A stretch of 64,000 nucleotides of DNA from an uncultured Clostridia bacterium (GTDB taxonomy: Bacteria > Bacillota > Clostridia > Oscillospirales > Ruminococcaceae). The notes under the pieces are model-generated. The model ran no database searches. It was not told the DNA's origin and saw only the letters and a program-made list of their open reading frames with translations. Position numbers and translations under genes: made by a program. Positions 1-64,000 of this stretch are shown here, piece after piece. Location: positions 1 through 64,000 of the forward strand of contig CANQXS010000002.1 in the NCBI GenBank assembly GCA_947627875.1. Direction: 5' to 3'. The stretch's first letter is position 1. Every line of letters begins with the position of its first letter.

Positions 1-2
1 AG

Positions 3-254
3 CAGCACGAAAGCGACCTTATCATCTATGAAGCCGCGAGGAACTACTTTAAGGGGAAAGGCGTCACCAAGCTGCCCAGCCGGAAAGCCCTGCGGGACGA
101 GATCGAGCAGCTTACCGTCCGGCAGAACGCCGAATACAACGCCTACCGGGAGAAGAAAGGGCGCGTCCGGGAGCTTGAAACCATCCGGGACAATATCGAG
201 CAGACGCTTCACGGAGCGCCGAGCCAGCAGAAAAAGCATGAACAGGAGCGTTAA
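3..254 (+). CDS. Relaxase/mobilization protein, C-terminal fragment (cut by window edge)
   Basis: Frame 3 is open from the first base and ends at TAA 252-254, giving 83 residues of a highly charged, helical C-terminus. The pattern (YEAARNYFKGKG, then LPSRKALRDEIEQL, then REKKGRVRELE) matches the C-terminal tail of MobA/MobL-like relaxases of clostridial conjugative transposons, which nick oriT and pilot the transferred strand. The catalytic N-terminal part lies before base 1. The assignment rests on recognising the tail and its position upstream of the accessory ORFs and serine recombinase, so the relaxase family subtype is uncertain. Confidence 0.65.
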   Translation, partial: QHESDLIIYEAARNYFKGKGVTKLPSRKALRDEIEQLTVRQNAEYNAYREKKGRVRELETIRDNIEQTLHGAPSQQKKHEQER

Positions 255-449
255 AAACCGCCCCGAAACGATACCGAAACCATACAGGAACACGGGGCAG
301 ACCCGTACCCTGTCCGCAGTATTCCCCCTCTTTTTTACGGGGCATACGGGGCAGGAAATCCCCGAAAATGATACCGGGAATATACAGTTTTGCCGCCCGG
401 CCGCGTTACCCTGCGCGGCGGGCAGAAAGGAGCGTCACATTTGCCGAGA

Positions 450-647
450 ATGAGCAGGAAGCGGCGGGAGGAATGGTCTTTCTTCCTCAACCACCGCAAC
501 CGCATTACCTACAACGACCTGTGCCGGGGATGTACCCGCGACTGCAAGCAGAGCTTCCGCGCCGTCGTGGTACTCTGCCCTCATTATCAGTCAAAACGCA
601 GAAAGAATGCCAATACATCAAATCAAATCGAAGGAGGAATCGAATGA
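450..647 (+). CDS. Small conserved ICE-associated protein
   Basis: A protein of about 65 residues beginning MSRKRREEW and rich in Arg/Lys, with Cys residues in CRGCTRDCKQ that could bind metal. The start may be ATG 450 or TTG 441; the latter has AAAGGAG at a better distance (426-432). Its stop overlaps the ATG of the next ORF (ATGA at 644-647), showing translational coupling. Proteins of this type recur next to relaxases in clostridial conjugative transposons. I do not know a function; the basic character and Cys cluster suggest nucleic-acid contact only as a guess. Confidence 0.55.
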   Translation: MSRKRREEWSFFLNHRNRITYNDLCRGCTRDCKQSFRAVVVLCPHYQSKRRKNANTSNQIEGGIE

Positions 648-934
648 GCGAGAAATTTATCTATGAACCCATTGATCTCTGCGCCTGTTACGAGCCGGAA
701 GAAGAAATCCCCGCCGACCTCATAAAAGAATGGGATCGTCTCTACTGGGAAGGCCCGGATGACACGCCGGAAAACAGGGCATTTTATCTTATCGAGCCGG
801 ACGGTTCACTGTACTACTATTACGGCAACACTCGCATTAAGGTTTCCGAGCATTTCGCCCCAGCCGGTAAGCCGGTGGACAAGCTCATTGAGGGCGTTAT
901 CAGGTACGCCGCGAAAAACGATCCCGGCAAATAA
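644..934 (+). CDS. Acidic hypothetical ICE protein
   Basis: A 96-residue acidic protein (MSEKFIYEPIDLCACYEPEEE...) starting at ATG 644, preceded by AAGGAGG and coupled to the preceding gene by an ATGA overlap. It contains an aromatic stretch (LYYYYGNTRI) and no transmembrane segment. It lies between the relaxase remnant and the serine recombinase and is likely an accessory gene of the element. No family is recognised with confidence. Confidence 0.55.
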   Translation: MSEKFIYEPIDLCACYEPEEEIPADLIKEWDRLYWEGPDDTPENRAFYLIEPDGSLYYYYGNTRIKVSEHFAPAGKPVDKLIEGVIRYAAKNDPGK

Positions 935-1029
935 ACGGGATTCATATTGATTCGGGCCCGCGCTTACGGTATAATTATAGGCGTATTGTAAGCGTGGGTT
1001 GTTTCCAAACAGAAGGAGGTTAAATTACA

Positions 1030-2646
1030 GTGAAACAACCATACAATACAGCACTTTATATGAGGCTTAGCCGTGACGATGAGAATTACGGCGACAGTGT
1101 TTCGATTGAAACGCAGCGCACCATTTTACGGAAATACGCACAGGACAACGGGCTGAATGTAGTCGGCGAGTACGTTGACGATGGATGGAGCGGTACGAAT
1201 TTCGAGCGTCCGAATTTCCAGCGGATGATGGACGATGTTGAGGCGGGAAAGGTGAATTGTATTGCCACGAAAGACCTTTCACGTTTTGGCAGGGAACACG
1301 TTATGATGGATTACTATCTTGAATTTGTGTTCCCGGAGAAGCAGATCCGCTACATCGCCGTGACGGAGAATGAGGACACGGAGAAAGGGCTTTCCGATTT
1401 CGTTCCTTTCAAAAACCTGTTCAACGAATGGTTCGCCAAGGACACAAGCCGCAAAGTAAAGACCGCACTCCATGCCAAATTCGCAGAAGGACAACGCATC
1501 TTTGCTTACGCCCCGCTTGGCTATGTCCGCCACCCGGAAGTCAAGAACGCCCTCGCCGTGGACGGGGAGACGAAGTGGATTATTGAGAAAATCTTTGATC
1601 TCGCCGTACACGGAGCGGGAGCCGCCAAAATCGCCAAAGTCCTGATAGCCGAGAAGGTCCCTACCGCCGGTTGGCTGAACTTCAAACGGTATGGAACATT
1701 TGCCCATATTTATGAGGGCCAGCCGGAGGAAAAATCCTACGCATGGACGATAGCTCAGGTCAAATCCATTCTCAAGGACGAAACCTACATCGGCAACAGC
1801 GTCCACAACAAGCAGACCAACATCTCCTACAAGAACAAGAAGCGGGTACGCAAGCCGCAGGAGGAATGGCTGCGGGTGGAGAACACCCACGAGGCGATCA
1901 TACCAAAGGACGTTTTTAAGCAGGTGCAGGAACAGATCGCCGGACGGCGCAGACAGATGAAGGACGCGACAACGCAGATTTTCGCAGGACTCGTGAAATG
2001 CGCCGACTGCGGATGGTCAATGAGCTTCGGGACTAACAAACAGAACAAGCATCCGTATAGTTACTTCAACTGCACATCTTACCGTCAATATGGAAAGATG
2101 ACCAACTCATGCACCGCTCATTACATCCGTTACGATACGCTTTATACTTATGTGCTGACGCGAGTCCAGTATTGGGCGGGACAGGCGGAGCTGGGCGAGG
2201 AACAGCTTTTGGAACGGCTTCTGAAAACCGGCGACAAAGGACGCGCCTCCAAAGCGAAGAAACAGGCTGCAGAACTTGCCAAAGCCGAGAAACGCAAGGT
2301 GGAGGTAGACAGGCTCTTTGCCAAGATGTACGAGGACTGGTCTGCGGAGCGCATCACGGGCTACAACTTCAATATGCTGTCTCAGAAGTACCAAGCCGAG
2401 CAAAGCGAACTGATCGACAAGATTGACCGCCTCAAAGCAGAGCTTGCGTCAGAACAGCAGACAACATCCGACGCCGAAAAGTGGGTCGCGCTGATAAAGC
2501 GTTATTCCCACCCCACCGAGCTGACCGCCGAGCTTCTGAACACCCTGATTGAAAAGATCGTGGTTCATGAAGCGATCAAGCACCCGAACGGCCTGCGCGA
2601 GCAGGAAGTTGAGATTTACTACCGTTTCGTCGGCAAAATAGACTGA
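1030..2646 (+). CDS. Large serine recombinase (TnpX-like, DUF4368)
   Basis: A 538-residue site-specific recombinase that excises and integrates the element. The N-terminal resolvase domain (about residues 6-150) has the nucleophilic Ser14 in YMRLSRDD and the expected Arg-rich helix (DLSRFGRE). It is followed by the recombinase domain, a zinc ribbon (CADC at 324-327 plus a second Cys pair), a coiled-coil stretch rich in Lys/Glu, and a DUF4368-type C-terminus. The start is GTG 1030 with AAGGAGG at 1013-1019. It is the last gene before the junction with the interrupted host gene, as in Tn4451/TnpX-type elements, which use a GA dinucleotide core. Confidence 0.93.
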   Translation: MKQPYNTALYMRLSRDDENYGDSVSIETQRTILRKYAQDNGLNVVGEYVDDGWSGTNFERPNFQRMMDDVEAGKVNCIATKDLSRFGREHVMMDYYLEFVFPEKQIRYIAVTENEDTEKGLSDFVPFKNLFNEWFAKDTSRKVKTALHAKFAEGQRIFAYAPLGYVRHPEVKNALAVDGETKWIIEKIFDLAVHGAGAAKIAKVLIAEKVPTAGWLNFKRYGTFAHIYEGQPEEKSYAWTIAQVKSILKDETYIGNSVHNKQTNISYKNKKRVRKPQEEWLRVENTHEAIIPKDVFKQVQEQIAGRRRQMKDATTQIFAGLVKCADCGWSMSFGTNKQNKHPYSYFNCTSYRQYGKMTNSCTAHYIRYDTLYTYVLTRVQYWAGQAELGEEQLLERLLKTGDKGRASKAKKQAAELAKAEKRKVEVDRLFAKMYEDWSAERITGYNFNMLSQKYQAEQSELIDKIDRLKAELASEQQTTSDAEKWVALIKRYSHPTELTAELLNTLIEKIVVHEAIKHPNGLREQEVEIYYRFVGKID

Positions 2647-2682
2647 CGGACGAAAAATATACGTTTATATCCTTAACTGAGT

Positions 2683-3375
2683 GAAACGGGTGCGGCGCTG
2701 CCCGATGTGACTCTCATTCCCGCGATAGCTTCTTTTTTCGGTGTGACGACCGACGAGCTTTTCGACTACGACAGGTATAAAGCCGAAGCAAAAGTCGAAG
2801 AAATAGTCTGTAAAGCCGCAGACCTGCGCAACGACAAGCCCGAGGAAGCCGAAGCGATTATTCGCGAGGGCTTAAAGCAGTTCCCCGGCAACGACATACT
2901 GCTGAACAACCTGCTCTATACTCTCCGCGCGCCCGAGCGCAGCGATGAAGCCGCAGCGATATGCCGAAGCCTTATTGAGGCGACTTCTGATGACGCCGTT
3001 AAATACGACGCGCTTCGCATACTTGCTGAAATTTACGCATCAAAGGGCGAGCTTTCGCTCTGCGAGGAGACGCTCGAAAAGATACCCGAGATCTACTTTA
3101 CCAAGCTTGAGCTCGTCGCGGAGCTCCTTAACGGCGATAAATCGCTTGAAGCAGCTAAAGCGCAGTTCGGGCTCGACTTTGACTCGGCGATATTTATGCT
3201 CTCGATAATGCGCAAAAGAGCTCATGAAAGCGGCGACGCCACAAGCGCGGGAACATACCGCAAATCGGCGGCGGCGCTCATCGCCGCGCTGAAAACGGTT
3301 ATGCCCGACTACTTTGAGCGCGGCTTCCGCGTTGAGGTCTACAGAGATTACGAAAAAGAATTTTCGGAACAGTAA
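2683..3375 (+). pseudogene. 3' part of an XRE-family regulator interrupted by the mobile element
   Basis: The reading frame begins at the element junction with ETGAALPDVTLIPAIASFFG, which is the end of a classic XRE helix-turn-helix domain (normally preceded by ...SKWE). It continues with the signature VTTDELFDYDR and a helical TPR-like C-terminal domain of about 200 residues to the stop at 3375. A GTG at 2707 could start a shorter product, but the DNA-binding domain is missing, so the regulator is inactivated. Its 5' part is expected at the far end of the element, outside the window. Confidence 0.8.
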
Positions 3376-3393
3376 AAGCAAAAGCGCTCCGTA

Positions 3394-3918
3394 TTATTGC
3401 GGGGCGCTTAATTCTTTATTCTTACAGTATCTGTCGAGCTGTCGCTGATTTTTTATTACGGTCACCTTTTCGGGATATTTCTCGGCAATCGAGCGAAATT
3501 TTGCCCTTTTTTCCTTCGTTCTGCCCTCCCAAAGCACCCACTTTACAAACTCGCGGTCGAGCTTTTCATCGCAGCCCGCGCCCATATCGGGGCGGGTCTT
3601 TCCTTTATATTTAAAGTAGCGCTTTATAACGCGAAACAGACAGGAAAACCTCCCGAAGAGCAGCATAACTATCTCGTCTGACTCCGATAGTCTGCGCTCG
3701 AGGAAGAATTTCGAGTAATTGCCGTCGATTATCCAAGAATCGTGAGTGTTGAGGAACTCCTCGGTCAGGCGGAGCTTTTCCTCCTTTGTGTTCATCTGCC
3801 AGCCCGGGAGCCAGTGGATAGCGTCGAAGTGAAGGACTTCGGCGCCGTATTTTTCGCCGAGCATTCTCGCAAGTGTTGACTTGCCGGAGCCGCTGTAGCC
3901 GAGCACCGAAATTTTCAT
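3394..3918 (-). CDS. P-loop kinase-like NTPase (FlaR/DNA topology modulation-like)
   Basis: A 174-residue adenylate-kinase-like P-loop protein with Walker A GYSGSGKST at residues 7-15, the HFDAIHW motif after strand 2 and an Arg-rich lid region (ERRL, R-F-SCLF-R). The family is annotated as DNA topology modulation protein FlaR or AAA ATPase; the real substrate is unknown. Its ATG overlaps the stop of the upstream methyltransferase by 4 bases, so the two form an operon. High GC relative to the phage region marks it as chromosomal. Confidence 0.75.
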   Translation of the reverse strand: MKISVLGYSGSGKSTLARMLGEKYGAEVLHFDAIHWLPGWQMNTKEEKLRLTEEFLNTHDSWIIDGNYSKFFLERRLSESDEIVMLLFGRFSCLFRVIKRYFKYKGKTRPDMGAGCDEKLDREFVKWVLWEGRTKEKRAKFRSIAEKYPEKVTVIKNQRQLDRYCKNKELSAPQ

Positions 3919-4622
3919 ATCCGTCCCCTTTTCCTTGCGACGATTATCGGCGTGCCTTTGAGGTTTTCGACGAGCTCGGCACTTTCAAAGCCGCCGGCGA
4001 ACATAGCCTTGAGCTCGTGTTCGAGAGTGAGCGGAGTGTCGAAATGTATATATCTCTCCTCGGGGATACCGTCGCGCTGTCTGCGCCTGCGGCACTCCGC
4101 AAAGGCAAGCTCCTCGATTTCGGGAACGCTCGCGATATAGTCGCACTCTATATAAACGCCGTTCGGTTTGAGCGCGCGGCAGATTTTCCCGAAAAGTCCG
4201 GCTTTTTTCTCGGCGGTGAAGTGGTGGAGCGATTCTACCGAAACGGCTGCGTCGAAGCGGTTTTCTCCGAAGTCATGAATAAAATAGTCGTCGTTTATAA
4301 CTTCGAGCTGTCTGCCGCCGTGCTTTTTCAGAAGCTCGTTGAGCATACTCTCGCAGAGGTCGACAGCCGTAACGCGGATATCCGGCAGGCGCTCGTAGAT
4401 TCTGTCGAGCTCGAGCCCCGTTCCGCAGCCGAGATCTAAAAGAGTCTGCGCGCTTTGCGGAACGAGCTCGGCAACGCGCTTATAGTGCTCACTCCAAAAG
4501 CTCATATGCTCCTCGTAGCCCGATATTCTTGCGTCGAAAAACGCGCCCATATCCTCGCAGCGCTCGTCGGAGGTCTCTTCAAACCACTTTTTCAGGTCAA
4601 GATATTCTTTAGAGTCGTTCAT
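3915..4622 (-). CDS. Class I SAM-dependent methyltransferase
   Basis: A 235-residue Rossmann-fold methyltransferase with motif I LLDLGCGTGLELDRI (around residues 60-75), an acidic strand-2 end (VTAVDLCESML) and motif post-I/II IND-D, VSVESLHHF. These place it in the Methyltransf_25/12 group acting on a small molecule. The substrate cannot be read from the sequence. It is the first gene of a two-gene operon with the FlaR-like kinase, and its 5' end faces the tRNA-Thr fragment and prophage. Confidence 0.8.
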   Translation of the reverse strand: MNDSKEYLDLKKWFEETSDERCEDMGAFFDARISGYEEHMSFWSEHYKRVAELVPQSAQTLLDLGCGTGLELDRIYERLPDIRVTAVDLCESMLNELLKKHGGRQLEVINDDYFIHDFGENRFDAAVSVESLHHFTAEKKAGLFGKICRALKPNGVYIECDYIASVPEIEELAFAECRRRRQRDGIPEERYIHFDTPLTLEHELKAMFAGGFESAELVENLKGTPIIVARKRGRI

Positions 4623-4646
4623 ATTTCCTCCTTTAGTCGTACAGAC

Positions 4647-4680
4647 GAAAAAGCTCCCGAAGCATAAGCCTCGGGAGCCT
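4647..4680 (-). terminator. Rho-independent terminator downstream of tRNA-Thr remnant
   Basis: On the minus strand a GC-rich stem (GGCTCCCGA pairing with TCGGGAGC) is followed by a run of T. It lies directly 3' of the tRNA-Thr fragment, so it is probably the native terminator of that tRNA gene. Confidence 0.75.
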
Positions 4681-4741
4681 TGGAGCTGATACCCGGATTC
4701 GGACCGGGGACCTCATCCTTACCAAAGGCGAAGGGCTCTCC
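4681..4741 (-). other. 3' fragment of tRNA-Thr(GGT): prophage attachment-site remnant
   Basis: The minus strand reads as the 3' part of a tRNA: a degenerate anticodon arm with TTTGGTAA (anticodon GGT), a variable loop, a perfect CCCGG/CCGGG T-stem with TCCGAAT loop, and TATCAGC-T-CCA. There is no matching 5' acceptor or D-arm; upstream it changes into AT-rich sequence. The 3' end faces chromosomal genes while the missing 5' side faces the phage genes. That is the geometry left when an element integrates into the 3' end of a tRNA gene and restores the gene at its other end. Confidence 0.65.
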
Positions 4742-4867
4742 AAAATAATTTCCCAAAGCAATATTATTATATTTCAAGTGTACCATATCTCACTGATTTA
4801 TGCAAGGTGTTCCATAGCCAAAAATAAATTTGTTGTAGGACAATAGACTTATTTTTGATTATGAAAC
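4742..4867. other. AT-rich spacer between att remnant and terminator
   Basis: About 125 bases without an ORF, strongly AT-rich, containing short imperfect inverted repeats such as AAATAA...TTATTT around 4825-4855. It could hold arm-type recombinase sites next to the core, but I see no convincing direct repeats. Confidence 0.4.
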
Positions 4868-4909
4868 AAAAATAGGCGGGTAGCATTATACATGCTCCCG
4901 CCTTTATTT
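4868..4909 (-). terminator. Terminator at the 3' end of the phage leftward operon
   Basis: A strong hairpin, GGCGGGTAGCAT/ATGCTCCCGCC with a short TATAC loop, is flanked by A/T runs on both sides and so could terminate in either direction. It follows the dUTPase stop and closes the leftward transcription unit. Confidence 0.8.
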
Positions 4910-5341
4910 TTATCTCATTCCAGTTGAACCGAATCCGCCGCGATCTTTATCCGACAGATGATCGCTCTCTGCAAAATTGACAGTTGGCATTTTAGGTACT
5001 ATCCTAAACTGGCATATCCTGTCGCCCTTGCTTATGTGTGTATCCCTGACAGCATACACAGGCATTTGCCAAATGTCATTATCACCGCAGTATGAGTTAT
5101 CAATGATACCCATACTGTTAGTCTGGAGTATACCCCAATTCTTAAACGTTGAACTGCGAGGAACCACATGGGCTTCATATCCCTCGGGTAGCATCATAGA
5201 CACTCCTAAAGAGATTCGGTCGTAAGTTCCTTGCTTTATGTCTTTGTCCTCAGCTGCATAGAGGTCGATCCAATCGCCAAGCTCTGTTCTTTGCAGCTCG
5301 GGTATATCCTTGTCGTGGTACTTAATTACTATCTTCAGCAT
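4910..5341 (-). CDS. dut: dUTP diphosphatase (dUTPase)
   Basis: A 143-residue trimeric-type dUTPase that hydrolyses dUTP to dUMP and pyrophosphate, preventing uracil incorporation and feeding thymidylate synthesis by ThyX. The family motifs are in order: motif 1 IDLYAAED (25-32), motif 2 PRSST (61-65), motif 3 [12 protein letters not shown] (78-89), motif 4 [10 protein letters not shown] (103-112) and motif 5 RGGFGSTG (134-141). It is the last gene before the terminator and completes the nucleotide-metabolism block. Length is typical. Confidence 0.95.
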
Positions 5342-5516
5342 TTTGTTTCTCCTTTTGGTATTCCTTTATTTTCTTCAGTGTTACAATCTTGCCTTCAAGC
5401 TTGAATTTGTAACCAGCCTTGCTCATATAGGAGAGCTGTTCTTCGTCGGGGATACAGGACTTCATCTCCGTTTGCATTACAGTCACTCCCTTATCGTTTA
5501 CGACTTCAAACTTCAT
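5322..5516 (-). CDS. Hypothetical phage protein, 64 aa
   Basis: Starts at ATG 5516 ([10 protein letters not shown]) and overlaps the stop of the upstream gene by 11 bases; its own stop overlaps the dUTPase start region. The longer open frame upstream lacks a ribosome-binding site. The protein is charged, with a short beta-like N-terminus and Lys-rich C-terminus ([14 protein letters not shown]). No function is recognised. Confidence 0.6.
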
Positions 5517-5808
5517 CGTGAGGCAGCCACTTTGTAAAGACCTTATTGAACTCAGTTCCGTTGCCGTATGCTTTCTTACAGATTGCCATTGCAAGTCCTG
5601 TTTCGGCAGAGTAAGTATCGCCTTTCTGACAGCGCACAACAGTCTTTGTGCCGTCGTTCCACCATACTATCGTTGCGGGGTTATTGAAAATAACCTTTTT
5701 AATGCACAGAGGATGGTCAGGTTGCTCCAAGCTTATGCTTGCCCTTAGGGCTAAATTACGCATTGCTTTCAGATAATCATCAAATGTCGTAACACAATAA
5801 TTAACCAT
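5506..5808 (-). CDS. Conserved phage protein with IFNNPATIVWWNDGTKTVV core
   Basis: A 100-residue protein whose central part (IFNNPATIVWWNDGTKTVV, then GLAMAICKKAYGN) matches a widespread family of small proteins in Firmicutes phages and plasmids. No catalytic motif is obvious and the role is unknown. It is preceded by a good ribosome-binding site and overlaps the FTR-like gene upstream by 8 bases, consistent with an operon. Confidence 0.75.
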   Translation of the reverse strand: MVNYCVTTFDDYLKAMRNLALRASISLEQPDHPLCIKKVIFNNPATIVWWNDGTKTVVRCQKGDTYSAETGLAMAICKKAYGNGTEFNKVFTKWLPHDEV

Positions 5809-6007
5809 TTTCTTCTCCTCTTATAATATATAATCCGCAGTGGCATTCGCCACTTTTATTTTCCTTTATTGCCTCTCTGAACTCTCGGCACATACATTTT
5901 GTGTCGGGAGTTCTTTTGACGCGGCACGGACAATAGCCGCCGTTCTCTTTGAGTTGTCGCCGTATCTCAGCTACAAGTTCTTTGTCTGGGTTTTCAATTA
6001 CTTTCAT
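5801..6007 (-). CDS. Ferredoxin-thioredoxin reductase catalytic chain-like protein
   Basis: A 68-residue protein with the three Cys-pair signature of the FTR catalytic subunit: CPC (26-28), CMC (38-40) and CHC (55-57), within GGYCPCRVKRTPDT and ECHCGLYI. In the family these cysteines bind a 4Fe-4S cluster and form the redox disulfide that passes electrons from ferredoxin to thioredoxin-like proteins. It is shorter than plant FTR. In this phage it lies in the same operon as NrdH, NrdD and NrdG, so I infer a role in reducing the glutaredoxin-like NrdH. Confidence 0.75.
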   Translation of the reverse strand: MKVIENPDKELVAEIRRQLKENGGYCPCRVKRTPDTKCMCREFREAIKENKSGECHCGLYIIRGEENG

Positions 6008-6221
6008 CAGTGCTTACCTCAAATTTAAAGTTGTCAAATGACGCAGTTTGCTGAACACCCTCAAAGCTATCGCTCAATGCGTTTGCGGCTAAATCCTGAA
6101 GGGCTTTTATTACATCGTCTTGCCAGTCTGGGTTTTGGTCAAGGCTGAAGTTCAATTTTTCAAAATCAATCTCTGTGACTACCGTCAACGTTGCTTGCGT
6201 TTTGATTGTTGTTTTGCTCAT
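5994..6221 (-). CDS. Hypothetical phage protein, 75 aa
   Basis: Starts at ATG 6221 (MSKTTIKTQATL), chosen over an upstream in-frame ATG because it follows directly on the neighbouring gene. Predicted beta-strands at the N-terminus, then an acidic helical segment. It overlaps the FTR-like gene by 14 bases. No known family recognised. Confidence 0.6.
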   Translation of the reverse strand: MSKTTIKTQATLTVVTEIDFEKLNFSLDQNPDWQDDVIKALQDLAANALSDSFEGVQQTASFDNFKFEVSTDESN

Positions 6222-6222
6222 T

Positions 6223-6687
6223 TCAAGCCTCCCACTCATCGAATGTCTTTGCGGTATTCATAAGAATCTGTGTGAGCTGTTCGTCTATGCCAAAGCGTTC
6301 GGCGTTGATTGAGATACTCTTAAGAATATTGCCGTCCTTCTGCCTGAGCGTGGCAGCTTTCCAGTCGCAGAACATCTCAACGAGATCGAGCAGATTCATA
6401 TCGTTTATACCGTGTTCAAAATGCTCGGGGTGGTGTCTGTAGGTTGCATAGTGATGTTCAAGAGCGGGTTGAAGCTCGCCGAGATATTTGTGATACAGTT
6501 CACTTCCATATGTAGTGGTAGCGAGCTTGGGAGTATACTTTGTAAACAGCTCCACTTCAGGGCTTTCGAGCTTTGCCTTGTCATGCTCTACTCCTCTTGT
6601 GGTCAATCTGTCCACGAAGTTCCTTATATACTTTCGGACGACTTCTATGTGCTTTTGAGTTTCAACTTTACATTCGGCTTCTGTCAT
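6223..6687 (-). CDS. DUF5662-like phage protein with HD-type histidines
   Basis: A 154-residue protein starting at ATG 6687 (MTEAECKVE), which has AAGGAGG five bases upstream. The sequence resembles DUF5662 phage proteins, with conserved HDKAKL and EHHYATYRHHPEH motifs followed by LLDLVEMFCDW. The His/Asp pattern suggests an HD-like metal site, possibly nucleotide-related given its neighbours, but activity is unproven. Confidence 0.7.
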   Translation of the reverse strand: MTEAECKVETQKHIEVVRKYIRNFVDRLTTRGVEHDKAKLESPEVELFTKYTPKLATTTYGSELYHKYLGELQPALEHHYATYRHHPEHFEHGINDMNLLDLVEMFCDWKAATLRQKDGNILKSISINAERFGIDEQLTQILMNTAKTFDEWEA

Positions 6688-6997
6688 CTTCTCCTCCTTC
6701 ATCGGCGGTCAGTGTGCCGCCGATAATCTTATAACTGCCATATTCGCTCAGGACTGACTGAAGAACTGTCGGTATTTCGTCCACGAGAACTGTAGTAGTG
6801 GTCTTGGCTGTTCTCGCGTCATTCAGTTCTTTAGCGATTATAGGTTCTGGGATATCTAAGCCCAAGCACTTCGCTTGCTCTTTCAATATCTTCCTCTGTG
6901 ATTCGGTCGCACAGATTATCGGGGCATCGTTAAACTCACTTGCGTATAGCATACGAATTGATTTACCGCCGCCGCGTTTTAAACTGTAGATTTTCAT
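6668..6997 (-). CDS. Small P-loop NTPase-like protein
   Basis: A 109-residue protein with a Walker A-like sequence LKRGGGKSIR near the N-terminus and a Walker B-like strand TTTVLVDEIP around residue 70, giving a minimal ATPase-like core without a helicase C-lobe. Its 3' end overlaps the DUF5662 gene by 20 bases. It could bind nucleotide or act as a partial AAA domain; no substrate can be assigned. Confidence 0.6.
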   Translation of the reverse strand: MKIYSLKRGGGKSIRMLYASEFNDAPIICATESQRKILKEQAKCLGLDIPEPIIAKELNDARTAKTTTTVLVDEIPTVLQSVLSEYGSYKIIGGTLTADEGGEDDRSRM

Positions 6998-7036
6998 TTG
7001 ATTTTTTGCTCCTTATAGTTGAATAAAACTGGACTT

Positions 7037-7273
7037 TTATTCTTGCTTCAAAGTCTTTAAATACCTCTCACACTTATCCGTACAGACTTTGCAGCAAGGC
7101 TCATAAATAGGACACTTCTCTAAAGAATCAAGTCTTTTGTAGTCGATTCTCTCAATATGATCTATGGAACTCAGAAAAAGCTTTCCGACATAATGGTAAA
7201 GGTCGTCGGTCTCAATGATATAGACCCTTAAGCCATACCAATATCTGACGAACAGCTTATACATTTGTTTCAT
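7037..7273 (-). CDS. Cys-rich hypothetical protein, 78 aa
   Basis: Starts at ATG 7273 with GAGGAGG six bases upstream; an upstream ATG at 7300 lacks a site. The N-terminal half is aromatic and hydrophobic (FVRYWYGLRVYII). The C-terminus carries a cysteine cluster CPIYEPCCKVCTDKC that probably binds zinc. Function unknown. Confidence 0.6.
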   Translation of the reverse strand: MKQMYKLFVRYWYGLRVYIIETDDLYHYVGKLFLSSIDHIERIDYKRLDSLEKCPIYEPCCKVCTDKCERYLKTLKQE

Positions 7274-7292
7274 ATTGAACCTCCTCAATGGT

Positions 7293-7604
7293 TTAATCAA
7301 AATCTTTAAGTGTGGTTTTTAGCCAGTAGGCGTTGAGGTAGCCGCTGGTTTTAACGATACTCGGAAAGTCTGTAGGGTTCATTTGACTGAGAGTCTTAAA
7401 CTCGTTGCGTGTTACAAGCCTGTCGAGGACTATACAGTTATAGTGCTTATTCAGTGGCACTGTAGACCTGATTGTTATCGAAGCCAGACAGGTTGCGATA
7501 TAAACACAGTTGTTATCCGTACTGATCGTGTAGCTTGAGAAGAGCTTGCAAAGCTTCTCTTTCCAGTACTCAACTCCGTCTGTGAGTAGTAATATGTTTA
7601 ACAC
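7293..7604 (-). CDS. Hypothetical phage protein, 103 aa
   Basis: An open frame from ATG 7604 following the NrdG-like gene with an AGGAGG-type site. Mixed alpha/beta pattern beginning MLNILLLTDGVEYW; no motif I recognise. It lies between NrdG and a Cys-rich small protein in the same transcription unit. Confidence 0.55.
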   Translation of the reverse strand: MLNILLLTDGVEYWKEKLCKLFSSYTISTDNNCVYIATCLASITIRSTVPLNKHYNCIVLDRLVTRNEFKTLSQMNPTDFPSIVKTSGYLNAYWLKTTLKDFD

Positions 7605-7613
7605 CTTTACCTC

Positions 7614-8093
7614 CTAAGAAATTTGTCTTGCGTATTGGTTTGGACTTGCCAGCTTGATACCGAGTACTTCGTCATAGTGCGAATCCTGATCGGGAACATA
7701 TCTCCCGAACTTAACGATTATGTTTGGGTAAACCGACAGCTGATTGATATATCCCATTGACGCACACTCCTCTTCCGTATATCCGGTGTAGATTACTATA
7801 TCATCTTCGGTGTGGTCGCGTAGATACCTAACAAGCTCAAACAGGTCGTGCCAAGAATCGAAAGGTTCAAGACCGCCGCAAATTACTGCCTGAGTGATCG
7901 GATTCTGTAGGTATCTGTCTGCTACATAGGATACACTGACATTGTGCGAGGGAGAAACAGCGAGTGTGCTGTTTTGACACACTCGCCTACCGCAATCTCT
8001 CTCGCATTTAAATGAACAGCTTGGAAAGGCTATAAGCATACTCGGTTTCTTATAGTTCACAAAGTCCTCATCTAAAATGTTTTTTACTATCAT
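7614..8093 (-). CDS. nrdG: Anaerobic ribonucleotide reductase activase (NrdG-like radical SAM)
   Basis: A 159-residue short radical-SAM protein that installs the glycyl radical on NrdD using SAM and a 4Fe-4S cluster. The cluster cysteines are C26-x3-C30-x3-C34, with C39 nearby; the canonical motif is Cx3Cx2C, so spacing is atypical. It has the ICGGLEPFD strand and helix following the SAM pocket and an IVIYTGYTEEE segment typical of NrdG. Start and stop overlap NrdD by 4 bases, strongly supporting a functional pair. Confidence 0.88.
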   Translation of the reverse strand: MIVKNILDEDFVNYKKPSMLIAFPSCSFKCERDCGRRVCQNSTLAVSPSHNVSVSYVADRYLQNPITQAVICGGLEPFDSWHDLFELVRYLRDHTEDDIVIYTGYTEEECASMGYINQLSVYPNIIVKFGRYVPDQDSHYDEVLGIKLASPNQYARQIS

Positions 8094-10102
8094 TCTTTTA
8101 ACGTCTCCGCGTAGTCATACCACTGACGGGTATTAAATTCCCTGAATCTGTCTTTAGAATATCCTCTTGTAGGAGTGAGGTAGCCGACGATACGCTGATA
8201 TGTATCATATACAGGATTGCCGCAAGTCGGGCATATATCAGTTCCTACAAAGCCGTGGTGGTTGATACACTCATTTATTCTGGTGTTGAACGCAAAGTAG
8301 ATAACGCCAGACTGAGCGATTCTGTTGAGCATTTGCCACGCCACTTCGGTATTCGGGAAGTTGGATTCAAGGTTGATATGGGCGATACTGCCGCCAGAAC
8401 ACTTCTTATCCAGTATAGACGAGAGTCTGAGCTTTTCCTTGATAGTGCATTTCTCTGACAGCGGAATCCACTGATTGGAATAAATAAACTTATCGCACAG
8501 AGTAGTTGCATCCTCTCCTGCGCGTTTGTTGCGAAGCCCGACGAGCGCAGGGAATAACGTTTTGAACGGATGTCTGATATTGAACTTTAGCCCCTGATAG
8601 AGCTGAATATCCTTCTGGCAAAGGATTACAGCAGCTCGCTCGGCAGGAACGCTCTCAATATTAAAGGAATAGTCGTTAGTGAAACTATCCTTGATTTCAT
8701 TAAGAACGTCAAAGATTTTGCTTGCAAAAGCAATTCCCATATCGGTATAAGACTTATAGCCAAACTCATCGGTTTGGACAAAGCCGAACGCCTCAATGAC
8801 CTCGTAAAGCCCCAGAATACCGATCGTGCAGTACTGCTTATCCATTTCGATTGCACCATCCTGATAGTTCGGGAGAAGTCCTTTTTCAACGTTTCTCTTA
8901 ATGATATGGCGAACGGTATCCAGCGTCTTACAACAAAGCTTAGTGCGCTTTCTGAGGATACTGAGGAATTGCTTTTCGTCGCCCTCGCTCTCAATGGCGA
9001 TTCTCATAAGGTTGATTGTGTTGACCTTGACGGAACCGATAGACAGCGCAGTGCCGCCTATGGAATTGATAAACGCATTGAGCTTAGAAGTGTTAGATAA
9101 CAGGCGACAGCAGTTGCTAAGGGTTGTAACGTCGTCGCTCATAAAGAAGTTACTATCGTTCCACTTGGTATTGTGGTCGGAACACCAGCGAGCAAACTCT
9201 TCGTCAACAAACTTGCCGTCTTTGTAAAGGAGGCTATACGAAAGCACAGGGAACGTAAACATGTTTTCACTCCTTATCTCGGAAACGACCTCCATAAATA
9301 TCTTCTGATGTTCAATCAGCTCGTCAACGTAATCTATCACATAGGTGCCGTCGGGATATTTGACACCGCCGAAGAGCGATTCAATGTAGTTGCGGTCGAA
9401 GATAGAAACGTTGACAAATGCCGTTTGGTCGATACGCATAAACGGTTGGTTCAAACGGTAAATCAGTTTCTGGAACGACTGCCTGATATAGTAGTCAGGA
9501 TCCTTTATGCAGTAGCCTGTCTCGCAGTCGTGTTTCCAGAAGTAATATGTCCATATAAGAATGTTGGGGATACCGACTGCCCCAGAAGACCTGTTGGACA
9601 TAAAGCTGATATATTCGATTACGTCGTCAAGGAACGTAGTAAGGTGCTTGGCGGGCTGATTATTGTAATGCTCAAGGCAGAACAATCCGTCGGTTGCGAG
9701 CTTGGTTAAATCGTAAGCATAGCAGTACGGTAGGTATGTAGCCGAAGGCGCATCGTGAAGATAGAAGCCTCCGTTATACTCCGTTTCCAGCCACTCTTTG
9801 GCGGTTTCAAGACCGTACTTCTTTTTGAGTTCGTAGAAGATCTTGTTAAAAGCAAACAGCTTGTCGTGCGGTTTGCCTTTTTCGCTGAGCATACTGCGAA
9901 TGTCCTTATGACGGGCGCTCGCATTAGAATCTATTGTGACGTCGGCTACCTTATTCTGAGCCGTGAAGCCGTCGATAAAATCGGAAAAATTAAGCTGGCT
10001 CTCGTGGAACCCATTCAGTTTCTCAAAGTCTTCGCCATACTTTATGCGAAGTTTGAACATTTGCTTTGCAAAGTCCTTGTCTGTTTTAATATTGATTTTC
10101 AT
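8090..10102 (-). CDS. nrdD: Anaerobic ribonucleoside-triphosphate reductase (class III)
   Basis: A 670-residue class III reductase making dNTPs from NTPs under anaerobiosis. It has the family core (FYELKKKYGLETAKEWLETE, then GGFYLHDAP, then SNRSSGAVGIP). The C-terminus has a zinc-site Cys pair ICPTCG and the glycyl-radical region RIVGYLTP. Only one CxxC is clear; the other ligands may come from NECINHH. No N-terminal ATP-cone is seen, so dATP inhibition may be absent. It forms an operon with nrdG downstream and a glutaredoxin-like nrdH upstream, which suggests NrdH rather than formate as reductant. Confidence 0.95.
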   Translation of the reverse strand: MKINIKTDKDFAKQMFKLRIKYGEDFEKLNGFHESQLNFSDFIDGFTAQNKVADVTIDSNASARHKDIRSMLSEKGKPHDKLFAFNKIFYELKKKYGLETAKEWLETEYNGGFYLHDAPSATYLPYCYAYDLTKLATDGLFCLEHYNNQPAKHLTTFLDDVIEYISFMSNRSSGAVGIPNILIWTYYFWKHDCETGYCIKDPDYYIRQSFQKLIYRLNQPFMRIDQTAFVNVSIFDRNYIESLFGGVKYPDGTYVIDYVDELIEHQKIFMEVVSEIRSENMFTFPVLSYSLLYKDGKFVDEEFARWCSDHNTKWNDSNFFMSDDVTTLSNCCRLLSNTSKLNAFINSIGGTALSIGSVKVNTINLMRIAIESEGDEKQFLSILRKRTKLCCKTLDTVRHIIKRNVEKGLLPNYQDGAIEMDKQYCTIGILGLYEVIEAFGFVQTDEFGYKSYTDMGIAFASKIFDVLNEIKDSFTNDYSFNIESVPAERAAVILCQKDIQLYQGLKFNIRHPFKTLFPALVGLRNKRAGEDATTLCDKFIYSNQWIPLSEKCTIKEKLRLSSILDKKCSGGSIAHINLESNFPNTEVAWQMLNRIAQSGVIYFAFNTRINECINHHGFVGTDICPTCGNPVYDTYQRIVGYLTPTRGYSKDRFREFNTRQWYDYAETLKE

Positions 10103-10114
10103 ACTTGCCTCTTT

Positions 10115-10327
10115 CTAATTTGCAACAGTATTGCGGGCGTTCACCCACTTGACAGCGTTTATGAAGTCGAGCATATTCCCGTCTACTTCAAGAACAGGAA
10201 CTGCGTCGATACCTTTTGCTTCCATTTCTTTAACATCATTTATTTCCTTATAGCTGACATTAGATTGAGCCAATTTTTCCTTTAATACTTTGCACTTGGG
10301 GCAGCCTGTAGAATATAGAACAATCAT
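10115..10327 (-). CDS. nrdH: Glutaredoxin/NrdH-like thioredoxin-fold protein
   Basis: A 70-residue thioredoxin-fold protein with the redox motif C9-P-K-C12 (YSTGCPKCKVL) and the cis-Pro region AVPVLEV around residue 43. Such proteins deliver electrons to ribonucleotide reductase. It sits 13 bases upstream of nrdD and overlaps the deoxyribonucleotidase stop by 4 bases, which fits that job. Length is at the short end of the family. Confidence 0.9.
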   Translation of the reverse strand: MIVLYSTGCPKCKVLKEKLAQSNVSYKEINDVKEMEAKGIDAVPVLEVDGNMLDFINAVKWVNARNTVAN

Positions 10328-10887
10328 TGAACCTCTCCTTTCAATATAATTCTTGTTGCCTCATACCAATCGTTGACACGAGGAGCGGAGACTGACAAAG
10401 CTTCGTCGGGGAGCCACCAGTTGTGAGGTGCGCTCATCAGTATTCCGCGATAAGAGCCGCCGACAAGGTTGGACAGCTTATCGTCTACAAGATAATCCCC
10501 AGAAACTATTTGTTTCCTGTTGGTAACTATGACGTCATCCCAAGAGAGGTAATCAAAATGCTTTAACAAAGCCCTCTCAATCTTCGGCTTAATTGTGTCA
10601 TAGTGCGAATTGGTACAGATATAGACCTTAAACCCTACTTCCTTTAAGAGCTTAAGGCACACATAAGCTCCGTCTTTGGGAGTGACCGTTTCCCAAAAGC
10701 TCGGCGTATGTAGCGGTTTGAATACTTCGTCGCGAGTCAGCGACGGGAAGAACTTGCAGATATCCCAGTCGATAATACAGTTTGGATTGACATTGAGACC
10801 GTGTTCCATATCAAGCCACTCGACCCACGGTTCAATCAAGTGCGTAACCGTGTCGTCCATATCTGCAAGTATAACCTTACGAGGCAT
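10324..10887 (-). CDS. 5'(3')-deoxyribonucleotidase, HAD superfamily
   Basis: A 187-residue protein of the NT5C HAD family that dephosphorylates deoxynucleoside monophosphates. HAD motif I is ADMDDTV (catalytic Asp9 and Asp11 from the chosen start). Motif II ends in ICTNSHYD, and motif III/IV is the region YLVDDKLSNL. I chose ATG 10887 because it follows the upstream stop with GGAG eight bases ahead; ATG 10896 is possible. It belongs to the nucleotide-pool block with dut, nrdD and a dNTP diphosphohydrolase. Confidence 0.85.
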   Translation of the reverse strand: MPRKVILADMDDTVTHLIEPWVEWLDMEHGLNVNPNCIIDWDICKFFPSLTRDEVFKPLHTPSFWETVTPKDGAYVCLKLLKEVGFKVYICTNSHYDTIKPKIERALLKHFDYLSWDDVIVTNRKQIVSGDYLVDDKLSNLVGGSYRGILMSAPHNWWLPDEALSVSAPRVNDWYEATRIILKGEVQ

Positions 10888-10888
10888 A

Positions 10889-11308
10889 TTAGACATCTCC
10901 ATCCTCGTTTCTGTCAAGATAGTGGGGCATATCATCGAGGTCAAGCTGCCCGAGTTCTTGGTGGTGCATTATTGCAAAAATGTTCCACGCCGCTGCTGCT
11001 AAGTGATCCTCGTCGTCCATGCCCATAATATATTTATCAAGGTGACGTTTAGCCGAATCGACATATCTGGAGAACGGGATTCCCTTCTCCCAATTTCTGT
11101 CGGCGTATTTCTGAGCACCAAGTTCATACCATCTGGCAAGTCTTCTGGTTGCGAAGGGCGATATTAAATCATACCGCCCCTTGCCCGTTGAGGGCTCTCT
11201 TATAGCCTTGCCTTCGCCGTATGAGATACGCTGTCCGCCGTCATCAATTCCCTCTGGTTGAGGTTGACTTGTGTACGCCTGATTGGCATACCGTTCCATC
11301 ATTCCCAT
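10889..11308 (-). CDS. dATP/dGTP diphosphohydrolase-like protein (DUF5664)
   Basis: A 139-residue all-alpha protein with the hallmark pattern of the phage DUF5664 family: KGRYDLISPFATRRLARWYELG, then KYADRNWEKG, then SAKRHLDKY and DEDHLAAAAWNIFA. The family is described as dATP/dGTP diphosphohydrolase N-terminal domain, with MazG-like acidic metal-binding residues. It probably trims the dNTP pool beside the deoxyribonucleotidase. Activity here is inferred from family only. Confidence 0.8.
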   Translation of the reverse strand: MGMMERYANQAYTSQPQPEGIDDGGQRISYGEGKAIREPSTGKGRYDLISPFATRRLARWYELGAQKYADRNWEKGIPFSRYVDSAKRHLDKYIMGMDDEDHLAAAAWNIFAIMHHQELGQLDLDDMPHYLDRNEDGDV

Positions 11309-11411
11309 AAAATCTTTCCCTTTCCTTTCCCGCCTGGAGTAAGGCGCAAATAGTGAATCCGAAACAAGTTCCCAGAACTATACAGATGAAGCCTGTGATT
11401 ACATAACTCAC
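11244..11411 (-). CDS. Tiny single-pass membrane protein (DUF3789-like)
   Basis: A 55-residue ORF starting at GTG 11411, coupled to the upstream gene by a GTGA overlap and with GAGGTG upstream. The first 27 residues form a transmembrane helix (ITGFICIVLGTCFGFTICALL) followed by Gln-Ala-Gly-Lys-Glu, the pattern of the small DUF3789 phage membrane proteins. The tail overlaps the start of the dNTP hydrolase gene by 65 bases, so translation of the final third is less certain. Confidence 0.55.
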   Translation of the reverse strand: MSYVITGFICIVLGTCFGFTICALLQAGKERERFYGNDGTVCQSGVHKSTSTRGN

Positions 11412-11713
11412 GAATCAGTCACCTCGCCCTCAGAAATATCGGGAGTGTCAGTCTCACCGTCGGATTCCTCATTGATAGTCGCTACGGATTCCGTGTCTTT
11501 AAGTACGGAATCGCAGATATCTATTATCTCTTTAAGGCGTTCCTCTGGTGTCTTTGTTTCATCGACCGCCTTATCGTGTATATGCTGGCTTACTGTTCTG
11601 CCGCCTTTGAATACGCCATTGTTATATGCGTTTGCGATTGCCTGTTTAAAGGCAGCCTCAAAAGCTTGTTTGCGCTCTTCGCGCATTTTCTTTACGTCAT
11701 AATTTGCCTTCAT
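11408..11713 (-). CDS. Charged hypothetical protein, 101 aa
   Basis: Basic helical N-terminal half (KMREERKQAFEAAFKQAI) and an acidic, low-complexity C-terminus rich in Glu, Asp, Thr and Ser. Start ATG 11713 lies 13 bases after the DnaE stop. No domain is recognised. It could be a DNA-associated accessory factor, but that is only a guess from charge and position. Confidence 0.6.
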   Translation of the reverse strand: MKANYDVKKMREERKQAFEAAFKQAIANAYNNGVFKGGRTVSQHIHDKAVDETKTPEERLKEIIDICDSVLKDTESVATINEESDGETDTPDISEGEVTDS

Positions 11714-11725
11714 AAGTACCTCCGC

Positions 11726-14700
11726 TTAATCATATACATGCTCATAGTTTCTCAAAATAAAGTACTGCTTGTCTTTTTCAAATGAAATGCAGCGAACAAT
11801 ATCGCCCTTTTCTATGGGCTCTTTATTGAATACGTTGTTATATACCGTAAATCTGCTCTCAATCCCGCTGCCGATTGAGCGGGTGAGAACGCTATATCCG
11901 AACTGAGCGTTATCGCGCTTTCGATAGAGAGGATAGGTAGCTTTGATAAACAGCAGCGGCCTGTCCTCTTCTTTGCCAGTCACATAGCCGTCGTAGCCCA
12001 TAATATCATAGAAGTTTTTTGACTTAAGCGTGACGCTTAAATCGTCCATGTGGGCGTTGTAAATCATACGCTGACACGCTTCCATTAAACCTTGTAAGTC
12101 TGTAATTGTATACTTACTCGCCTCTGTGCCTTTCTTTGTCAGCCCTGTTGAGAATTTAAGTATCTCGGCACCGAACGGAGAGTTCGGCACTTCTTCCTTT
12201 TTGATTTGTTTCATTTTGCCAAGCTTGAAGTATTTGAACATATCATAGATTCTCAGCAGCTCTCTCTGATTGCCAAACGCAGAGAAGTAATCGACCTTAA
12301 TCAACACCTCTATGTTCCTTGTGTCTGCCGAAGTCTTGGTGGTCATATCGTAGAGTAAATCGACAAACGAAGTATACGTTTTGGTCTTAGAAAGTTCATA
12401 TAGCTCGTCGGCTAAGTTTGCGCCAATATATTTAATAGAAGCTGCGCCTTTAGAGATGATACGCTTTTCTTTGTCAAATGCGTATGCACTTTGTGCCAGC
12501 CCAAACTTCGGCAGCTGCATTTTAATTTTGTACGCTTTAGCAAGGGCTGCGCCAGTTTTGATATCCGCATCGTTAGCGGCATTATTAAGAAATGCCGTGA
12601 TAAACTCTATCGGATAATAGTATCTATAATAAGCGCACAGATATCCGACCATACAATATGCTATCGAATGATTGTAGCCGAACATATATGACGCACTGTC
12701 TTCAAGGATTTGCAGGAATGTTTTAGCCTCGTTCTCTGCTACCTCACGGGGCTTGTCTGACTTTTGGCAATATCCGTTAAGGATACTCGGCATTGCCTTA
12801 TCAAGTCTGTCTTTGTCCTTACGTCCTATTGCTCTGCGTATATTGTCTGCCTCACTACCTGACAAACCGCAGATTTGCTGGAGGAATTTAATAACGTCCT
12901 CCTGATACACAAGGTATCCGTTGTTCTCTGTCAGAAGATTATCAATGATTTCCGACGGATTATGATTAGGCTTTCTTGCAAGTAAATCGTCTCTGTAAGA
13001 GCTTCCAGACGGTCTGATACACGCTGTTACCAGTGACATATCAAATAGGCTTTGGGGCTTATACTTTTGCAGACATTCAAATGCAAAATTGCTTTCAAAC
13101 TGGAAGATTGCGCCAGGAGATTTCAGTATATCATTCCATACGGCAGGGTCGAACCAGTTGATTTCATGTGACTTAGGATATGGGATACCTATATTGTTAC
13201 AGGTATCTCTTATGACCTGAATGGTTTTCAGAACAAGGAAATCGTATTTAGCCGCGCCGACTTCGTGAGCCTCGTCCATATCCATCATAAGGCACAGTTC
13301 GTTATCCTTATTGAATACGCCGTATTCCTCAGGCAAAGACACGGGGCTTATTACCATTCCTGCGGGGTGAACCGACTGAGACACCTTTGTATTCATCAGT
13401 CCGTCGAAGTAGTAGAATATCTCTGGGTACTTTTCTTTGGTCTTTTGCTCGTCGATATCAAACTCTTTCTTAATCTCGTCGATTTTCTTTAAAGAGTACG
13501 GATTATCCGACGCCGCAAAGAGATTTGCGGGGTGTGATTCGCTCCAGCGGATTGACAGACATCTGCCGACTTCGTCTATGACCCCCTTCGCTTGCAAGGT
13601 TCCGAACGAAGCGACACGAGCCGTCTTGTCAGCACCGAACCTCTCGGTGATATACTTGAATATTGCGGGTCTGTCGCTTTCAATAACGTCTATATCTATA
13701 TCTCCGATCTCCTCGCGATCCTCATTACAGAACCTTGAGAACACCGTATGCCAAGTTTCGGGATTTAAGTCGATTATGTCGGTGACATACGCTATGCGTG
13801 AGCCCCCGACCGACCCTCTCGCGGGGCCTATAGCCATTCCCTGTTGCTTACACCAGCTGACGAGTTCGGACATAGACAGCATAAAGCCCTCCATATGAAG
13901 CTTTTTAAAGACACGCATTTCTTCGGCTATGGCTTCACGGAACGGCTCTACTTGCTCGTCTGGAATAATGCCTTTCTCGACTTTATCGTTAAACATTCTT
14001 TCGACTGTTTCTTCAAATTTTTCGGCGTCCTTTTCTCTTGTGCCGTACAGTATCGGATATTTGGTAGTCCTATCCAGCTCAAAGTCCTCAATGGAATCAG
14101 CAAGAACGTTGGTGTTCTCTATTGCCTGAATATAAACTTCCTCGGGGAGAGCCGCCTGTGTTTTGAACATATCTTCCAGCTCTTCGCGAGTTTTGTAAGA
14201 CAGGTCGAACGTATCTTCGTCGCCATAACTCTTTCGCTTTGAAACCAAAAGCGCGGCACGGCAGTCGGACATATAAGACGAAGAGCTGTGCGTGTCTGTA
14301 CCAGCTATCAGCGGAGTTCCTATCTTTTGCGACAGTGCATACAGGCGTTTATTGAACTCAATTTGATCTTCGCAGTTATGAGGCTGCACTTCAAGGTAGT
14401 TATACTTTTTAGCCAGTTCCATATAACGCGGGTGGGTGTCTGGCAATCTGTTAAGCGGAGACGCCAGACAGGCGCTGGTAGAAATGATATTATCGGATAT
14501 ACCCAGAAACTCATCAAAAGAGATTCTGTTGGTATAATAGAAATGATCTTCGTCACACGACTTGCTAATTAGGGCGTTCAGCTCCTTAACGCCGTCATAG
14601 TTCCTTGCAAGTAAAACCGTGTGATAGTTATCTCTGACTTTTTCCTCTAAGGATTCCGTTAGGTATATTTCTACGCCGTGAACATATTTAATGCCTACTT

Positions 14701-14869
14701 CATCACAGTAGAGTTTCTTTGATATCCACCCCAGATTCTTACCGTGTTCGGTAGTGCCGAAAGCCTTATACCCGTACTTCTTTGCCAAGTCAACATATTC
14801 CCTGAAGTCGGTTGCACTGTCTAATAAGCTGTAATCGGAGTGCATATGATAAGGAAAATACGGCTTCAT
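11726..14869 (-). CDS. dnaE: DNA polymerase III alpha subunit (DnaE type)
   Basis: A 1047-residue family C polymerase, the phage replicative polymerase. The PHP domain is N-terminal (YHMHSDYSLLD at 7-17 and TTEHG). The palm has the PARGSVGGSRIAYVTDI signature and catalytic aspartates in EIGDIDIDV. The fingers and helix-hairpin-helix region contain CGLSGSEADNIRRAIGRKD and SYMFGYNHSIAYC. Its start overlaps the primase stop by 4 bases. No clamp or clamp loader is visible nearby, so host or out-of-window phage factors are needed. Confidence 0.96.
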   Translation of the reverse strand: MKPYFPYHMHSDYSLLDSATDFREYVDLAKKYGYKAFGTTEHGKNLGWISKKLYCDEVGIKYVHGVEIYLTESLEEKVRDNYHTVLLARNYDGVKELNALISKSCDEDHFYYTNRISFDEFLGISDNIISTSACLASPLNRLPDTHPRYMELAKKYNYLEVQPHNCEDQIEFNKRLYALSQKIGTPLIAGTDTHSSSSYMSDCRAALLVSKRKSYGDEDTFDLSYKTREELEDMFKTQAALPEEVYIQAIENTNVLADSIEDFELDRTTKYPILYGTREKDAEKFEETVERMFNDKVEKGIIPDEQVEPFREAIAEEMRVFKKLHMEGFMLSMSELVSWCKQQGMAIGPARGSVGGSRIAYVTDIIDLNPETWHTVFSRFCNEDREEIGDIDIDVIESDRPAIFKYITERFGADKTARVASFGTLQAKGVIDEVGRCLSIRWSESHPANLFAASDNPYSLKKIDEIKKEFDIDEQKTKEKYPEIFYYFDGLMNTKVSQSVHPAGMVISPVSLPEEYGVFNKDNELCLMMDMDEAHEVGAAKYDFLVLKTIQVIRDTCNNIGIPYPKSHEINWFDPAVWNDILKSPGAIFQFESNFAFECLQKYKPQSLFDMSLVTACIRPSGSSYRDDLLARKPNHNPSEIIDNLLTENNGYLVYQEDVIKFLQQICGLSGSEADNIRRAIGRKDKDRLDKAMPSILNGYCQKSDKPREVAENEAKTFLQILEDSASYMFGYNHSIAYCMVGYLCAYYRYYYPIEFITAFLNNAANDADIKTGAALAKAYKIKMQLPKFGLAQSAYAFDKEKRIISKGAASIKYIGANLADELYELSKTKTYTSFVDLLYDMTTKTSADTRNIEVLIKVDYFSAFGNQRELLRIYDMFKYFKLGKMKQIKKEEVPNSPFGAEILKFSTGLTKKGTEASKYTITDLQGLMEACQRMIYNAHMDDLSVTLKSKNFYDIMGYDGYVTGKEEDRPLLFIKATYPLYRKRDNAQFGYSVLTRSIGSGIESRFTVYNNVFNKEPIEKGDIVRCISFEKDKQYFILRNYEHVYD

Positions 14870-15846
14870 ATTCTTCTCCTTTCATTATATAATCTCATAA
14901 AAATATCCTGTCCGTTATCGACAGGACTCATTTTCTCTTTGAGCAGATTGTTTCTGTCATAGATATACTCCACTGTCGTATATCTGCTCAGTTTCATTAT
15001 TTGGCTGTCTTGCAATACATTGATTTCTTTATCAAGCGCAAATACAACCCGAACACCGAGCTTAGCGAGAAACAAAAACTGATGGGCATTAAGGTGAGAG
15101 GTTAGAACGGCGCACGAATTGCCGATTCCCCAACCGTTAGCCAGCAGGACTGACTTTGCCCCCTCAAAGAGAATGATTTCTCTCTTCCTCTCTATTTCCT
15201 GACGGTTATCTGAAAATCCGTAAAGAGTGTTCAGCACACCTAACGGCATAAAGTATGTGTACTTTCTCAGACGCTTTTCCTTATAGTCTGGGTCGAGTGT
15301 TCTGCCGCAGATATTGATTATGTTTCCCTCAAAATCTTTGATAGGGAACACGATTCGGTTTGACAAGGGGTCGAATTTAACGTCGAATCTTGACATAATG
15401 TCATAGCTGATTCCCTCGTCAGCCCAGCTTTTAAGTTTTGATTTGTCAAACTCAAACCTGTTCATGTACTGATTGGGCACAATATTTGACTGCACTTCTT
15501 TAACGCCGACCGCCTTGTGCTGGAACTTCTTTGCTATCTTGATTGTTTCAAGGCGTTTCTGAGACACCATATCGTCTGTGATATTCGCATACGCTTTAAT
15601 CATATTGACTGCTGTGACAAAATTCACATGATGGTATTCCATAATGAAATTGATAAGATTCCCGCCTACGCCTTTACTGAAATCATAGAATCTTTGCTTT
15701 TCTTCATTCACGGAAAAGGAAGGGGTATTCTCTTCCTTCAGAGGAGATAACCCCCACCATTCACCGTCATTTTGTTTGGTTAATTCGCAATACTGCGATA
15801 TATATTCTAAAATGTCAACTTTCGACAGCAGTTCATCTACATCCAT
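14866..15846 (-). CDS. DNA primase (DnaG-like), zinc finger degenerate
   Basis: A 326-residue primase-type protein. The N-terminus aligns with the DnaG zinc domain (ISQYCEL, GLSPLKEENTPSFSVNEE, then GVGGNLINF), but the zinc ligands are lost: the usual CPFH is SPLK and the Cys pair of FxCxxCG is absent. A Toprim-like core follows (LFEGAKSVLLANGWGIG, then VFALDKE). It lies between DnaB and DnaE, coupled to both, so it is probably the phage primase, perhaps using protein contacts instead of zinc. Confidence 0.85.
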   Translation of the reverse strand: MDVDELLSKVDILEYISQYCELTKQNDGEWWGLSPLKEENTPSFSVNEEKQRFYDFSKGVGGNLINFIMEYHHVNFVTAVNMIKAYANITDDMVSQKRLETIKIAKKFQHKAVGVKEVQSNIVPNQYMNRFEFDKSKLKSWADEGISYDIMSRFDVKFDPLSNRIVFPIKDFEGNIINICGRTLDPDYKEKRLRKYTYFMPLGVLNTLYGFSDNRQEIERKREIILFEGAKSVLLANGWGIGNSCAVLTSHLNAHQFLFLAKLGVRVVFALDKEINVLQDSQIMKLSRYTTVEYIYDRNNLLKEKMSPVDNGQDIFMRLYNERRRI

Positions 15847-15856
15847 AACCTACCTC

Positions 15857-17188
15857 TTAATACGGAGAAGACGGTATGTGCTGTTTTGCTTGCTCATATC
15901 TGATTATGTTGCCGTTAAATTTTAAATCTATATATTCACTCGGCATCATTTGTTCGCCGTTGCGGTTATAGATAACTCTTAGTTTTCGGTTGCCGCACTC
16001 AGCCCCGTCCTCAGCCATTTCTTCTGGTGTCTTTTCTGTTATAATAGCGATTGTTGACGCATTTCTGCATATCTTAGCACTGTCGGCGATCTTACCTGAA
16101 TCAGTTGTCTGGACTGCACCGAGCCCAGCTATATTCATTTTGCCGCAAATTTGGTTCTTGACCATATCAATGGATCTGCCAAGCTCCTGATAAGTATCAA
16201 AAGCGTCGCCCTCGCCGCTGCTCTTGAAATAGTCTACAATCAGAACGTCTAAACCTTGGGTATGCTTTACTCTTTTTACAGCAGTATAAATACTCTGAGC
16301 GTCAAACATAGGCATATACAAATGTGTGAATTTTCTTGTTTTCAGCCAAGCTATCGCTCTGTCAATTTTCGCTCTTTCCTCTTCGGTATATCTACCGACC
16401 TTCAGGCGGTTATACTCTATCATAGTCAAATGCGAAATCAATCTGAGTGTAAACATTCTGGTGTTCAGCTCACTGTCAATATAAAAAACTGCCTGATCTT
16501 TTTTAAGAAGATCGACAGCACAATTCAATAACATCATACTCTTGCCTATCTTAGGGCCTCCAGCGAACAGGAACAGTTCACTGCGCTCTATAGTGGCATA
16601 GAGATTGAGAGTTTCAAACTTAAACGGAAGACTTGACATATTATCGCCGTTCTGGCGATTCAATATCTCTTCCCAATATTTTTCAACAACGTCCTTATAT
16701 TGCGGCACTTCGTTGACAGTTGAAAACTCCATCATTACGTCGTCTAATGCTGAATAAATTTTCTGTTCGATATTATCTACAGAACCGTTAAAGCACAGTC
16801 TTTCGCACTCAATCAGCCTTTTATAGGTATCTCTGCGAAAGGCAGCGTCTAAAACATTGGATACCAAGAGTTTATATTCCTCTACGGTATCTCTGGCTAT
16901 TGCCTTAGCCACATCAATCAGTTCATTCAGGACTGTTACTGTCAGTGTGTCTGTAGCCTTGCGTGTGGATTCACGCTTGTTCAATATATTCGTGATGTTA
17001 TAAGCATCTATCTTTTCAATCCCGCATTTTGCCAGCTCACATACGGCATAATAAACATATGCGTTCTGCTCGTCTGAAAAATGATTGGGTTTTAACTCTT
17101 CGGAATAGAAAGTCAGTTCGGGCTTTAGGATAATGGAGGCTATGATACCCGCTTCACTTTCTATGTTTTTAATATCGCCTACATTCAA
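15857..17188 (-). CDS. dnaB: Replicative DNA helicase (DnaB-like)
   Basis: A 443-residue hexameric RecA-fold helicase. It has the helical N-terminal domain (ESEAGIIASIILKPEL, typical of DnaB) and a C-terminal ATPase with Walker A FAGGPKIGKSMM and Walker B LDVLIVDYF. Motif H3 is GAVQTTDSGKIADSAKI and an Arg-containing end reads LRVIYNRNGEQ. It precedes primase and polymerase in one operon, giving a compact replisome module. Confidence 0.93.
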   Translation of the reverse strand: MNVGDIKNIESEAGIIASIILKPELTFYSEELKPNHFSDEQNAYVYYAVCELAKCGIEKIDAYNITNILNKRESTRKATDTLTVTVLNELIDVAKAIARDTVEEYKLLVSNVLDAAFRRDTYKRLIECERLCFNGSVDNIEQKIYSALDDVMMEFSTVNEVPQYKDVVEKYWEEILNRQNGDNMSSLPFKFETLNLYATIERSELFLFAGGPKIGKSMMLLNCAVDLLKKDQAVFYIDSELNTRMFTLRLISHLTMIEYNRLKVGRYTEEERAKIDRAIAWLKTRKFTHLYMPMFDAQSIYTAVKRVKHTQGLDVLIVDYFKSSGEGDAFDTYQELGRSIDMVKNQICGKMNIAGLGAVQTTDSGKIADSAKICRNASTIAIITEKTPEEMAEDGAECGNRKLRVIYNRNGEQMMPSEYIDLKFNGNIIRYEQAKQHIPSSPY

Positions 17189-17219
17189 CCAAATATCACC
17201 CTCTCATAAAACAGTTTCC

Positions 17220-17990
17220 TCAATGGCAAAATAGTTGATAGTAATCGCAGTGATCGCAGACGTCACACAAATATCTACATCTGAATTCGTCAATGTTTGA
17301 ATTCCATTCGGTTTCTTTATCTATCTTATCTATTGTTGTCAGCGCCCAATTCTTTGCCTGTTCGTACTTTTCTGGGTCAAAAGGCTCTTCAATCTGAGTT
17401 TTTGTCCGAAAGCAGTTGAACACCAATTTTTTTGGAAGCTTATGATATATCTGTTCAACTGCGGCAGAATACAGATAAAGCTGCCGCAGATATTTATCAA
17501 GCTCTAAATCAGACTTCAGGGGTTTACTCCTGTTGGAACGCGGCTTTAATGCCCGTGACTTATGGTCAGTGATCACTATACCGTGATCTTTTGAGAGCTT
17601 GTCTATAAACCCCACAAAGTCTTTATCTCCTATTTTAAAATTCACTTCTTGTTCAGTGCCGATTATATTTTCTTCCATAGGTTTCAGCGACTGAAGATAT
17701 TCAAGCCCCTGATGGAAGTAATTATTAAAAATCTGCAAGTTGGGGGCTCGTCCGACAACGCTTGACCTAAACTCAGTCAGATATTGGCGGACGAGTTCTT
17801 CGGGTGTAGCTTCTTTATCCAGATATTTTTGCAGAAGCTTATGCATCAAAAGACCGAAATCGGAAAAGAACTTTCTTTCTTTCGGCTCCTTTGAAATGTA
17901 TTTCAAATAGAAACTGTATGGACAATCCTCATATGTAGTAATTCGTGAATGACTCCACGTCATATCAGAAATTAAATATGAGTAATTCAT
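17220..17990 (-). CDS. PD-(D/E)XK nuclease (RecB/Cas4-like)
   Basis: A 256-residue RecB-family nuclease. The N-terminal SRITTYEDCPYSFYLKYI is the typical start, with a Cys that joins three C-terminal cysteines (CRYLCDVCDHC) to bind a 4Fe-4S cluster as in Cas4/AddB. The catalytic core shows FVGFIDKL and VITDHKSR, matching the Asp...D-x-K pattern. It sits between the SSB/ERF recombination genes and DnaB, so a role in DNA end processing for single-strand annealing is likely. Confidence 0.88.
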   Translation of the reverse strand: MNYSYLISDMTWSHSRITTYEDCPYSFYLKYISKEPKERKFFSDFGLLMHKLLQKYLDKEATPEELVRQYLTEFRSSVVGRAPNLQIFNNYFHQGLEYLQSLKPMEENIIGTEQEVNFKIGDKDFVGFIDKLSKDHGIVITDHKSRALKPRSNRSKPLKSDLELDKYLRQLYLYSAAVEQIYHKLPKKLVFNCFRTKTQIEEPFDPEKYEQAKNWALTTIDKIDKETEWNSNIDEFRCRYLCDVCDHCDYYQLFCH

Positions 17991-17996
17991 TGCTTA

Positions 17997-18374
17997 TCAG
18001 AACGGATCGCTTTCCTCTGTATCCGCTTCGCCAGTATCAGTGGAAACACTGGTATCAGCTGAAACTGCGGATGAGGGTTCATCGTCGTCTGCCGTGGTGA
18101 AATCGAACACCTTGTAGTTGACATACTCCTGTTTCTTTTCCTTGTCGTAGCGAGTAGATACGTCTACATCGCCGAGCTTAATGCGATCCTTTTTCTGCAA
18201 CTTCTCGCCCTTGATTTTTGCGCTGCCTATGAATGTGCAGAAGCCTGAGAAATCCTGTTCGTATTCTCCAGAATCCTTGTTCTTTTTGCTGACAGAGAGC
18301 CTGACTTTCAGCGAGTTTCCTCTGCCCTCTTCAACACTCCATACAGTTGCCCATGCGTCTTTGCGAAATCCCAT
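17997..18374 (-). CDS. Single-stranded DNA-binding-like protein
   Basis: A 125-residue protein with an OB-like beta-rich N-terminal part (LKVRLSVSKK, FSGFCTFIGSAK, YVNYKVFDF) and a long acidic tail ending in DPF, the acidic-tip arrangement by which bacterial SSBs recruit partners. It is encoded directly after the ERF annealase. The overall fold is inferred; sequence identity to host SSB is low. Confidence 0.7.
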   Translation of the reverse strand: MGFRKDAWATVWSVEEGRGNSLKVRLSVSKKNKDSGEYEQDFSGFCTFIGSAKIKGEKLQKKDRIKLGDVDVSTRYDKEKKQEYVNYKVFDFTTADDDEPSSAVSADTSVSTDTGEADTEESDPF

Positions 18375-18376
18375 AG

Positions 18377-19084
18377 TTACTTCTTCTCCTTTGCTTCAAT
18401 AAATGTCTTGACTTCTTCCATTAAACTACTTGCCGCAAGCGGGTCGGTGATATCGTGAGGGTTGGCACTCTTTTTAGTGTACTTTCTCACAAGTTCCTTA
18501 AGCGCGTCGCGGTCATCCGCATTGTTTTCGAGGTGGCTTGTAATTAACTGCAAAATCTGGTCTGCGATACTCTTTGCGACTTCCTTATTTTCTGCTTCTT
18601 CGGCTTCCTTCTTAATCTTGAGCCAAGCGTCAGGATCGTTTTCGGAAGTAGCTACATTGAAGTACTTAAGCAGGAAATATCTTGAGGCGTATGAAAGACC
18701 CGAACCAAGCGCCTGACTTGCTTCGGACTGCTGTCCGACGAACGACCACGGCACCACGATTCGGTCTGAGGGATCATCGTTGTTGACCCAATACCATTCC
18801 ATATCGCCGTGAACAAGAATGTCGTTGACGTGTTCGTCATAGACCTTGCCATCCCTTGTAGACTTAGTTTTGACATACGGATAGGGTTCGACGTGAGTGG
18901 TTCCAGGCATGATCGCAGGAATCAGAGAAACCCCGTATTTCTCCATAAGTCCTGAAATCTTCGAGAGAATCAAATCTTCGGTTACATATTTGTAATTGTA
19001 GCCCGACTTGTTCTTCTGGAGGACTTCGACAGGCTTGCGTATCTTCGCAAGCTTCTGGTAAATGTTAAGTTTTACTTCTGACAT
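18377..19084 (-). CDS. erf: ERF-family single-strand annealing protein
   Basis: A 235-residue protein of the ERF superfamily, phage recombinases that anneal complementary single strands. The pattern is KLAKIRKPVEVLQKNKSGYNYKY, then LILSKISGLMEKYG, then SEASQALGSGLSYASRYFLLKYFN with the conserved Gly-Ser-x-x-Tyr-x-x-Arg-Tyr. It is followed by a Glu-rich helix. It sits next to the SSB-like protein and Cas4-like nuclease, making a standard annealase-exonuclease recombination set. Confidence 0.92.
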   Translation of the reverse strand: MSEVKLNIYQKLAKIRKPVEVLQKNKSGYNYKYVTEDLILSKISGLMEKYGVSLIPAIMPGTTHVEPYPYVKTKSTRDGKVYDEHVNDILVHGDMEWYWVNNDDPSDRIVVPWSFVGQQSEASQALGSGLSYASRYFLLKYFNVATSENDPDAWLKIKKEAEEAENKEVAKSIADQILQLITSHLENNADDRDALKELVRKYTKKSANPHDITDPLAASSLMEEVKTFIEAKEKK

Positions 19085-19095
19085 AAGATCTCCTT

Positions 19096-19713
19096 TTACT
19101 CTGTGGTTTTATTGCGTTCTAATAAATAAGACGCTTCGCCGTCGGCGAGATGAAGCATTGGCGCAAGAACACACATATCGTATGCCTTATTAAGCCCGCT
19201 GTCTCCGCCTTTGACAGAAGTGTCAAATCCGCCCATATGGTATCTGATTGCAAGCAGTTCATCTACAGTCAGCTTGCTGAAGAACCACTGCAAGATAATG
19301 CAACTCTTCTCGCCGTGACCGATAGGGAACTTCTCGTCAAATTCATATATCTGCTTTTTGTACCACCGACCCGTCTCGTCGTCTTTGACGTTGCGGTATC
19401 CTTCTTTGTAGGTATTAGCCTTGCATATATCGTGGAACAAGGCGCAGATAGCAACAGATTCGTCGCTGATATTGAACTCCGGATAGTTATCTACCAAATG
19501 CATTAAACAGTCATAAACATTCAGCGAGTGTTCGACAAGTCCTCCAGGATAAGAACCGTGAAACCTTGTGCTTGCAGGAGCGACAAAGAAATCGCTACGC
19601 TCAAGCCAGTTAAGCAGCTCATCAAGACCCTCTCTGTGGATTTCCTCTCGGCATATATCCAAGAATCTCTTCTTATTAGCCTTAATATCGGTTTTTGCTT
19701 TGTTTGTATCCAT
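19096..19713 (-). CDS. HD-domain phosphohydrolase
   Basis: A 205-residue HD-superfamily protein with metal-binding motifs VEHSLNVYD and ALFHDICKAN, a His in PIGHGEKS and a final Asp in LHLADGEAS, in the right order for an HD phosphohydrolase. The substrate is not evident; in phages such proteins often act on nucleotides. It starts the recombination/replication block. Confidence 0.85.
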   Translation of the reverse strand: MDTNKAKTDIKANKKRFLDICREEIHREGLDELLNWLERSDFFVAPASTRFHGSYPGGLVEHSLNVYDCLMHLVDNYPEFNISDESVAICALFHDICKANTYKEGYRNVKDDETGRWYKKQIYEFDEKFPIGHGEKSCIILQWFFSKLTVDELLAIRYHMGGFDTSVKGGDSGLNKAYDMCVLAPMLHLADGEASYLLERNKTTE

Positions 19714-19856
19714 ACTGTTCCTGAATCACCTTTCATTTTTTGTGTTGGCACTATTAGAAATACTGACAATGGGCAGGAACGATAGGTAAAATCGTTCCTT
19801 TCACCCACTGTCTAACTCTTACTGTTTTATATCGAACCTGTTATAAAATACACGTT

Positions 19857-21389
19857 TTATTCTGCCGTTTTCTCGGTTGTTGCAAGCAAACCCTTAACAG
19901 GGTCGGCGAGACTCTTAACCAAGTCGTGGAGTTCGCTGTTGAAGTCCTTCCCGTTAAGAGCGGAGTTCTCAACGTCAAGCTTCTTCATTAAAGCGGGTAT
20001 CTGACTGAGAGTATCAACGAGTACGTTGCCAGTAGCACCCTTGCCCTCACCGCCGCCGATATTGACAAACTCAGCGTTCTTACCGATGTCAGCCATAATC
20101 TTAGCGGTGTTGGTAGCAATCTCAATACGGGCGTTGGCGTCGATCTTCAGCTTTTCGATTTCAAAGTTGACCTTCTCGTTGGAGGCACGAGCGTCCGCAA
20201 GAGCTTTCTCACCGTCTGCCTGTGCTATCAGTTTCGCTCTCTCAGCCTCCGCCTCTGCAAGACCTCTTGAACGAATGACCTCAGCCTCGGCAAGACCCTG
20301 CTGTTTAGTAACGTCGGCTACTGCGACGCCCTCTTTTCTCGTCTTTTCAGCCTCGGCTTCTGCCTTAATCTTAATCGCGTTAGCTTCTTTCTCGGCGACC
20401 TCTACGCCAGCGTTCGCGGAAATCTTTCTGACATTCGCTTCAGCCTCGGCCTCAATCTGATTCTTCTGCTTTTCGGCTTCAGCACGAGTGGCGATAACTT
20501 CCTTTTCCTGAAGAGCCGCAAGATTAGCCTGTTCCTGTTCGATGACGCGAACCTTACCTTGCTGTTCTGCTACTTCCTGCTGTCTGATAGTCTTCTGCAA
20601 TTCGCCAGCGATATTGGCGTCGGCATTTGCCTTGTCGGTTTCAGCCTTAAACTTTGCAATCTGAAGGTTGTTATCCCTCTGCTTTGCTGCGACTGCGAGC
20701 TTTGAGTCAAGCTCATTTTGAGCGGCTATCTTCTCGGATTCAGCCTTCTGCGTTCTGACCGCCTGATCGACGGTAGCCTTCTTATTCTCTGCCTCTCTGC
20801 GCTTATCTTCCATATCAAGCGCGGCGATATTATCGTAGTATCCGTTGTTGTCGGTGATGTCCTGAATGTTCAGCGACACGAGTTCCATACCCATATTCAC
20901 CATTTCGTCGGCGACTATGTTCTTGACATTCTCGGTAAATGCGACCTTATCACGAAGTACCTTTTCAGGGGTCATTGAAGCAACAATATCTCTGACAGCA
21001 CCTGTCAGTGTAAGTCTTACGTCGTTTATGATGCCGTCCTGCCCACGCTCCTTAAAAGAAATGATAGCCTTTTTGAGGTTGTCAATATTGTTTGTGTCGG
21101 GTCTTATCTGAGCCGTCCAGTCAATGACGATAGGCACCGAGGTCTCTGTTTTAACTTCGTCCTTATTCGCCGTAACGGTTAACATACAAAGGTCAAAGTA
21201 CTGCGCCTTTCTGAATATAGGAATGACAAAACTGCCGCCAGATACCTTGATTCGGGGCTCCTTGCCGCCAGTGATAATGAGTGCCTTGTCGATTTCAGCG
21301 ACCTTATAGATTGAGCAGAGAAACAGCACGACTGCCACTATCACTGCTACCACAATACCGATCGGGATTAAAATTGTTGCTAAGCTCAT
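19857..21389 (-). CDS. Flotillin-like SPFH/Band-7 membrane scaffold protein
   Basis: A 510-residue protein. Residues 1-27 form an N-terminal membrane anchor and the SPFH domain spans about 28-190. A long Ala/Glu/Lys-rich coiled coil (about 190-420) has repeated EAEAEK-type units, and a Gly-rich C-terminal region follows. This is the full architecture and length of bacterial flotillins (FloT/YqiK type), which organise membrane microdomains. A flotillin inside a phage replication region is unusual. It is flanked by a small basic protein upstream and a 140-base gap with a hairpin (AGGAACGAT/ATCGTTCCT near 19772-19797) downstream. Confidence 0.9.
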   Translation of the reverse strand: MSLATILIPIGIVVAVIVAVVLFLCSIYKVAEIDKALIITGGKEPRIKVSGGSFVIPIFRKAQYFDLCMLTVTANKDEVKTETSVPIVIDWTAQIRPDTNNIDNLKKAIISFKERGQDGIINDVRLTLTGAVRDIVASMTPEKVLRDKVAFTENVKNIVADEMVNMGMELVSLNIQDITDNNGYYDNIAALDMEDKRREAENKKATVDQAVRTQKAESEKIAAQNELDSKLAVAAKQRDNNLQIAKFKAETDKANADANIAGELQKTIRQQEVAEQQGKVRVIEQEQANLAALQEKEVIATRAEAEKQKNQIEAEAEANVRKISANAGVEVAEKEANAIKIKAEAEAEKTRKEGVAVADVTKQQGLAEAEVIRSRGLAEAEAERAKLIAQADGEKALADARASNEKVNFEIEKLKIDANARIEIATNTAKIMADIGKNAEFVNIGGGEGKGATGNVLVDTLSQIPALMKKLDVENSALNGKDFNSELHDLVKSLADPVKGLLATTEKTAE

Positions 21390-21403
21390 ATTCCTTTTCC
21401 TCC

Positions 21404-21571
21404 TTAGTTATCAGCCTTAAGCATATCCTCGAAATACTTAATGATTCTCTCGTTGCTCTTTCTGAGTTCCTCAGACGTTACTTTTGACTGACCATATCTT
21501 GCCTCTCTCGCCTCTCTCGGCATACGCACACGTCTGACTGTTGTGTTCCTTGTTGCTTCGGATTTCTTCAT
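21404..21571 (-). CDS. Small basic hypothetical protein, 55 aa
   Basis: Starts at ATG 21571 (MKKSEATRN) with AAAGGAG upstream. Very basic N-terminal half (VRRVRMPREAREARYGQ) and an amphipathic C-terminal helix. It lies 14 bases before the flotillin gene and may be co-translated with it. Function unknown. Confidence 0.6.
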   Translation of the reverse strand: MKKSEATRNTTVRRVRMPREAREARYGQSKVTSEELRKSNERIIKYFEDMLKADN

Positions 21572-21596
21572 GATAAAAACTCCTTTCTTTCTTATC

Positions 21597-22150
21597 TCAG
21601 ACTTCATTGCCCCAGCAATCCCAGCCGTCTCTCTGTGCGCGAGCGTACATTTCAAGCTTCTTCTCGCTGGGATATAGTCTTTGAATTATATCAAAAGAGA
21701 CCTCTGGCTTTTGACTGTGGCGTTTTACTTGTTCCGTAAAAACGGTATGTATCTTGCCACGTTCTTCTTGTGCCACGGGTCTCAATTTGCCCTTATACAT
21801 ATATAATAAATATTCATGTCCGAATCTGACTGTAAAAGCCGCTGGTATGCCAGTCACCTTATTCCAGATTAAACGGGCATGAAGCTTGTAGCCTAATTTT
21901 TCAGCTATGTGCTGTGCCTCAAATAAATACTTATCTATTGTCCAAAGGAAGAGAACAGCGTTCTCACCTGTCAGACTATCTGCCTGTCGCAGGTGAGATT
22001 CAATCTCTTCCAGTGAGCAGGTCGGATATTCAAGCGGAAGCCCTGAGGACTTTTCTCTCACGTTCTTCCGCCCCCCCGCGACTGTTTCCACGGAGGATCG
22101 GCTAAAATTAAATCGTACTTCTCGTTTGTATTAAAAATGTCAATTACCAT
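21597..22150 (-). CDS. MT-A70-family adenine methyltransferase, frameshifted at a poly-G tract (copy 2)
   Basis: The gene starts at ATG 22150, overlapping the end of the first MT-A70 gene, and reads YDLILADPPWKQSRGG, containing the catalytic DPPW. At the G7 run (22071-22077) the frame breaks: with seven G the product ends a few codons later. With eight G it continues as RKNVREKSSG and then the whole MT-A70 body (VLFLWTIDKYL, HARLIWNKVTG, YMYKGK, VKRHSQKPEVSFDIIQRL, AQRDGWDCWGNEV). The enzyme would methylate adenine N6. Either a phase-variable gene captured OFF or a homopolymer error. Confidence 0.85.
22071..22077 (-). repeat. Poly-G (G7) tract inside MT-A70 gene copy 2
   Basis: Seven consecutive G on the coding strand directly after DPPWKQSR. 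One extra G (G8) restores the frame. Mononucleotide tracts of this kind are classic slipped-strand phase-variation sites. Confidence 0.8.
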
Positions 22151-22714
22151 TGCTACCTCTATCTTGAATATCTTCCACTTCGTCACCCCAGACATCCCAG
22201 CCCTCGGTTCGCTCCCTGGCAAACAATTCGATTCTGGGCAAATCTCCCATCAGTTCGACTATCTTATCGCGAACTTCGTCGGGTTTTTGACTGTGACGCC
22301 TGACAGGTGAAAACACAAGCTGCCTGACCTTTGCGCTGATACGCTTCGGATTACCCTTAATGGCTATCAAGCAAGGTTCAGAGTTAGCTCTTGTATATCT
22401 TCCAAGCCCGAAGAAATAACCAGGACTTTTGGCGTTCTCTTTGATCCACTGAAACGCCACAGTCTTGTATGTAAATCCCCAAGCTTTAATTAAATTGAGT
22501 GCCTCCTGTATCATGGGATATGTCGCCCACATAAAGAGTACACAGTCATCGGCTGCGATACCCCCCCATTTGAATTCACGGGTAAGGACTTCAACTCTTC
22601 AAGCGACATTGTGTTATAATGAGACGCGGCAGAACCGTTACACCCCGAATCATTATAAGACCACGGCGGGTCGGCATAGATAATGTTGTACTTCTTGTTA
22701 GGAAATGGTATCAC
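22140..22714 (-). CDS. MT-A70-family adenine methyltransferase, frameshifted at a poly-G tract (copy 1)
   Basis: Starts at GTG 22714 with a GGAAGG site: YNIIYADPPWSYND carries the DPPW motif, followed by MSLEELKSLPVNSNGG. At the G7 run (22561-22567) the frame shifts and ends after 16 codons. In the frame reached with eight G it continues IAADDCVLFMWATYPMIQ, then TVAFQWIKEN, FGLGRYTRANSEPCL, RRHSQKPDEVRDKI and FARERTEGWDVWGDE, a complete MT-A70 methyltransferase. The gene overlaps and precedes copy 2, making a tandem pair with the same defect. Confidence 0.85.
22561..22567 (-). repeat. Poly-G (G7) tract inside MT-A70 gene copy 1
   Basis: Seven consecutive G on the coding strand after LPVNSN. 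G8 would read Asn-Gly-Gly-Gly-Ile-Ala-Ala-Asp-Asp, joining both halves of the methyltransferase. Confidence 0.8.
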
Positions 22715-22728
22715 GTTGTTTCCTTCCT

Positions 22729-23001
22729 TTATTCTGAAATCTTAGATATACTGACTCCCAGCATATTAGCCTGTTCGGACAAATCCAAATCACTGAAAAT
22801 GTCGCTTAGGATTTCTTTTGCACATTCTTTGCAGTATTCTTCCTGTCCGTCGATTGCAAACTCCGCGCCCTCACGTCCGCACTTATCGCAGTAGTGACGC
22901 GGAACATGCCTGTATGGACAGCTGTCACCCAAACAACCTATTTCTTTTGGACAGCCCACACATTCGTCCTTGTATATAATCACCTTTTTTGACCTCAACA
23001 C
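22729..23001 (-). CDS. Zinc-ribbon protein, 90 aa
   Basis: Contains nine cysteines: CVGCP, GCLGDSCPYR, then CDKCG...CKEC, the last forming a standard zinc ribbon. The C-terminus is helical (LGVSISKISE). It overlaps the ThyX stop by 7 bases and precedes the MT-A70 pair. Similar Cys-rich proteins are common in Clostridia phages; role unknown. Confidence 0.65.
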   Translation of the reverse strand: MLRSKKVIIYKDECVGCPKEIGCLGDSCPYRHVPRHYCDKCGREGAEFAIDGQEEYCKECAKEILSDIFSDLDLSEQANMLGVSISKISE

Positions 23002-23666
23002 TCGATGTCGTCAAAGACAATCGGAATCTTTTCTTTAAGCTCTCTGCACAGCGGGATTGCGATTTCTCGCATTTGCGGGTGCGCCGCCTCTGCGGTTCTG
23101 AGTTTAAAGAAATGCCGCCATTCACGGTAGTTTGCGGTGACAATTATGTTCGTCTTGGTGGACGTCGGCAAAACCGAACGCGCAATCTGAGGCGTTGCGC
23201 CAAGCTTGATCATTTTCAGATAGTGAGACTGAGCGTCTTTCATAGCGTGTAACCATTCGGTGTATACGCTTAAGGTAGATTCGGAATCCAGCTTGCTTAC
23301 CTTCGAATCGTTTGACATACCGTCTGCAATATCAATAACGCTGATTTGATTTCCGAACTTATCATTAGCATAGTTGACATATCTTGTACTCTCCTGACCG
23401 AAACTTGCCAGTCTGTGTCTGACAATTTCGTGTGACACACCTCTGTCACATGTAAAAAGAACCGACAGAGAACTATGCTCTATCATAGCCTCGTGTCCGT
23501 TCTTGATCAGCATTGCTACCATTTTCTTTGCGCTTTCGCCGTCGGGCGTTATCCTATCCTCAGACTTATAACATACCCTTGCGGCTCGCTCTATTCTTTG
23601 AAGCTCTTCAATTCCACCCTCAGAAATCGGTGTCAGAATTTCATAGCCAGCCTTTATTACATTCAT
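22995..23666 (-). CDS. thyX: FAD-dependent thymidylate synthase ThyX
   Basis: A 223-residue ThyX converting dUMP to dTMP with methylene-tetrahydrofolate, FAD and NADPH. The signature is RHR (83-85) in RHRLASFGQESTRY, which fits RHRx(7)S with Gly where many homologues have Asn. Also visible are the N-terminal PISEGGIEEL and the conserved IARSVLPT and EWRHFFKLR segments. It works with the dUTPase of the same element to keep thymidylate supply independent of the host. Confidence 0.95.
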   Translation of the reverse strand: MNVIKAGYEILTPISEGGIEELQRIERAARVCYKSEDRITPDGESAKKMVAMLIKNGHEAMIEHSSLSVLFTCDRGVSHEIVRHRLASFGQESTRYVNYANDKFGNQISVIDIADGMSNDSKVSKLDSESTLSVYTEWLHAMKDAQSHYLKMIKLGATPQIARSVLPTSTKTNIIVTANYREWRHFFKLRTAEAAHPQMREIAIPLCRELKEKIPIVFDDIEC

Positions 23667-23668
23667 TG

Positions 23669-23881
23669 TTACCTCCTGATAGACACACTTGTATAAGAAT
23701 TATAAGCCTTAAGCTCGCTGTCTGTGACTTCAAGCCTTAAGCCAAATCTGTTTAGCAATATTTGTTCGATCAGACGACGCTGACCGAATTCAACTCCTGC
23801 CTGATAATCATCGTCTGCGTTAGCGACCTTTATTTTCGCGTATTCTTTAAGCAAATATTCTGCCACACCTAAGTCATTCAT
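23669..23881 (-). CDS. Hypothetical protein, 70 aa
   Basis: Starts at ATG 23881 (MNDLGVAEYLL) with GGAGG seven bases upstream, overlapping the end of the CCA-enzyme gene by 8 bases. Mostly helical; residues GVEFGQRRLIEQILLNRFG suggest an amphipathic helix. No family recognised. Confidence 0.55.
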   Translation of the reverse strand: MNDLGVAEYLLKEYAKIKVANADDDYQAGVEFGQRRLIEQILLNRFGLRLEVTDSELKAYNSYTSVSIRR

Positions 23882-25220
23882 TTTTAATCCTCCGCGATAA
23901 GTATCCCAGCAGCTCTTCTCTGTCATTATTGAGCTGACCGTCTATTACCAAATTCAGAATCTCGTTCAAATAACCGCCCACTCTTTTACCCTGTTCTACT
24001 CCGAAAGCCATTATGTCATATCCGTTGACCTTTAAGTGTTTGACTTGATAGCTCTCTTCCTCCTGTAAAACCTGTTGCAGATATGTCGTAAATGAATCCA
24101 GTTTTGCCAAACATTCGGGCTGGCAAAAATCTGAGTGCGAGAGAATGTCTGCCCGCCTTACTTCTATCAGCCTTAAAAGCTGCTCTTCACCAAGCTTATT
24201 CAGCCAGCGGCGAGCTGTCTTCAGAGAAGGAGCCAGCTCACCGTCGTGGCACAGGACAAGCTCAGTAATGCTGTCTTGCTCGTATCGGCTAAACTTCAAT
24301 CTATCAACTACTCTTGTTGCTAAATCGTAGCTTGTTTTGGCGTGGTCGTAAAAGTGACCGCCCTTTTCGTCTTCCGTATAGCACTGCGGCTTGCCGACAT
24401 CGTGCAGAAGAAGCGACATTTTAACGATGATATCGTTACCCTTATAGCTTTCGATTACTCTGACTATATGCTCGTATACGTCATACTTGTGAAACCTGTT
24501 GTTTTGATTGAATCCGATACAAGGCTTGATTTCTGGAATGATTGTGGCGATTATATCGCTGTATGCCAGCAACACATTGGCGGCGTTACTACCACTTAGT
24601 AACCCGCACAGTTCAACATTGATTCTTTCCGAAGCAATCCTTTTGAGCAATTCTCGGTTACTGTGAATCGCCTCGGAAGTCTTACCGTCGATACTGAATC
24701 CGTACTTTGACGCAAATCTCAACGCCCGCATTATTCGCAAAGCGTCCTCATTAAACCTGTCATTCGGGTTGCCGACACAAGAAATCTGTTTGTCGGCTAT
24801 GGCTTGTCTGCCGTTAAATGGATCCACAAGACCGCGGATATCATTATAAGCTATCGCGTTCATTGTAAAATCCCTGCGCGACAAATCTTCTGTTATATCA
24901 TTAACAAACGTCACAGAATCGGGTCTGCGACAGTCTGAATATTCTCCGTCTTTTCTGAATGTAGTTACTTCATATTGTCGGTCATCATTTCCTACCACGG
25001 TCACAGTACCGTGCTTTAAGCCCGTACAAATAATCCGATAATCATTAAACGCCTCTTCAACCTCGGGCGGAGTAGCGTTTGTGCATATATCCCAATCTTT
25101 AGGCACTAAGCCAAGCAAGCTGTCTCTTACACACCCGCCTACCAAGTAAGCCTCATGTCCGAGACTACATAGCCGACTGATAATTTTGCTTGCTTCGGCG
25201 GGCATTGTGATTTTAAGCAT
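23874..25220 (-). CDS. cca: CCA-adding tRNA nucleotidyltransferase with HD domain
   Basis: A 448-residue class II nucleotidyltransferase. The catalytic core is LVGGCVRDSLLG with D42-W-D44, then RRDFTMNAIAY, the basic IMRALRFASKYGF helix and template-type EDALR residues. After the neck and body there is an HD domain (LLLHDVGKPQ, HFYDH). The enzyme rebuilds or adds the 3' CCA of tRNAs. It overlaps the RlaP-type nucleotidyltransferase by 8 bases. The phage also encodes an RNA ligase and tRNAs, so tRNA repair is the likely context. Confidence 0.92.
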   Translation of the reverse strand: MLKITMPAEASKIISRLCSLGHEAYLVGGCVRDSLLGLVPKDWDICTNATPPEVEEAFNDYRIICTGLKHGTVTVVGNDDRQYEVTTFRKDGEYSDCRRPDSVTFVNDITEDLSRRDFTMNAIAYNDIRGLVDPFNGRQAIADKQISCVGNPNDRFNEDALRIMRALRFASKYGFSIDGKTSEAIHSNRELLKRIASERINVELCGLLSGSNAANVLLAYSDIIATIIPEIKPCIGFNQNNRFHKYDVYEHIVRVIESYKGNDIIVKMSLLLHDVGKPQCYTEDEKGGHFYDHAKTSYDLATRVVDRLKFSRYEQDSITELVLCHDGELAPSLKTARRWLNKLGEEQLLRLIEVRRADILSHSDFCQPECLAKLDSFTTYLQQVLQEEESYQVKHLKVNGYDIMAFGVEQGKRVGGYLNEILNLVIDGQLNNDREELLGYLSRRIKNE

Positions 25221-26235
25221 ATAGCGATCTCCTGTTTACGCTCATAACGAACTCCTCTATGCGTTTCATATTGGGGTGCTGAGGCAGACTGGTGTTCTGC
25301 TTATCGTACTGGAGCCTCTTTTCGCACTCGGAAACCAAATCAAAGAACTCAGAACGGTATGTACCGTCCTCATTCTGGTATTTTCCCTTTCTTATATCGA
25401 GCAAAAGGTCTCGATCGTCCGCTCTGTATGTGATTATGTCCTCTTTTTCCAGAATATCAAAGCACATCAGGTAAAGTCGAATGAGGTGCATAGCGTGTTT
25501 GTTAAGGTGTTCGTCGTCTTTTTTGTGATTTCGGTGATTGAGCTTATCATAACTCCTGACTACTGCGGTCAGAGTATTAAGCATTGTCGAAAAATCTCTG
25601 ATTGGATACTTTTTGATATTTATATCGCAGAAAACCTCAATATCCTTATCATCTTTGTCGCTCTTGTCGGTGTAAAGCTTGATACTTTCGTCACTAAGCT
25701 CGTTATGTTTGTCTTCAAATGCCGACATAGAACGCTGGAGAGCCCCTTGAATATGCTTTTCGGACATATCTTGAGGCATTTTATCCCTTGCCAGCGCATT
25801 TTCAAGCCGTCTGAGCTGTTGGGTGGCGTATCCGCCGAAAGAAGCTACCGCTCTTTGCGATAAAAACATTTTTCGGGCGTTAATCAGTTCTTTGCCGATG
25901 TATGTCATAATAAAATAATGCTCAGGCTTGCAGCCCAAAAGCTCTATGGTATTAGGATTACAGTTAAGCAACAGACTTATGAGCTTATTAAAGCTATAAA
26001 CAGTCGTATCGGTCTGAGAATTGACAAGTTGCTCGAAATTACTTAAACCGATGAGGTCACTCGGACTGTTTAAAGCACACCCTCTGATATCTACGTCGGA
26101 AGTTTCGACGTTTGTACCGTAAGCGTGGCTGCCACCAAGCGTTAGAAAGATAATTTTGTCCTTAACGTGGGGATTTTCACGCAGAAAATCATAAGATTCG
26201 CTGTTGATCAGCGACCTAATCGCTTCAATATCCAT
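25213..26235 (-). CDS. RlaP/YcgL-type nucleotidyltransferase
   Basis: A 340-residue polymerase-beta-fold nucleotidyltransferase with GGSHAYGT (34-41) and DVDIRG (47-52), matching the RNA-ligase-associated (RlaP) group seen in phages and RNA-repair operons. A long helical C-terminal domain follows (CFDILEKEDIITYRADDRDLLLDIRKGKY). It is translationally coupled to the CCA-adding enzyme, supporting a role in RNA end repair or modification. The substrate is not known. Confidence 0.82.
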   Translation of the reverse strand: MDIEAIRSLINSESYDFLRENPHVKDKIIFLTLGGSHAYGTNVETSDVDIRGCALNSPSDLIGLSNFEQLVNSQTDTTVYSFNKLISLLLNCNPNTIELLGCKPEHYFIMTYIGKELINARKMFLSQRAVASFGGYATQQLRRLENALARDKMPQDMSEKHIQGALQRSMSAFEDKHNELSDESIKLYTDKSDKDDKDIEVFCDINIKKYPIRDFSTMLNTLTAVVRSYDKLNHRNHKKDDEHLNKHAMHLIRLYLMCFDILEKEDIITYRADDRDLLLDIRKGKYQNEDGTYRSEFFDLVSECEKRLQYDKQNTSLPQHPNMKRIEEFVMSVNRRSLYA

Positions 26236-26244
26236 TGAATCACC

Positions 26245-26391
26245 TCATTCTCCTTCGTAAGTATCTAATAAATCTGCAAGTTCGCTTTCATCGCCCGAAG
26301 ATACACAGGCGACAACCGTATCTATCAGTTCTTCGTCGCCGCAGTAACGCAACGCCTGAATAAGCCTGATAGCAAGATTCAGAATTTCCAT
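26245..26391 (-). CDS. Small acidic protein, 48 aa
   Basis: A short ORF from ATG 26391, with GGGAGG eight bases upstream, to TGA 26245. The sequence (MEILNLAIRLIQALRYCGDEE..., ending DLLDTYEGE) is helical and acidic at its C-terminus. It fills the gap before the RlaP gene in the same operon. Function unknown. Confidence 0.55.
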   Translation of the reverse strand: MEILNLAIRLIQALRYCGDEELIDTVVACVSSGDESELADLLDTYEGE

Positions 26392-26408
26392 TCGACGCAC
26401 CTCCCTTG

Positions 26409-27074
26409 TCAAGCACTCTTCTCTATCTCTTCAAAAACTATCTGTTTAGGCAACATATGACTGCACAGATAAACACTGCTGAACGGCGGATTAAGCGAGG
26501 GTTTTTGCTCACCATAATCCTTAAAGTATGCGACACGTTTATTGAGATACATAATCTCAAAGTCGTGATTCTTGAACATATTAAAACGCTCCTGGCTCTC
26601 AAACAGTCCGACAACACCTACGAGCATAGCGAAGGGCTTTCCGATTTCAAATAGACGCTCGAAAACCTTGCCTTTTACTGAGTAGGGCGGATTACTGATT
26701 ATATAATCGCAGTCGGGAACATCAGTCTTAAAGAAATCGACGCCGTTTTGAATGTGCGTTGCGATAACTTCATAGCCCAACTCACGAAAATACTTTACAA
26801 ACAGACTATCGTCAGTGTCAAACGGACACCAGATTTTTGAGGAACGCGGTATGTATTTTGCTATCGGCTTAACAGCATATAACGGAGTATAGAACTCATC
26901 GTTACCGCTATTAGCCACTTTATCCATCTTAATATCTAACAACTCCTTATACTCGGTACATTCCCGATTGATATTATTTATAATAAAAGGCTCTCTAACG
27001 CCTATGCATACAAATTTATTTGGCTCGGATTTAAAATACCCTTTACAACAAGCCTTACAGTCTTTACACTTCAT
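26409..27074 (-). CDS. DNA N6-adenine-type methyltransferase (NPPY)
   Basis: A 221-residue protein with an N-terminal Cys cluster (MKCKDCKACCKG). A methyltransferase-like body follows: FYTPLYAVKPIAKYI, IWCPFDTDDSLFVKYF, THIQNGVDFF, and the catalytic IISNPPYSVKGKVFE (NPPY). The order X-SAM-region-then-NPPY fits a Dam/beta-class enzyme, but the glycine-rich SAM loop is weak. It overlaps the 3' end of the C5-methyltransferase by 11 bases and belongs to the modification block. Confidence 0.75.
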   Translation of the reverse strand: MKCKDCKACCKGYFKSEPNKFVCIGVREPFIINNINRECTEYKELLDIKMDKVANSGNDEFYTPLYAVKPIAKYIPRSSKIWCPFDTDDSLFVKYFRELGYEVIATHIQNGVDFFKTDVPDCDYIISNPPYSVKGKVFERLFEIGKPFAMLVGVVGLFESQERFNMFKNHDFEIMYLNKRVAYFKDYGEQKPSLNPPFSSVYLCSHMLPKQIVFEEIEKSA

Positions 27075-27730
27075 TTGATTTTGCCTCTATACTATGTAAG
27101 TCCTCACATATTTTTACAATGTGGTCGCATAATTCTTCTGGTATTCTTGAACGCTCAATGCTGCCTTTCAGCCCCTGAGTGCCTGTAGCCGATCCTCTCG
27201 GCGCAGGAACGTGACACTTGTCTCCGTTATGACATATCGGTTTAAAACACGGATTCGGGTGATTTGTCCAGATATCCGTTGGTTTCATTCTTGTATCTCC
27301 ATACTGACAATACGTTACGGTATATCTTGGGAGATTACGCATAAACCTCATCTTGCGTAACCCCCCCCCGCGGGTTTTCAATAAACCAAAACTTTGGCTG
27401 TAATTCCGAAATCAATTTAAGAACGTGTTGATTAACGCTGTCGCAAAACTTGGCATATTCGCTGACGGGAGATAGATTTCCGTCCTCTTCTTTGTGACGG
27501 TAGTGACTGATTGCCGCGATACTGTATGTTGTGCAATCGGGCGACGCCCATATCACGTCTGGTTTTCCAAACTTTGAAAGGATTTCTTCTGCCGTTACCT
27601 CTGCAATGTCCTTATATAAATCAATGTTCTTAAAATCCTTATTCCATTCTACGGAAAATACTTTGTGTCCTCTCTTTTCAAATGCCTTGCCTATCGAACG
27701 AGTGCCAGCAAATAATTCTAAAACTTTAAT
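27064..27730 (-). CDS. C5-cytosine methyltransferase-like gene, frameshifted at a poly-G tract
   Basis: The 5' part reads IKVLELFAGTRSIGKAFEKRG, FGKPDVIWASPDCTTYS (catalytic Pro-Asp-Cys) and KFWFIENPRGG. At the G9 run (27361-27369) the frame runs out within nine codons. With eight G it continues LRKMRFMRNLPRYTVTYCQYGD, DIWTNHPNP and GLKGSIERSRIPEELC, the normal end of this phage Dcm-like family. The start is also odd: the in-frame start would be ATT 27730 behind AAAGGAG, while the nearby ATG 27735 is in another frame. Phase OFF or sequence error. Confidence 0.82.
27361..27369 (-). repeat. Poly-G (G9) tract inside C5-methyltransferase-like gene
   Basis: Nine G on the coding strand encode the Arg-Gly-Gly of the conserved ENPRG motif. 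Eight G would join the two halves in frame. Confidence 0.8.
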
Positions 27731-27769
27731 ATCATTCTCTCCTTTCCTCGATTCGGTAATTAATACTGA

Positions 27770-27988
27770 TTATTTATCAAGGCAGTATGTCTTTCGTGTT
27801 GGTGAACAAATATCCCCACAATACGGGCAGGGAACCCAATCGGACATCATTGACACACCGCAGGGATATTTCTTGGTCGTCACCATAGTGTTTCTCTTTA
27901 TGATATCGGATAAGCTGAACTTAAAAATAGTGCCACACTCAGGACATTCCTGAACAAAGCACTCATCGTCTCTATGTATGATTGTCAT
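27770..27988 (-). CDS. Zinc-ribbon protein, 72 aa
   Basis: Two Cys pairs, CPECG and CPYCG, plus further Cys residues make a likely zinc ribbon. The N-terminal part is beta-rich. It lies upstream of the frameshifted C5-methyltransferase. Function unknown. Confidence 0.6.
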   Translation of the reverse strand: MTIIHRDDECFVQECPECGTIFKFSLSDIIKRNTMVTTKKYPCGVSMMSDWVPCPYCGDICSPTRKTYCLDK

Positions 27989-28002
27989 TTTAACCTCCGT
28001 TC

Positions 28003-28248
28003 TTAATCGGGTTCGTTATATGGTGTTGGATCCTCGCCTAAAACTCTCAGAACCGAACGGAACATTGCGCGGGCTTCCTTCTGATCCTCGACTTTACCTT
28101 GCTTGACAACTTCATTGATTGTTTGCGTTAACATAAAATCTATCATTAAAAGCAAAGCAAAATTACCCTGTTCTGCGTTCTGGCAAGCCTTTTCAAACTT
28201 CTTCTGCAAATTTAAGCAGTCGTCTACAGTTATTTCTCTAACGCTCAT
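28003..28248 (-). CDS. Hypothetical helical protein, 81 aa
   Basis: Almost entirely helical (LNLQKKFEKACQNAEQGNFALLLMIDFML...), without recognisable motif. Overlaps the upstream zinc-ribbon gene by 11 bases. Member of the leftward operon. Confidence 0.55.
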   Translation of the reverse strand: MSVREITVDDCLNLQKKFEKACQNAEQGNFALLLMIDFMLTQTINEVVKQGKVEDQKEARAMFRSVLRVLGEDPTPYNEPD

Positions 28249-28429
28249 TAGTGCCTCCTTGTTCTCGGGTGCAATATGTTGTTACATGCCCGCAGACTGG
28301 ACAAACTACATAAGTTACGGGAGGCGTTAAATCCTTTTGTTCAAAGAATAAACACCTACCGCACCGACAAATCACACCGTCTTGTTCGTTTCCCTCAAAA
28401 GCGGGAGACCAGCTCACTCTGATTTTCAA
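28238..28429 (-). CDS. Zinc-ribbon protein, 63 aa
   Basis: Contains CRCGRC and CPVCG, the two halves of a small zinc ribbon, with short beta-strands between (TYVVCPVCGHVTTYC). Probably a DNA- or RNA-binding accessory. No closer family is recognised. Confidence 0.6.
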   Translation of the reverse strand: MKIRVSWSPAFEGNEQDGVICRCGRCLFFEQKDLTPPVTYVVCPVCGHVTTYCTREQGGTNER

Positions 28430-28441
28430 TGATTTTCACCC

Positions 28442-28696
28442 CTAATCAAAATCTTCGGAGAATATATTTTCGGGCTGGAGGTTGACAGACTTTACTGAAA
28501 TATATCTGGATAAGACAGCTGCCGTTTCAAAACCATAGCCTCTCGTATCGACATAGGCTGTATCGTCCTTTGTCAAATGCCTGAGCAGTTTAAAACAGGC
28601 GTCCTCTACATTATCCGCCCTTACAACACCAGCCTTTTCACCTACGATTGAAAGGCGTATTCCGTGGTCGATATCTGTAGTGATAAATATTAACAT
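28442..28696 (-). CDS. Hypothetical protein, 84 aa
   Basis: Alpha/beta pattern (MLIFITTDIDHGIRLSIVG, then EDACFKLLRHLTKDDTAYVDTRGYG). No catalytic motif or family recognised. Preceded by an AGGAG-type site and tightly packed with its neighbours. Confidence 0.55.
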   Translation of the reverse strand: MLIFITTDIDHGIRLSIVGEKAGVVRADNVEDACFKLLRHLTKDDTAYVDTRGYGFETAAVLSRYISVKSVNLQPENIFSEDFD

Positions 28697-28699
28697 AAT

Positions 28700-28882
28700 T
28701 TACTCCTTTTTACTTGTCTTAAATTCCTTATGGATTGGATATTCATTGAAATCAACTCTATCAAATTCGCAAAGATAGAGATAATGACGATAACACTTAA
28801 GTGCCTCTGAGGCGTTATCAAAAATATCAATGATAGGATTGTCGCCGTAATAATAGCGAGTCACAACCCAGACGGTTTGCAT
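28700..28882 (-). CDS. Hypothetical protein, 60 aa
   Basis: Begins MQTVWVVTRYYYGDN, with beta-strand then helix (ASEALKCYRHYLYL). Preceded by AAGGAGG. Similar short proteins occur in phages, with no known role. Confidence 0.55.
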   Translation of the reverse strand: MQTVWVVTRYYYGDNPIIDIFDNASEALKCYRHYLYLCEFDRVDFNEYPIHKEFKTSKKE

Positions 28883-28912
28883 TAAAATCCTCCTTACACT
28901 GACGAAATGGTT

Positions 28913-29215
28913 TTAATCAGGCTCAAACTCAATCCTGCCTAATTTGCCATATGAAAAATCGTGATTGTTCCCGTTGTCTGGCATATCGGAAAAATAGAAG
29001 TAAAATGAAGCACCGCCGAACCAGTCGCCAAGACAAAGGAATTTTCCTACGACCTCGTTAAATGCTACAGCTTCTTTCACGCTGATTGATGTATGCCGAG
29101 CGTAGTACAGAACATAATTTAACTGTTCTTCCGTCAAAATTTTGCCTGTAGGGCGCAGCTCTAAATCAGCCCAATCCCTATCTTTTGCGAGCTTGACTGC
29201 CTCTGTCCACTTCAT
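28913..29215 (-). CDS. Hypothetical protein, 100 aa
   Basis: Starts MKWTEAVKLAKDRDW at the base following the stop of its upstream neighbour. Mixed alpha/beta with an aromatic Gly-rich segment (LGDWFGGASFYFYF). No domain recognised. Confidence 0.55.
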   Translation of the reverse strand: MKWTEAVKLAKDRDWADLELRPTGKILTEEQLNYVLYYARHTSISVKEAVAFNEVVGKFLCLGDWFGGASFYFYFSDMPDNGNNHDFSYGKLGRIEFEPD

Positions 29216-29797
29216 TTAATAACCTCTTCCGTATCGTGATGTATGAATCACAGGATTAGATATCAAAGGACGAATGACGCTATCTTCAAAAACCTTGCCA
29301 ACTGGCTTATCAATGATGACGTGAGAATATCTTTGCATTGGCCGTTCGCGAGCTATATCGCTGAGAATGTCCACAACGAACATTGGGTTCTCACAGTGTA
29401 TACCGTCAGAGGAGTTCAGTATCTTTACCTGACACATGCTGTGACCTATTTTCAACAGCCATTCGCCCTGATCATCTGTTATTATTAAAATTTTGAGCTT
29501 TGAACGCGATTCGGTTTTACCTGAATCACTTGGTTTGTTTTTAGCAAAACCACGGATTCCTTGATAATAACTAATTACCGATTTAAAATATTTTATTTGT
29601 TCTTCCTCCGATAACTCACCGTTGCGACCTATACCAAACTTCATAAACCCTGCGTCAAGGTTCGAGCATTGCGGACACTCATAATGATAGATAGGCGTTC
29701 CGAACCCATCTCTGATATTTGGGATAGTCATTTTCGGAATTGGAATTGACTTTACTTTATATTCATATCCGCAATACGGACAGTAAAAATAATACAT
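29216..29797 (-). CDS. Protein with N-terminal zinc ribbon, 193 aa
   Basis: The first 50 residues hold two Cys pairs (CPYCG and CPQCS), a zinc ribbon. The rest is an alpha/beta domain of unknown type (LKILIITDDQGEWLLKIGH, then PMFVVDILSDIA). It may be a nucleic-acid-binding phage protein; no function recognised. Confidence 0.6.
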   Translation of the reverse strand: MYYFYCPYCGYEYKVKSIPIPKMTIPNIRDGFGTPIYHYECPQCSNLDAGFMKFGIGRNGELSEEEQIKYFKSVISYYQGIRGFAKNKPSDSGKTESRSKLKILIITDDQGEWLLKIGHSMCQVKILNSSDGIHCENPMFVVDILSDIARERPMQRYSHVIIDKPVGKVFEDSVIRPLISNPVIHTSRYGRGY

Positions 29798-29847
29798 TTC
29801 TTTACTCCTTTTTGGTCTTTATATCTATTATAAACGCTCTGGATGAT

Positions 29848-30093
29848 TCAAATTATTTCTCTCGGTATGAAACTGCATTTTGTCCAGATAGTCAATGTAT
29901 CGTCTGGATTCCATTCATATTTCACAACGCTCCAGCCTAAGTCGTATGATTCGTCGTCAAGTGAAATCAGTTTCTCGCCATCCCATTTGCAAAAACCGTA
30001 CAGGATATCAAGATTACCTAAAGCCTGGGGCAAAATCGTTCTGACTATAATTTCCTCAACAGGCTTTGAGGTTAAAATATCTCTTAGAATCAT
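29848..30093 (-). CDS. Small conserved phage protein, 81 aa
   Basis: The pattern YGFCKWDGEKLISLDDESYDL followed by KYEWNPDDTLTIW recurs in many Clostridia phage proteins of this size. Beta-rich, no catalytic residues obvious. It lies 6 bases after the membrane protein gene upstream. Confidence 0.65.
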   Translation of the reverse strand: MILRDILTSKPVEEIIVRTILPQALGNLDILYGFCKWDGEKLISLDDESYDLGWSVVKYEWNPDDTLTIWTKCSFIPREII

Positions 30094-30099
30094 GACTAT

Positions 30100-30411
30100 T
30101 TACACCTCAGATACAGTCATTTGCTTAACGAAGTCCTTATACTTTATATGACCCATATCTCGTTCGTCGATTTGCTTTATTATTTTCCCTTCGGTATCAC
30201 GAAGCCGCCAGCCATAAAAAGCACCACCGCCGAAAGACGGCACGTCGAAAAGTTCTCTTGTAAAACCGTTCTTCTCAAGCCAGATGGTCTTTCTGGTAAA
30301 CTTAATGCTCGCCATTACAATGGATGTCACGACTGCAAAAATTATTGCTGCCGCAAAAGCGACTGACAGGCATAGCATAATTATCTTTATCTTGAACCAA
30401 AGCTCAACCAT
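30100..30411 (-). CDS. Single-pass membrane protein, 103 aa
   Basis: Starts at ATG 30411 (MVELWFKIKI) behind GGGGAGG. Residues 8-33 are a transmembrane helix (IIMLCLSVAFAAAIIFAVV). The remainder is soluble, with a Gly-rich loop PSFGGGAFYGWRLRD. Overlaps the upstream gene by 8 bases. Function unknown. Confidence 0.65.
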   Translation of the reverse strand: MVELWFKIKIIMLCLSVAFAAAIIFAVVTSIVMASIKFTRKTIWLEKNGFTRELFDVPSFGGGAFYGWRLRDTEGKIIKQIDERDMGHIKYKDFVKQMTVSEV

Positions 30412-30691
30412 TATTGTCCTCCCCATCACACATACCGCGTTCGCCTATCACGTCCGATATATTCTGCCTGATTTGCTTCAGAACGTCTTTATTAACAGTG
30501 CTGAGGCTGGCACAATCAGGAATAAAAATTACCTTGTTTTCTGGGAAAAGCGATACGATATCATTATATAGACGAACTATATCTAAATATGGAATTTCGC
30601 CCATTTTTACTGATAATACAATGCTGTCTTGCGGACACGGATTTAACAGCTTGATTGCTGTGACTATGTTATCGTCAGGCACAAAAATCAC
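30404..30691 (-). CDS. Hypothetical protein, 95 aa
   Basis: Alpha/beta pattern with a hydrophobic strand KVIFIPDCASLS. Its start overlaps the end of the RNA ligase by 17 bases, so it is translationally linked to it. No family recognised. Confidence 0.55.
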   Translation of the reverse strand: MIFVPDDNIVTAIKLLNPCPQDSIVLSVKMGEIPYLDIVRLYNDIVSLFPENKVIFIPDCASLSTVNKDVLKQIRQNISDVIGERGMCDGEDNNG

Positions 30692-31313
30692 GCACTTTTA
30701 CCTTAACGATTATCCTACGACCGCGACGGTCAAGCATATCAACTGCGGGCTTGCAAACAAGACCTTCCATATTTGCAGTGCCGATTGTAGACTTCGGACG
30801 CGACTTGACGTAGGCAACCGCCTCGTCTAAGCTGCCGATGAGAACGATAGGCACAAGCTCAATATTAAAAGCCCTGGCTATATCTTCAAGTGCGTCGCGC
30901 TTAAGCCAAAGATTCTGGTCGGGAAGATAAACATCAAAGAGAATAAAGGAAACATCGCTCCTGTAATTCCCGCCGTTCTGAACCTTTGCGCCGTAGCCCT
31001 CGCCGAACAGGATAACAGGCATTTCACCAAACTTCTGCTCGAAGATTTCCTCGGTTGCCTCACCGCCGAACAGCTCGATAAGCTTATTCATTAGATATGC
31101 AGGGATCTGAGCGCGTTCCGTGCGACCCTGATAAGAAACCCTATGACCATCCCATACGATTCCAATATTCGTGCCGTCTATCTTCTCGGTGCAAACCCAC
31201 GGCTTGTCCTTGAGAAACTCAACGGCTTCATCGTTATATGAACCCTCAATAAGCTTCTTTGTGCCTTCAATGTCGCGCTTGTAAATTGTAGATATCTTGG
31301 TGTATTCGATCAC
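30675..31313 (-). CDS. RNA ligase (Rnl2-type nucleotidyltransferase domain)
   Basis: A 212-residue ATP-dependent RNA ligase domain. The adenylated lysine is K44 in TEKIDGTN (motif I). RTERAQI and ILFGEGYG follow (motifs III/IIIa), then EGLVCKP (motif IV) and IVKVKVRDF (motif V). No C-terminal extension is present, so it is a minimal ligase. With the CCA-adding enzyme and RlaP nucleotidyltransferase of the same operon it suggests repair of nicked tRNAs. Confidence 0.92.
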   Translation of the reverse strand: MIEYTKISTIYKRDIEGTKKLIEGSYNDEAVEFLKDKPWVCTEKIDGTNIGIVWDGHRVSYQGRTERAQIPAYLMNKLIELFGGEATEEIFEQKFGEMPVILFGEGYGAKVQNGGNYRSDVSFILFDVYLPDQNLWLKRDALEDIARAFNIELVPIVLIGSLDEAVAYVKSRPKSTIGTANMEGLVCKPAVDMLDRRGRRIIVKVKVRDFCA

Positions 31314-31328
31314 TTGATTACCTCCTAT

Positions 31329-31556
31329 TTAATTTCGTTCACAATTATCGCAATCGCCGTTACAATAAACCGTGTCGCCCTGACACTCATGCTTAAAAAC
31401 CTCCCTGGAAACGGGAGGCGGATTGACTTTACTGCAACAGCGATCGCAAAGCATTAGCTCTGTATTTAGAATTTTTACGCTATAAATCGTATGATAATCG
31501 TATAGTTCCTTGCCGCAATTATCACAAAAGCCCTTAAACTTATAAGGAAAACTCAT
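31329..31556 (-). CDS. Cys-rich zinc-binding protein, 75 aa
   Basis: Cys pairs CDNCG and CDRCC form a zinc ribbon, and a third cluster (CQGDTVYCNGDCDNC) lies at the C-terminus. It overlaps the stop of the upstream C5-methyltransferase by 4 bases. Function unknown. Confidence 0.65.
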   Translation of the reverse strand: MSFPYKFKGFCDNCGKELYDYHTIYSVKILNTELMLCDRCCSKVNPPPVSREVFKHECQGDTVYCNGDCDNCERN

Positions 31557-33115
31557 TGGCGTACCTCACAATATTCAGGCAGATTTGCCCTGACAAGCTC
31601 GGTTGCGACAGGCGGTGTTACCGCATTTCCACAACGAGCAACCTGTTTGGTTCTTGAATAGTGATTGCCCTCAGCGTCGTGGTCTATGATATAATCTTCT
31701 GGAAAACCCATCATTCTGAACTGTTCCCTCGGCGTCAGCATACGCATTTTGATATCGGCAATTATATAATCTACGCCGTGAATCGTTATCAATGCAAATC
31801 TGTCGCGGGAAGTTATCGTATCGACGGGTTCATTTAGTGACTTAGCAACGCCAGTACTGAAGTATTTAACCAGAAAAGCCTGAACTTCGGCGTGGTGTGC
31901 GCCAGAACAAGAGATTGTTGACAGCGGTTTTTTCATACTCTGACCGACCATATTATTACGCATGGTTACTATGTAAGAAAGCGTCATGTTGTCGTCTCCT
32001 TCTTTAGAACCCTTGTCCTGATGAGGCTCGGGCGGAGTATACTGACTGTAGTCTCTCATAAGCTCTGCAACGGCAAGCGCATATCTCGGGCTGGTGTCGA
32101 GGGTCATAATCGGTTCTGAAACCCTTTGACCTCTGACTGAGTTTTCGGAAGTTTCGCTGTGATACTGAATCAAAATCGGCGCAACCAAATAGTGGCTACC
32201 GACTGTAGTTATGGTTGAAAGCGGCTGTTTAATACTCTCGGGCTCGTTATCGTATTTGTAGTTGACTATGAACGGCTCGGGATCGTCGATACAAAACTTC
32301 TTAATACCCTTTGCTATGCGCCTTAAGGTCTTTTCTGCTAAAGGTCTTTCGCGACCGAATATACTTACTGGCTCAATGCTCCAATCAATACACTCGGCGG
32401 CGGTTCTGTAGGGCTTAAGATTCCCTGTAGGAACCTCGGCATATGACGGCTCAGGCCAGACAATAGGCTTGCCGTCGCTTCTCGCTATCATATAAAACCG
32501 CTCTCTTGTGGTCGGGGCTCCGTAGTCACAGGACTTCAATTTCCTATACTCAATGTTGTAACCAAGACCACGCGAGAGTTGGTCGGCTTCTTCGCTGTTT
32601 ATATCTATGTCAAGAGCGCCGCAGCACTCAATAAAGGCGGGGTGTTCCTTCGGAAGCCCCGTAGATAAAATCTTTATAAACCCGTTGAAAGTTTCTCCGA
32701 TTCTGGACTTGATGGGCTTATTGTCCTCGTCGAGCGGACACCATGTCTGAATCTCGGGTACATTTTCAAGCATAATAACCCTCGGTCTGACCGTCATAGC
32801 CCAGCGAATCGTGACCCAAGCTAAACCGCGAATGTGTTTATCGACAGGTTTGCCGCCTTTTGCTCTGCTGAAATGCTTACAGTCAGGCGAAAACCACGCC
32901 AATGCCACGGGATTACCCTCACAAGCCTCTATCGGATCAACTTCAAAAACGTCTTCCGTATAATGCTTTGTTTTGGGGTGGTTGACTTTGTGCATTGCTA
33001 TAGCGTCGGGGTCGTGATTGATCGCGATATCTACACTCCTGCCGATAGCGACTTCTATACCTGTTGAGGCACCTCCGCCACCCGCAAAATTATCAACGAA
33101 TAACTCTCTTTTCAT
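31553..33115 (-). CDS. dcm: DNA (cytosine-5) methyltransferase
   Basis: A C5-methyltransferase of about 520 residues starting at MKRELFVDNFAGGGGASTG (motif I). The catalytic cysteine lies in WFSPDCKHFSRAKGG (motif IV), ENVPE is motif VI, and RERFYMIAR is motif VIII. At the C-terminus RQMMGFP-like MMGFPEDYI and QVARCGNAVTPPVA form motifs IX-X. Intact and without a poly-G tract, unlike its shorter relative at 27 kb. An in-frame upstream start (33163) is possible. It probably protects phage DNA from restriction. Confidence 0.94.
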   Translation of the reverse strand: MKRELFVDNFAGGGGASTGIEVAIGRSVDIAINHDPDAIAMHKVNHPKTKHYTEDVFEVDPIEACEGNPVALAWFSPDCKHFSRAKGGKPVDKHIRGLAWVTIRWAMTVRPRVIMLENVPEIQTWCPLDEDNKPIKSRIGETFNGFIKILSTGLPKEHPAFIECCGALDIDINSEEADQLSRGLGYNIEYRKLKSCDYGAPTTRERFYMIARSDGKPIVWPEPSYAEVPTGNLKPYRTAAECIDWSIEPVSIFGRERPLAEKTLRRIAKGIKKFCIDDPEPFIVNYKYDNEPESIKQPLSTITTVGSHYLVAPILIQYHSETSENSVRGQRVSEPIMTLDTSPRYALAVAELMRDYSQYTPPEPHQDKGSKEGDDNMTLSYIVTMRNNMVGQSMKKPLSTISCSGAHHAEVQAFLVKYFSTGVAKSLNEPVDTITSRDRFALITIHGVDYIIADIKMRMLTPREQFRMMGFPEDYIIDHDAEGNHYSRTKQVARCGNAVTPPVATELVRANLPEYCEVRQ

Positions 33116-33140
33116 ATCCGATATGTAAATCACCTCTTGC

Positions 33141-33908
33141 TTAACTTTCTGTCTTAACTTCAAGCTTATCTATTGCCTCTCTGACCTTTTCAACGTATCT
33201 CGTGGAATAAATGCCGTCGGCTACTAAATCCTTAGTTCCATAATATCCAGTGTTGTATGACATAAGCGCAACGTTTATAATGAAATCCTCTGAAGACATA
33301 CCGTGGTCGTCAATGGTCGGCTCTAAATCAACGCCGAGTGAATAGCCGTCCTTATAAATTGAAATTCCCGCAAGGATGCACTGCTCTGGGTTAGTTAAAT
33401 CACTCACGCCCAGCTCATCAAGCCTGTCTTTATGAATGGTGGACACCTGTAAAATGCCTATGCAGTTACCGTTGCTGACGTCTGTCTTGAATCTGCTCTC
33501 AACGTGCATCATAGCAAGGATTATTTCAAAATGATTCTCGGGCAGCTCGTTATCGGACAGAACCTGTCTGATATAGTCCTGCATATCATTCGACAAGGGA
33601 ACATCATAGTATAAAATGTCACTTTTATTTTCGCTCTCAACGGGCTCAGAAGCCTCTACAATGCCCTCAACGACGTAATCGGGGATAAAATCGCGCTGAA
33701 TCGGAGCTGCTACATATGTGGGGATATTTGCGTCATATGCCTCGGTGTATGCAGTAGTTTGCGCTGACTCTTTTTCATAGTCGGCACTGACCGAATTGTC
33801 GTGGTCAAGCAAACAGGCACACAAAACGAGAGCAATAATCAACCCGCCTATCACACTTCCGAAAACAGCTTTACGACTGCCCGATTCTATCCGCAAATAA
33901 TTATTCAA
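33141..33908 (-). CDS. Membrane-anchored lytic transglycosylase (SLT domain)
   Basis: A 255-residue protein with an N-terminal transmembrane segment (VIGGLIIALVLCACLL, about 17-32) that resembles a lipoprotein or signal-anchor. A low-complexity linker follows, then an SLT domain with catalytic Glu in AMMHVESRF, then IGILQVS and ALMSYNTGYYG. It cleaves peptidoglycan. Its place among early genes rather than lysis genes suggests local wall remodelling or superinfection functions; that is inference. Confidence 0.88.
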   Translation of the reverse strand: MNNYLRIESGSRKAVFGSVIGGLIIALVLCACLLDHDNSVSADYEKESAQTTAYTEAYDANIPTYVAAPIQRDFIPDYVVEGIVEASEPVESENKSDILYYDVPLSNDMQDYIRQVLSDNELPENHFEIILAMMHVESRFKTDVSNGNCIGILQVSTIHKDRLDELGVSDLTNPEQCILAGISIYKDGYSLGVDLEPTIDDHGMSSEDFIINVALMSYNTGYYGTKDLVADGIYSTRYVEKVREAIDKLEVKTES

Positions 33909-33929
33909 TTTACCATCTCCTATATCTTC

Positions 33930-34214
33930 TCAGAAATTTATGCAATCTCTTATGATTCTCTGGCGTTCCAAATCGTCGTCGAAGTCACGCCATAAAACCG
34001 TATTGTATTTTTCTGTTACATCTCCTGTAATATCAAAAAGCCTATTGCCGAACTGCGCCATAAAATGATTCGCAATAGGATCGTAAGCCAGTTGAGCCTC
34101 TTTGAATCTGCCGCAAAGAATGTGAGCGAACCAGTAGCAGCAGCCGTTGGTAAAAACCTCGTCAATGTTATCGGAAAAATGGAACCTCTTTATAAACTTT
34201 TCCTGTTCACTCAT
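33930..34214 (-). CDS. Conserved phage protein with GCCYWFA motif
   Basis: A 94-residue protein of a widespread Firmicutes phage family: EVFTNGCCYWFAHIL, then YDPIANHF, then LFDITGDVTEKY. The invariant Cys, His and Asp in that order resemble a papain-like triad, though no activity is established. Overlaps the next upstream gene by 8 bases. Confidence 0.7.
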   Translation of the reverse strand: MSEQEKFIKRFHFSDNIDEVFTNGCCYWFAHILCGRFKEAQLAYDPIANHFMAQFGNRLFDITGDVTEKYNTVLWRDFDDDLERQRIIRDCINF

Positions 34215-34665
34215 CGGGAATCACTGCAAATCCGTCGGAAATCACCGCAAGTTCAATTAAACTTTGAATCCCTATGCACTCTCCAGGCTGAACGAAAGAA
34301 AATACCTTAGAATCAAATGTGGTGCAGCAACTGTATATGCCAGCGCTGTAATAACCCACGGTTCTGTCACATTTGAAACCGCCGCGTTTGTAAACCCAGC
34401 GAGGCTTATCTTTCCACACGCTGACCGTATGCAAATTAGGCATATATGAATCCCTGCTTATATATCTGGCACCGATTTCATAAAGCCATTTAAGACCTTC
34501 ATACTCGGTTTTAGTTACAAAAAATTGTTCATTCATTCTTGAATAATTCGGAGTGATTGCTTTACCTGATGCGCCAGACGGACACTCGCTGCAAGAATCG
34601 CACTGGCATAAAGCCTTACGAGCCTCTTCAATACTTTTAAAAGTTGTCTTTAATCTTATTTTCAT
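34207..34665 (-). CDS. Paralogous Cys-cluster phage protein (family member 1)
   Basis: Starts at ATG 34665 with AAGGAG seven bases upstream. The N-terminus (FKSIEEARKALCQCDSCSECP) and the middle part (LYEIGARYISRD...N-x-HTVSVWKDKP), ending in PGECIGIQSLIE, match three other genes of this window (38823-39254, 39256-39459, 55438-55890). The Cys cluster probably binds zinc. Function unknown; expansion within one phage is notable. Confidence 0.7.
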   Translation of the reverse strand: MKIRLKTTFKSIEEARKALCQCDSCSECPSGASGKAITPNYSRMNEQFFVTKTEYEGLKWLYEIGARYISRDSYMPNLHTVSVWKDKPRWVYKRGGFKCDRTVGYYSAGIYSCCTTFDSKVFSFVQPGECIGIQSLIELAVISDGFAVIPDE

Positions 34666-34687
34666 TTGCCATCTCCTTAGATGGCGG

Positions 34688-34996
34688 CTAACCGCCGCCT
34701 TTGTTCTCTGAATTCTGATTATCGCCGCGAGCCCTGAGCCACTTGATCCAACCAACTTGCTTTTGCAGCTCTTTAAGGTTCACAATAACAATCATTTTCT
34801 CTGGTTCTTGAAAACTGCGAGATAAGAAAAGAGCATACCTCAATACGCTCTTGACTGTTCTCCTATGTCGATCGCCCCAAACCAACGCATATATAACCCT
34901 GCCGACAAACAAAATCAAGCAAGCTGTGATTATGCTTAAGCAGATTATTATTGTCGCTTTGGGAGGTGAATTTCCAGAATGAGCTAACAGTATCAT
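34688..34996 (-). CDS. Membrane protein, 102 aa
   Basis: Starts at ATG 34996 with GAGGTG upstream. One strong transmembrane helix (IIICLSIITACLILFVGRVIYALV) followed by a basic cytoplasmic tail. No family recognised. Confidence 0.6.
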   Translation of the reverse strand: MILLAHSGNSPPKATIIICLSIITACLILFVGRVIYALVWGDRHRRTVKSVLRYALFLSRSFQEPEKMIVIVNLKELQKQVGWIKWLRARGDNQNSENKGGG

Positions 34997-35003
34997 AGAC
35001 ACC

Positions 35004-35639
35004 TCATATCTCATACTCGTCGTAGTGTTCGTCGAGACAAATGCATCTCATAAAAGCCTCGTGTGTGGGGAGATTATCCAACGAATATGACACAAGCAAG
35101 CGAGGCGGGTAGGAGGTCTCCTCGGCGTCTTTGTATTCATCAAAAATCGCAAAGTCGCGGAACCTTTCACCCTCGCCGAGAGGTTCTGTGTTCATTCCCT
35201 GATAAACCTCGAATGTGTTCTTGGAAAAATCAATCACATAAACCCACTCGCAGAACAAGCAGTCGCCCACAAACTCAAGACTGGATATCAAATCAATGCC
35301 GGGTATATCGGATATAATAACGGACAGAATATCGGCATTTAGATTCTTACTAAAATAGGGGTGATTTGCAATGAACTCGTCGTGCTTTTCATCCGATACA
35401 TTATCAGTAAAAATATCAACGCCGATATCTGCCCACATTTGCGACCGCTCGGCTATACTGACATACCGACATTTCTTAAGCCCAGATAACAAAAGATTTT
35501 TTCTTTTTTCGGAATCCTCGCCACTCAGAAAATTGAGTGCGTTTGTTCCTGTGGTTTCTGGAGAGGCGTCGCGGCAATACTGACTGACACGATATTCTCC
35601 TTCCTTGTCAACTACACATATAAGTCCTCGTGAACTCAA
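35004..35639 (-). CDS. Conserved phage hypothetical protein, 211 aa
   Basis: Begins MSSRGLICVVDKEGEYRVSQYCR and ends LPTHEAFMRCICLDEHYD. The pattern (WVYVIDFSKNTFEVYQG) resembles Ntn-like or cell-wall-unrelated phage proteins seen repeatedly in Firmicutes phages. No catalytic motif is clear, and the function is unknown. Confidence 0.65.
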   Translation of the reverse strand: MSSRGLICVVDKEGEYRVSQYCRDASPETTGTNALNFLSGEDSEKRKNLLLSGLKKCRYVSIAERSQMWADIGVDIFTDNVSDEKHDEFIANHPYFSKNLNADILSVIISDIPGIDLISSLEFVGDCLFCEWVYVIDFSKNTFEVYQGMNTEPLGEGERFRDFAIFDEYKDAEETSYPPRLLVSYSLDNLPTHEAFMRCICLDEHYDEYEI

Positions 35640-35675
35640 CAGCTCTACCTCCTTAAATACTTACACGCCAAAGAA

Positions 35676-36185
35676 TTAAAACGAATAAACCCACCTTTTA
35701 TACCCGCCTACACGGTACACGCCGTCGTCTAAATCGTCTTCGGTCAGACTTGCAGGCAGACTGAACTCCGCCTTGAAGTCATCAAACGAATCAAATTCGT
35801 CCTCGGCATAGTAATACTCCGCATAGTCAACCTCCTCAGAAACCTTGCATTCGCCGTGGTCGTATATGTAATGCTCCTGGAAACCGAAACCGGGTTCGGA
35901 AGAGTAGGCTTCCATAACAAGATTTAATTCCTTTGTGTTAATGGCAAACAAGTCCTCACTGTCAGCCATATTATTTTGACTGCAAGCGAACAAAGACCAA
36001 GCACATTCGCCGCAGATAAACATCTGCCAGTTCTCGTCACCATTGACTATATAATCATAAACGTCAGCCGAATAAACCCTGTGAAAATGATTAGGTTCGG
36101 AAGAATACATCATTCTTTTGACCCACGCTTCACAATCTCTACGTGTGCCTTTGATTTTCATTTCAAAATAGCAATCGTTAGCCAC
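35676..36185 (-). CDS. Conserved phage hypothetical protein, 169 aa
   Basis: Starts MANDCYFEMKIKGTRRDCEAW, a form of a common phage family (MAN-x-C...). Acidic throughout, with many aromatic residues and a C-terminal beta-rich part (VYRVGGYKRWVYSF). No known activity. Confidence 0.65.
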   Translation of the reverse strand: MANDCYFEMKIKGTRRDCEAWVKRMMYSSEPNHFHRVYSADVYDYIVNGDENWQMFICGECAWSLFACSQNNMADSEDLFAINTKELNLVMEAYSSEPGFGFQEHYIYDHGECKVSEEVDYAEYYYAEDEFDSFDDFKAEFSLPASLTEDDLDDGVYRVGGYKRWVYSF

Positions 36186-36198
36186 GGCGATAACCTCC

Positions 36199-36669
36199 TT
36201 ATCTTGATATATTTTCAGGTAAAAACGGGTGTTTCTTTTCGCTCAGTGTCTTGAGTTCCACCACCGCTCCCTTGAGCGATGCATATAACATTCGTGAGCG
36301 ATCGTTGACGTGACGGTAGGTGTCACGGGCTTCTGGCGACATCTTGTCCTGCGGGGCGCGTTCAAGAGTTGTCGCGCCCTTCTTAAATTCGTTGAAACCT
36401 CTCTTATAATGCCTGAGAGAATTGGCGACATAGTTATCGGGTTCGATAGTTCTGTAACCGTCTCCGCGAATCGACTCGATAATCATGCCGTATTTGTTGA
36501 GCAAAATTTTCTTTGCTTGCTGCACGACTGCAAGATACTTCTGACTCGGATACGGTTCCTGAATTATCCGAGAAATCTCGTCGTGCATGATGATGTGACC
36601 GTATCCTGTTTTGGCTAAAGCCTCCGCAAGAACTTCTGATTTCTTCTTGTTCTTAATGATTTCGTTCAT
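36199..36669 (-). CDS. Putative winged-helix phage regulator, 156 aa
   Basis: Helical N-terminal region (IIMHDEISRIIQEPYPSQKYLAVVQQAKKILLNKYG) followed by SIRGDGYRTIEPDNY resembles winged-helix proteins in Firmicutes phages, with a basic recognition segment. The C-terminal half is helical. It is the first gene before the pentamer array upstream of its promoter region. Confidence 0.6.
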   Translation of the reverse strand: MNEIIKNKKKSEVLAEALAKTGYGHIIMHDEISRIIQEPYPSQKYLAVVQQAKKILLNKYGMIIESIRGDGYRTIEPDNYVANSLRHYKRGFNEFKKGATTLERAPQDKMSPEARDTYRHVNDRSRMLYASLKGAVVELKTLSEKKHPFLPENISR

Positions 36670-36715
36670 CTTAAAAATCCTTTCTTACAAAATATAATAG
36701 TTATGAAATGGCTCA

Positions 36716-37150
36716 AAATGCTTAACTCAGCATAGCATGGCGGAACGTAGCATAACCAAGCTCAACGCAACCAAACATATAATGCATAACACAACAAAAC
36801 TGAACGCAACATATCCCGACCTGTCTTAAAATGCTCAGCTTAACTTAACCGACCATAACGAAGCCAGTCGCGACTAAACAAATCATATAATGCTCAACGC
36901 AACATAGCTTAACACAAATAGTCCGTTACCTCATTTGTTTTATATGTAAAATCATTACATTGCTTTGCTTGAGTGACAAGGAGGAACAGCCTATGAAAAT
37001 AATTTCTACTTTCGTAATCACTTTCTTTAAAAATGCCTAACAAAACTCAGCCAAACAGACCTTAGCTAAACTCGCCTTAAAATGCATAACATAGCAAAGC
37101 AAAGCCAATCATAGCATATCCCGTCTAAACTTAGCGAGGCAAAAAAATGC
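36716..37150. repeat. Degenerate pentamer-repeat region between two genes
   Basis: A 480-base gap containing six blocks in which, on the plus strand, almost every fifth base is C and the two preceding bases are mostly purines (NNRRC; examples TTAAC TCAGC ATAGC ATGGC). About fifty pentamers follow this rule. Blocks start with AATGC (36717, 36781, 36830, 36889, 37032, 37081, 37146) after ATAT or TTAA. Intervals are 64, 49, 59, 49 and 65 bases, mostly 5n-1. A mini-ORF lies in the middle (36993-37040). No protein frame spans the region. Confidence 0.75.
36978..37040 (+). CDS. 15-residue mini-ORF with strong SD, only plus-strand candidate in the phage
   Basis: AAGGAGG at 36978-36984 precedes ATG 36993 by eight bases, and the frame ends at TAA 37040 after 15 residues (MKIISTFVITFFKNA). 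The peptide is hydrophobic with a positive N-terminus, like small signal or toxin peptides. It is the only well-formed ORF on the plus strand of the phage region, between two pentamer arrays. It could equally be a chance ORF. Confidence 0.4.
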   Translation, partial: KEEQPMKIISTFVITFFKNA

Positions 37151-37729
37151 TCAATCGAGTTCTTCTATTATCGCCGTAAACTTGCCGTACTTCGGACGTG
37201 AGTCGCAAAGCCCGACATAAAGACCAGCGTTTTCTATTGCCAGAGTAATGGTTTCGAGATCAATCTTGCTCTCATCATACTGTAGATTAAAGGTTATCTT
37301 CCACCTGTCAAAACGAGGACGGGTACGAGCGATTTTAGATCTCATAACCGTCATCATTCTGGTATCGCGATATTTATAATTGGAAATCAGCTCTTCCTTT
37401 GTGAGGTTCTCGCCGTAATCAAGCGGGATATAGATATCGGTGACGGTGCAATACTTTTCAAAATCCTTGCCCTTCTTATTAGCCTTTGCGCCGTTCAGGA
37501 TAGTGGCTTCAACATTTTCGGCAGGGATATAAAGCCCGAGACCTTCCTTCCAATAAGCCCCCGCCTCCCATTCGAGATCGGAAATCTTTATCAAATCTTC
37601 ATCGGTTTTCTTTCTCTTGCTGGTATACTTCTTCATTTCTTTTGCAATCGGGTGAAGAGGATTCGCACACTGGCAGGAGTGCATAATCAGCGGGGTGAGG
37701 CCTTTCCAAGTGATTCTTAAATTCTTCAT
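37151..37729 (-). CDS. Conserved phage protein, 192 aa (unknown function)
   Basis: Begins MKNLRITWKGLTPLIMHSCQC, a start shared by a family of phage proteins found near modification or recombination genes. Beta-rich with a basic central region (TRMMTVMRSKIARTRPRFDRWKITF). No catalytic motif is identified. It follows the PP-loop enzyme in the operon, with 28 bases between. Confidence 0.65.
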   Translation of the reverse strand: MKNLRITWKGLTPLIMHSCQCANPLHPIAKEMKKYTSKRKKTDEDLIKISDLEWEAGAYWKEGLGLYIPAENVEATILNGAKANKKGKDFEKYCTVTDIYIPLDYGENLTKEELISNYKYRDTRMMTVMRSKIARTRPRFDRWKITFNLQYDESKIDLETITLAIENAGLYVGLCDSRPKYGKFTAIIEELD

Positions 37730-37757
37730 AAATTCAATTCCTTTCTTTCATACATAA

Positions 37758-38833
37758 TTAAACGGACTCGTTGAGCCCGTCTTCTACATTTTTGTTTTCT
37801 GTTCTTCTTTTGTGCTTATACTCAACATATTTGCGACGATATTCGTAGCTCTTGCCAAAGATATTCCAAGCCGCTTTCACGACATTGGGCTCATAAGGCC
37901 GAATCTTTTCGAGGTCTTCGATTGCCTTATAGCTTATCGGGCAACCGCAGCAGCCTGTCCGAGTTAAACCATATACTTCATAAGCGTCCGAATAGCGGAT
38001 TCCGTAATGCTCTTTGTACCACGCCTTGTCTTTATCACTGACATAATAAAGAGGACGAAGCCTGAATTTCTCGTCTGCCTGTTGAGCAAAGCAAGCCGTA
38101 TATCCTTCTGGACAATACAGAGAAGCGCGCTGTCCGCCCTCCGCCTGTCGTTCGCCTGTAATGATTAGGTCATAATTTTTCTGAGCCTTGCGGGCGGGAA
38201 GCTTCTTGCAGTAATGGCAGCACTGTGCGCTTATCTTAAAATCGGGAGGATTTTCGTCCATAAAGTCTGCCAAATGCTCAGCAGATTTGAGACAAAACTG
38301 CCCCGCATTTGGGCGGGGCTCACCTTCGGTATCGCAGGAAAGCAGGAAAACAAGCGCACTTTTACGATTAGGATACCGCTTGTTAAGCTCCCAGAACTTT
38401 GCACGTTTATCTTCGGCTTGATTGTATTCCTCGATTACCGACATCGGAATGTTGCCTTTCATTGTGTCACCAAGCTTGCGGCTGAAAGCCTTTGAGATAA
38501 AAGGTATACCATAGGTACGGGCAGCTTTTACAATTCCGACTTCTGGACGGCACTCACGAATCTCAACACCGTACTTTTCAGCAACCTCTTTAACGTGGTC
38601 TTTAGTCGCTTTCATCTCAAGCCCCGTGTTATAGAACACATAGTCCACCTGAGGCAAATCAAACATTTTACGAACACGCTCAATCAAGTCTATGAGAATG
38701 TCGGAGTCTGCCCCCCCGAATAGGAACAAATCGCTTTCGGGTGTTCCTTAAGCCGCCGAGCGATTATGCTTTCAATCGCAAGAAACTTTTCGGGAGAATC
38801 GAAATCAGCATAAGCAGGACGATTACTTCGCAC
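37758..38833 (-). CDS. PP-loop ATPase (PAPS reductase/DndC-like), frameshifted at a poly-G tract
   Basis: The gene starts at GTG 38833 inside the end of its upstream neighbour (GAGGTG site). It reads ESIIARRLKEHPKAICSYSGG, the PP-loop strand. At the G7 run (38711-38717) the frame ends within seven codons. With eight G it continues ADSDILIDLIERVRKMF, completing SGGxDS, then the remaining 320 residues (FYNTGLEMKATKDH, ISKAFSRKLGDT, CHYCKKLPARKAQ, LIITGERQAEGG, TGCCGCPI). The enzyme class activates substrates with ATP; DndC relatives make DNA phosphorothioate. Exact role is inferred only. Confidence 0.82.
38711..38717 (-). repeat. Poly-G (G7) tract inside PP-loop gene
   Basis: Seven G on the coding strand encode the Ser-Gly-Gly of the PP-loop. 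G8 joins SYSGG to ADSD in frame. Confidence 0.8.
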
Positions 38834-39254
38834 TTTCAATCACCTCGTCTATACCAATGCAGTCACCAACATCCACAGAGGGGAAAAGATACGCAGCTAC
38901 AACAGCCACCTCATATTCGGGATTGCGCTCACACGCAGCGGGAGGTATTTCTGGTCGGTGTGACCAGAGATCAACATGATTAGGGGTGTACTTATCTCTG
39001 GTGACATATGTCGCTCCGAGAGTCCTAAGTATCAGGCGCTCAGCCTCAGAAAGCCTCAACTGAGATTCAATAACTTCTGCACCCATAAGCTCTGCTGCTT
39101 TATCGGGATATTTTTCGCATAAAACATCGCAATCCTCATCGTAGCCGTTGTTGGCGCGCCTTAACGGACATGTTTCACATGGTCTTTTGTCGCAAAATTT
39201 CACAAAAACGTCGTTAAGACTATCTAACATCAGCGTTAGCTTATATTTCTTCAT
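38823..39254 (-). CDS. Paralogous Cys-cluster phage protein (family member 2)
   Basis: A 143-residue relative of the proteins at 34207, 39256 and 55438. MKKYKLTLMLDSLNDVF is followed by CDKRPCETCP, then RTLGATYVTRDKYTPNHVDLW, ending GDCIGIDEVIESAK. The last 11 codons overlap the start of the PP-loop gene. Probable zinc site; function unknown. Confidence 0.75.
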   Translation of the reverse strand: MKKYKLTLMLDSLNDVFVKFCDKRPCETCPLRRANNGYDEDCDVLCEKYPDKAAELMGAEVIESQLRLSEAERLILRTLGATYVTRDKYTPNHVDLWSHRPEIPPAACERNPEYEVAVVAAYLFPSVDVGDCIGIDEVIESAK

Positions 39255-39255
39255 T

Positions 39256-39459
39256 TTAATCGACCTCCACTAATTCAACACCCATAATCTCGGCAGCTTT
39301 GTCGGGGAATTGTTTGGCAAATTCGGTGCAATGATACTTCGTACCATTAACTTCACGATCACAGAGCGGGCAGTTATCACAGCCCTCAAAACCTCGGCGA
39401 CTGCAATATACGCCATGAGCTTCTTCTAAGCTATCAAACGTCATTTTGTATTTCTTCAT
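39256..39459 (-). CDS. Paralogous Cys-cluster phage protein, short form (family member 3)
   Basis: A 67-residue protein (MKKYKMTFDSLEEAHGVYCSRRGFEGCDNCPLC) matching only the N-terminal Cys domain of the larger paralogues, ending with EIMGVELVEVD. It sits directly upstream of family member 2, so it looks like a partial duplication. Confidence 0.7.
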   Translation of the reverse strand: MKKYKMTFDSLEEAHGVYCSRRGFEGCDNCPLCDREVNGTKYHCTEFAKQFPDKAAEIMGVELVEVD

Positions 39460-39781
39460 CCAAATTATCTGAACTCCTTTCTAACGGCGTCATTCCAACA
39501 ATAATTTTGCGCCCACAGCATGGACACAAAATATATTTTGGAAATCCACCATAGAACTTTTTAAACTCCAAGTCCTCTGTATCCTCTTTCTCATCTTCGG
39601 ATTCCCTATGCAATATGAACGATCCACAGGTGATACACTTAAGATATTTGAGAGGCTTTTGTGGTGCTACGTTACGTTTAATAAAAGCTTGCGTTACGTC
39701 TTGTCTGTGCTGATACGTTAAATCTTGTTTACTGATCCCAAATTGTTCTTCAAACCAGTGCCAGATTTCCTCCAGATTCAA
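39434..39781 (-). CDS. Zinc-ribbon protein with EEIWHWFEE motif, 115 aa
   Basis: The N-terminal motif EEIWHWFEEQFGISKQDL recurs at the C-terminus of the AbrB protein at 40552. Two Cys pairs (CITCG and CPCCG) make a zinc ribbon around a short acidic insert. Such motif-sharing proteins are common in Clostridia phages. Function unknown. Confidence 0.65.
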   Translation of the reverse strand: MNLEEIWHWFEEQFGISKQDLTYQHRQDVTQAFIKRNVAPQKPLKYLKCITCGSFILHRESEDEKEDTEDLEFKKFYGGFPKYILCPCCGRKIIVGMTPLERSSDNLDEEIQNDV

Positions 39782-39796
39782 TCAAAATATACCTCC

Positions 39797-40102
39797 TTAA
39801 TCATCATATTCAAACCAGTCTTTCAGGACTATCTTAAGTCCAGACGTTAATGTTTGTATCATTTGCAGGACGTCATTGTTATCAAAGACTGCAAATTGTT
39901 TGTTGTCGGCATATTCTTCTATGTTCCAATCAAAGTCAAAAACCTCGCCGTCTTTCGGTATGACCTCTCTCGCTCCGAAATTTCCATCAGTTACCATGAT
40001 TGCTGATTGCAAAATGTGTGGCTCATATTCTGCAAAAACAATACCGCCGTCTGGAAACTCTTTTATCAACTTCTTCATTTGCACTGTATTAAGTATTCTC
40101 AA
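39797..40102 (-). CDS. Hypothetical phage protein, 101 aa
   Basis: Probable start TTG 40102 (MRILNTVQMKKLIKEFPDGG) with AAGGAG upstream; ATG 40078 is an alternative. Sequence IVFAEYEPHI and FDFDWNIEEYAD fit a small conserved phage family. It overlaps the 3' end of the YopX gene. Confidence 0.6.
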   Translation of the reverse strand: MRILNTVQMKKLIKEFPDGGIVFAEYEPHILQSAIMVTDGNFGAREVIPKDGEVFDFDWNIEEYADNKQFAVFDNNDVLQMIQTLTSGLKIVLKDWFEYDD

Positions 40103-40541
40103 AACATTGGTCTCCTTCCAATAACTCGGGGTTGTCGTAGATGTTTCCAACGATCTCCGCATAAGCGTCATCCGTTTCTACCCATAACAAGATATCTGTG
40201 TTCACACCGTCGCCGTTTATTTTAACGAGTTGAAAACCCCAGTTGTATTCTCCGTTCGGATTCCCGAATTTTACAACAGCTATCCATTTCAAACCGTCTG
40301 CTTTGCACGTTAGTCTTAGAATATCATTTTCAAAAATTCTCCTGCCAGCGCTGTCAAAAAGACCTGTAAATTGTCCGACTGTTTCGGGGTTGACAAGACA
40401 AGTTGCATTAAATACCGAGCTTGGCAATTCTTTAATGAAACTTCCTTTTTCTTTTTCAGTGAAATAAAAGCCATAGATCCACTCGCCGCCGAACGTTCTT
40501 TTACCTCTAAACAAAATTTCTCTCACTGTTCTTGCAGACAT
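40089..40541 (-). CDS. YopX-family phage protein
   Basis: A 150-residue YopX protein (first named in SP-beta). Pattern: REILFRGKRTFGGEWIYGFY, then VNPETVGQFTGLFDSAGRRIFENDIL, ending EIVGNIYDNPELL. Function is not known; it is a good marker of phage origin. It stands between the AbrB gene and a small hypothetical gene. Confidence 0.88.
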   Translation of the reverse strand: MSARTVREILFRGKRTFGGEWIYGFYFTEKEKGSFIKELPSSVFNATCLVNPETVGQFTGLFDSAGRRIFENDILRLTCKADGLKWIAVVKFGNPNGEYNWGFQLVKINGDGVNTDILLWVETDDAYAEIVGNIYDNPELLEGDQCFENT

Positions 40542-40551
40542 TTACTCCACC

Positions 40552-40872
40552 TCATTCGCCAAACATTAAATCGTGTACGCTGATATCGTAATATCTTTCA
40601 AACCAATGCCAGATTTCCTCTCGGTGGGTGCCAGCGGGAAAACCATGCCATTCGGTTTCAATGCACTCGGTTTCTGGATTCATTGGAATGTCGCCGAACT
40701 CATCCCATAATTCTTTTGCGGTTTTATATTTCCTCAATATGACGTCTCCTCCGTCTGAAACATAAATTTCAAACGGGTCATCATCTTGAATGCCGAGCTG
40801 TTGCCTGATTCCTCGGGGAATCACAATTCGTCCAAGATCGTCAATTCTACGAATTATACCTGTGGGTTTCAT
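40552..40872 (-). CDS. AbrB/SpoVT-type DNA-binding protein with C-terminal EIWHWFE module
   Basis: A 106-residue protein. The swapped-hairpin AbrB domain is residues 1-50 (TGIIRRIDDLGRIVIPRGIRQQLGI, DPFEIYV). A C-terminal segment EEIWHWFERYYDISVHDLM is also found at the start of the protein at 39434. AbrB proteins are transcriptional regulators binding AT-rich DNA as dimers/tetramers. It probably regulates phage genes. Confidence 0.85.
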   Translation of the reverse strand: MKPTGIIRRIDDLGRIVIPRGIRQQLGIQDDDPFEIYVSDGGDVILRKYKTAKELWDEFGDIPMNPETECIETEWHGFPAGTHREEIWHWFERYYDISVHDLMFGE

Positions 40873-40918
40873 TATAATACCTCCTCAACGACTACAACTT
40901 TTTCTGGTGAAATTAAAA

Positions 40919-41233
40919 TTAAATCACGTCACCAACAACCCCGTTTGTACCAATTCCATTTTCAATATTCATCATGATAATGTCATCACATTCAAACTTA
41001 TATCTTTTACGAAATTCTTTCTCTCCCAAATTTTTAAGACTTGCTTGAAACATTCCAGAAAAGAAAGAAGAATTAACGGAAAGGACATTTTCGGGGATAA
41101 AAAATACGACCTCATTTTGCTGTTTATCAAGTAAGTCCAATCTGAATTCTTCTCTGGCATACCTGCCCAAGTCTGCCCCAGATAATACCCTATACTTTTT
41201 TCCGTCTATAATACTGATATTTATTCTGTCCAT
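40919..41233 (-). CDS. STAS-like (DUF4325) protein
   Basis: A 104-residue protein with the DUF4325 pattern: a beta-strand ending in LSGADLGRYARE, then ENVLSVNSSFFSGMFQASLKNLGEKEFRKRYKF. STAS-like domains act as regulatory partners (anti-anti-sigma-like or with ATPases). No partner is visible next to it. Confidence 0.65.
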   Translation of the reverse strand: MDRINISIIDGKKYRVLSGADLGRYAREEFRLDLLDKQQNEVVFFIPENVLSVNSSFFSGMFQASLKNLGEKEFRKRYKFECDDIIMMNIENGIGTNGVVGDVI

Positions 41234-41507
41234 ATCATTAGGTTCCTTTCAAATACTTGCTGAATTATGCCCGTTCTCGTGAATCGTTCCAAATCACCGT
41301 GTTTAGGAGTTTACCATCTCCCTGCAAAAAAGTTCATAATCATATTTTGTCATAACAAGTATTCTCCTTTATAAAAGACAAGTTTTATTTTGATGTTCTC
41401 ACTATAAGAAAAACTGACAAACACCTTGCAAAGCCAATAAAATCGCGGGTTTACAAGGTGTTCTAAATGCAGAACCTATGAAAAACGACGTATTTATGTA
41501 ACGTTCG
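41234..41507. other. Intergenic region with inverted repeat
   Basis: About 270 bases without a long ORF. It contains a perfect 9-bp inverted repeat AACACCTTG (41420-41428)/CAAGGTGTT (41454-41462) followed on the minus strand by five T after a few bases. This could be a weak terminator for the HPr-like gene. A 16-residue ORF at 41303-41353 (minus) has an AAAGGAG site and may be a leader peptide or chance. Confidence 0.45.
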
Positions 41508-41729
41508 TCATACGCAAAACTTTGATATTTGATCGTAGATATCCATATCTGCTGTGCAGAACAGCGGATCCCAATGCATTGCCATAATTACGCCGAGCAT
41601 ACTCTTTGCATTTGCAGATTGATTGGAGCTGTTCGACAGCCTCACGGTCGTAGGTAGTTTAACAACCGAACCCACAAAATCAACCATTTGTCTGCTGTTC
41701 TCAATCTTAATCTTATAAATGTGCTTCAT
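41508..41729 (-). CDS. HPr-like protein lacking the phosphorylatable histidine
   Basis: A 73-residue protein with the HPr-fold end pattern NAKSMLGVIMAMHW, matching the NAKS-hmGVM segment of HPr/Crh around the regulatory serine. The N-terminal part lacks the GLHARPA motif, so no His is available for PTS phosphotransfer. It may be regulatory, in the manner of Crh. Assignment by pattern only. Confidence 0.6.
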   Translation of the reverse strand: MKHIYKIKIENSRQMVDFVGSVVKLPTTVRLSNSSNQSANAKSMLGVIMAMHWDPLFCTADMDIYDQISKFCV

Positions 41730-41740
41730 AACTACCTCCT

Positions 41741-42379
41741 TTATAAATCAAATAGCTCCTTCAAAACTCTGGGTGCATAGGTTTGATTAGCTATCTCGGC
41801 AAAAGCCGCTTCTATTTTACCGCTGACTATTTCCTCGCGGCTCATTCCGAGAATCGCTTCGGCTCTACGCAGCTCATCCTTTAAAAATCTGCGCTTAATT
41901 CTGCGTTCGTGGATCATTGAATAGAGTTTATATCCTTGCGCGGCATTACATTTGAAAAACTCACAAGCGTGTTCGCAATCACAAAGCTCGTTATTAACCT
42001 GATTCAGTTCAACAGCTAAATCCTCTTTATATTTGAGGATATCTGTGAAAGCGGTCTTTAAATTGGTCGCTATCTGCTCCCAATCGAACGGTGATTTATC
42101 CATAGAGGAAGTATCCAAATCAGCACGGAACCCGCCCTTTTGTTCTGAAGATACCTGAGCTGCGCTGGGCTGGAATTGCGGGATGTCGATTGAATACATC
42201 TCGACAAACCAGTCAGATCTCTTCTTCTTTGAAATCTGATTCATTATAACGCGCCAGGCTTTGTTTGCGTCAGCAAACCGAGTAGCCTTATTGCGGTCGG
42301 TTGTTGCAGAAATGCGCTGACCTCCGTCGAAACGAACATATTTGCCACCACTTAACCCAGAAATTATATATTCTGCCAT
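41741..42379 (-). CDS. Conserved phage protein, 212 aa
   Basis: Start ATG 42379 (MAEYIISGLSGGKYVRF) with GAGGTG upstream. The N-terminal 60 residues (KATRFADANKAWRVI) match a phage family with a small alpha/beta domain. A long helical region with CDCEHACEFFKC then contains possible metal ligands. Function unknown. Confidence 0.65.
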   Translation of the reverse strand: MAEYIISGLSGGKYVRFDGGQRISATTDRNKATRFADANKAWRVIMNQISKKKRSDWFVEMYSIDIPQFQPSAAQVSSEQKGGFRADLDTSSMDKSPFDWEQIATNLKTAFTDILKYKEDLAVELNQVNNELCDCEHACEFFKCNAAQGYKLYSMIHERRIKRRFLKDELRRAEAILGMSREEIVSGKIEAAFAEIANQTYAPRVLKELFDL

Positions 42380-42415
42380 AGTTCTCACCTCACTTTCTTA
42401 AAAATTGGCATAAAA

Positions 42416-42439
42416 AATGCACGACCTAAATCGTGCATT
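42416..42439 (-). terminator. Terminator of the MrpR-like repressor gene
   Basis: Perfect stem AATGCACGA/TCGTGCATT with a six-base loop, followed on the minus strand by a run of T. It lies immediately after the repressor stop at 42445. Confidence 0.85.
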
Positions 42440-42444
42440 AAAAG

Positions 42445-43683
42445 TTATGCAAATGCCTTTTTCCACTGTTGGTAGTCTTTCAATCGTTCGCGACACTTAT
42501 TGTTTATAATGCTTTGCTCGGATCGCGAAGAGCTTGTCTTATACTTTCTGCCATGCTGCTCTTCCCATTTGGCAATATCGTATTTGACTTCCTCGTCAAA
42601 TGAGGGTGTGAGCTTGTCGATCCTTTCTTTTTCGTATGCCCTGTAATAAACCCCAGATAAATACAACCTTGTGTATGAATATGTGTTTGCCTTGATTTCA
42701 ACCTCTGGCTGCTCGTCTGCCTCTCTGCTTTCACGGCGCTTGTACCTATGATAAGCATTGTGAACGCATTGACGTGATACATTTAATGACCTCGCAACCT
42801 CTGACTGCTGCATGTGTTGGTTGTCAATCATATCTACAATCTTCAGTTCCTGTTCTGACGGCTTTCGATTCCTTTTTCTGGGAGCTTCCTGCTTACATAT
42901 CTTTTGGAGGTATCTATGCCCAGACAGAGCCATATTGACAACAGAACGAATCGTTTGCAGACTGACCTGTTCGTTTGTAATTCCGCGCAGAATTAAATCG
43001 CCCGCAGCTCTCGGCATATTCATTTCATAACCAGAACGGAAAACTGAGAACGACTCTAAATTACATGCCAGTTCAAAGTCCTCTTTACATTCTTTATAAA
43101 TTTCAAATGTTCTGCCGTCGAGATGAATTTCCAAACGTGAGAGGTCTACGTCATTCTTTGTTACTTTCAAAGCGTCGATTTCTTTTAGACCCGCAAAAGC
43201 CATCCAAAGAAAAACACGATACGTTATATCTATTGTATGCTTTTCTGGCGGGTCAAAACCATAAATCGGATTATCTAACACTTCCTTAAGGTGCTTGGGA
43301 GAGCCGACCATTTGTCTGCGGTACTTGTCAATGTTATACGGCACAATCTCAAAAACCGCATTAGATGTTTCTATACCCTTAGTATCTTTGCACCAAGTTA
43401 CATAGTCTTTTAAAACCTTGACTGATCTGTCAATGGTTTTGCCCTTAAGACCCAGGCGACCGTTGATGATTGGTTCAAGAATTTCTTTCGGAAACTGACA
43501 TAAATCACAGTGATGTTTCGTTTCGTCATTCGTGAATATTGAAAATATCTGAACCATTAACTGAATCGTCTGTAAAGAATTGGTGCCGCTGTCAATAAAC
43601 TCATTTTTGAGTTCCGCATTGTAGAGTAAAGCGCGATTTCTTTCGATACGCCGAAGCAAATCTTTGTCTTGATAGACTGACAT
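42445..43683 (-). CDS. MrpR/YopR-like lytic repressor (tyrosine-recombinase fold)
   Basis: A 412-residue protein starting at ATG 43683 (MSVYQDKDLLRRIERNRALLYNAEL). The first 200 residues resemble a tyrosine-recombinase fold (LKDYVTWCKD, FLWMAFAGLKEIDALKVTKNDVDL) but the catalytic Arg-His-Arg-Tyr set is not evident. This matches the MrpR/YopR master repressor of SP-beta-like phages. A helix-turn-helix lies in QQSEVARSLNVSRQCVHNAYHRY. It is monocistronic, with its own promoter, inverted-repeat operator and terminator. Possible alternative: an inactive integrase. Confidence 0.75.
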   Translation of the reverse strand: MSVYQDKDLLRRIERNRALLYNAELKNEFIDSGTNSLQTIQLMVQIFSIFTNDETKHHCDLCQFPKEILEPIINGRLGLKGKTIDRSVKVLKDYVTWCKDTKGIETSNAVFEIVPYNIDKYRRQMVGSPKHLKEVLDNPIYGFDPPEKHTIDITYRVFLWMAFAGLKEIDALKVTKNDVDLSRLEIHLDGRTFEIYKECKEDFELACNLESFSVFRSGYEMNMPRAAGDLILRGITNEQVSLQTIRSVVNMALSGHRYLQKICKQEAPRKRNRKPSEQELKIVDMIDNQHMQQSEVARSLNVSRQCVHNAYHRYKRRESREADEQPEVEIKANTYSYTRLYLSGVYYRAYEKERIDKLTPSFDEEVKYDIAKWEEQHGRKYKTSSSRSEQSIINNKCRERLKDYQQWKKAFA

Positions 43684-43739
43684 GAAAACACCCCGCTTGG
43701 TTTTATACTTTGTTACAAGTATATCACAAAAGCGGGGTG
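43684..43739 (-). promoter_or_regulatory. Promoter and inverted-repeat operator of the repressor gene
   Basis: On the minus strand, -35 TTGTGA (43724-43729) and -10 TATAAA (43702-43707) are 16 bases apart. The whole promoter is bracketed by a perfect 10-bp inverted repeat CACCCCGCTT (43689-43698)/AAGCGGGGTG (43730-43739). This layout fits autoregulation by a dimer or tetramer that occludes RNA polymerase. A GGGGTG Shine-Dalgarno lies five bases before ATG 43683. Confidence 0.7.
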
Positions 43740-43770
43740 CTGTCAATACAATTATACGCGATTTTATAGA

Positions 43771-44460
43771 CTAAATTCGCAAACCATATGTGCCGTTCTG
43801 AACCGAAGGATCTGCCAAAGCGGATTGGATATGTTCTCTAACCTTGCGTCTTAACTCTTGAGAATAAAAACCGTCATACGGTTTCACAGACCAAGAGCGC
43901 GGCCTGTCGGATCGCAAAGTATACATAAATACCAAATCGCCATTGTCAGAAAAGTCCGTCATATTCATATCGTACTCTGGATAGTTATCGACCAAATGTC
44001 TTTCGATAGCCTGGAAACATCTTTCTTTATAACGCCCGTTGATAATGAATCCAAGACCTAACCCAGTGATAGCATCGTCATAGATATACCCTCCAACCGC
44101 AAGCAACAGATGGGTCAGCAGCCTATCCGACCGTTGCTTAATTTCGTGCATATTCTTGCCGCCAAATACAAAACTACTTGTGAGCGAGGCACGATAATTT
44201 TCACCGAAGATATACACAAGATCGTTATGAAGTATGTCTATTACCTCGTCATATGAAAACTCTTTTGCAAAAATCCACCTCTGTAAGGCGTCGTCTGAAG
44301 TGATAGTGTTATAACAACCTACACCGCACAAAGCTTTATATGTCGCCTTTCTTCTATCACATTCGGACATTTTTGCCTTATAGTTTATCTGCGATGCTTT
44401 GCCGTTGATTTTTACGCCGAGCAGTACTGCGATTCCGATTATTGCTATTATCAGTTCCAT
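43771..44460 (-). CDS. Membrane-anchored phage protein, 229 aa
   Basis: Residues 1-17 are a hydrophobic anchor (MELIIAIIGIAVLLGV). The rest is soluble, with helices and a Gly-rich loop (LAVGGYIYDDAITGLGLGFII). No catalytic motif recognised. It lies just upstream of the repressor promoter, so it may be a superinfection or membrane factor; that is conjecture. Confidence 0.6.
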   Translation of the reverse strand: MELIIAIIGIAVLLGVKINGKASQINYKAKMSECDRRKATYKALCGVGCYNTITSDDALQRWIFAKEFSYDEVIDILHNDLVYIFGENYRASLTSSFVFGGKNMHEIKQRSDRLLTHLLLAVGGYIYDDAITGLGLGFIINGRYKERCFQAIERHLVDNYPEYDMNMTDFSDNGDLVFMYTLRSDRPRSWSVKPYDGFYSQELRRKVREHIQSALADPSVQNGTYGLRI

Positions 44461-44469
44461 ACAAACCTC

Positions 44470-44694
44470 CTACAATCCAGACAGCGAATCCGCAACATCA
44501 TTTATTGCGTCGATTGCGTCCTCTAATGTGTCGATTGCCTCTTCCATGACGGCACATCTTTCACTTTCCTGAAGGTTCTCTGGCATATTTGATAACGAAT
44601 ATTCCTCGTCAAACTTGACATCGGCTATAATGTCAACGGCTTTTGAAAGATATTGACATGCATCTTCAAGAAGTTTTCGTCGTTTCTTGTTCAA
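44470..44694 (-). CDS. Small helical acidic protein, 74 aa
   Basis: Likely starts at TTG 44694 (MNKKRRKLLEDACQYL) with AGGAAGGTGG upstream. Almost wholly helical, with Glu/Asp-rich heptads (MEEAIDTLEDAIDAINDVADSL) that could form a coiled coil. No family recognised. Confidence 0.6.
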   Translation of the reverse strand: MNKKRRKLLEDACQYLSKAVDIIADVKFDEEYSLSNMPENLQESERCAVMEEAIDTLEDAIDAINDVADSLSGL

Positions 44695-44757
44695 TACGCC
44701 ACCTTCCTTTCTATAATAGCATGTCTTCGGCAAAAAATCAACGATTTTTTATCCGTA

Positions 44758-45159
44758 TTAGTCCGATTCTTTGGACTCTTCGCTCGGGGTCTCAACAAAT
44801 GAGTCAACCGCTGCCCAAATTTCATCTTCAGCTGCCTGTCTTGCCTGTTCGATTTCTCTCTGTAAAACAGTTTTCATTCTATCGGCTATCGAATGTGCGT
44901 AGAAATTCAAAGCCTCAATGAGATAAGGCTGCATTTCCTTGCCGCAGCGGAACACGTTGCTAAAATCATTGTGTCCGTACTCCATGCAAGCAAACAGCTG
45001 AATATCTGAATAAGGCTTGTCGGTGAACTCGAACTTTGATTTGTCAGGCGAATACTCTTCTTTCATCTCGTCGTCCATAATCCCCAGCACAAGGTCAATC
45101 TTATTTGCCAACTCTGTGTTGCGGTTTCGGATTTCTCTGTAGTAGTCAAGACCAGTCAT
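44758..45159 (-). CDS. Hypothetical helical protein, 133 aa
   Basis: Starts at ATG 45159 (MTGLDYYREIRNRNTEL) with AAAGGAGG. Mostly helical, ending in acidic residues (VETPSEESKESD). It follows the terminator at 45177-45202, so it must have its own promoter or depend on readthrough. Function unknown. Confidence 0.6.
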   Translation of the reverse strand: MTGLDYYREIRNRNTELANKIDLVLGIMDDEMKEEYSPDKSKFEFTDKPYSDIQLFACMEYGHNDFSNVFRCGKEMQPYLIEALNFYAHSIADRMKTVLQREIEQARQAAEDEIWAAVDSFVETPSEESKESD

Positions 45160-45176
45160 AAGCTTCCTCCTTTCAT

Positions 45177-45202
45177 AAAAAGCACCGCTTTGAAGCGGTG
45201 CT
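45177..45202 (-). terminator. Rho-independent terminator
   Basis: Perfect stem AGCACCGCT/AGCGGTGCT with a four-base loop and a T-run on the minus strand. It ends the transcription unit starting at 45622. Confidence 0.85.
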
Positions 45203-45208
45203 GATGTC

Positions 45209-45622
45209 TTATTCGGCTTTGACAAAAATATTAGGTATGGTGAAATTGATACAAGAGCCTCGTTTTGTCTTCTCAATGTTGAACGCAGAAGAATTGCCTA
45301 CGATTTCGCTGAACTCTTTGATTTCATCGCCATATACGTCAAAAACCTCGAAGTATGCAACTACGTCGCCGTGCCTTGCTCTCGGGTCTATCTTGCATGG
45401 TTCAACCTGACCGCCGCACTTATCTGCTATTCTCTTTAAGAAATGCACAGCAGAGATGTACTTCTGCATTTGATCCGGATTAACTCTGAGATTTGCGTAG
45501 TTCTGTCTTGCAAGGACTGATCGATACAAATCCCAGAAAGCCTTCATGTATTCTGCGTCGTTTAAATCTGATGCACCATTGACTATCTCGCTGAGCTGGT
45601 CTAAAACTTCGGCGTTAATCAT
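45209..45622 (-). CDS. Conserved phage hypothetical protein, 137 aa
   Basis: A 137-residue protein (MINAEVLDQLSEIVNGASDL...ARQNYANLRV) with a helical N-terminal half and beta-rich C-terminus (RGSCINFTIPNIFV). It has a strong promoter upstream and a terminator after it, so it is a monocistronic unit. Function unknown. Confidence 0.65.
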   Translation of the reverse strand: MINAEVLDQLSEIVNGASDLNDAEYMKAFWDLYRSVLARQNYANLRVNPDQMQKYISAVHFLKRIADKCGGQVEPCKIDPRARHGDVVAYFEVFDVYGDEIKEFSEIVGNSSAFNIEKTKRGSCINFTIPNIFVKAE

Positions 45623-45647
45623 AATATCACTCCTAATCTTTTTATAT

Positions 45648-45676
45648 ATTGTAACATATTATCATGCCAAATGCAA
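45648..45676 (-). promoter_or_regulatory. Sigma-A-type promoter
   Basis: Minus-strand TTGCAT (45671-45676) and TACAAT (45648-45653) with a 17-base spacer, 26 bases before the start of the gene at 45622. This is the best consensus promoter seen in the phage region. Confidence 0.75.
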
Positions 45677-45705
45677 GCGTTGACATGTAATATATTGCAA
45701 GCCTG

Positions 45706-46500
45706 TTATATATGGCAGTCAACGATTGTCAGATACCAGTTGTTTTCGATTGCAGGACGGATAAAGTTGTCGTAGTAGTTATCACACCACGCCGTATCCT
45801 CGTCGCCAGTTTCAGAACTGATTCCGAACCAACCCATCTCACCTTTTGAATGCCACTCGCCGTCTGGCGTAATTACCGCATAAGTAGAAAACTCTGTCAT
45901 CTTACGCCGATATGTTTCCTCGTCGGGGTATAACGACATAAGATACTCCTTCGAGTAGAACGGGGAACCCTCTAAGTATTCCTTATACGGCTCGAGCTGC
46001 CGAATTTCATTCTCTCGCATCTTTTCAAAATCAACGAACTTGGAATACCCGCTGTCGCCTGTTTGACCATTTTTGAAAGTCAGGAGACCGCCCCATCTAC
46101 CGCCGACCGAATACCAATCCCACTTGGATTTAGGATTATAAGTTGACATTTGATCGCCGCGTTCATTGAAACTGTCCTCATCCTCATACTCTTTGCGATA
46201 GTAATCATAAATTTCCTGATCGCTCCAAGACTTGACGAGCGGCAATATTTTTGCGATATAATTATATCTTTCTATCTGATTCGGCAAAAGTTCTTTTTCA
46301 TATTTACGCGGATTATTTACGAAATCCGCATACTTATCGTTGTAATCTCTATAGAGACGTTGCTTAGTTTCTTCTATAATCTGCTCCCTTGTCTTATAAA
46401 CATAAGGCGCAACTTCAATATTCTCGTCAAACGGGGCGAGTAAGGCACCGACATCCCTGCCGTCCTTAACAGAAAAAACCGCTACTGTATAATGACTCAT
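45706..46500 (-). CDS. Conserved phage protein, 264 aa
   Basis: Begins MSHYTVAVFSVKDGRDVGALLAPFDENI and contains YNPKSKWDWYSVGGRWGGLLT. This is a signature of a common Firmicutes phage family with the Trp-Tyr-Gly-Gly-Arg core and a C-terminal DGEWHSKGEMGWFG. The role is unknown. It overlaps the upstream gene by 4 bases. Confidence 0.72.
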   Translation of the reverse strand: MSHYTVAVFSVKDGRDVGALLAPFDENIEVAPYVYKTREQIIEETKQRLYRDYNDKYADFVNNPRKYEKELLPNQIERYNYIAKILPLVKSWSDQEIYDYYRKEYEDEDSFNERGDQMSTYNPKSKWDWYSVGGRWGGLLTFKNGQTGDSGYSKFVDFEKMRENEIRQLEPYKEYLEGSPFYSKEYLMSLYPDEETYRRKMTEFSTYAVITPDGEWHSKGEMGWFGISSETGDEDTAWCDNYYDNFIRPAIENNWYLTIVDCHI

Positions 46501-46946
46501 TCATCTTCCTCCTTAATTTTGTCGTATTCTTCGCATAGTTTAGCAATATCGGCATACTTTTGAATACGCATTTCTCGCACAAACTGCTGATATTCCTTTG
46601 CTTTTGGCGTAGGATTACCCCATAAACTGTCTCGGTCAGCTTGGTCAAGACTTGCGTATCGCTCGTCTGTACGGTTGATAAAGAGCATATGTAAATCGCG
46701 GGCCCTTGAAGATTCATAAGCATAATGATAACGGGCAAGACTTTTATGATTGCCAGATAGTCTTGCGTATTCGCTTAGCATTCCTATAATCTCTCTATCA
46801 AGTCCGCTTTGCCCTTCATCAGCGTAAACTTTTGATAGCGATTCACTTTTCCACGAACGAAATGGTCTGTCATCGTTACTCATACGCGAGCATATGTAAA
46901 CCCCGTCCGCTTTCACTGTGATTCTTTTAATGTATGCGTAACTCAT
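46497..46946 (-). CDS. Hypothetical phage protein, 149 aa
   Basis: Probable start ATG 46946 (MSYAYIKRITVKADGVYICSR) with GGAGG upstream. Beta-rich N-terminus, then long helices (YHYAYESSRARDLHMLF, YQQFVREMRIQKY). Resembles phage proteins beginning KITVKKDGVY. Function unknown. It directly follows the NAD synthetase gene. Confidence 0.62.
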   Translation of the reverse strand: MSYAYIKRITVKADGVYICSRMSNDDRPFRSWKSESLSKVYADEGQSGLDREIIGMLSEYARLSGNHKSLARYHYAYESSRARDLHMLFINRTDERYASLDQADRDSLWGNPTPKAKEYQQFVREMRIQKYADIAKLCEEYDKIKEEDE

Positions 46947-46977
46947 ATTATCGCTCACCTCCAAGAGCCCTGATGAA

Positions 46978-47751
46978 TCAAGCCAAATCTGGAATAAATG
47001 TAGGCATTGGCTTGAGTTTGAATTCGTTCTTCTTATGCAGTTTGTCGATTAGCTGCTTTGTGTTTTCATCGTCACAGACGCCTGTTCTGATATACTTGTC
47101 CAGAACCTCGTAAGTGAAGCCGAGATTTTCTTCGTCTGTCAACCCACACAGTCCGTCAGACGGCACTTTTCTGACAAGCTCCTCGGGAAGTCCAAACTCC
47201 AAACCAAGCTCTATGACCTCGTGGACGGTCAGACCGCCGAGCGGCGAAACGTCCCCCGCGCTGTCACCATAGCGGGTCGAATACCCGACATAATCCTCTG
47301 AAAAGTTGCAAGTGTTCATTACTCTGCCGTTCAACGACTGAGATAAAGCATACAGCGCACACATTCTGAGCCTCGCGGGGAGGTTGATTTCTGTCTGTTG
47401 GGTTGCATAAATCTGATTAGTAGCAAAGGGCTCACCATTTACTATGCATTTCATAGACTCAAATGCGTCAAGGATTGCATAATCAGCCTCAGCGATATTA
47501 AGCTCAGTATATCTGATGTTCAAGTGCTTGATTAACCGCAGAGCATAATTGTAATCTGGCATAAAACCATTCGGCATTATTACGCCGATTACTCTGTCCT
47601 TACCCAGAGCCTCAACACATAAAGCCGCGACAACGCTTGAATCCTTGCCGCCCGAGATTCCAACGATGGCATTACAGCCCTTGCCGTTTTCCTCAAACCA
47701 GTTGCGAAGCCAAGTTACAAGTTCTTCCTTTACTTTCTTTGCATTAAACAT
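46978..47751 (-). CDS. nadE: NAD synthetase, NH3-dependent type
   Basis: A 257-residue PP-loop enzyme that amidates nicotinate adenine dinucleotide to NAD. P-loop SGGKDS is at 33-38 (IVGISGGKDSSVV). The family signatures TCNFSEDYVGYSTRYGDSAGD and APLGGLTVHEV-like SPLGGLTVHE are present. There is no glutaminase domain, so ammonia or a partner supplies nitrogen. It is separated from the nicotinamide phosphoribosyltransferase by 12 bases, in the same operon as PRPP synthetase and nicotinamidase. Confidence 0.95.
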   Translation of the reverse strand: MFNAKKVKEELVTWLRNWFEENGKGCNAIVGISGGKDSSVVAALCVEALGKDRVIGVIMPNGFMPDYNYALRLIKHLNIRYTELNIAEADYAILDAFESMKCIVNGEPFATNQIYATQQTEINLPARLRMCALYALSQSLNGRVMNTCNFSEDYVGYSTRYGDSAGDVSPLGGLTVHEVIELGLEFGLPEELVRKVPSDGLCGLTDEENLGFTYEVLDKYIRTGVCDDENTKQLIDKLHKKNEFKLKPMPTFIPDLA

Positions 47752-47763
47752 TGTGATACCTCC

Positions 47764-49254
47764 TTAAAAATTACCGTTCCACAGACGATTTCTGACATCA
47801 GCAAGGCTGTATTCCTTAGTCATTTGACCGTCCATAAACACTGTCATCAGTTGATTCCCGCTCATTCTCTCTACCTCGTCAAGGGTATGCTTATCGGTGT
47901 AGGAGAACTCGCCGTCCGTCTTGCTGACAAAGCAGCAACCCGTCTGAGATTTCTTAAACCTTGCCGTATCGGTCTTCGGATTCTTGAAAATCATAATCGG
48001 ATTGCCGTCCTTATCCTCCGCGTAGGTAGCCTTGACTGCGATTCCGAAAGTATCACGAGTGTACGGAAGATACTTGACACCGTCGGATTCAATATCTTCT
48101 AAGCACTGCATAGAGAACGAACCGACGCCGAGGCTGACATTGTTGCATGCAAAGCCCTTTGATATAAGAATGTTGTATATTTGCTCACATCTCTGGGGAG
48201 TTATTGAATCGCCGTACAGAGCCTTGACGTGAGGATCAAGAACCTTATATCCCTTTGAGTTTACAGTGCCGCCGAAGATATTCCACAGGTGTTCAACCGT
48301 TTCAGTGACTATCTGAACGGGATCGCCGCTGTCGCCTCTGATTGCGATAAAGCCCTTATGATTCATAACCTCGTCCTTGAGCTGCGGCAGAATGTTATCA
48401 ACCAAGTTCCAATAGTCGTAGCTGTCACTGACCATTGAGAAGGAATTGTTCGGATAGATTTCAGTCAGAAGTCTTCTGACCAAGCTGATTTCGTCGCCGT
48501 CAACCGCGAAGTTACTGCACATTACGCTGTGTTCGGTAGAAATCGCGCCAAAAGCAACGTCTTCCTTAGTACAATCGCAGTTATAATTGTCCTCAAGCCA
48601 GCAAATTGCAGGAACAGTAGCTGTGTTGAGGAACGAAAGACAGAAAGCCGCGCTGCTCTTTATTGCGCTCTCAACACTTTCCTGACCTCTCATTGAGAAA
48701 TCGCCCAAAGCTCTCGCACGAGATACGTCGTCATCAACAGATATATCATAATACTTGTTGACGATATTGCGGTAGTTGTAACCCACGTTTGCGCTGAGCA
48801 TCGTGTGCCAAAGAGTGCAGGACATCATAGTTTCAATGGTATTGACCAGCCAAACAAACCGAGGATGAGTGTTGGAAATCTCAATCATAGGAACCTTTAT
48901 ATCGACGCGCTCACCCTCGGGAATTGCGCGGATTTTCAGAGGTAGGTAGCCTAAATCGTGGAGTTCCCCGATTTTGGCAAGGTCATATGTACCCTTGCCG
49001 AGAGTGTGGTCTAACACTCTGGCATACTCCGCCAGCACTTCTTCCTTTGGACGGTTGAAAAACTGGTCGTCAAATGCCTTTATCAGGTATTCCTTGATAA
49101 ATCCCTGAAGCCCGAACATAATAAGCTTGTCCTGACCGGGAAGCCTTGACATTCGCGGAGTGAGATACGACACCATTTTTGTCAGACCTTTCGGATACTG
49201 CTCATGGTGAGTACTCTTGTAGTAGTCGATTAAAAGTAGCGGATTGATTTGCAT
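47764..49254 (-). CDS. nadV: Nicotinamide phosphoribosyltransferase (NAMPT/NadV)
   Basis: A 496-residue enzyme converting nicotinamide and PRPP to NMN. Catalytic residues are visible: the phosphorylatable His242 in STEHSVM and R306/D308 in FIAIRGDSGDP, the PRPP site. The N-terminus (NPLLLIDYYKSTHHEQYP) and core (GDFSMRGQESVESAI) are typical. Length equals the human/bacterial NAMPT family. In phages NadV is linked to NAD restoration against NAD-depleting defences. PRPP can be made by the phage PRPP synthetase two kilobases upstream. Confidence 0.95.
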   Translation of the reverse strand: MQINPLLLIDYYKSTHHEQYPKGLTKMVSYLTPRMSRLPGQDKLIMFGLQGFIKEYLIKAFDDQFFNRPKEEVLAEYARVLDHTLGKGTYDLAKIGELHDLGYLPLKIRAIPEGERVDIKVPMIEISNTHPRFVWLVNTIETMMSCTLWHTMLSANVGYNYRNIVNKYYDISVDDDVSRARALGDFSMRGQESVESAIKSSAAFCLSFLNTATVPAICWLEDNYNCDCTKEDVAFGAISTEHSVMCSNFAVDGDEISLVRRLLTEIYPNNSFSMVSDSYDYWNLVDNILPQLKDEVMNHKGFIAIRGDSGDPVQIVTETVEHLWNIFGGTVNSKGYKVLDPHVKALYGDSITPQRCEQIYNILISKGFACNNVSLGVGSFSMQCLEDIESDGVKYLPYTRDTFGIAVKATYAEDKDGNPIMIFKNPKTDTARFKKSQTGCCFVSKTDGEFSYTDKHTLDEVERMSGNQLMTVFMDGQMTKEYSLADVRNRLWNGNF

Positions 49255-49281
49255 TAAACATCTCTTCTTTCTTTTATATAA

Positions 49282-49482
49282 TTAGTATTTGTCTGAATCC
49301 AGCCAAACCTCATTGCCGTTTTCATCCTCGATACTGATAGGTGTTCCCTCAACGTCTTCGGCGTCTCCAAAGTCCGCCTTATAAAACCCATCTTCAATAA
49401 GACTTTTTGCTTCTTCAATACTATCGGCCGTAATTTCGGCAATATAGCTTGCCTTAACCCTGTATGATATATAGTACTTCAT
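49282..49482 (-). CDS. Small conserved phage protein, 66 aa
   Basis: Begins MKYYISYRVKASYIAEI and continues with an acidic helix (DSIEEAKSLIEDGFYKADFGDAEDV), a pattern found in many small phage proteins (YRVxAxYxxEVxADSxEEA). Ends in EDENGNEVW. Function unknown. Confidence 0.7.
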   Translation of the reverse strand: MKYYISYRVKASYIAEITADSIEEAKSLIEDGFYKADFGDAEDVEGTPISIEDENGNEVWLDSDKY

Positions 49483-49500
49483 AAAGAATTTCTCCTTAAA

Positions 49501-50106
49501 TCAGTAATCGCCCGAGTATACGTCAGATATTATGTCTGCAAAGTTTGCACTTCTCTCTAACAGGTCTTTCAGAATATCCTCGATATTGTCCGTGAGATAT
49601 GAATATACACTTCCGTACAGGCATGCATGATTGTCAGGATCCTTTTCGTCGTCCTCTGGACTTGGCACCACAATACCAGCGTTGTCAAGCACGGTTTCAA
49701 AAAGCTCCACGATTTTTGCAGCTTCGTCGTGAGTATATATTCTGTCAATAAACGGAGCTTTCTCGAAAGCTGCTTGCCCGAACCCTACCGCGCCGTACTG
49801 CTTTTTCCACTCGTTATTCTCGTAGATAAACCTCCAATGAGCGCGGTTTTCACCTGTAATCTCAATAATTCCCTTTTCAATCGGAGCGGTGTTTGCAATT
49901 ACGTTCAGAACCTCTATCATCTCATCTTCCCAATATTTACCGTCGTAGGTCAAACGAATCAAAGCGTGGTCGGGATTCCTATTTGACGTGGAAAACTCGG
50001 ACTCAAACCAAATATGACAATGTGAGGTCCTGATTTTGTTCTTTTCCTCATCACTGAGGAGCCTCTTTAAAACAACCTCCCCGTATGCTGTTATGTCGCA
50101 GCCCAT
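49501..50106 (-). CDS. Phage protein with AHWRFIYENNEW core, 201 aa
   Basis: Starts MGCDITAYGEVVL. The central beta-hairpin AHWRFIYENNEWKKQYG is shared with the smaller protein at 50435, so the two are paralogues. The C-terminal 100 residues are helical and specific to this copy. No function known. Confidence 0.65.
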   Translation of the reverse strand: MGCDITAYGEVVLKRLLSDEEKNKIRTSHCHIWFESEFSTSNRNPDHALIRLTYDGKYWEDEMIEVLNVIANTAPIEKGIIEITGENRAHWRFIYENNEWKKQYGAVGFGQAAFEKAPFIDRIYTHDEAAKIVELFETVLDNAGIVVPSPEDDEKDPDNHACLYGSVYSYLTDNIEDILKDLLERSANFADIISDVYSGDY

Positions 50107-50126
50107 TAAGACGCCTCCTTTAAAGC

Positions 50127-50405
50127 TTAATCATACCAGTAACACTCAGTATCGCTGCCGCCTTGATAATCGTCGTGCGGAACGGCAGGATATGGTCTGC
50201 CATTGATAGTCACATACTCTCTGTCAAGGACATTAAGTACACCGTCGCAAACAGTAAATTCACCGATGTCGAAGATTTCTCTTGTCAAAAGGTTTACCTT
50301 GCAAGGCGTTGTGACTTTAATCCCGCCATCCCAGACCGAAGTGAATTCCGCGTCTATGATAGCGGAAATGAGTTCCAAATCTTTCAGAACACTTTTACCT
50401 CTCAT
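50127..50405 (-). CDS. Conserved phage protein, 92 aa
   Basis: The pattern FTSVWDGGIKVTTPCKVNLLTREIFDI and VLDREYVTING is that of a common Firmicutes phage family. Beta-rich, no catalytic residues seen. Function unknown. Confidence 0.68.
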   Translation of the reverse strand: MRGKSVLKDLELISAIIDAEFTSVWDGGIKVTTPCKVNLLTREIFDIGEFTVCDGVLNVLDREYVTINGRPYPAVPHDDYQGGSDTECYWYD

Positions 50406-50434
50406 AATTTTCTCCTATAATATGGCATGTCAAA

Positions 50435-50770
50435 TTAACTATCGCAGGGATAGTATACAATTTCACCGCGCTCTTTTCTCCATTTACCGTCTTTATATAT
50501 GAACCTCCAATGAGTATCGTCCTCGCCCACAAATTCCAGATTTCCACTGCGAACCTCTGCAATTTCACTTATGGAATTTAAAGCCGACTGAATATCGTCG
50601 TCGAATCCATATCCATAGCTCGAATCGTATGTGATAAGAAACTTATCTACGCTGAGAATATCTATGCAAATTCCAACGGCAGTCAATCTGCTGTCTATAG
50701 CAAGATATTCATTACCAGAAAGTTTCTTGGCAAAAACGATATTGCCGACAGCCTCTGCATTATAACTCAT
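50435..50770 (-). CDS. Phage protein with THWRFIYKDGKW core, 111 aa
   Basis: Shorter paralogue of the protein at 49501: conserved DDTHWRFIYKDGKWRKERG near the C-terminus. Beta-rich. It abuts the next upstream gene (stop and start share base 50770). Function unknown. Confidence 0.65.
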   Translation of the reverse strand: MSYNAEAVGNIVFAKKLSGNEYLAIDSRLTAVGICIDILSVDKFLITYDSSYGYGFDDDIQSALNSISEIAEVRSGNLEFVGEDDTHWRFIYKDGKWRKERGEIVYYPCDS

Positions 50771-51033
50771 TACTTCCTCCCATTATACGCACTTATAATT
50801 TTCTGAGCTTGCTCGTCACTTGCATTGCATACGACGCAAAGTAAATCATAATCCATCTGCAAATTTTCAATATTGAAATCCAAAAAATTTTGATTGCTTT
50901 CAAGCAGCGTAGCGACATCGGCGGTCTGGCGGCACATCAATGCAGAAGATTTGTCAATTTCCTTTATCGGGACTTGATATATCCTAACACCTATGTTGTC
51001 TACCCAGAGGTTAAGAAACTCTCTCACAGTCAT
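50770..51033 (-). CDS. Hypothetical phage protein, 87 aa
   Basis: Begins MTVREFLNLWVDNIGVRIYQV. Short alpha/beta protein with a helical C-terminus (DEQAQKIISAYN). No known family. Tight packing supports it being a gene. Confidence 0.6.
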   Translation of the reverse strand: MTVREFLNLWVDNIGVRIYQVPIKEIDKSSALMCRQTADVATLLESNQNFLDFNIENLQMDYDLLCVVCNASDEQAQKIISAYNGRK

Positions 51034-51049
51034 AAAACCTTTCCTCCGT

Positions 51050-51505
51050 TTAATACTCGCACTTAGTACACCACGATAGATTACGCAGCATTTGAGACGC
51101 CGTTTCCTTAGCGAAGTCCGTTATGTTCAAGTACTGACAATCGGTGCTTGTGAGTATAGTGGCCCACCCCACAAGATAACGCAAGTTTTCGTGTCCAGAT
51201 TCAAAGATTATAATTGCATCATCGTCGGTGACTATGTTCTGGAGACGTTTTATGAATTCGTCATAATCGCACTCAACATCATACTCGTCAGACTCACTCT
51301 CAGAATCCTCATTATTTGGGATGACGATACCGGCGATTTCGCCGTATGACCCGAATCCGAATACAGTCTTGCCTTTGGCGTCCTTATCTTCCCATACATG
51401 TACGGTATCCTCACGGCCCCGCACTGTTTCCATTAAGCGACGAAATGCTTCGTCGTCTTTGACGTGAAAATAGTTTGTTCTAACGGCACAGTTATAATTT
51501 GCCAT
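51050..51505 (-). CDS. Conserved phage protein, 151 aa
   Basis: Begins MANYNCAVRTNYFHVKDDEAF, the diagnostic start of a widespread phage family. A DEYDVECDYDEFIKRL segment and the C-terminal GHENLRYLVGWATIL and SWCTKCEY follow. No known activity. Confidence 0.72.
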   Translation of the reverse strand: MANYNCAVRTNYFHVKDDEAFRRLMETVRGREDTVHVWEDKDAKGKTVFGFGSYGEIAGIVIPNNEDSESESDEYDVECDYDEFIKRLQNIVTDDDAIIIFESGHENLRYLVGWATILTSTDCQYLNITDFAKETASQMLRNLSWCTKCEY

Positions 51506-51518
51506 ATATATTCCTCCT

Positions 51519-52304
51519 TTATAAAACTACAATTTTATCATTGGGAGTTCTGAATAGACTATCGGTGGTGTATATCTTCTTGATAGAATCGTCCTGCAAG
51601 AGGTCGCCCTTATAAATAGTATTCTCGCAGTGAGTGACATAAAGATATATATCCGCCGCGCCCGCCTCCTTAAGAGCCCTCGCAGAATGTGAGAATGTAC
51701 CGCCCTTGCTGCAAATATCATCAACGATCAGAACGTTTCTTCCGTTGATGACATCGCTGTTGACGATATCGAACCCGACAATTTCGCCAGATTTCCAATC
51801 CCTGCGCTTTATACCAAAAGCATACGGTCTTTCAATCATAGTCGAATACCTCTTCATTGCACCCTCGTCGGGATAGAAGAGAACTATGTTGCTGTCATTG
51901 ATGTTGCTCAATGCTGTTAAAATCTTGCTGAAAGGACTGAGAAGCCTGACATTATTTATGAGTGCCGTGCTTACATTTGAATGAGGATCGAGAACAAAAA
52001 CCCTGTTAAACCCGAGGTTATTGATAAATGCCGCAAAGTATTTGAGGGTAAATACTTCATCGTCGGTTTTAACTCTGTCCATTCTCGCGTTAGGAATATA
52101 CGGTAGATACAGGTCGATCGGCAAGCCGTACTTTTTTAAATGCATTGTCAAATAGAAAAGCAAGGCAAGCTCTTCTTCCGACTCGTAACGCCATTCGATA
52201 ACCATGAAATTGTCTTTCTTTTTAGGCGCTGGAATATCTCTTAGCACAAATGTTCCGTCAGGAAACTTTAATGGCGGAATGATCCTATCGTTGATCTTAA
52301 TCAT
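51519..52304 (-). CDS. prs: Ribose-phosphate pyrophosphokinase (PRPP synthetase), short form
   Basis: A 261-residue member of the PRPP synthetase family making PRPP from ribose-5-phosphate and ATP. Motifs: YIPNARMDR (ATP/R5P loop; canonical YARQDR), RVFVLDPHSN, and the phosphoribosyl loop VLIVDDICSKGGTF. It is about 50 residues shorter than bacterial Prs, like other phage versions. The gene lies in the same block as nadV, nadE and nicotinamidase, so PRPP for NMN synthesis is a natural use. Confidence 0.93.
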   Translation of the reverse strand: MIKINDRIIPPLKFPDGTFVLRDIPAPKKKDNFMVIEWRYESEEELALLFYLTMHLKKYGLPIDLYLPYIPNARMDRVKTDDEVFTLKYFAAFINNLGFNRVFVLDPHSNVSTALINNVRLLSPFSKILTALSNINDSNIVLFYPDEGAMKRYSTMIERPYAFGIKRRDWKSGEIVGFDIVNSDVINGRNVLIVDDICSKGGTFSHSARALKEAGAADIYLYVTHCENTIYKGDLLQDDSIKKIYTTDSLFRTPNDKIVVL

Positions 52305-52321
52305 AAAACAACCTCCTTAAG

Positions 52322-52747
52322 TTATGCGGTGCGTATCACGCCACCGCCGACAGACCTGAAATCTATTCCTCCGATTTCCGAACAATCGGGAGCGGCGAAA
52401 TTATGTGTGTACGTCAGCGTATAGTTACCCTTTAAATCCTCGCGGTCTTCCTCCCACTCTTCTCTATATTTGCTGACATAGAAGAAGGAAATCATCGTGC
52501 CGTCGATAGTGAAACTCTTGACAGCCAAATACACCAGCGCCTCATAATCCTTCTCAAACTGTGCTGCAATTTCTGCCTGTTCGTCGTCCAGCCAGAAGAG
52601 TGCGCCAAACGGCGGTTCGCTGCACATAACCACGCCGTCATTTTTGAACTGGTTGATAGCGTCGTCGATAATGCCAATCATTTTCATACGTTCGATAGCC
52701 TCGGCTACCATATCGGGGCTATACTTCGATAAGTCTTTACGATTCAT
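52322..52747 (-). CDS. Conserved phage protein, 141 aa
   Basis: Starts at ATG 52747 (MNRKDLSKYSPDMVAEAIERMKMIGIIDDAI) with AAGGAG. The pattern (VMCSEPPFGALFWLDDEQ) is diagnostic of a common Clostridia phage family. Function unknown. Confidence 0.72.
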   Translation of the reverse strand: MNRKDLSKYSPDMVAEAIERMKMIGIIDDAINQFKNDGVVMCSEPPFGALFWLDDEQAEIAAQFEKDYEALVYLAVKSFTIDGTMISFFYVSKYREEWEEDREDLKGNYTLTYTHNFAAPDCSEIGGIDFRSVGGGVIRTA

Positions 52748-52771
52748 TAGCAAAAGCTCCTTTCATAATTC

Positions 52772-53032
52772 TTAAAATGTGATTTTTTCAGCATAAAGAA
52801 CGCGTCTGTCATATCTGTATTTATCAGCAACTGAGGCAACGGCTTCGTCTTCGCTGCTTGCAAAGACTGTAGCGATTAAATGCCTCGGCTCAATATCGTG
52901 ACATAGATTATCTATCATTGGCGAAGAAAAATCCAAAGCTATAAATTCTTCATCGGAAAGACCAAAAGTGTCGATTATCTGCGCGTCACGGATATAAAAT
53001 TCATCTACGATGACATTGTATACGTTATTCAT
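52772..53032 (-). CDS. Hypothetical phage protein, 86 aa
   Basis: Begins MNNVYNVIVDEFYIRDAQIIDTFGLSDEEF. Ends in SVADKYRYDRRVLYAEKITF. Alpha/beta, no known family. It overlaps its upstream neighbour by 4 bases. Confidence 0.6.
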   Translation of the reverse strand: MNNVYNVIVDEFYIRDAQIIDTFGLSDEEFIALDFSSPMIDNLCHDIEPRHLIATVFASSEDEAVASVADKYRYDRRVLYAEKITF

Positions 53033-53373
53033 TTCGCGGTCATTCCTTTCTTTTTACGCATTGCTTCTTTGATTCTTTCTCTTTTCAGCCTTATCAGTCG
53101 TCCTTCGCTTTCCATTTCCTTGTCACGCAACCTCTGATACCGTGTCTTCTTAAATTCACTGGTAATTACGAATTCAAGCGTATGATCGTCAGGGTCGTAA
53201 AAATAATGGTGAGTATAGATTTTTTTAACCTTAACACGCCGCATATCATACGTTGCTCTAATATCCTTTATTGACATTCGCTGAGAGTGAGGATCTAAAT
53301 GTTCGTGACATAGCTCTACAGAATCATCGTCACGCAAATCCATTATTTTTACTGCCTGAATTAAGGAGATCAT
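53029..53373 (-). CDS. Basic hypothetical phage protein, 114 aa
   Basis: Contains a YTHHYFYDPDDHTLEFVITSEFKK strand pair and a very basic C-terminal helix (RYQRLRDKEMESEGRLIRLKRERIKEAM). It might bind nucleic acid. No family recognised. Confidence 0.6.
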   Translation of the reverse strand: MISLIQAVKIMDLRDDDSVELCHEHLDPHSQRMSIKDIRATYDMRRVKVKKIYTHHYFYDPDDHTLEFVITSEFKKTRYQRLRDKEMESEGRLIRLKRERIKEAMRKKKGMTAK

Positions 53374-53374
53374 T

Positions 53375-53911
53375 TTACACCTCGTTAATTATATCAATCT
53401 GACAGCTCTTCATAACATTCAAAGCCACCTTATGAAGTTCGGGCGACACGCCAGCACAGCACGAAGCGTCTACAGCGATGTCGGTATCAGGAAGATAGGC
53501 TTTAAGCAGTAACGCATTTGATATTACGCAAATGTCTGTGCATAAACCTACCAGCTCTATATAATCGAAATGATTTGCCAAAGCATAATCAGGTAATACC
53601 ACACTCCCGAACGTAGGCTTATCGGTAAAGTACACGGGTCTGTCTTCGTCCGCCTCGTTCAACGCCTTGACGATTTCGTCATTGATATACCAGCCGTCAG
53701 TATCCTTTATGCAATGTTCAACAGGGAGATACTTGCCCTCTCTGGTTTCCAGATAGTTTTTGGAATGAGTATCTTTGGTAGCAACAATCGTACCATCCCA
53801 TCCCTTGATTTTAGCAGCCACATTCTTGACGATTGCCTGAGCCTCAGGCGTTCCTAAAGAACCGCTGATAAAATCATTCTGCATGTCCACAACAACTAAT
53901 AATTTGTTCAT
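53375..53911 (-). CDS. pncA: Nicotinamidase/isochorismatase-family hydrolase
   Basis: A 178-residue hydrolase converting nicotinamide to nicotinate. The catalytic triad is visible: D9 in VDMQNDF, K98 in TDKPTFGS and the Cys in GLCTDICVIS (C128). Metal ligands D47/H49 (TKDTHS) and H66 (VEHC) are present, favouring nicotinamidase over isochorismatase. It stands in the NAD block with prs, nadV and nadE and would feed the deamidated route that nadE finishes. Confidence 0.93.
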   Translation of the reverse strand: MNKLLVVVDMQNDFISGSLGTPEAQAIVKNVAAKIKGWDGTIVATKDTHSKNYLETREGKYLPVEHCIKDTDGWYINDEIVKALNEADEDRPVYFTDKPTFGSVVLPDYALANHFDYIELVGLCTDICVISNALLLKAYLPDTDIAVDASCCAGVSPELHKVALNVMKSCQIDIINEV

Positions 53912-53923
53912 TTTAAAACTCCT

Positions 53924-54586
53924 TTACTTCCATTCATTTTCCATACCCTCAAGAATCTTCATATCATAAGCAACCTTTATGATACAGCCGTCCAAAGAGA
54001 GTGCTTGTCCTGTTGACTCTCTGCCCCAATATGCTTTGCCGTAACTGTCGATTACCACACAACCGAGTTCCTTGAGCTTCTCTCCAAACCATTTAGATAC
54101 TGCCCACCACTCATAGATAGTTATCGGCGTAGGAGTGAGGAACAAATAGTCATCCTCAGAGAATATCGCGCCGCACTCCTGACATTTATAAACAGTAGTG
54201 TTTGGCGGGCAACATTCTCTCGCCTCACTGAGTTCAGTGTATTCCCTGCCGCAGATAGGACACTCGTAAGTGTTTTCTTCGGTGAATGGGAAATCCTCGT
54301 CTTTCAATTCTGAAAGCCTCATTTTCGTAAACCCAATATTTGATTCGCACTTACTGCACTGCCGACGATAAGTATCCCATATATCATCCTCGGTAAATGG
54401 ATTCTCGACAAATGAATTTCCAGACTTCCAATCATCTTCATTTCTGTAATCGCATACTTTAGAAAGCATGTATTCCATTTCGGCAGTCATGCAGCAATAG
54501 ACCTCACGATCGAGAAGTTTATCCACTATCCGCTGGTTTCCTGCACTGAACTCGGAATATTTGACTCCGTTAATGCTATAGCTCAT
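53924..54586 (-). CDS. Conserved phage protein with zinc ribbons, 220 aa
   Basis: Starts at ATG 54586 (MSYSINGVKYSEF) with GGAGG upstream. Contains Cys pairs (CSKCES, CPICG, CQECG) and the family signature ITIYEWWAVSKWFGEKL...STGQALSLDG, typical of Firmicutes phage proteins. No known activity. Confidence 0.7.
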   Translation of the reverse strand: MSYSINGVKYSEFSAGNQRIVDKLLDREVYCCMTAEMEYMLSKVCDYRNEDDWKSGNSFVENPFTEDDIWDTYRRQCSKCESNIGFTKMRLSELKDEDFPFTEENTYECPICGREYTELSEARECCPPNTTVYKCQECGAIFSEDDYLFLTPTPITIYEWWAVSKWFGEKLKELGCVVIDSYGKAYWGRESTGQALSLDGCIIKVAYDMKILEGMENEWK

Positions 54587-54809
54587 TGTTATCACCTCCT
54601 GCCTGCTCATACCATTTACCATTTCTAAACTCTAAACAGAGTTTTCCTGCCTTTGTTACGCACTCAAAGCGTTTCGTTCCGACTTCGTTGCTGAACGCAT
54701 CCTTCGACTGCTGAATAAAAACAGTATCTCCCTGACCGTCGGTTATTCCCAGAGGTACTATTTCTCCATTCGGATAAAAATCCGCTCTGACAATGAAACC
54801 TTTTTGCAC
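54576..54809 (-). CDS. Hypothetical protein, 77 aa
   Basis: Starts at GTG 54809 (MQKGFIVRADFYPNGEIVP) with AGGAGG nine bases upstream, just after the tRNA-Leu gene. Beta-rich throughout (TVFIQQ, LCLEFRNGKWYEQ). Overlaps the zinc-ribbon gene downstream by 11 bases. Function unknown. Confidence 0.6.
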   Translation of the reverse strand: MQKGFIVRADFYPNGEIVPLGITDGQGDTVFIQQSKDAFSNEVGTKRFECVTKAGKLCLEFRNGKWYEQAGGDNNEL

Positions 54810-54836
54810 GACTATACCTCCTAAAGCTAAGCTGTA

Positions 54837-54912
54837 TGGTGCTGCCAGCGGGAGTCGAACCCGCACTGAACAGATTTTAAGTCTGTTGCCTCTGCCATTG
54901 GGCTACGGCAGC
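54837..54912 (-). tRNA. tRNA-Leu(TAA) with short variable arm, CCA encoded
   Basis: The minus strand folds as a full cloverleaf: acceptor GCTGCCG/TGGCAGC, an anticodon arm with loop CTTAAAA (anticodon TAA), T-arm GCGGG/CCCGC with TTCGACT, A73 and encoded CCA. The anticodon is that of Leu(UUA), but the variable region is only five bases instead of the long class II arm of leucine tRNAs. The D-stem has one mismatch. Charging identity is therefore uncertain. Confidence 0.85.
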
Positions 54913-54916
54913 AAAA

Positions 54917-54938
54917 AACTCGGCTGTAAAACCGAGCT
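54917..54938 (-). terminator. Terminator-like hairpin directly upstream of tRNA-Leu
   Basis: Stem CTCGG/CCGAG with an eight-base loop, followed by six T on the minus strand, ends a few bases before the tRNA 5' end. It could terminate the preceding gene, or act as a processing hairpin in a tRNA leader. Confidence 0.6.
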
Positions 54939-55125
54939 ATGTTTCTTGATTTAGCCTTTCTCTGCGCTTATACACTTTCAGCGGGTATTGCGGGCAGTTT
55001 TCTCTGTACTCCCTGACTCTTTTTCGCATCTCAGAATATTGATACTCGTAAAGTTCATACTCATAACCCTGCCCGTAGTCAACATATAAATCCCAGCGAT
55101 CTCGCGTTTTTCTTTGATATGCCAT
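54937..55125 (-). CDS. Small phage protein (MAYQRKTRD family), 62 aa
   Basis: Starts at ATG 55125 (MAYQRKTRDRWDLYVDYGQGYEYE). The pattern MAYQRKTRD...YG.GYE is well known in Firmicutes phages. The C-terminus is basic (YPLKVYKRRERLN). No known function. Confidence 0.72.
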   Translation of the reverse strand: MAYQRKTRDRWDLYVDYGQGYEYELYEYQYSEMRKRVREYRENCPQYPLKVYKRRERLNQET

Positions 55126-55131
55126 AGACAC

Positions 55132-55305
55132 CTCCTGTGTTACTGTTCCGTTTTAAGTGCAGACGGACTCGCGGCTTGCAAGGTTCGCTTATGCAAGTCG
55201 CTTTGCCGCCCGCGGTTTACGTTGTTCCTGCGCTGTATCTCTTCATCAGCCACCGCTGCGCGTTGCGGTACTTAACTTCTCGTGCTTCAATACCCGCTGG
55301 AAACA
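55132..55305 (-). other. Intergenic RNA-like region downstream of tRNA-Gln
   Basis: A 174-base gap without an ORF. On the minus strand GCGG...CTTGCA TAAGCGAACCT TGCAAG CCGC forms a nested hairpin near 55165-55215. It could be a structured RNA or a tRNA-transcript tail. No known family is recognised. Confidence 0.35.
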
Positions 55306-55381
55306 TGGTTGGGATAGTAGGATTCGAACCTACGGAATGACGGAGTCAAAGTCCGTTGCCTTACCGCTTGGCTATATCCCA
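55306..55381 (-). tRNA. tRNA-Gln(TTG), CCA encoded
   Basis: Cloverleaf on the minus strand: acceptor TGGGATA/TATCCCA, D-arm with AGCGGTA, anticodon loop CTTTGAC (anticodon TTG, codon CAA), T-stem GTAGG/CCTAC with TTCGAAT, A73 and encoded CCA. All stems pair. It reads the A-ending Gln codon favoured by the AT-richer phage genes. Confidence 0.92.
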
Positions 55382-55386
55382 ATAAA

Positions 55387-55404
55387 AGCCAGTTTTCACT
55401 GGCT
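55387..55404 (-). terminator. Terminator-like hairpin directly upstream of tRNA-Gln
   Basis: Stem AGCCAGT/ACTGGCT with a GAAA-type loop and TTTATT on the minus strand, six bases before the tRNA. The same arrangement as at tRNA-Leu. Confidence 0.6.
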
Positions 55405-55437
55405 ACTATTTTTTGATTCTGGCACAGTACAGGACAA

Positions 55438-55890
55438 TCACTTCGCACTTTCAAGTGCATCCTCTACACTTATACAACAACCAGGACTTACGGAGGGAAA
55501 TAGGCTTATATCTACAGAGGCAATCGAATATTGTTTTGGATTATGTAAATCCATAGCAATATACTTTCGCGGTATAGAAAATGCCAAACGCGGCTTAATT
55601 ATCCAAAGATCTACATGATTGTAATTTTCCTCATCTCTGCTGATATATTTCGCACCGACCGACCTGCAAATCATAAGTTCTGCCGCAGTCAGCCTCGGAC
55701 TATCTTTTACTTCTACAACTTCTATACCCATACACTCCATAGCTTCTTGAGGGTGGGAGTTGCAAAAGACGTTGCAGTAGCTATTGCCTTTAACACTTGT
55801 CATCGGACAATGAGAACAGAAATCATGTTTCCCGCAGAACGCCCTTCGCGCAGCCTCAAAGCTATCAAATGTTAATTTATATTTCTGCAT
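55438..55890 (-). CDS. Paralogous Cys-cluster phage protein (family member 4)
   Basis: A 150-residue relative of the proteins at 34207, 38823 and 39256: MQKYKLTFDSFEAARRAFCGKHDFCSHCP, then MGIEVVEV, CRSVGAKYISRDEENYNHVDLW, ending GCCISVEDALESAK. Cys residues of the N-terminal cluster probably hold zinc. Function unknown. Confidence 0.75.
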   Translation of the reverse strand: MQKYKLTFDSFEAARRAFCGKHDFCSHCPMTSVKGNSYCNVFCNSHPQEAMECMGIEVVEVKDSPRLTAAELMICRSVGAKYISRDEENYNHVDLWIIKPRLAFSIPRKYIAMDLHNPKQYSIASVDISLFPSVSPGCCISVEDALESAK

Positions 55891-55918
55891 TTTAATTAAC
55901 CTCCACTAATTCAAGCAG

Positions 55919-57025
55919 TTATCTTGCACCCTCATACAGGAAACTCTCGATGTCGTCGTATGAATTACCCGCCTTAAGCCAAGTTTCAACATCCTCGTTT
56001 GAGTAGCCCAGAAATCTGGCGACTGTTTTTAAATGCTCAATATATTCCACTTCCTCTTCGCTTAAATCGTCGTCAACCTCTTCGACCCCGCCGTCGATTG
56101 CCTCATAGTCGTCAGACACGTCGTCATAATCTGTCATAGTGCCGCCCCCGAAACTTCCAGTGATATCTTCCCACTCATCATTTTCATTTAACGAAATTTG
56201 AGTTGTTGTGGGCGCACTATTAACGGTACGATAATCGCGATACCGCTTATAATGTTTACCGTAGCTCCAACCATAGTCAGAATAATAGCTCCAGCTATCC
56301 CATAAGAAGGAATCGTCAAACCGACTGCGATCTATGACACCGTCTTTATCAATCTTAATGATTGCACCGTCTATGACCGATATCTTCTCGCTATTTCCGA
56401 TATAAAACCCGAGACGTGATAAACCCGAATTAAGAATTGCCTCTGTTGATGCATATACATATATGCCCTTCTTCGGGAAGTGATATAGGCACATAGGATT
56501 ATCGCCCTTGACGATATAAAGATTGTCTTTCTTATCCAAAACCGTTATGGTAAACGAACCTCTCAGCTTCTCAGCCATATATTTCAAGCTGTCAAATGAG
56601 AGCTTTTTCTGACTTTCGATAAGCTGAACAGCGATGTAGCTGTCGGTCATTATCTTTGTGGCTGGCAACTCTTCTTTATTGCGTAGAGTGACATCGTTAT
56701 AAATCACACCGTTATGCGCCAACGCAAAATCCGTGCCAGCTTTGCCCAAAAATGGGTGGTTGTTATAATTCATTTCTTCCGAGCCCTGAGTTGCCAAGCG
56801 AGTATGACCCATGACATAGTGGACGCCATACGGAAGTCTGAAATTCATTTTGTGAGCGGGGAGGGGTCTTTTGTATACAGCAAGTTTGCCATTGCTGTTA
56901 TACGCAATGCCTGTCGCATCAGTACCTCTCGCCTCACACGCCGTTGAAAGAACATTGAGCATGCGGGTCATTTGCTTATTACTGAGAGAATGCTTGTAAT
57001 CCAATATTCCAAAAAGGCAGCACAT
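55919..57025 (-). CDS. Class II glutamine amidotransferase (copy 1)
   Basis: A 368-residue Ntn-fold amidotransferase that releases ammonia from glutamine. After Met removal the N-terminal Cys2 of MCCLFGILD is the nucleophile. Conserved features are GTDATGIAY, VMGHTRLATQG, ALAHNGVIYND and TDSYIAVQLI. The C-terminal ~90 residues are acidic and unique. It starts at the base where the amidoligase copy 1 ends, so both are made together and probably channel ammonia. It closely resembles copy 2 at 59920. Confidence 0.9.
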   Translation of the reverse strand: MCCLFGILDYKHSLSNKQMTRMLNVLSTACEARGTDATGIAYNSNGKLAVYKRPLPAHKMNFRLPYGVHYVMGHTRLATQGSEEMNYNNHPFLGKAGTDFALAHNGVIYNDVTLRNKEELPATKIMTDSYIAVQLIESQKKLSFDSLKYMAEKLRGSFTITVLDKKDNLYIVKGDNPMCLYHFPKKGIYVYASTEAILNSGLSRLGFYIGNSEKISVIDGAIIKIDKDGVIDRSRFDDSFLWDSWSYYSDYGWSYGKHYKRYRDYRTVNSAPTTTQISLNENDEWEDITGSFGGGTMTDYDDVSDDYEAIDGGVEEVDDDLSEEEVEYIEHLKTVARFLGYSNEDVETWLKAGNSYDDIESFLYEGAR

Positions 57026-58380
57026 TATATTTCTTCCTCACTTTCTACGGGCTCATTGACGTAAATACCACGCTCCTTCAGGTACTGTATAAGCTCAGGC
57101 TCAGTGCAGTAATCAAGCACGAACGACGACCACGTCAAAGAATGAATGGTTTCATTAGAGGCGGTAACTGCTAAATCGCAGATATGATTTACAAGCTGCA
57201 AAGTAGCAATTATAGTGTTATACTTGAGCGTTCCTCGGAAAATGCGGAACTCAATGGTATTACTATTGCAAAGATTGATAGACGAATATCTACCCTCGCC
57301 GTAGTTCTTTACAAGGTCGATAAACTCATTCGGGCTGTCCTTATAACCGTACCTTGCCGCCCAACGATTAAGCTGAGCTTCGGTTCGACGACTAAACCTC
57401 AGCATTTCACCCCAATATTTTTCGACAATATACAGAACACGAGCTATATTACCCTCACGTTTGTCCAACGTATCACCAAATGAATCGCGATTAACGTGAA
57501 CGTGAAGCCCGCAAGTGCCTGGCTGATGAGATCTGTATCCCATAGATATCGCTTTATTCGAGAGTTTTGCCCACGGCATACGGTGCATATGAAAATCGAG
57601 AGTCATAGGATGAGTAACGATTTCAAAGCCGTTATTTAGAGATCCGTCGTGCTTGCAATAAATAAGTTTATCGTCGGCATTTATGATATCCATTAAATCG
57701 TTTGCGTTGTCATCATCTTCGCCGCCCTTGTCTATCTCAAGCTCAACTCCAAAGTAGCGTGACCCTGAACCGTAGAAAATCGGATTAGGCTTATAGCTAT
57801 AGTTGCGGATTCCTCCGTTTGTAAACAAAGAATTATAGCAATCGCAGCAATAATCGCACCCGTGTGCAGTATAAGCTTCAGAATATGATATGATTGCGTC
57901 GCAATTCTCACAGCGCGTGTAATAATTATCGAAGCAAGAGCGGCAGACCGTCATATTATCTGAGTTTTCTGCGTCATCTGTGTATACTCTTGCGCCGCAA
58001 CGCTCGCAAATCACGGTCTCCTCAGAAGCACAACGACTGCAAATCATGTCACCGTTTGAAACTTCAACTAACTCATCGGCGGGTACTATTTCACCGCAAA
58101 GCTCACATCTCGCATAATAGTCCTCAAAGCATTCTCTGCAAAGCGGAGTGCTTTCAGAACCACTATTATTTGATTTGAGTATTCTGCGACCGCAATCGGA
58201 GCAACATACCGTGTTCTCTTCAAGGCACTCGCTGCAAACATACTCTCCGTCAACCCATAAGAGTTCCGAAATATCGTGAACGGTACCGCAAATTGAACAA
58301 ACTGCGGTTCCGTCACTGCTTTCCCGCGAATTATCTCCTTCGGGAGCATAATAGGTAAATACCATTTCTTCAATGTCCAT
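57025..58380 (-). CDS. Amidoligase (COOH-NH2 ligase, glutamine-synthetase fold) with zinc ribbons (copy 1)
   Basis: A 451-residue protein. Residues 20-190 are a chain of zinc ribbons (repeated CxxC pairs such as CSICG, CCSDCG, CELCG, CERCG, CENCD). Residues ~200-430 are the Amidoligase_2 domain with RYFGVELEID, GFEIVTHPMTLDFH, GTCGLHVHVNRDSF and IEFRIFRGTL. The Glu, His and Arg of these motifs correspond to the metal/ATP and substrate sites of the glutamine-synthetase fold. It forms amide bonds; the target is unknown. The zinc ribbons suggest a protein or nucleic-acid target. Confidence 0.88.
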   Translation of the reverse strand: MDIEEMVFTYYAPEGDNSRESSDGTAVCSICGTVHDISELLWVDGEYVCSECLEENTVCCSDCGRRILKSNNSGSESTPLCRECFEDYYARCELCGEIVPADELVEVSNGDMICSRCASEETVICERCGARVYTDDAENSDNMTVCRSCFDNYYTRCENCDAIISYSEAYTAHGCDYCCDCYNSLFTNGGIRNYSYKPNPIFYGSGSRYFGVELEIDKGGEDDDNANDLMDIINADDKLIYCKHDGSLNNGFEIVTHPMTLDFHMHRMPWAKLSNKAISMGYRSHQPGTCGLHVHVNRDSFGDTLDKREGNIARVLYIVEKYWGEMLRFSRRTEAQLNRWAARYGYKDSPNEFIDLVKNYGEGRYSSINLCNSNTIEFRIFRGTLKYNTIIATLQLVNHICDLAVTASNETIHSLTWSSFVLDYCTEPELIQYLKERGIYVNEPVESEEEI

Positions 58381-58410
58381 TATGAATCCTCCTTAATTTA
58401 TTTTTTGGCA

Positions 58411-58445
58411 TAAAAAAACAGCAGTAACTCAACGTTGCTGCTGTT
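58411..58445 (-). terminator. Rho-independent terminator
   Basis: Perfect stem AACAGCAG/CTGCTGTT followed by a T7 run on the minus strand, upstream of the first amidoligase cassette. Confidence 0.85.
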
Positions 58446-58455
58446 CAGTAGATAT

Positions 58456-58481
58456 AAAAATACCGCCATATTTGGCGGTAT
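58456..58481 (-). terminator. Second Rho-independent terminator
   Basis: Perfect stem ATACCGCC/GGCGGTAT with a T5 run on the minus strand, just after the gene at 58506. Tandem terminators insulate the cassette downstream. Confidence 0.85.
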
Positions 58482-58505
58482 CGGATTTAATTAAAGGATA
58501 TGTGC

Positions 58506-58808
58506 TTAGTCATTTTGCCATGCGGTACTGTTGCCCATAACTTCTCTCGAAATCCTCGTCATAATGTATCTTGCCTTTCTGCTATCTTTACCGTCGGCAA
58601 GCATCTTTTTATAAGTGGTTTTTATAATTTTATATACCGTTTGGTCGTTAAGGGTTTCGGACGAAGCCTTTAAAGCCTCAATATATTCAGGCACATATAC
58701 CATCATGGATATTACGCTCGGGCTGATTATGGACAGCTTTTTATACAAAAACCCGAAGTCCGCGTTATACCCGAATTTAATCTTTTCTGACAATGTAATC
58801 GCCTCCAT
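58506..58808 (-). CDS. Hypothetical protein, 100 aa
   Basis: Helical protein (MEAITLSEKIKFGYNADFGFLYKKLSIIS...). C-terminal residues KKMLADGKDSRKARYIMTRI are basic. Located between two terminators and the small lipoprotein-like gene. Function unknown. Confidence 0.6.
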   Translation of the reverse strand: MEAITLSEKIKFGYNADFGFLYKKLSIISPSVISMMVYVPEYIEALKASSETLNDQTVYKIIKTTYKKMLADGKDSRKARYIMTRISREVMGNSTAWQND

Positions 58809-58839
58809 ATGATGATTATATCACATATCCTTAATAATG

Positions 58840-58983
58840 TCAACGGTTCACGGCAGATACCTCATAGGTTTGAGCATATCGCTCAATATACTCGTCGTCC
58901 GCATAGGTTATACAGGCGACAAACGCAAGGAGCAACATTACCGCCATAAGAAATCCGAAAACATTTCTTATTATCCGCCTCAC
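58840..58983 (-). CDS. Small lipoprotein-like or signal-peptide protein, 47 aa
   Basis: Starts at GTG 58983 with AAGGAGG seven bases upstream, coupled by GTGA overlap to the DUF6273 gene. Residues 4-24 form a positively charged, hydrophobic segment ending LLLAFVAC, which resembles a lipobox. The exported tail is short and acidic. Probably a surface-exposed or membrane peptide; role unknown. Confidence 0.5.
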   Translation of the reverse strand: MRRIIRNVFGFLMAVMLLLAFVACITYADDEYIERYAQTYEVSAVNR

Positions 58984-59546
58984 TCAGATACCTCCTTACT
59001 ATCGTCGTACTCGACGACAATGCCCTGCGCCTCACGGCGCAATTTTAAATGCTCAGATGCGAATAAGCAAGCTGGAGCGACGCCGCGACTGCACCACGCA
59101 TAGCCGCAGTGAAGTTCACGCCACTTCGCCCAGCCGACCACATCCACATCGCGAGACCGCCCGACCGAGCCAAGTGGAGTGAGCGTCCAAACGTGGTTGT
59201 GCCAGTTCGGCAGGAAATCTTTATACTTTTGGCACTGCTTTGAAGAAAGCAAACCACAGATATCAGTAAAATGTCTGCCTCCCGACTCGCCATATGGACT
59301 TAAATCCATATCCATTGGCGCGAGAATTCTGCTGTCAAGATGCTGTTCGACAAACCGTTTGACCACCGTACACACAGAAGAATCGGGATAAAAATTTGTC
59401 CTTTCCTGGAAATCATCGAATGGATAACTTCCTATTGTCTTTCGCGTTACGCACAGAAGATTGCCATCGACCCTGCCCAGAAAAACAAAATTGATACCAT
59501 TATGCTTAATGATATCCCCTGATTTGATAGTTATTGTTTCGCCCAT
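58980..59546 (-). CDS. DUF6273-like phage protein, 188 aa
   Basis: Contains WTLTPLGSVGRSRDVDVVGWAKWRE and SRGVAPACLFASEH, the pattern of DUF6273 (often seen in C-terminal domains of phage and surface proteins). The start has AAGGAGG in front. The fold is probably beta-rich; function unknown. It precedes the small signal-peptide gene. Confidence 0.72.
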   Translation of the reverse strand: MGETITIKSGDIIKHNGINFVFLGRVDGNLLCVTRKTIGSYPFDDFQERTNFYPDSSVCTVVKRFVEQHLDSRILAPMDMDLSPYGESGGRHFTDICGLLSSKQCQKYKDFLPNWHNHVWTLTPLGSVGRSRDVDVVGWAKWRELHCGYAWCSRGVAPACLFASEHLKLRREAQGIVVEYDDSKEVSE

Positions 59547-59661
59547 AGTGTCCTCCTTTATATTTAAAACTGAATTTACCTCAATAGGTATAAGCGTTAG
59601 GCATTGCTGCCCGACGGAATTTTACCGCCCCATCGCTTTCGCGAATCGAACCTCGCCCTTA
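59547..59661. other. Short intergenic gap
   Basis: About 115 bases with the ribosome-binding site of the DUF6273 gene. A GC-rich stretch resembles a T-arm-like GGTTCGATTC on the minus strand, but no acceptor stem can be paired. I see no gene. Confidence 0.3.
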
Positions 59662-59898
59662 TTAGGCAGGGTGGATTTCTGCCACATTTTTACCAGCGGC
59701 TTTTCCCGCCGCTTCTCGGAAAGAAGTGACGACTTCGTCATGCACATGAGCAATCGCACAGGCGTCACAATCAATTTTCATTCCTCGGTGGCAACATAAA
59801 AAGCACGAACGTCTGAAACGACAGACTGCCTCATACTCACTACAACTGTCAATTTGGCGATCCACCCCGATTTCCTCAAATTTTGTCGTTGCTATCAC
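59662..59898 (-). CDS. Cys-rich ORF, 78 aa
   Basis: Open frame with ten residues of Cys/His density (CSEYEAVC, CFLCCHRG, CDACAIAHVH) that may bind zinc. The start is unclear: GTG 59898 overlaps the AGGAGG site and no ATG is in frame. It may be a real small gene or a chance ORF in a gap between the second amidoligase cassette and the DUF6273 gene. Confidence 0.4.
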   Translation of the reverse strand: MIATTKFEEIGVDRQIDSCSEYEAVCRFRRSCFLCCHRGMKIDCDACAIAHVHDEVVTSFREAAGKAAGKNVAEIHPA

Positions 59899-59919
59899 CT
59901 CCTGATGAAAATTGTAAAT

Positions 59920-60867
59920 TTACGCAAACATATACTCTGCAATCTCGTCAAGCGAATACCCCGCGTCAAACAGAGCCTTGACATCTTCGGGAGTAAAACC
60001 AGCGTCATATGCATAGTTTGACAAGTCCTCATAGTACTGACGCTCCAAATCGTCGAGACTCGCAAGTCTCGGCGAAATATCGCCTGTAGGAGTCATATAC
60101 CAGTCGTCGTATCCGCCATAGTAACGGTTGTAGTAACGAGCATACAACCCAGAATCGTCGAAGACGGAACGGCTTATTCCGCCCACGCTGTTGATTCTCA
60201 GAATATCTCCACTATTGATAGAAAGCTTTTCATATTTGCCCAGCCTTATGCCTGATTTTTTCAGCCCATTTTTGAGGATTTCTTCGGTTGACGCATATAT
60301 GTAAACCCTCTTTTTGGGGAAGTAATAAATGCACATCGGATTGTCGCCTTTGACAAAATAGAAGTTGTCATTTGCATCCAAAACCGTGATGGTCATACTG
60401 CCGAGGAGCTGTTCAGCCATATACCTCAGACTCTCGAACGACAACTCTTTCTGGCTTTCGATAAGCTGGACAGCAATATAACTGTCGGTCTTGATATTGG
60501 TATCGGGAAGCTCTTTTTGAAGGCGAATTTCCTCGTCATTATAAATCACGCCATTATGTGCAAGCGCAAAAGAAATGTTAGCTCTGCCAGGGAATGGATG
60601 ATTATTGTAATTCATTTCTGCCGCACCCTGAGTTGTCATACGAGTATGACCCATAATGACTTTAGTGTCGGCAGGAACCTTAAAACGCATTTTGTGCGCT
60701 GGAAGATCTCTCTTAAAAATCGTCAGTCTCTCATCGGTGTTATATGCGATTCCCGTCGCGTCAGTGCCGCGAGCCTCACACGCCACCGAAAGAGTGCGAA
60801 GGATGCGATTCTTCTGCCATTTTGCGAGTGAATTATTGTGATCAAGGATTCCAAACAGGCAACACAT
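59920..60867 (-). CDS. Class II glutamine amidotransferase (copy 2)
   Basis: A 315-residue paralogue of the protein at 55919 with the same N-terminal MCCLFGILD (Cys2 nucleophile), GTDATGIAY, MGHTRMTTQG, ALAHNGVIYND and GDNPMCIYYFPKK. Its C-terminal tail is shorter. It lies one base after the second amidoligase, giving an identical gene order to copy 1 and indicating tandem duplication of the cassette. Identity is high by eye throughout the first 240 residues. Confidence 0.9.
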   Translation of the reverse strand: MCCLFGILDHNNSLAKWQKNRILRTLSVACEARGTDATGIAYNTDERLTIFKRDLPAHKMRFKVPADTKVIMGHTRMTTQGAAEMNYNNHPFPGRANISFALAHNGVIYNDEEIRLQKELPDTNIKTDSYIAVQLIESQKELSFESLRYMAEQLLGSMTITVLDANDNFYFVKGDNPMCIYYFPKKRVYIYASTEEILKNGLKKSGIRLGKYEKLSINSGDILRINSVGGISRSVFDDSGLYARYYNRYYGGYDDWYMTPTGDISPRLASLDDLERQYYEDLSNYAYDAGFTPEDVKALFDAGYSLDEIAEYMFA

Positions 60868-60868
60868 A

Positions 60869-61981
60869 TTAAACCTCCTCGTCTGTTGTTACAGGGTCGT
60901 TGATGTAGAGCTGACGTTCCTTAAGATACTGAATCAGCTCGGGCTCCACGCAATACTCACGGACAAAATCTGTCCAGCTCAAATCTGCGATTTCTTTGTC
61001 GTTCAGCTCATAAGCCACGTCGCAAATATGGCTCGTAAGCTGTATAGTTGCAAGCAGAGTGTTGAGCTTCAGAGTGCCGCGGAAAATACGGAACTCGATC
61101 GTGTCCTCATTGCAAAGATTAACGCAGACGTAACGACCGATATTCCCCTTTTTGGCATGCTCAAGCATTTCCTGCGGAGTATCCTTATACCCGTATCTTG
61201 CCGCCCAACTGTTCAGCTGACTTTGAGTGCGGCGGCTGAACTTAAGCAGCTCATCCCAATGCTTCTCGAAGAAGTACAAAATCCTCGCAATCGAAGCTTC
61301 CTGAACACGCTCGGTATCTCCGAATGAATTACGGTTGATGTGGATATGTAATCCGCAAGTGCCAGCCTGATGAGAACGATATCCCAAAGATTTGGCTTTT
61401 TCCACGATCTCTTTCCACGGCATTTCATTCATGTGATAATTGAGAGTCATCGGATGGGTGACTATCTCAAAACCTTCGTGCAAAGATCCGTCATGCTTGC
61501 AGTAAATACGCCAACAGTTCCTATTGGCAACAGCCATAACCTCCTCGGCTTTATAGTTGTCCTCACCCCCTTCGTCGATTTCAAGCTCGACGCCAAAATA
61601 CCGTGAGCCAGAACCGAAGAATACCGGATCGGGCTTGTAATAGTAATCGTCGATTGAGCTATCACTTCTGTAACGATTATAGCAATCCTCGCAGTAGTTC
61701 TCATCGTCGTAGTCGAGATGATAAACTTCATCATAGGGCATAACTGCACCGCAGGAATAGCATGTACGATAATCGTGATAGTCGTAGCAGGATTCACAAA
61801 GCGGTGTATTAGAATCGCCCACATTATCGTCGGCGAAAATAATATCGCCGCACTCGCAGCATACTACTGTGCGACTTTCGAGGCAGTCTGGACAGACATA
61901 ATACTCGTCCTGAACGACTGTCATGTCGGAAATATCATACTCTTTTCCGCAGCAGTAACAAGTTACTTTGTTTTCTTCCAT
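60869..61981 (-). CDS. Amidoligase with zinc ribbons (copy 2)
   Basis: A 370-residue paralogue of the protein at 57025: fewer zinc ribbons (CYCCG, CCECG, CYSCG pairs in residues 8-110), then the amidoligase domain with RYFGVELEIDEGG, GFEIVTHPMTLNYH, TCGLHIHINRNSFGD and EFRIFRGTLK. The shorter ribbon array suggests the N-terminal part is the variable, target-recognition side. Start follows an AGG-type site. First gene of the second cassette. Confidence 0.88.
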   Translation of the reverse strand: MEENKVTCYCCGKEYDISDMTVVQDEYYVCPDCLESRTVVCCECGDIIFADDNVGDSNTPLCESCYDYHDYRTCYSCGAVMPYDEVYHLDYDDENYCEDCYNRYRSDSSIDDYYYKPDPVFFGSGSRYFGVELEIDEGGEDNYKAEEVMAVANRNCWRIYCKHDGSLHEGFEIVTHPMTLNYHMNEMPWKEIVEKAKSLGYRSHQAGTCGLHIHINRNSFGDTERVQEASIARILYFFEKHWDELLKFSRRTQSQLNSWAARYGYKDTPQEMLEHAKKGNIGRYVCVNLCNEDTIEFRIFRGTLKLNTLLATIQLTSHICDVAYELNDKEIADLSWTDFVREYCVEPELIQYLKERQLYINDPVTTDEEV

Positions 61982-62033
61982 ATTACTTGACCTCCATTTT
62001 GTTTTTTATTTTCAAATTTAGCGTTTCCGCTAT

Positions 62034-62096
62034 TGGTCGAGAGGGATGGAGTCGAACCATCAAAAAAAAGCCCTACCCGCAGAGCAGAGCCTCCCG
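62034..62096 (-). ncRNA. tRNA-like element lacking an anticodon arm
   Basis: On the minus strand a 7-bp acceptor (CGGGAGG/CCTCTCG, one G-T pair), an A at position 73, encoded CCA, and a perfect GATGG/CCATC T-arm with TTCGACT. Only 28 bases separate the acceptor 5' strand from the T-arm, too few for both D and anticodon arms; a short TCTGC/GCGGG hairpin and eight T fill the space. Either a degraded tRNA or a tRNA mimic. Confidence 0.5.
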
Positions 62097-62445
62097 ATAT
62101 TTTAAACAATCGTTTGAGCATTTTACTCTCATCGAAACCATTGCCTCAATCGCTACTCAACGCCGAAACACTGTTAGTTGGTTTGCGTTGCCTCACCTCG
62201 TCCATATTTACACAATACAGCGCCTCACGATTCAAGCTGGATATGCTCAAACAATCACGGAACTTTTCACTCTTGCGCCAGTGTCGTTGGTCGCATCCGT
62301 TCCTCAATAGACAAAGAGTTGCCAATAACAATATTCACAAAGCCGTGTTCGCACCACGCGCTCCGAAGTTCCGAATAAGTTGTAGAGGGAACAAGTCTAA
62401 AAGCTAAATTAGCCCATTGGAATCACCCCATTTATTATATATTTT

Positions 62446-62524
62446 TGGCGGGAAAAATCGGGATTGAACCGATACAAGCCTGATACTCATTTTCCCGTAT
62501 GCGCCAAGCGATTACGCTCAGCGC
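62446..62524 (-). ncRNA. tRNA-like acceptor/T-arm minihelix with 5' hairpin
   Basis: Minus strand: a 10-bp hairpin GCGCTGAGCG/CGCTTGGCGC (62501-62524) is followed by GGGAAAA, a 16-base linker, a perfect ATCGG/CCGAT stem with canonical TTCAATC loop, TTTTCCC and CCA. The acceptor pairs fully (eight pairs if the flanking C-G is counted). D and anticodon arms are missing altogether. Perfect pairing argues for function over decay, perhaps as an RNase P or CCA-enzyme substrate or a synthetase decoy. Confidence 0.5.
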
Positions 62525-62531
62525 AAGAAGG

Positions 62532-62648
62532 TCAGTAAATCTTGGCATGATACATGTCGATTTCCTTGCCCGCAAGAATGGCATTATAAAGCCTCTTATT
62601 CCTTGAGCGGGCAACCGCGAACTTAACCTTTCTGATAAGCTTTTTCAT
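62532..62648 (-). CDS. Small basic peptide, 38 aa
   Basis: Starts at ATG 62648 with GGAGG seven bases upstream, ending at TGA 62532. Sequence MKKLIRKVKFAVARSRNKRLY is strongly basic and could bind RNA or membrane. It ends just before the tRNA-like hairpin. Its start overlaps the end of the upstream gene. Confidence 0.55.
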   Translation of the reverse strand: MKKLIRKVKFAVARSRNKRLYNAILAGKEIDMYHAKIY

Positions 62649-62835
62649 TAAGCAACCTCCTCTCCTTGCTTTCTGAATGACGTGAATACTGCGTCATTTG
62701 CAATTTTGATTCCCCTGCGTCGTACCAACTTGGTTCTTCAAACATCTGGAATGACTGGTAATCGGATTCTATACAGGCGCGGCGCTGAGATGAGGTGCAA
62801 CGGCAGTCGTTTATACAATAATCGCATTTGTTCAT
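62623..62835 (-). CDS. Cys-rich hypothetical protein, 70 aa
   Basis: Starts at ATG 62835 with AAAGGA upstream. The N-terminus CDYCINDCRCTSSQRRAC holds five cysteines, likely a zinc site. The rest is polar. Function unknown. Confidence 0.55.
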   Translation of the reverse strand: MNKCDYCINDCRCTSSQRRACIESDYQSFQMFEEPSWYDAGESKLQMTQYSRHSESKERRLLNEKAYQKG

Positions 62836-63017
62836 GATTTACGTCCTTTCCCTGTTATGATGTTAAAGATTTCTTCGGTGGAAACCTCAGAAGAAGAAAC
62901 TTCGGCAAGCATTACAGAAAAATCCGTATTGTCGCCAAGAGTAAACAGCTTATTCCTGCGGCAAACGTCCTCGACTGCCTCAGCACTGAATCGCTGCACC
63001 ATAATAATGTTTGGCAT
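62832..63017 (-). CDS. Hypothetical protein, 61 aa
   Basis: Starts at ATG 63017 (MPNIIMVQRFSAEAVEDVC) with GGAGG upstream. Short alpha/beta; ends in a basic tail (GKGRKS). Overlaps the next gene by 4 bases. Confidence 0.55.
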   Translation of the reverse strand: MPNIIMVQRFSAEAVEDVCRRNKLFTLGDNTDFSVMLAEVSSSEVSTEEIFNIITGKGRKS

Positions 63018-63028
63018 AGTCAAACCTC

Positions 63029-63166
63029 CTATATATTTCTAAAGCCGACGAGCGTCAGCTTCTTTGAATACCGAAGTTTTTTGACGAACTTTTCGCCGAG
63101 ATACCTCGACTCAAACAGCTTTGTCACAACCTTGCCTGTTTGTTTTATCAGAAATGTCACTTCCAT
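63029..63166 (-). CDS. Small basic protein, 45 aa
   Basis: Starts at ATG 63166 (MEVTFLIKQTGKVVTKLF) with GGAGG upstream, overlapping the end of the membrane protein gene. Basic C-terminus (KFVKKLRYSKKLTLVGF). Function unknown. Confidence 0.5.
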   Translation of the reverse strand: MEVTFLIKQTGKVVTKLFESRYLGEKFVKKLRYSKKLTLVGFRNI

Positions 63167-63353
63167 TTGAAACCTCCGCAGTCTGCCCGTTCTCTGATAT
63201 GCAAAGAACATTTTCTTTTGAAAAAAGCCCCGACAGATAGAACGGGGCGCAGAAAACCAGTATTGTGAAATCGTGCAGGACAACCGTCGCGATGATACAG
63301 AGGGCAAGCAAAGTCACGCCCAAAATCTTTTGTAAAATCAGAGTTTTATTCAT
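63111..63353 (-). CDS. Small membrane protein, 80 aa
   Basis: Starts at ATG 63353 (MNKTLILQKILGVTLLALC) with GGAGGAG upstream. Two hydrophobic stretches (residues 4-20 and 27-42) make a two-helix membrane protein typical of small phage ORFs. Function unknown. Confidence 0.6.
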   Translation of the reverse strand: MNKTLILQKILGVTLLALCIIATVVLHDFTILVFCAPFYLSGLFSKENVLCISENGQTAEVSNGSDISDKTNRQGCDKAV

Positions 63354-63648
63354 CGGAATCTCCTCCGTCATGACGCTCAACCTCGCTTTCATTATCCTTG
63401 TTTTCCTCGCCGTACATATAATCCTGAGCCAATTTTGTTTTTGTAAAATTCAGCAGGATAACCGCGGGCGAAGCAGCTACAAACAGAATCAGCGCGGACA
63501 GAAAAGCCCTGTAAAAATCGCCCTCTAATAAACCGAGGATAAAGGTAATAACCCAATATCCAGTAGAAACGACGCTGATAAACACGGTGTAGATAATCAC
63601 TCCGGCTACCACGAGTGCCGCCTTTTCATTCTTGTTAAGTTTACGCAC
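63346..63648 (-). CDS. Membrane protein, 100 aa
   Basis: Two transmembrane helices (AALVVAGVIIYTVFISVV and FLSALILFVAASPAVILL) with an acidic C-terminal tail (EENKDNESEVERHDGGDSDE). The start abuts the end of the upstream membrane gene. Function unknown. Confidence 0.62.
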   Translation of the reverse strand: MRKLNKNEKAALVVAGVIIYTVFISVVSTGYWVITFILGLLEGDFYRAFLSALILFVAASPAVILLNFTKTKLAQDYMYGEENKDNESEVERHDGGDSDE

Positions 63649-63888
63649 TCAATTTCCCTCCTTCCTGCGACGCTCATCCAAATACTCAGCGATTTCCGCC
63701 TCGGAATCGCGGGTAATAAACCTCGCTATCAATGCACTCAGGGCAAGGACTACGAAAGCCACCGCGAAAATCGCAAAAGCACTCAGGAAATCCCCCGCGA
63801 AAAGGAAAAGCAGAAATTCCACAAGACCGAAACAAATCGCCACCAAACCGAAAAAGAAAACCGCGATGGCTAAAAACAAAGCTACCAT
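63649..63888 (-). CDS. Membrane protein, 79 aa
   Basis: Two or three hydrophobic helices (LFLAIAVFFFGLVAICFGLV, FLSAFAIFAVAFVVLALSALI) followed by a charged tail (AEYLDERRRKEGN). It starts with an AGGAGG site and lies directly upstream of the other membrane protein, forming a small membrane cluster. Confidence 0.62.
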   Translation of the reverse strand: MVALFLAIAVFFFGLVAICFGLVEFLLFLFAGDFLSAFAIFAVAFVVLALSALIARFITRDSEAEIAEYLDERRRKEGN

Positions 63889-63962
63889 TTTTAAAAACCT
63901 CCTATTATAAATTATTATTGTTTTTTGGAAAATCGGCTCAAAACCGTGAACTCATATCAAAA

Positions 63963-63982
63963 CCCGCTTCCGAAGAAACGGG
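63963..63982 (-). terminator. Rho-independent terminator
   Basis: Stem CCCGTTTC/GAAGCGGG with a TTCG tetraloop and four T on the minus strand. It closes a transcription unit entering from beyond the window. Confidence 0.75.
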
Positions 63983-64000
63983 CTCGGCATATAAGCTCAC

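What the first reader, a model, noticed from the sequence alone, without database searches (positions are those of the whole stretch)
21597..38833. Four modification-type genes all carry a poly-G tract that would be in frame at G8 and is out of frame here
The two MT-A70 methyltransferases, one C5-methyltransferase and the PP-loop (PAPS reductase/DndC-like) enzyme each contain a run of G at a Gly-Gly-encoding spot. Runs are G7 (22561), G7 (22071), G9 (27361) and G7 (38711). In all four both halves of the protein are intact and G8 joins them. These are the only runs of seven or more G or C I found in the window. Mononucleotide tracts in modification genes are the classic signature of slipped-strand phase variation in bacterial methyltransferases. 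A phage-borne set of four suggests a prophage that switches its DNA-modification state stochastically. The alternative is a homopolymer sequencing error that misread four true G8 tracts.
Basis: partly seen in the sequence, partly recalled or inferred. Interest (0 to 1): 0.9.

Follow-up and report, generated by a model that had tools for sequence, protein, structure and literature searches.

The report
Phage DNA-modification genes with slippery G-tracts
A prophage in a gut bacterium carries four enzyme genes, three of them for DNA methylation, each interrupted at a run of G's of the kind that gains or loses a letter during copying, so the virus may switch its own DNA marking on and off at random; related phages show the same design, but switching itself has not been seen.

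Summary
The only G/C runs of 7 or more in the window lie in two MT-A70 methyltransferases, one C5 methyltransferase and one PP-loop gene; each puts two intact half-genes out of frame. They sit in a ~110-kb prophage. A frameshift scan with 5,731 ORFs from related loci found breaks supported by more than two loci only at these tracts, in the ~42 kb it could check, which argues against general decay or poor assembly. Most relatives use mixed codons, but a minority carry tracts at the same PP-loop or C5 site, in frame or broken. In related loci, G8+ runs are enriched in modification genes (9 of 285 vs 12 of 3810 ORFs, p=5e-6). Two same-genus genomes have a modification-type gene broken at a C run. 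One PP-loop tract is G9 in three contigs and G10 in a closely related fourth. Slipped-strand phase variation is the best explanation; reversible switching is inferred. Against: G7 is short, the host has MutS and MutL. PolyG switching is known in Campylobacter phage receptor genes; I found no held paper on a phage set of modification genes.

The parts
22561..22567 (-). G7 tract in MT-A70 gene 1, just before the strand homologous to (D/E)(D/N)CVLFMW
   Evidence: lies in residues that relatives lack
22140..22714 (-). MT-A70 family adenine methyltransferase gene 1, frame-broken at the tract (halves on either side of 22561-22567)
   Evidence: upstream half; downstream half: PADLOC MTase_II 2e-46; 84 loci see the break
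22071..22077 (-). G7 tract in MT-A70 gene 2, right after the DPPW motif, at the (K/R)GG site
21597..22150 (-). MT-A70 family adenine methyltransferase gene 2, frame-broken at the tract
   Evidence: Pfam MT-A70 1.2e-17 on the downstream half; 32 loci place the break in the bin that starts at 22050, 15 in the next bin downstream; best viral relative 81%
27361..27369 (-). G9 tract in the small C5 methyltransferase gene at the FIENPRGG site
27064..27769 (-). Small C5 cytosine methyltransferase gene (phrog_757), open from 27769, frame-broken at the tract; homologous start near 27730 is ATT, no ATG in frame there
   Evidence: phrog_757 on the downstream half, dcm superfamily 1e-5 on the upstream half, below cut-off, 32 loci see the break, start
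38711..38717 (-). G7 tract inside the PP-loop motif SGGxDS
37758..38833 (-). PP-loop / PAPS-reductase-like gene, frame-broken at the tract
   Evidence: Pfam PAPS_reduct 6e-12, phrog_424, CysH-like fold of an intact relative, 120 loci see the break
31553..33163 (-). Second, larger C5 methyltransferase: one open ORF, no tract (contrast)
   Evidence: Pfam DNA_methylase 3.5e-26; no G/C run of 6 or more in it

Best explanation
The four tracts are phase-variation (contingency) tracts. During copying of the prophage or of the infecting phage genome, the G run gains or loses a base by slipped-strand mispairing. This moves each modification enzyme between a full-length frame and a truncated one that stops 6-18 codons past the tract start. 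Four independent tracts could give up to 16 combinations of DNA-modification states in a phage population: a hedge against host restriction or modification-dependent defence, or against the cost of modifying the host while integrated. In the sequenced lysogen all four are in the truncated state. Shown: the tracts, the intact halves, well-supported frameshifts at the tracts and not elsewhere in what could be checked, recurrence in relatives, enrichment, and one length polymorphism in a relative. Inferred: the slippage rate, reversibility, and the modification phenotype.
For: Frameshift scan: on the coding strand, breaks supported by more than 2 loci lie only at or beside the four tracts (32 and 15 loci in two neighbouring 150-nt bins, then 84, 32 and 120); relatives cover 29.4 kb of the window and 12.5 kb of the next 60 kb. 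GGG is 12.5% of Gly codons in 38 window ORFs (one is the PP-loop gene's downstream half), and 0 of their 53 Gly-Gly pairs are GGG-GGG. Same-site tracts in other phages: PP-loop G8 in 3 of 80 viral loci (2 in frame, 1 out), G7 in 2 of 50 loci of host genomes (in frame), 4 contigs in an exact-pattern scan of IMG/VR, 3 of them already seen; C5 site G7 in 4 of 41 loci (3 in, 1 out), 7 contigs with G7-G9 in the scan, 3 already seen. Enrichment of G8+ in modification ORFs: 9/285 vs 12/3810, p=4.7e-6, with reference proteins only from this prophage and G016; without the PP-loop class 5/168 vs 12/3808, p=5e-4. Same genus: G016 has an N6/N4 methyltransferase frame-broken at a C9 run, G018 a PP-loop relative frame-broken at a C7 run at a Pro-Pro site. 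Multi-tract phages: L188, L254, L415/G426. Direct length change: a PP-loop tract is G9 in three contigs, G10 in a fourth that is identical over 700/700 bases downstream and 633/700 upstream, altering the C-terminus. Host coding tracts in frame in the same assembly.
Against: No reads and no second copy of this prophage: nothing shows two lengths at these four sites. G7 is short for a fast switch, and the host has MutS and MutL. Most relatives lack tracts: 77 of 80 PP-loop loci (1 not covering the site), 37 of 41 C5 loci (3 not readable there) and 79 of 79 MT-A70-2 loci (1 not covering the site) have fewer than 7 G at the site. Most tracts in relatives are in frame: at the PP-loop and C5 sites 10 of 12 viral contigs, 12 of 14 with the two host loci. 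Of 9 near-identical groups from distinct contigs, 8 keep one length, among them G9 in four contigs. Runs of A8 or more are also mildly enriched in modification ORFs (odds ratio 2.2, p=0.002).
Confidence: 0.62

Rival explanations
1. One-way loss at weak points: in the lysogen these genes are not needed or are harmful, and the first knock-out mutations fell at the longest G runs. The tracts slip, but there is no selection for switching back.
For: All four genes are OFF at once, whereas G-coded tracts of 8 or more in related viral loci are in frame in 15 and out in 8 (crude frame call). Short tracts and the presence of MutS and MutL make return slow. Near-identical relatives mostly keep one length.
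Against: No other well-supported frameshift and no stop inside other relative-covered genes of the window on the coding strand (970 alignments); both halves intact; three different enzyme families hit; tracts recur in relatives at two of the sites. In MT-A70 gene 1 the tract lies in extra residues, which loss alone does not make.
Confidence: 0.18
2. Homopolymer sequencing or assembly error at four genuine in-frame tracts.
For: No reads were available. The assembly is a 50-contig draft. Runs of one base are the usual place for such errors.
Against: Errors would have to go in both directions (three short, one long). Several host genes in the same assembly have G7-G10 tracts in frame. Relatives in other records show the same kind of break at the same sites (L049, L365). 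Even if true, four such tracts in modification genes remain to be explained.
Confidence: 0.09
3. Programmed ribosomal frameshifting or transcriptional slippage on the G run makes some full-length enzyme from the present sequence, so the tract sets a dose rather than a heritable switch.
For: A G run is a possible slippery site; the two halves are kept in every case.
Against: No unusual RNA fold at three of four sites (z -0.2, -0.7, -1.3) and only a weak one at the C5 gene (z -2.0). Shifts in both directions would be needed. Most relatives have mixed codons or in-frame tracts.
Confidence: 0.07
4. Chance G runs at conserved Gly-Gly sites.
For: Markov estimates expect about one run of 7 or more per window; three sites encode a conserved Gly-Gly.
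Against: All four lie in about 2.6% of the prophage and all four break the frame; 0 of 53 Gly-Gly pairs in 38 window ORFs are GGG-GGG; enrichment in relatives.
Confidence: 0.04

Closest known systems
PolyG phase variation in Campylobacter phages (Sorensen et al. 2021, Cell Rep 35:109214; not read, seen summarised in a passage of PMC11868660 and cited in PMC10877375 and PMC9311878)
   Same: Phage-borne G-tracts that switch genes by slippage
   Different: There the gene named in the passages is a receptor-binding protein of Campylobacter phages; here the genes are DNA-modification enzymes in a prophage of a gut Clostridia-like host
Phasevarions: phase-variable DNA methyltransferases of bacterial restriction-modification systems (passages of PMC13076061, PMC12003011, PMC11868660)
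   Same: Simple repeats, including poly-G tracts, that join or break a methyltransferase frame; a Helicobacter case with a G9 tract is described in PMC12003011
   Different: There the genes belong to bacterial restriction-modification systems; here they are phage genes of other families (MT-A70, small phage C5, PP-loop), four at once, with no nuclease match among the 10 proteins tried in PADLOC
Prophage-encoded methyltransferases that alter the lysogen (PamA of Staphylococcus aureus, as described in passages of PMC13076061)
   Same: A phage methyltransferase that could change the host's state
   Different: No repeat-driven switching is described in the passages read
Diversity-generating retroelement (DGR; definition recalled)
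   Same: Stochastic variation of phage genes; this prophage has the marks of one too
   Different: A DGR changes codons by templated mutagenesis at A in a target gene; the tracts change the reading frame

Membership tests
Simple-sequence phase-variable (contingency) locus | Homopolymer tract in a reading frame whose length sets full-length or truncated product | tested here: met
Simple-sequence phase-variable (contingency) locus | Intact coding on both sides of the tract, no other lesions | tested here: met
   one caveat: the C5 gene has no ATG at the homologous start
Simple-sequence phase-variable (contingency) locus | Tract length varies between close relatives or within a population | tested here: inconclusive
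   No second copy of this prophage found; in relatives 1 of 9 near-identical groups varies, in a PP-loop gene
Simple-sequence phase-variable (contingency) locus | High-frequency reversible switching | not testable with these tools
   needs cultures or reads
Phasevarion | Switching methyltransferase changes genome-wide methylation and expression of a regulon | not testable with these tools
   no methylome or expression data
Phasevarion | Methyltransferase comes from a restriction-modification system | not tested
   No nuclease match among the 10 proteins tried in PADLOC; neighbours not searched exhaustively
DndC (phosphorothioation) | Matches a DndC family model | tested here: not met
   No DndC match in Pfam, NCBIfam or PADLOC at E 0.001; best are PAPS/APS reductase models below NCBIfam's cut-offs and a weak BrxP match
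PAPS reductase (CysH) superfamily | PAPS_reduct domain and fold | tested here: met
   Pfam over cut-off; the model of an intact relative matches APS/PAPS reductases best; NCBIfam's cysH cut-off not reached

The most novel reading that the evidence does not exclude
Large phages of gut Clostridia carry a multi-locus switchable modification code: several modification enzymes, each under its own slippery G tract, give each phage lineage one of many heritable DNA-marking states. It acts as a hedge against host restriction, and in this prophage is combined with a diversity-generating retroelement for another protein. The tracts arise again and again at the same conserved Gly-Gly sites and sometimes in newly inserted residues.
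Probability: 0.4. Interest if true: 0.85.

Novelty: new variant of a known kind. Interest (0 to 1): 0.7.

Why it matters
Phage DNA modification is treated as a fixed trait in the passages I read. If phages switch several modification enzymes at random, then restriction outcomes, phage methylomes and host-range assays would depend on tract state, and annotation pipelines that call these genes broken would be miscounting a functional reserve. It also makes a direct test possible: tract length against methylome in the same phage stock.

Tried and rejected
Near-identical copies of this prophage: none seen in viral contigs or genome contigs. The best longer PP-loop matches are 66-68% identical and four short partial ones 66-84%; the tool warns that records very near the window's genome may be left out. 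So length variation of this prophage could not be tested.

Isolated phages: no close relative in INPHARED (PP-loop best 57.5%, C5 best 76%, MT-A70 under 60%). The three records fetched entered only the length comparison.

DndC identity: rejected. Programmed frameshift by RNA structure: no support. Loss of MutS or MutL as a cause of slippage: not supported, both are present.

A first enrichment test (16 of 332 vs 5 of 3763, p=3e-14) is partly circular, because some reference proteins came from tract-bearing genes; one search replaces it. A Pfam tally of 45 tract-bearing pieces (6 DNA_methylase, 4 MT-A70, 4 PAPS_reduct, 3 N6_N4_Mtase, 1 MethyltransfD12, and 6 other families with one member each) against 118 control ORFs (5 PAPS_reduct, 1 MT-A70 among the 25 of 73 families shown) agrees, but counts pieces, several from one gene. 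The 45 pieces were those with a run of 8 or more and a half of 50 aa or more, out of 112 runs of 7 or more.

One search read the tracts on one strand only and was redone. A first frameshift scan missed overlapping alignments at the C5 gene and was redone with looser rules. A Markov simulation timed out and was replaced by an analytic estimate.

No held paper described phage-borne repeat-switched methyltransferases: nine searches (listings and starts of abstracts), with passages read in PMC13076061, PMC12003011, PMC10877375, PMC11868660, PMC10477858 and PMC9311878. The library lacks most subscription journals and all bioRxiv preprints.
Full report
WHAT IS THERE. The window is the first 64 kb of a 210.6-kb contig of a 2.57-Mb, 50-contig genome. 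GC is 0.41-0.48 from about 5 kb to 114 kb and mostly 0.49-0.56 beyond (0.52 in the first 5 kb), and GC skew changes sign near 64 kb. Within that stretch PHROGs finds integrases, DNA primase, DnaB-like helicase, exonucleases, thymidylate synthase, anaerobic ribonucleotide reductase, NAD-salvage genes, terminase large subunit and a tape-measure protein, and Pfam a DNA polymerase III alpha. It is a large prophage of about 110 kb; its exact ends were not mapped.

THE TRACTS. The only G/C runs of 7 or more in the window are the four reported, and none was found in the other 147 kb of the contig. Each lies on the coding strand of a modification-type gene, with both halves open and the present length out of frame. 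The upstream frame runs on 6 to 18 codons past the tract start and stops. The number of runs is only mildly above Markov expectation (about 0.6-1.5 expected, 4 seen; for runs of 9 or more about 0.02-0.07 expected, 1 seen). The placing is what matters: the four genes span about 2.9 kb of the prophage. GGG makes up 12.5% of Gly codons, and none of 53 Gly-Gly pairs in 38 window ORFs (one of them the downstream half of the PP-loop gene) is GGG-GGG.

NOT DECAY, NOT GENERAL ERROR. I aligned 5,731 ORFs (120 aa or longer) from related viral and host loci to the window and the next 60 kb. They cover 29.4 kb and 12.5 kb of these. A scan for ORFs that match in two frames of one strand gave, on the coding strand, breaks at or beside the four tracts: 32 and 15 loci in two neighbouring bins for MT-A70 gene 2, 84 for gene 1, 32 for C5, 120 for the PP-loop gene. 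Break points are midpoints of alignments and so approximate. Other coding-strand signals had 1 or 2 loci (38,550, beside the PP-loop tract, and 39,150); antisense shadow matches had up to 8. In 970 alignments no stop lies inside another relative-covered gene of the window on its coding strand; the coding-strand stops listed are gene ends, lie before a gene, or sit in alignments that run past a tract. The same assembly has host genes with G7-G10 tracts in frame, and others out of frame.

RELATIVES. PP-loop site SGGxDS: of 80 viral loci (one does not cover the site, one aligned out of register), 3 carry G8, two in frame and one out; the others have 2-6 G. Of 50 loci of host genomes examined (54 found), 2 carry G7 in frame. 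C5 site ENPRGG: of 41 loci (3 not readable at the site), 4 carry G7, three in frame and one out. Exact-pattern scans of IMG/VR, limited to the codons in the patterns, gave 4 contigs with a PP-loop tract (3 already seen) and 7 with a C5 tract of G7, G8 or G9 (3 already seen), the C5 ones all in frame. MT-A70 gene 2: none of 79 loci (one not covering the site, some 30 of them distant) has 6 or more G at the window's site, but L212 has a G9 frame break elsewhere in the same gene. MT-A70 gene 1: 36 of 38 loci were printed; 35 lack a Gly-Gly at the site, and one, L251, has a G6 with extra residues. Other tracts lie elsewhere in this gene: L254 (G8), L261-L264 (G9, near-identical sequences) and L282 (G7). 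The window's tract therefore sits in residues that are not part of the family's core.

A CLASS, NOT A SINGLE CASE. With reference proteins taken only from this prophage and G016, G runs of 8 or more occur in 9 of 285 modification ORFs and 12 of 3810 others (p=4.7e-6); without the PP-loop class 5 of 168 against 12 of 3808 (p=5e-4). C and T runs show no such bias; A runs a weak one (odds ratio 2.2, p=0.002). Loci had been chosen for carrying a modification gene, but not for tracts. L188 has a C5 gene with G8 and G10 and an N6/N4 gene with G9. L254 has a D12 gene with G13 and an MT-A70 gene with G8. L415 (contig G426) has an N6/N4-type gene broken at G8, a phrog_757 gene broken at G10, and on the same contig (L400) a C5 gene with G8 in frame.

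SAME GENUS. Of 31 genus genomes (own included) 3 match the PP-loop protein. G016 has an intact PP-loop gene without a tract, but an N6/N4 methyltransferase broken at a C9 run. In G018 the PP-loop relative (35% and 52% identical in two pieces) is itself broken at a C7 run, at the place where relatives have Pro-Pro.

LENGTH VARIATION. Among loci with near-identical flanks, most of the 42 clusters are one contig fetched twice. I count 9 clusters from distinct contigs; 8 keep one length. The ninth, near the C-terminus of a PP-loop gene, is G9 in three contigs and G10 in a fourth, which is identical to them over 700/700 bases after the tract and 633/700 before it; the C-terminal tail changes. For clusters with at most 6 G, 3 of 1477 vary, and for A7 or more 0 of 262 (both counts include repeat fetches).

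MECHANISM. Slippage at G runs is established for bacteria and reported for Campylobacter phages: a passage in PMC11868660 credits Sorensen et al. 2021 with showing phase variation in phages through switches of a receptor-binding protein; I did not read that paper. In bacteria a G9 tract in a methyltransferase gene that joins or breaks the frame is described in PMC12003011 (passages). I infer the same here. Weak points: G7 is short, the host has MutS and MutL, most tracts in relatives are in frame, and no reads exist here. A replication fork run by the phage's own polymerase might escape host repair; that is speculation. That all four are OFF may mean that lysogens favour OFF, or that the losses are one-way.

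THE FOURTH ENZYME. The PP-loop gene matches PAPS reductase models (Pfam over cut-off; NCBIfam below cut-off). The model of an intact relative (L045, mean pLDDT 78.7) matches APS/PAPS reductases best, with TM-scores of 0.31-0.41 by query length for the 40 matches with E up to 0.001. DndC was not found. Its role in DNA modification is a guess from its company.

HOST. Named relatives of the PP-loop locus come mostly from gut and rumen Clostridia assemblies; the host itself is unnamed. It has 33 G runs of 7 or more in all, the window's four included, and 20 of 21 genus genomes searched, own included, have G8 runs, so the host lineage itself seems to use G tracts.

NOVELTY. PolyG switching and phase-variable methyltransferases are both known. 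A phage-borne set of several modification genes under G tracts, recurring across phages, I did not find in the held papers. I file it as a new variant of a known kind.

Noticed in passing
G000:C2 106,720-106,833 and 107,017-107,130 (L130:2720-2833, 3017-3130); reverse transcriptase C2 109,702-110,760: The same prophage has the marks of a diversity-generating retroelement: a 114-nt repeat pair with 16 differences, 15 of them at A in the second (template-like) copy, and a phage-type reverse transcriptase. The variable copy lies at the 3' end of a 557-aa ORF.
   Followed up: partly
host contigs, loci L014-L035 and L121: Host G tracts of 8 or more share a context: 18 of 19 preceded by C, 16 of 19 followed by TA, with AT-rich AAATTTC-like sequence at -10 to -4. 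Two look like promoters with the tract as spacer (L018, L035). The phage tracts do not share it.
   Followed up: partly
G016:C6 36,950 (L137:16950) and 48,463-49,371 (L138): Same-genus prophage: N6/N4 methyltransferase frame-broken at a C9 run, and three more C8-C9 runs 12 kb away (genes not identified).
   Followed up: partly
G018:C2 46,213-46,219 (L139): PP-loop relative frame-broken at a C7 run (coding strand) at a Pro-Pro site.
   Followed up: partly
window 27725-27745: The C5 methyltransferase frame has no ATG at the start position of its relatives; the homologous codon is ATT, with an ATG close by in another frame.
   Followed up: no
L314:3892-4393 and L117:9552-9759: Single methyltransferase genes with three G tracts each; L117 contains a G14.
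   Followed up: no
G000:C23 1329-1344 (L036/L037): A C7-TT-G7 palindrome in the host, outside any long ORF.
   Followed up: no
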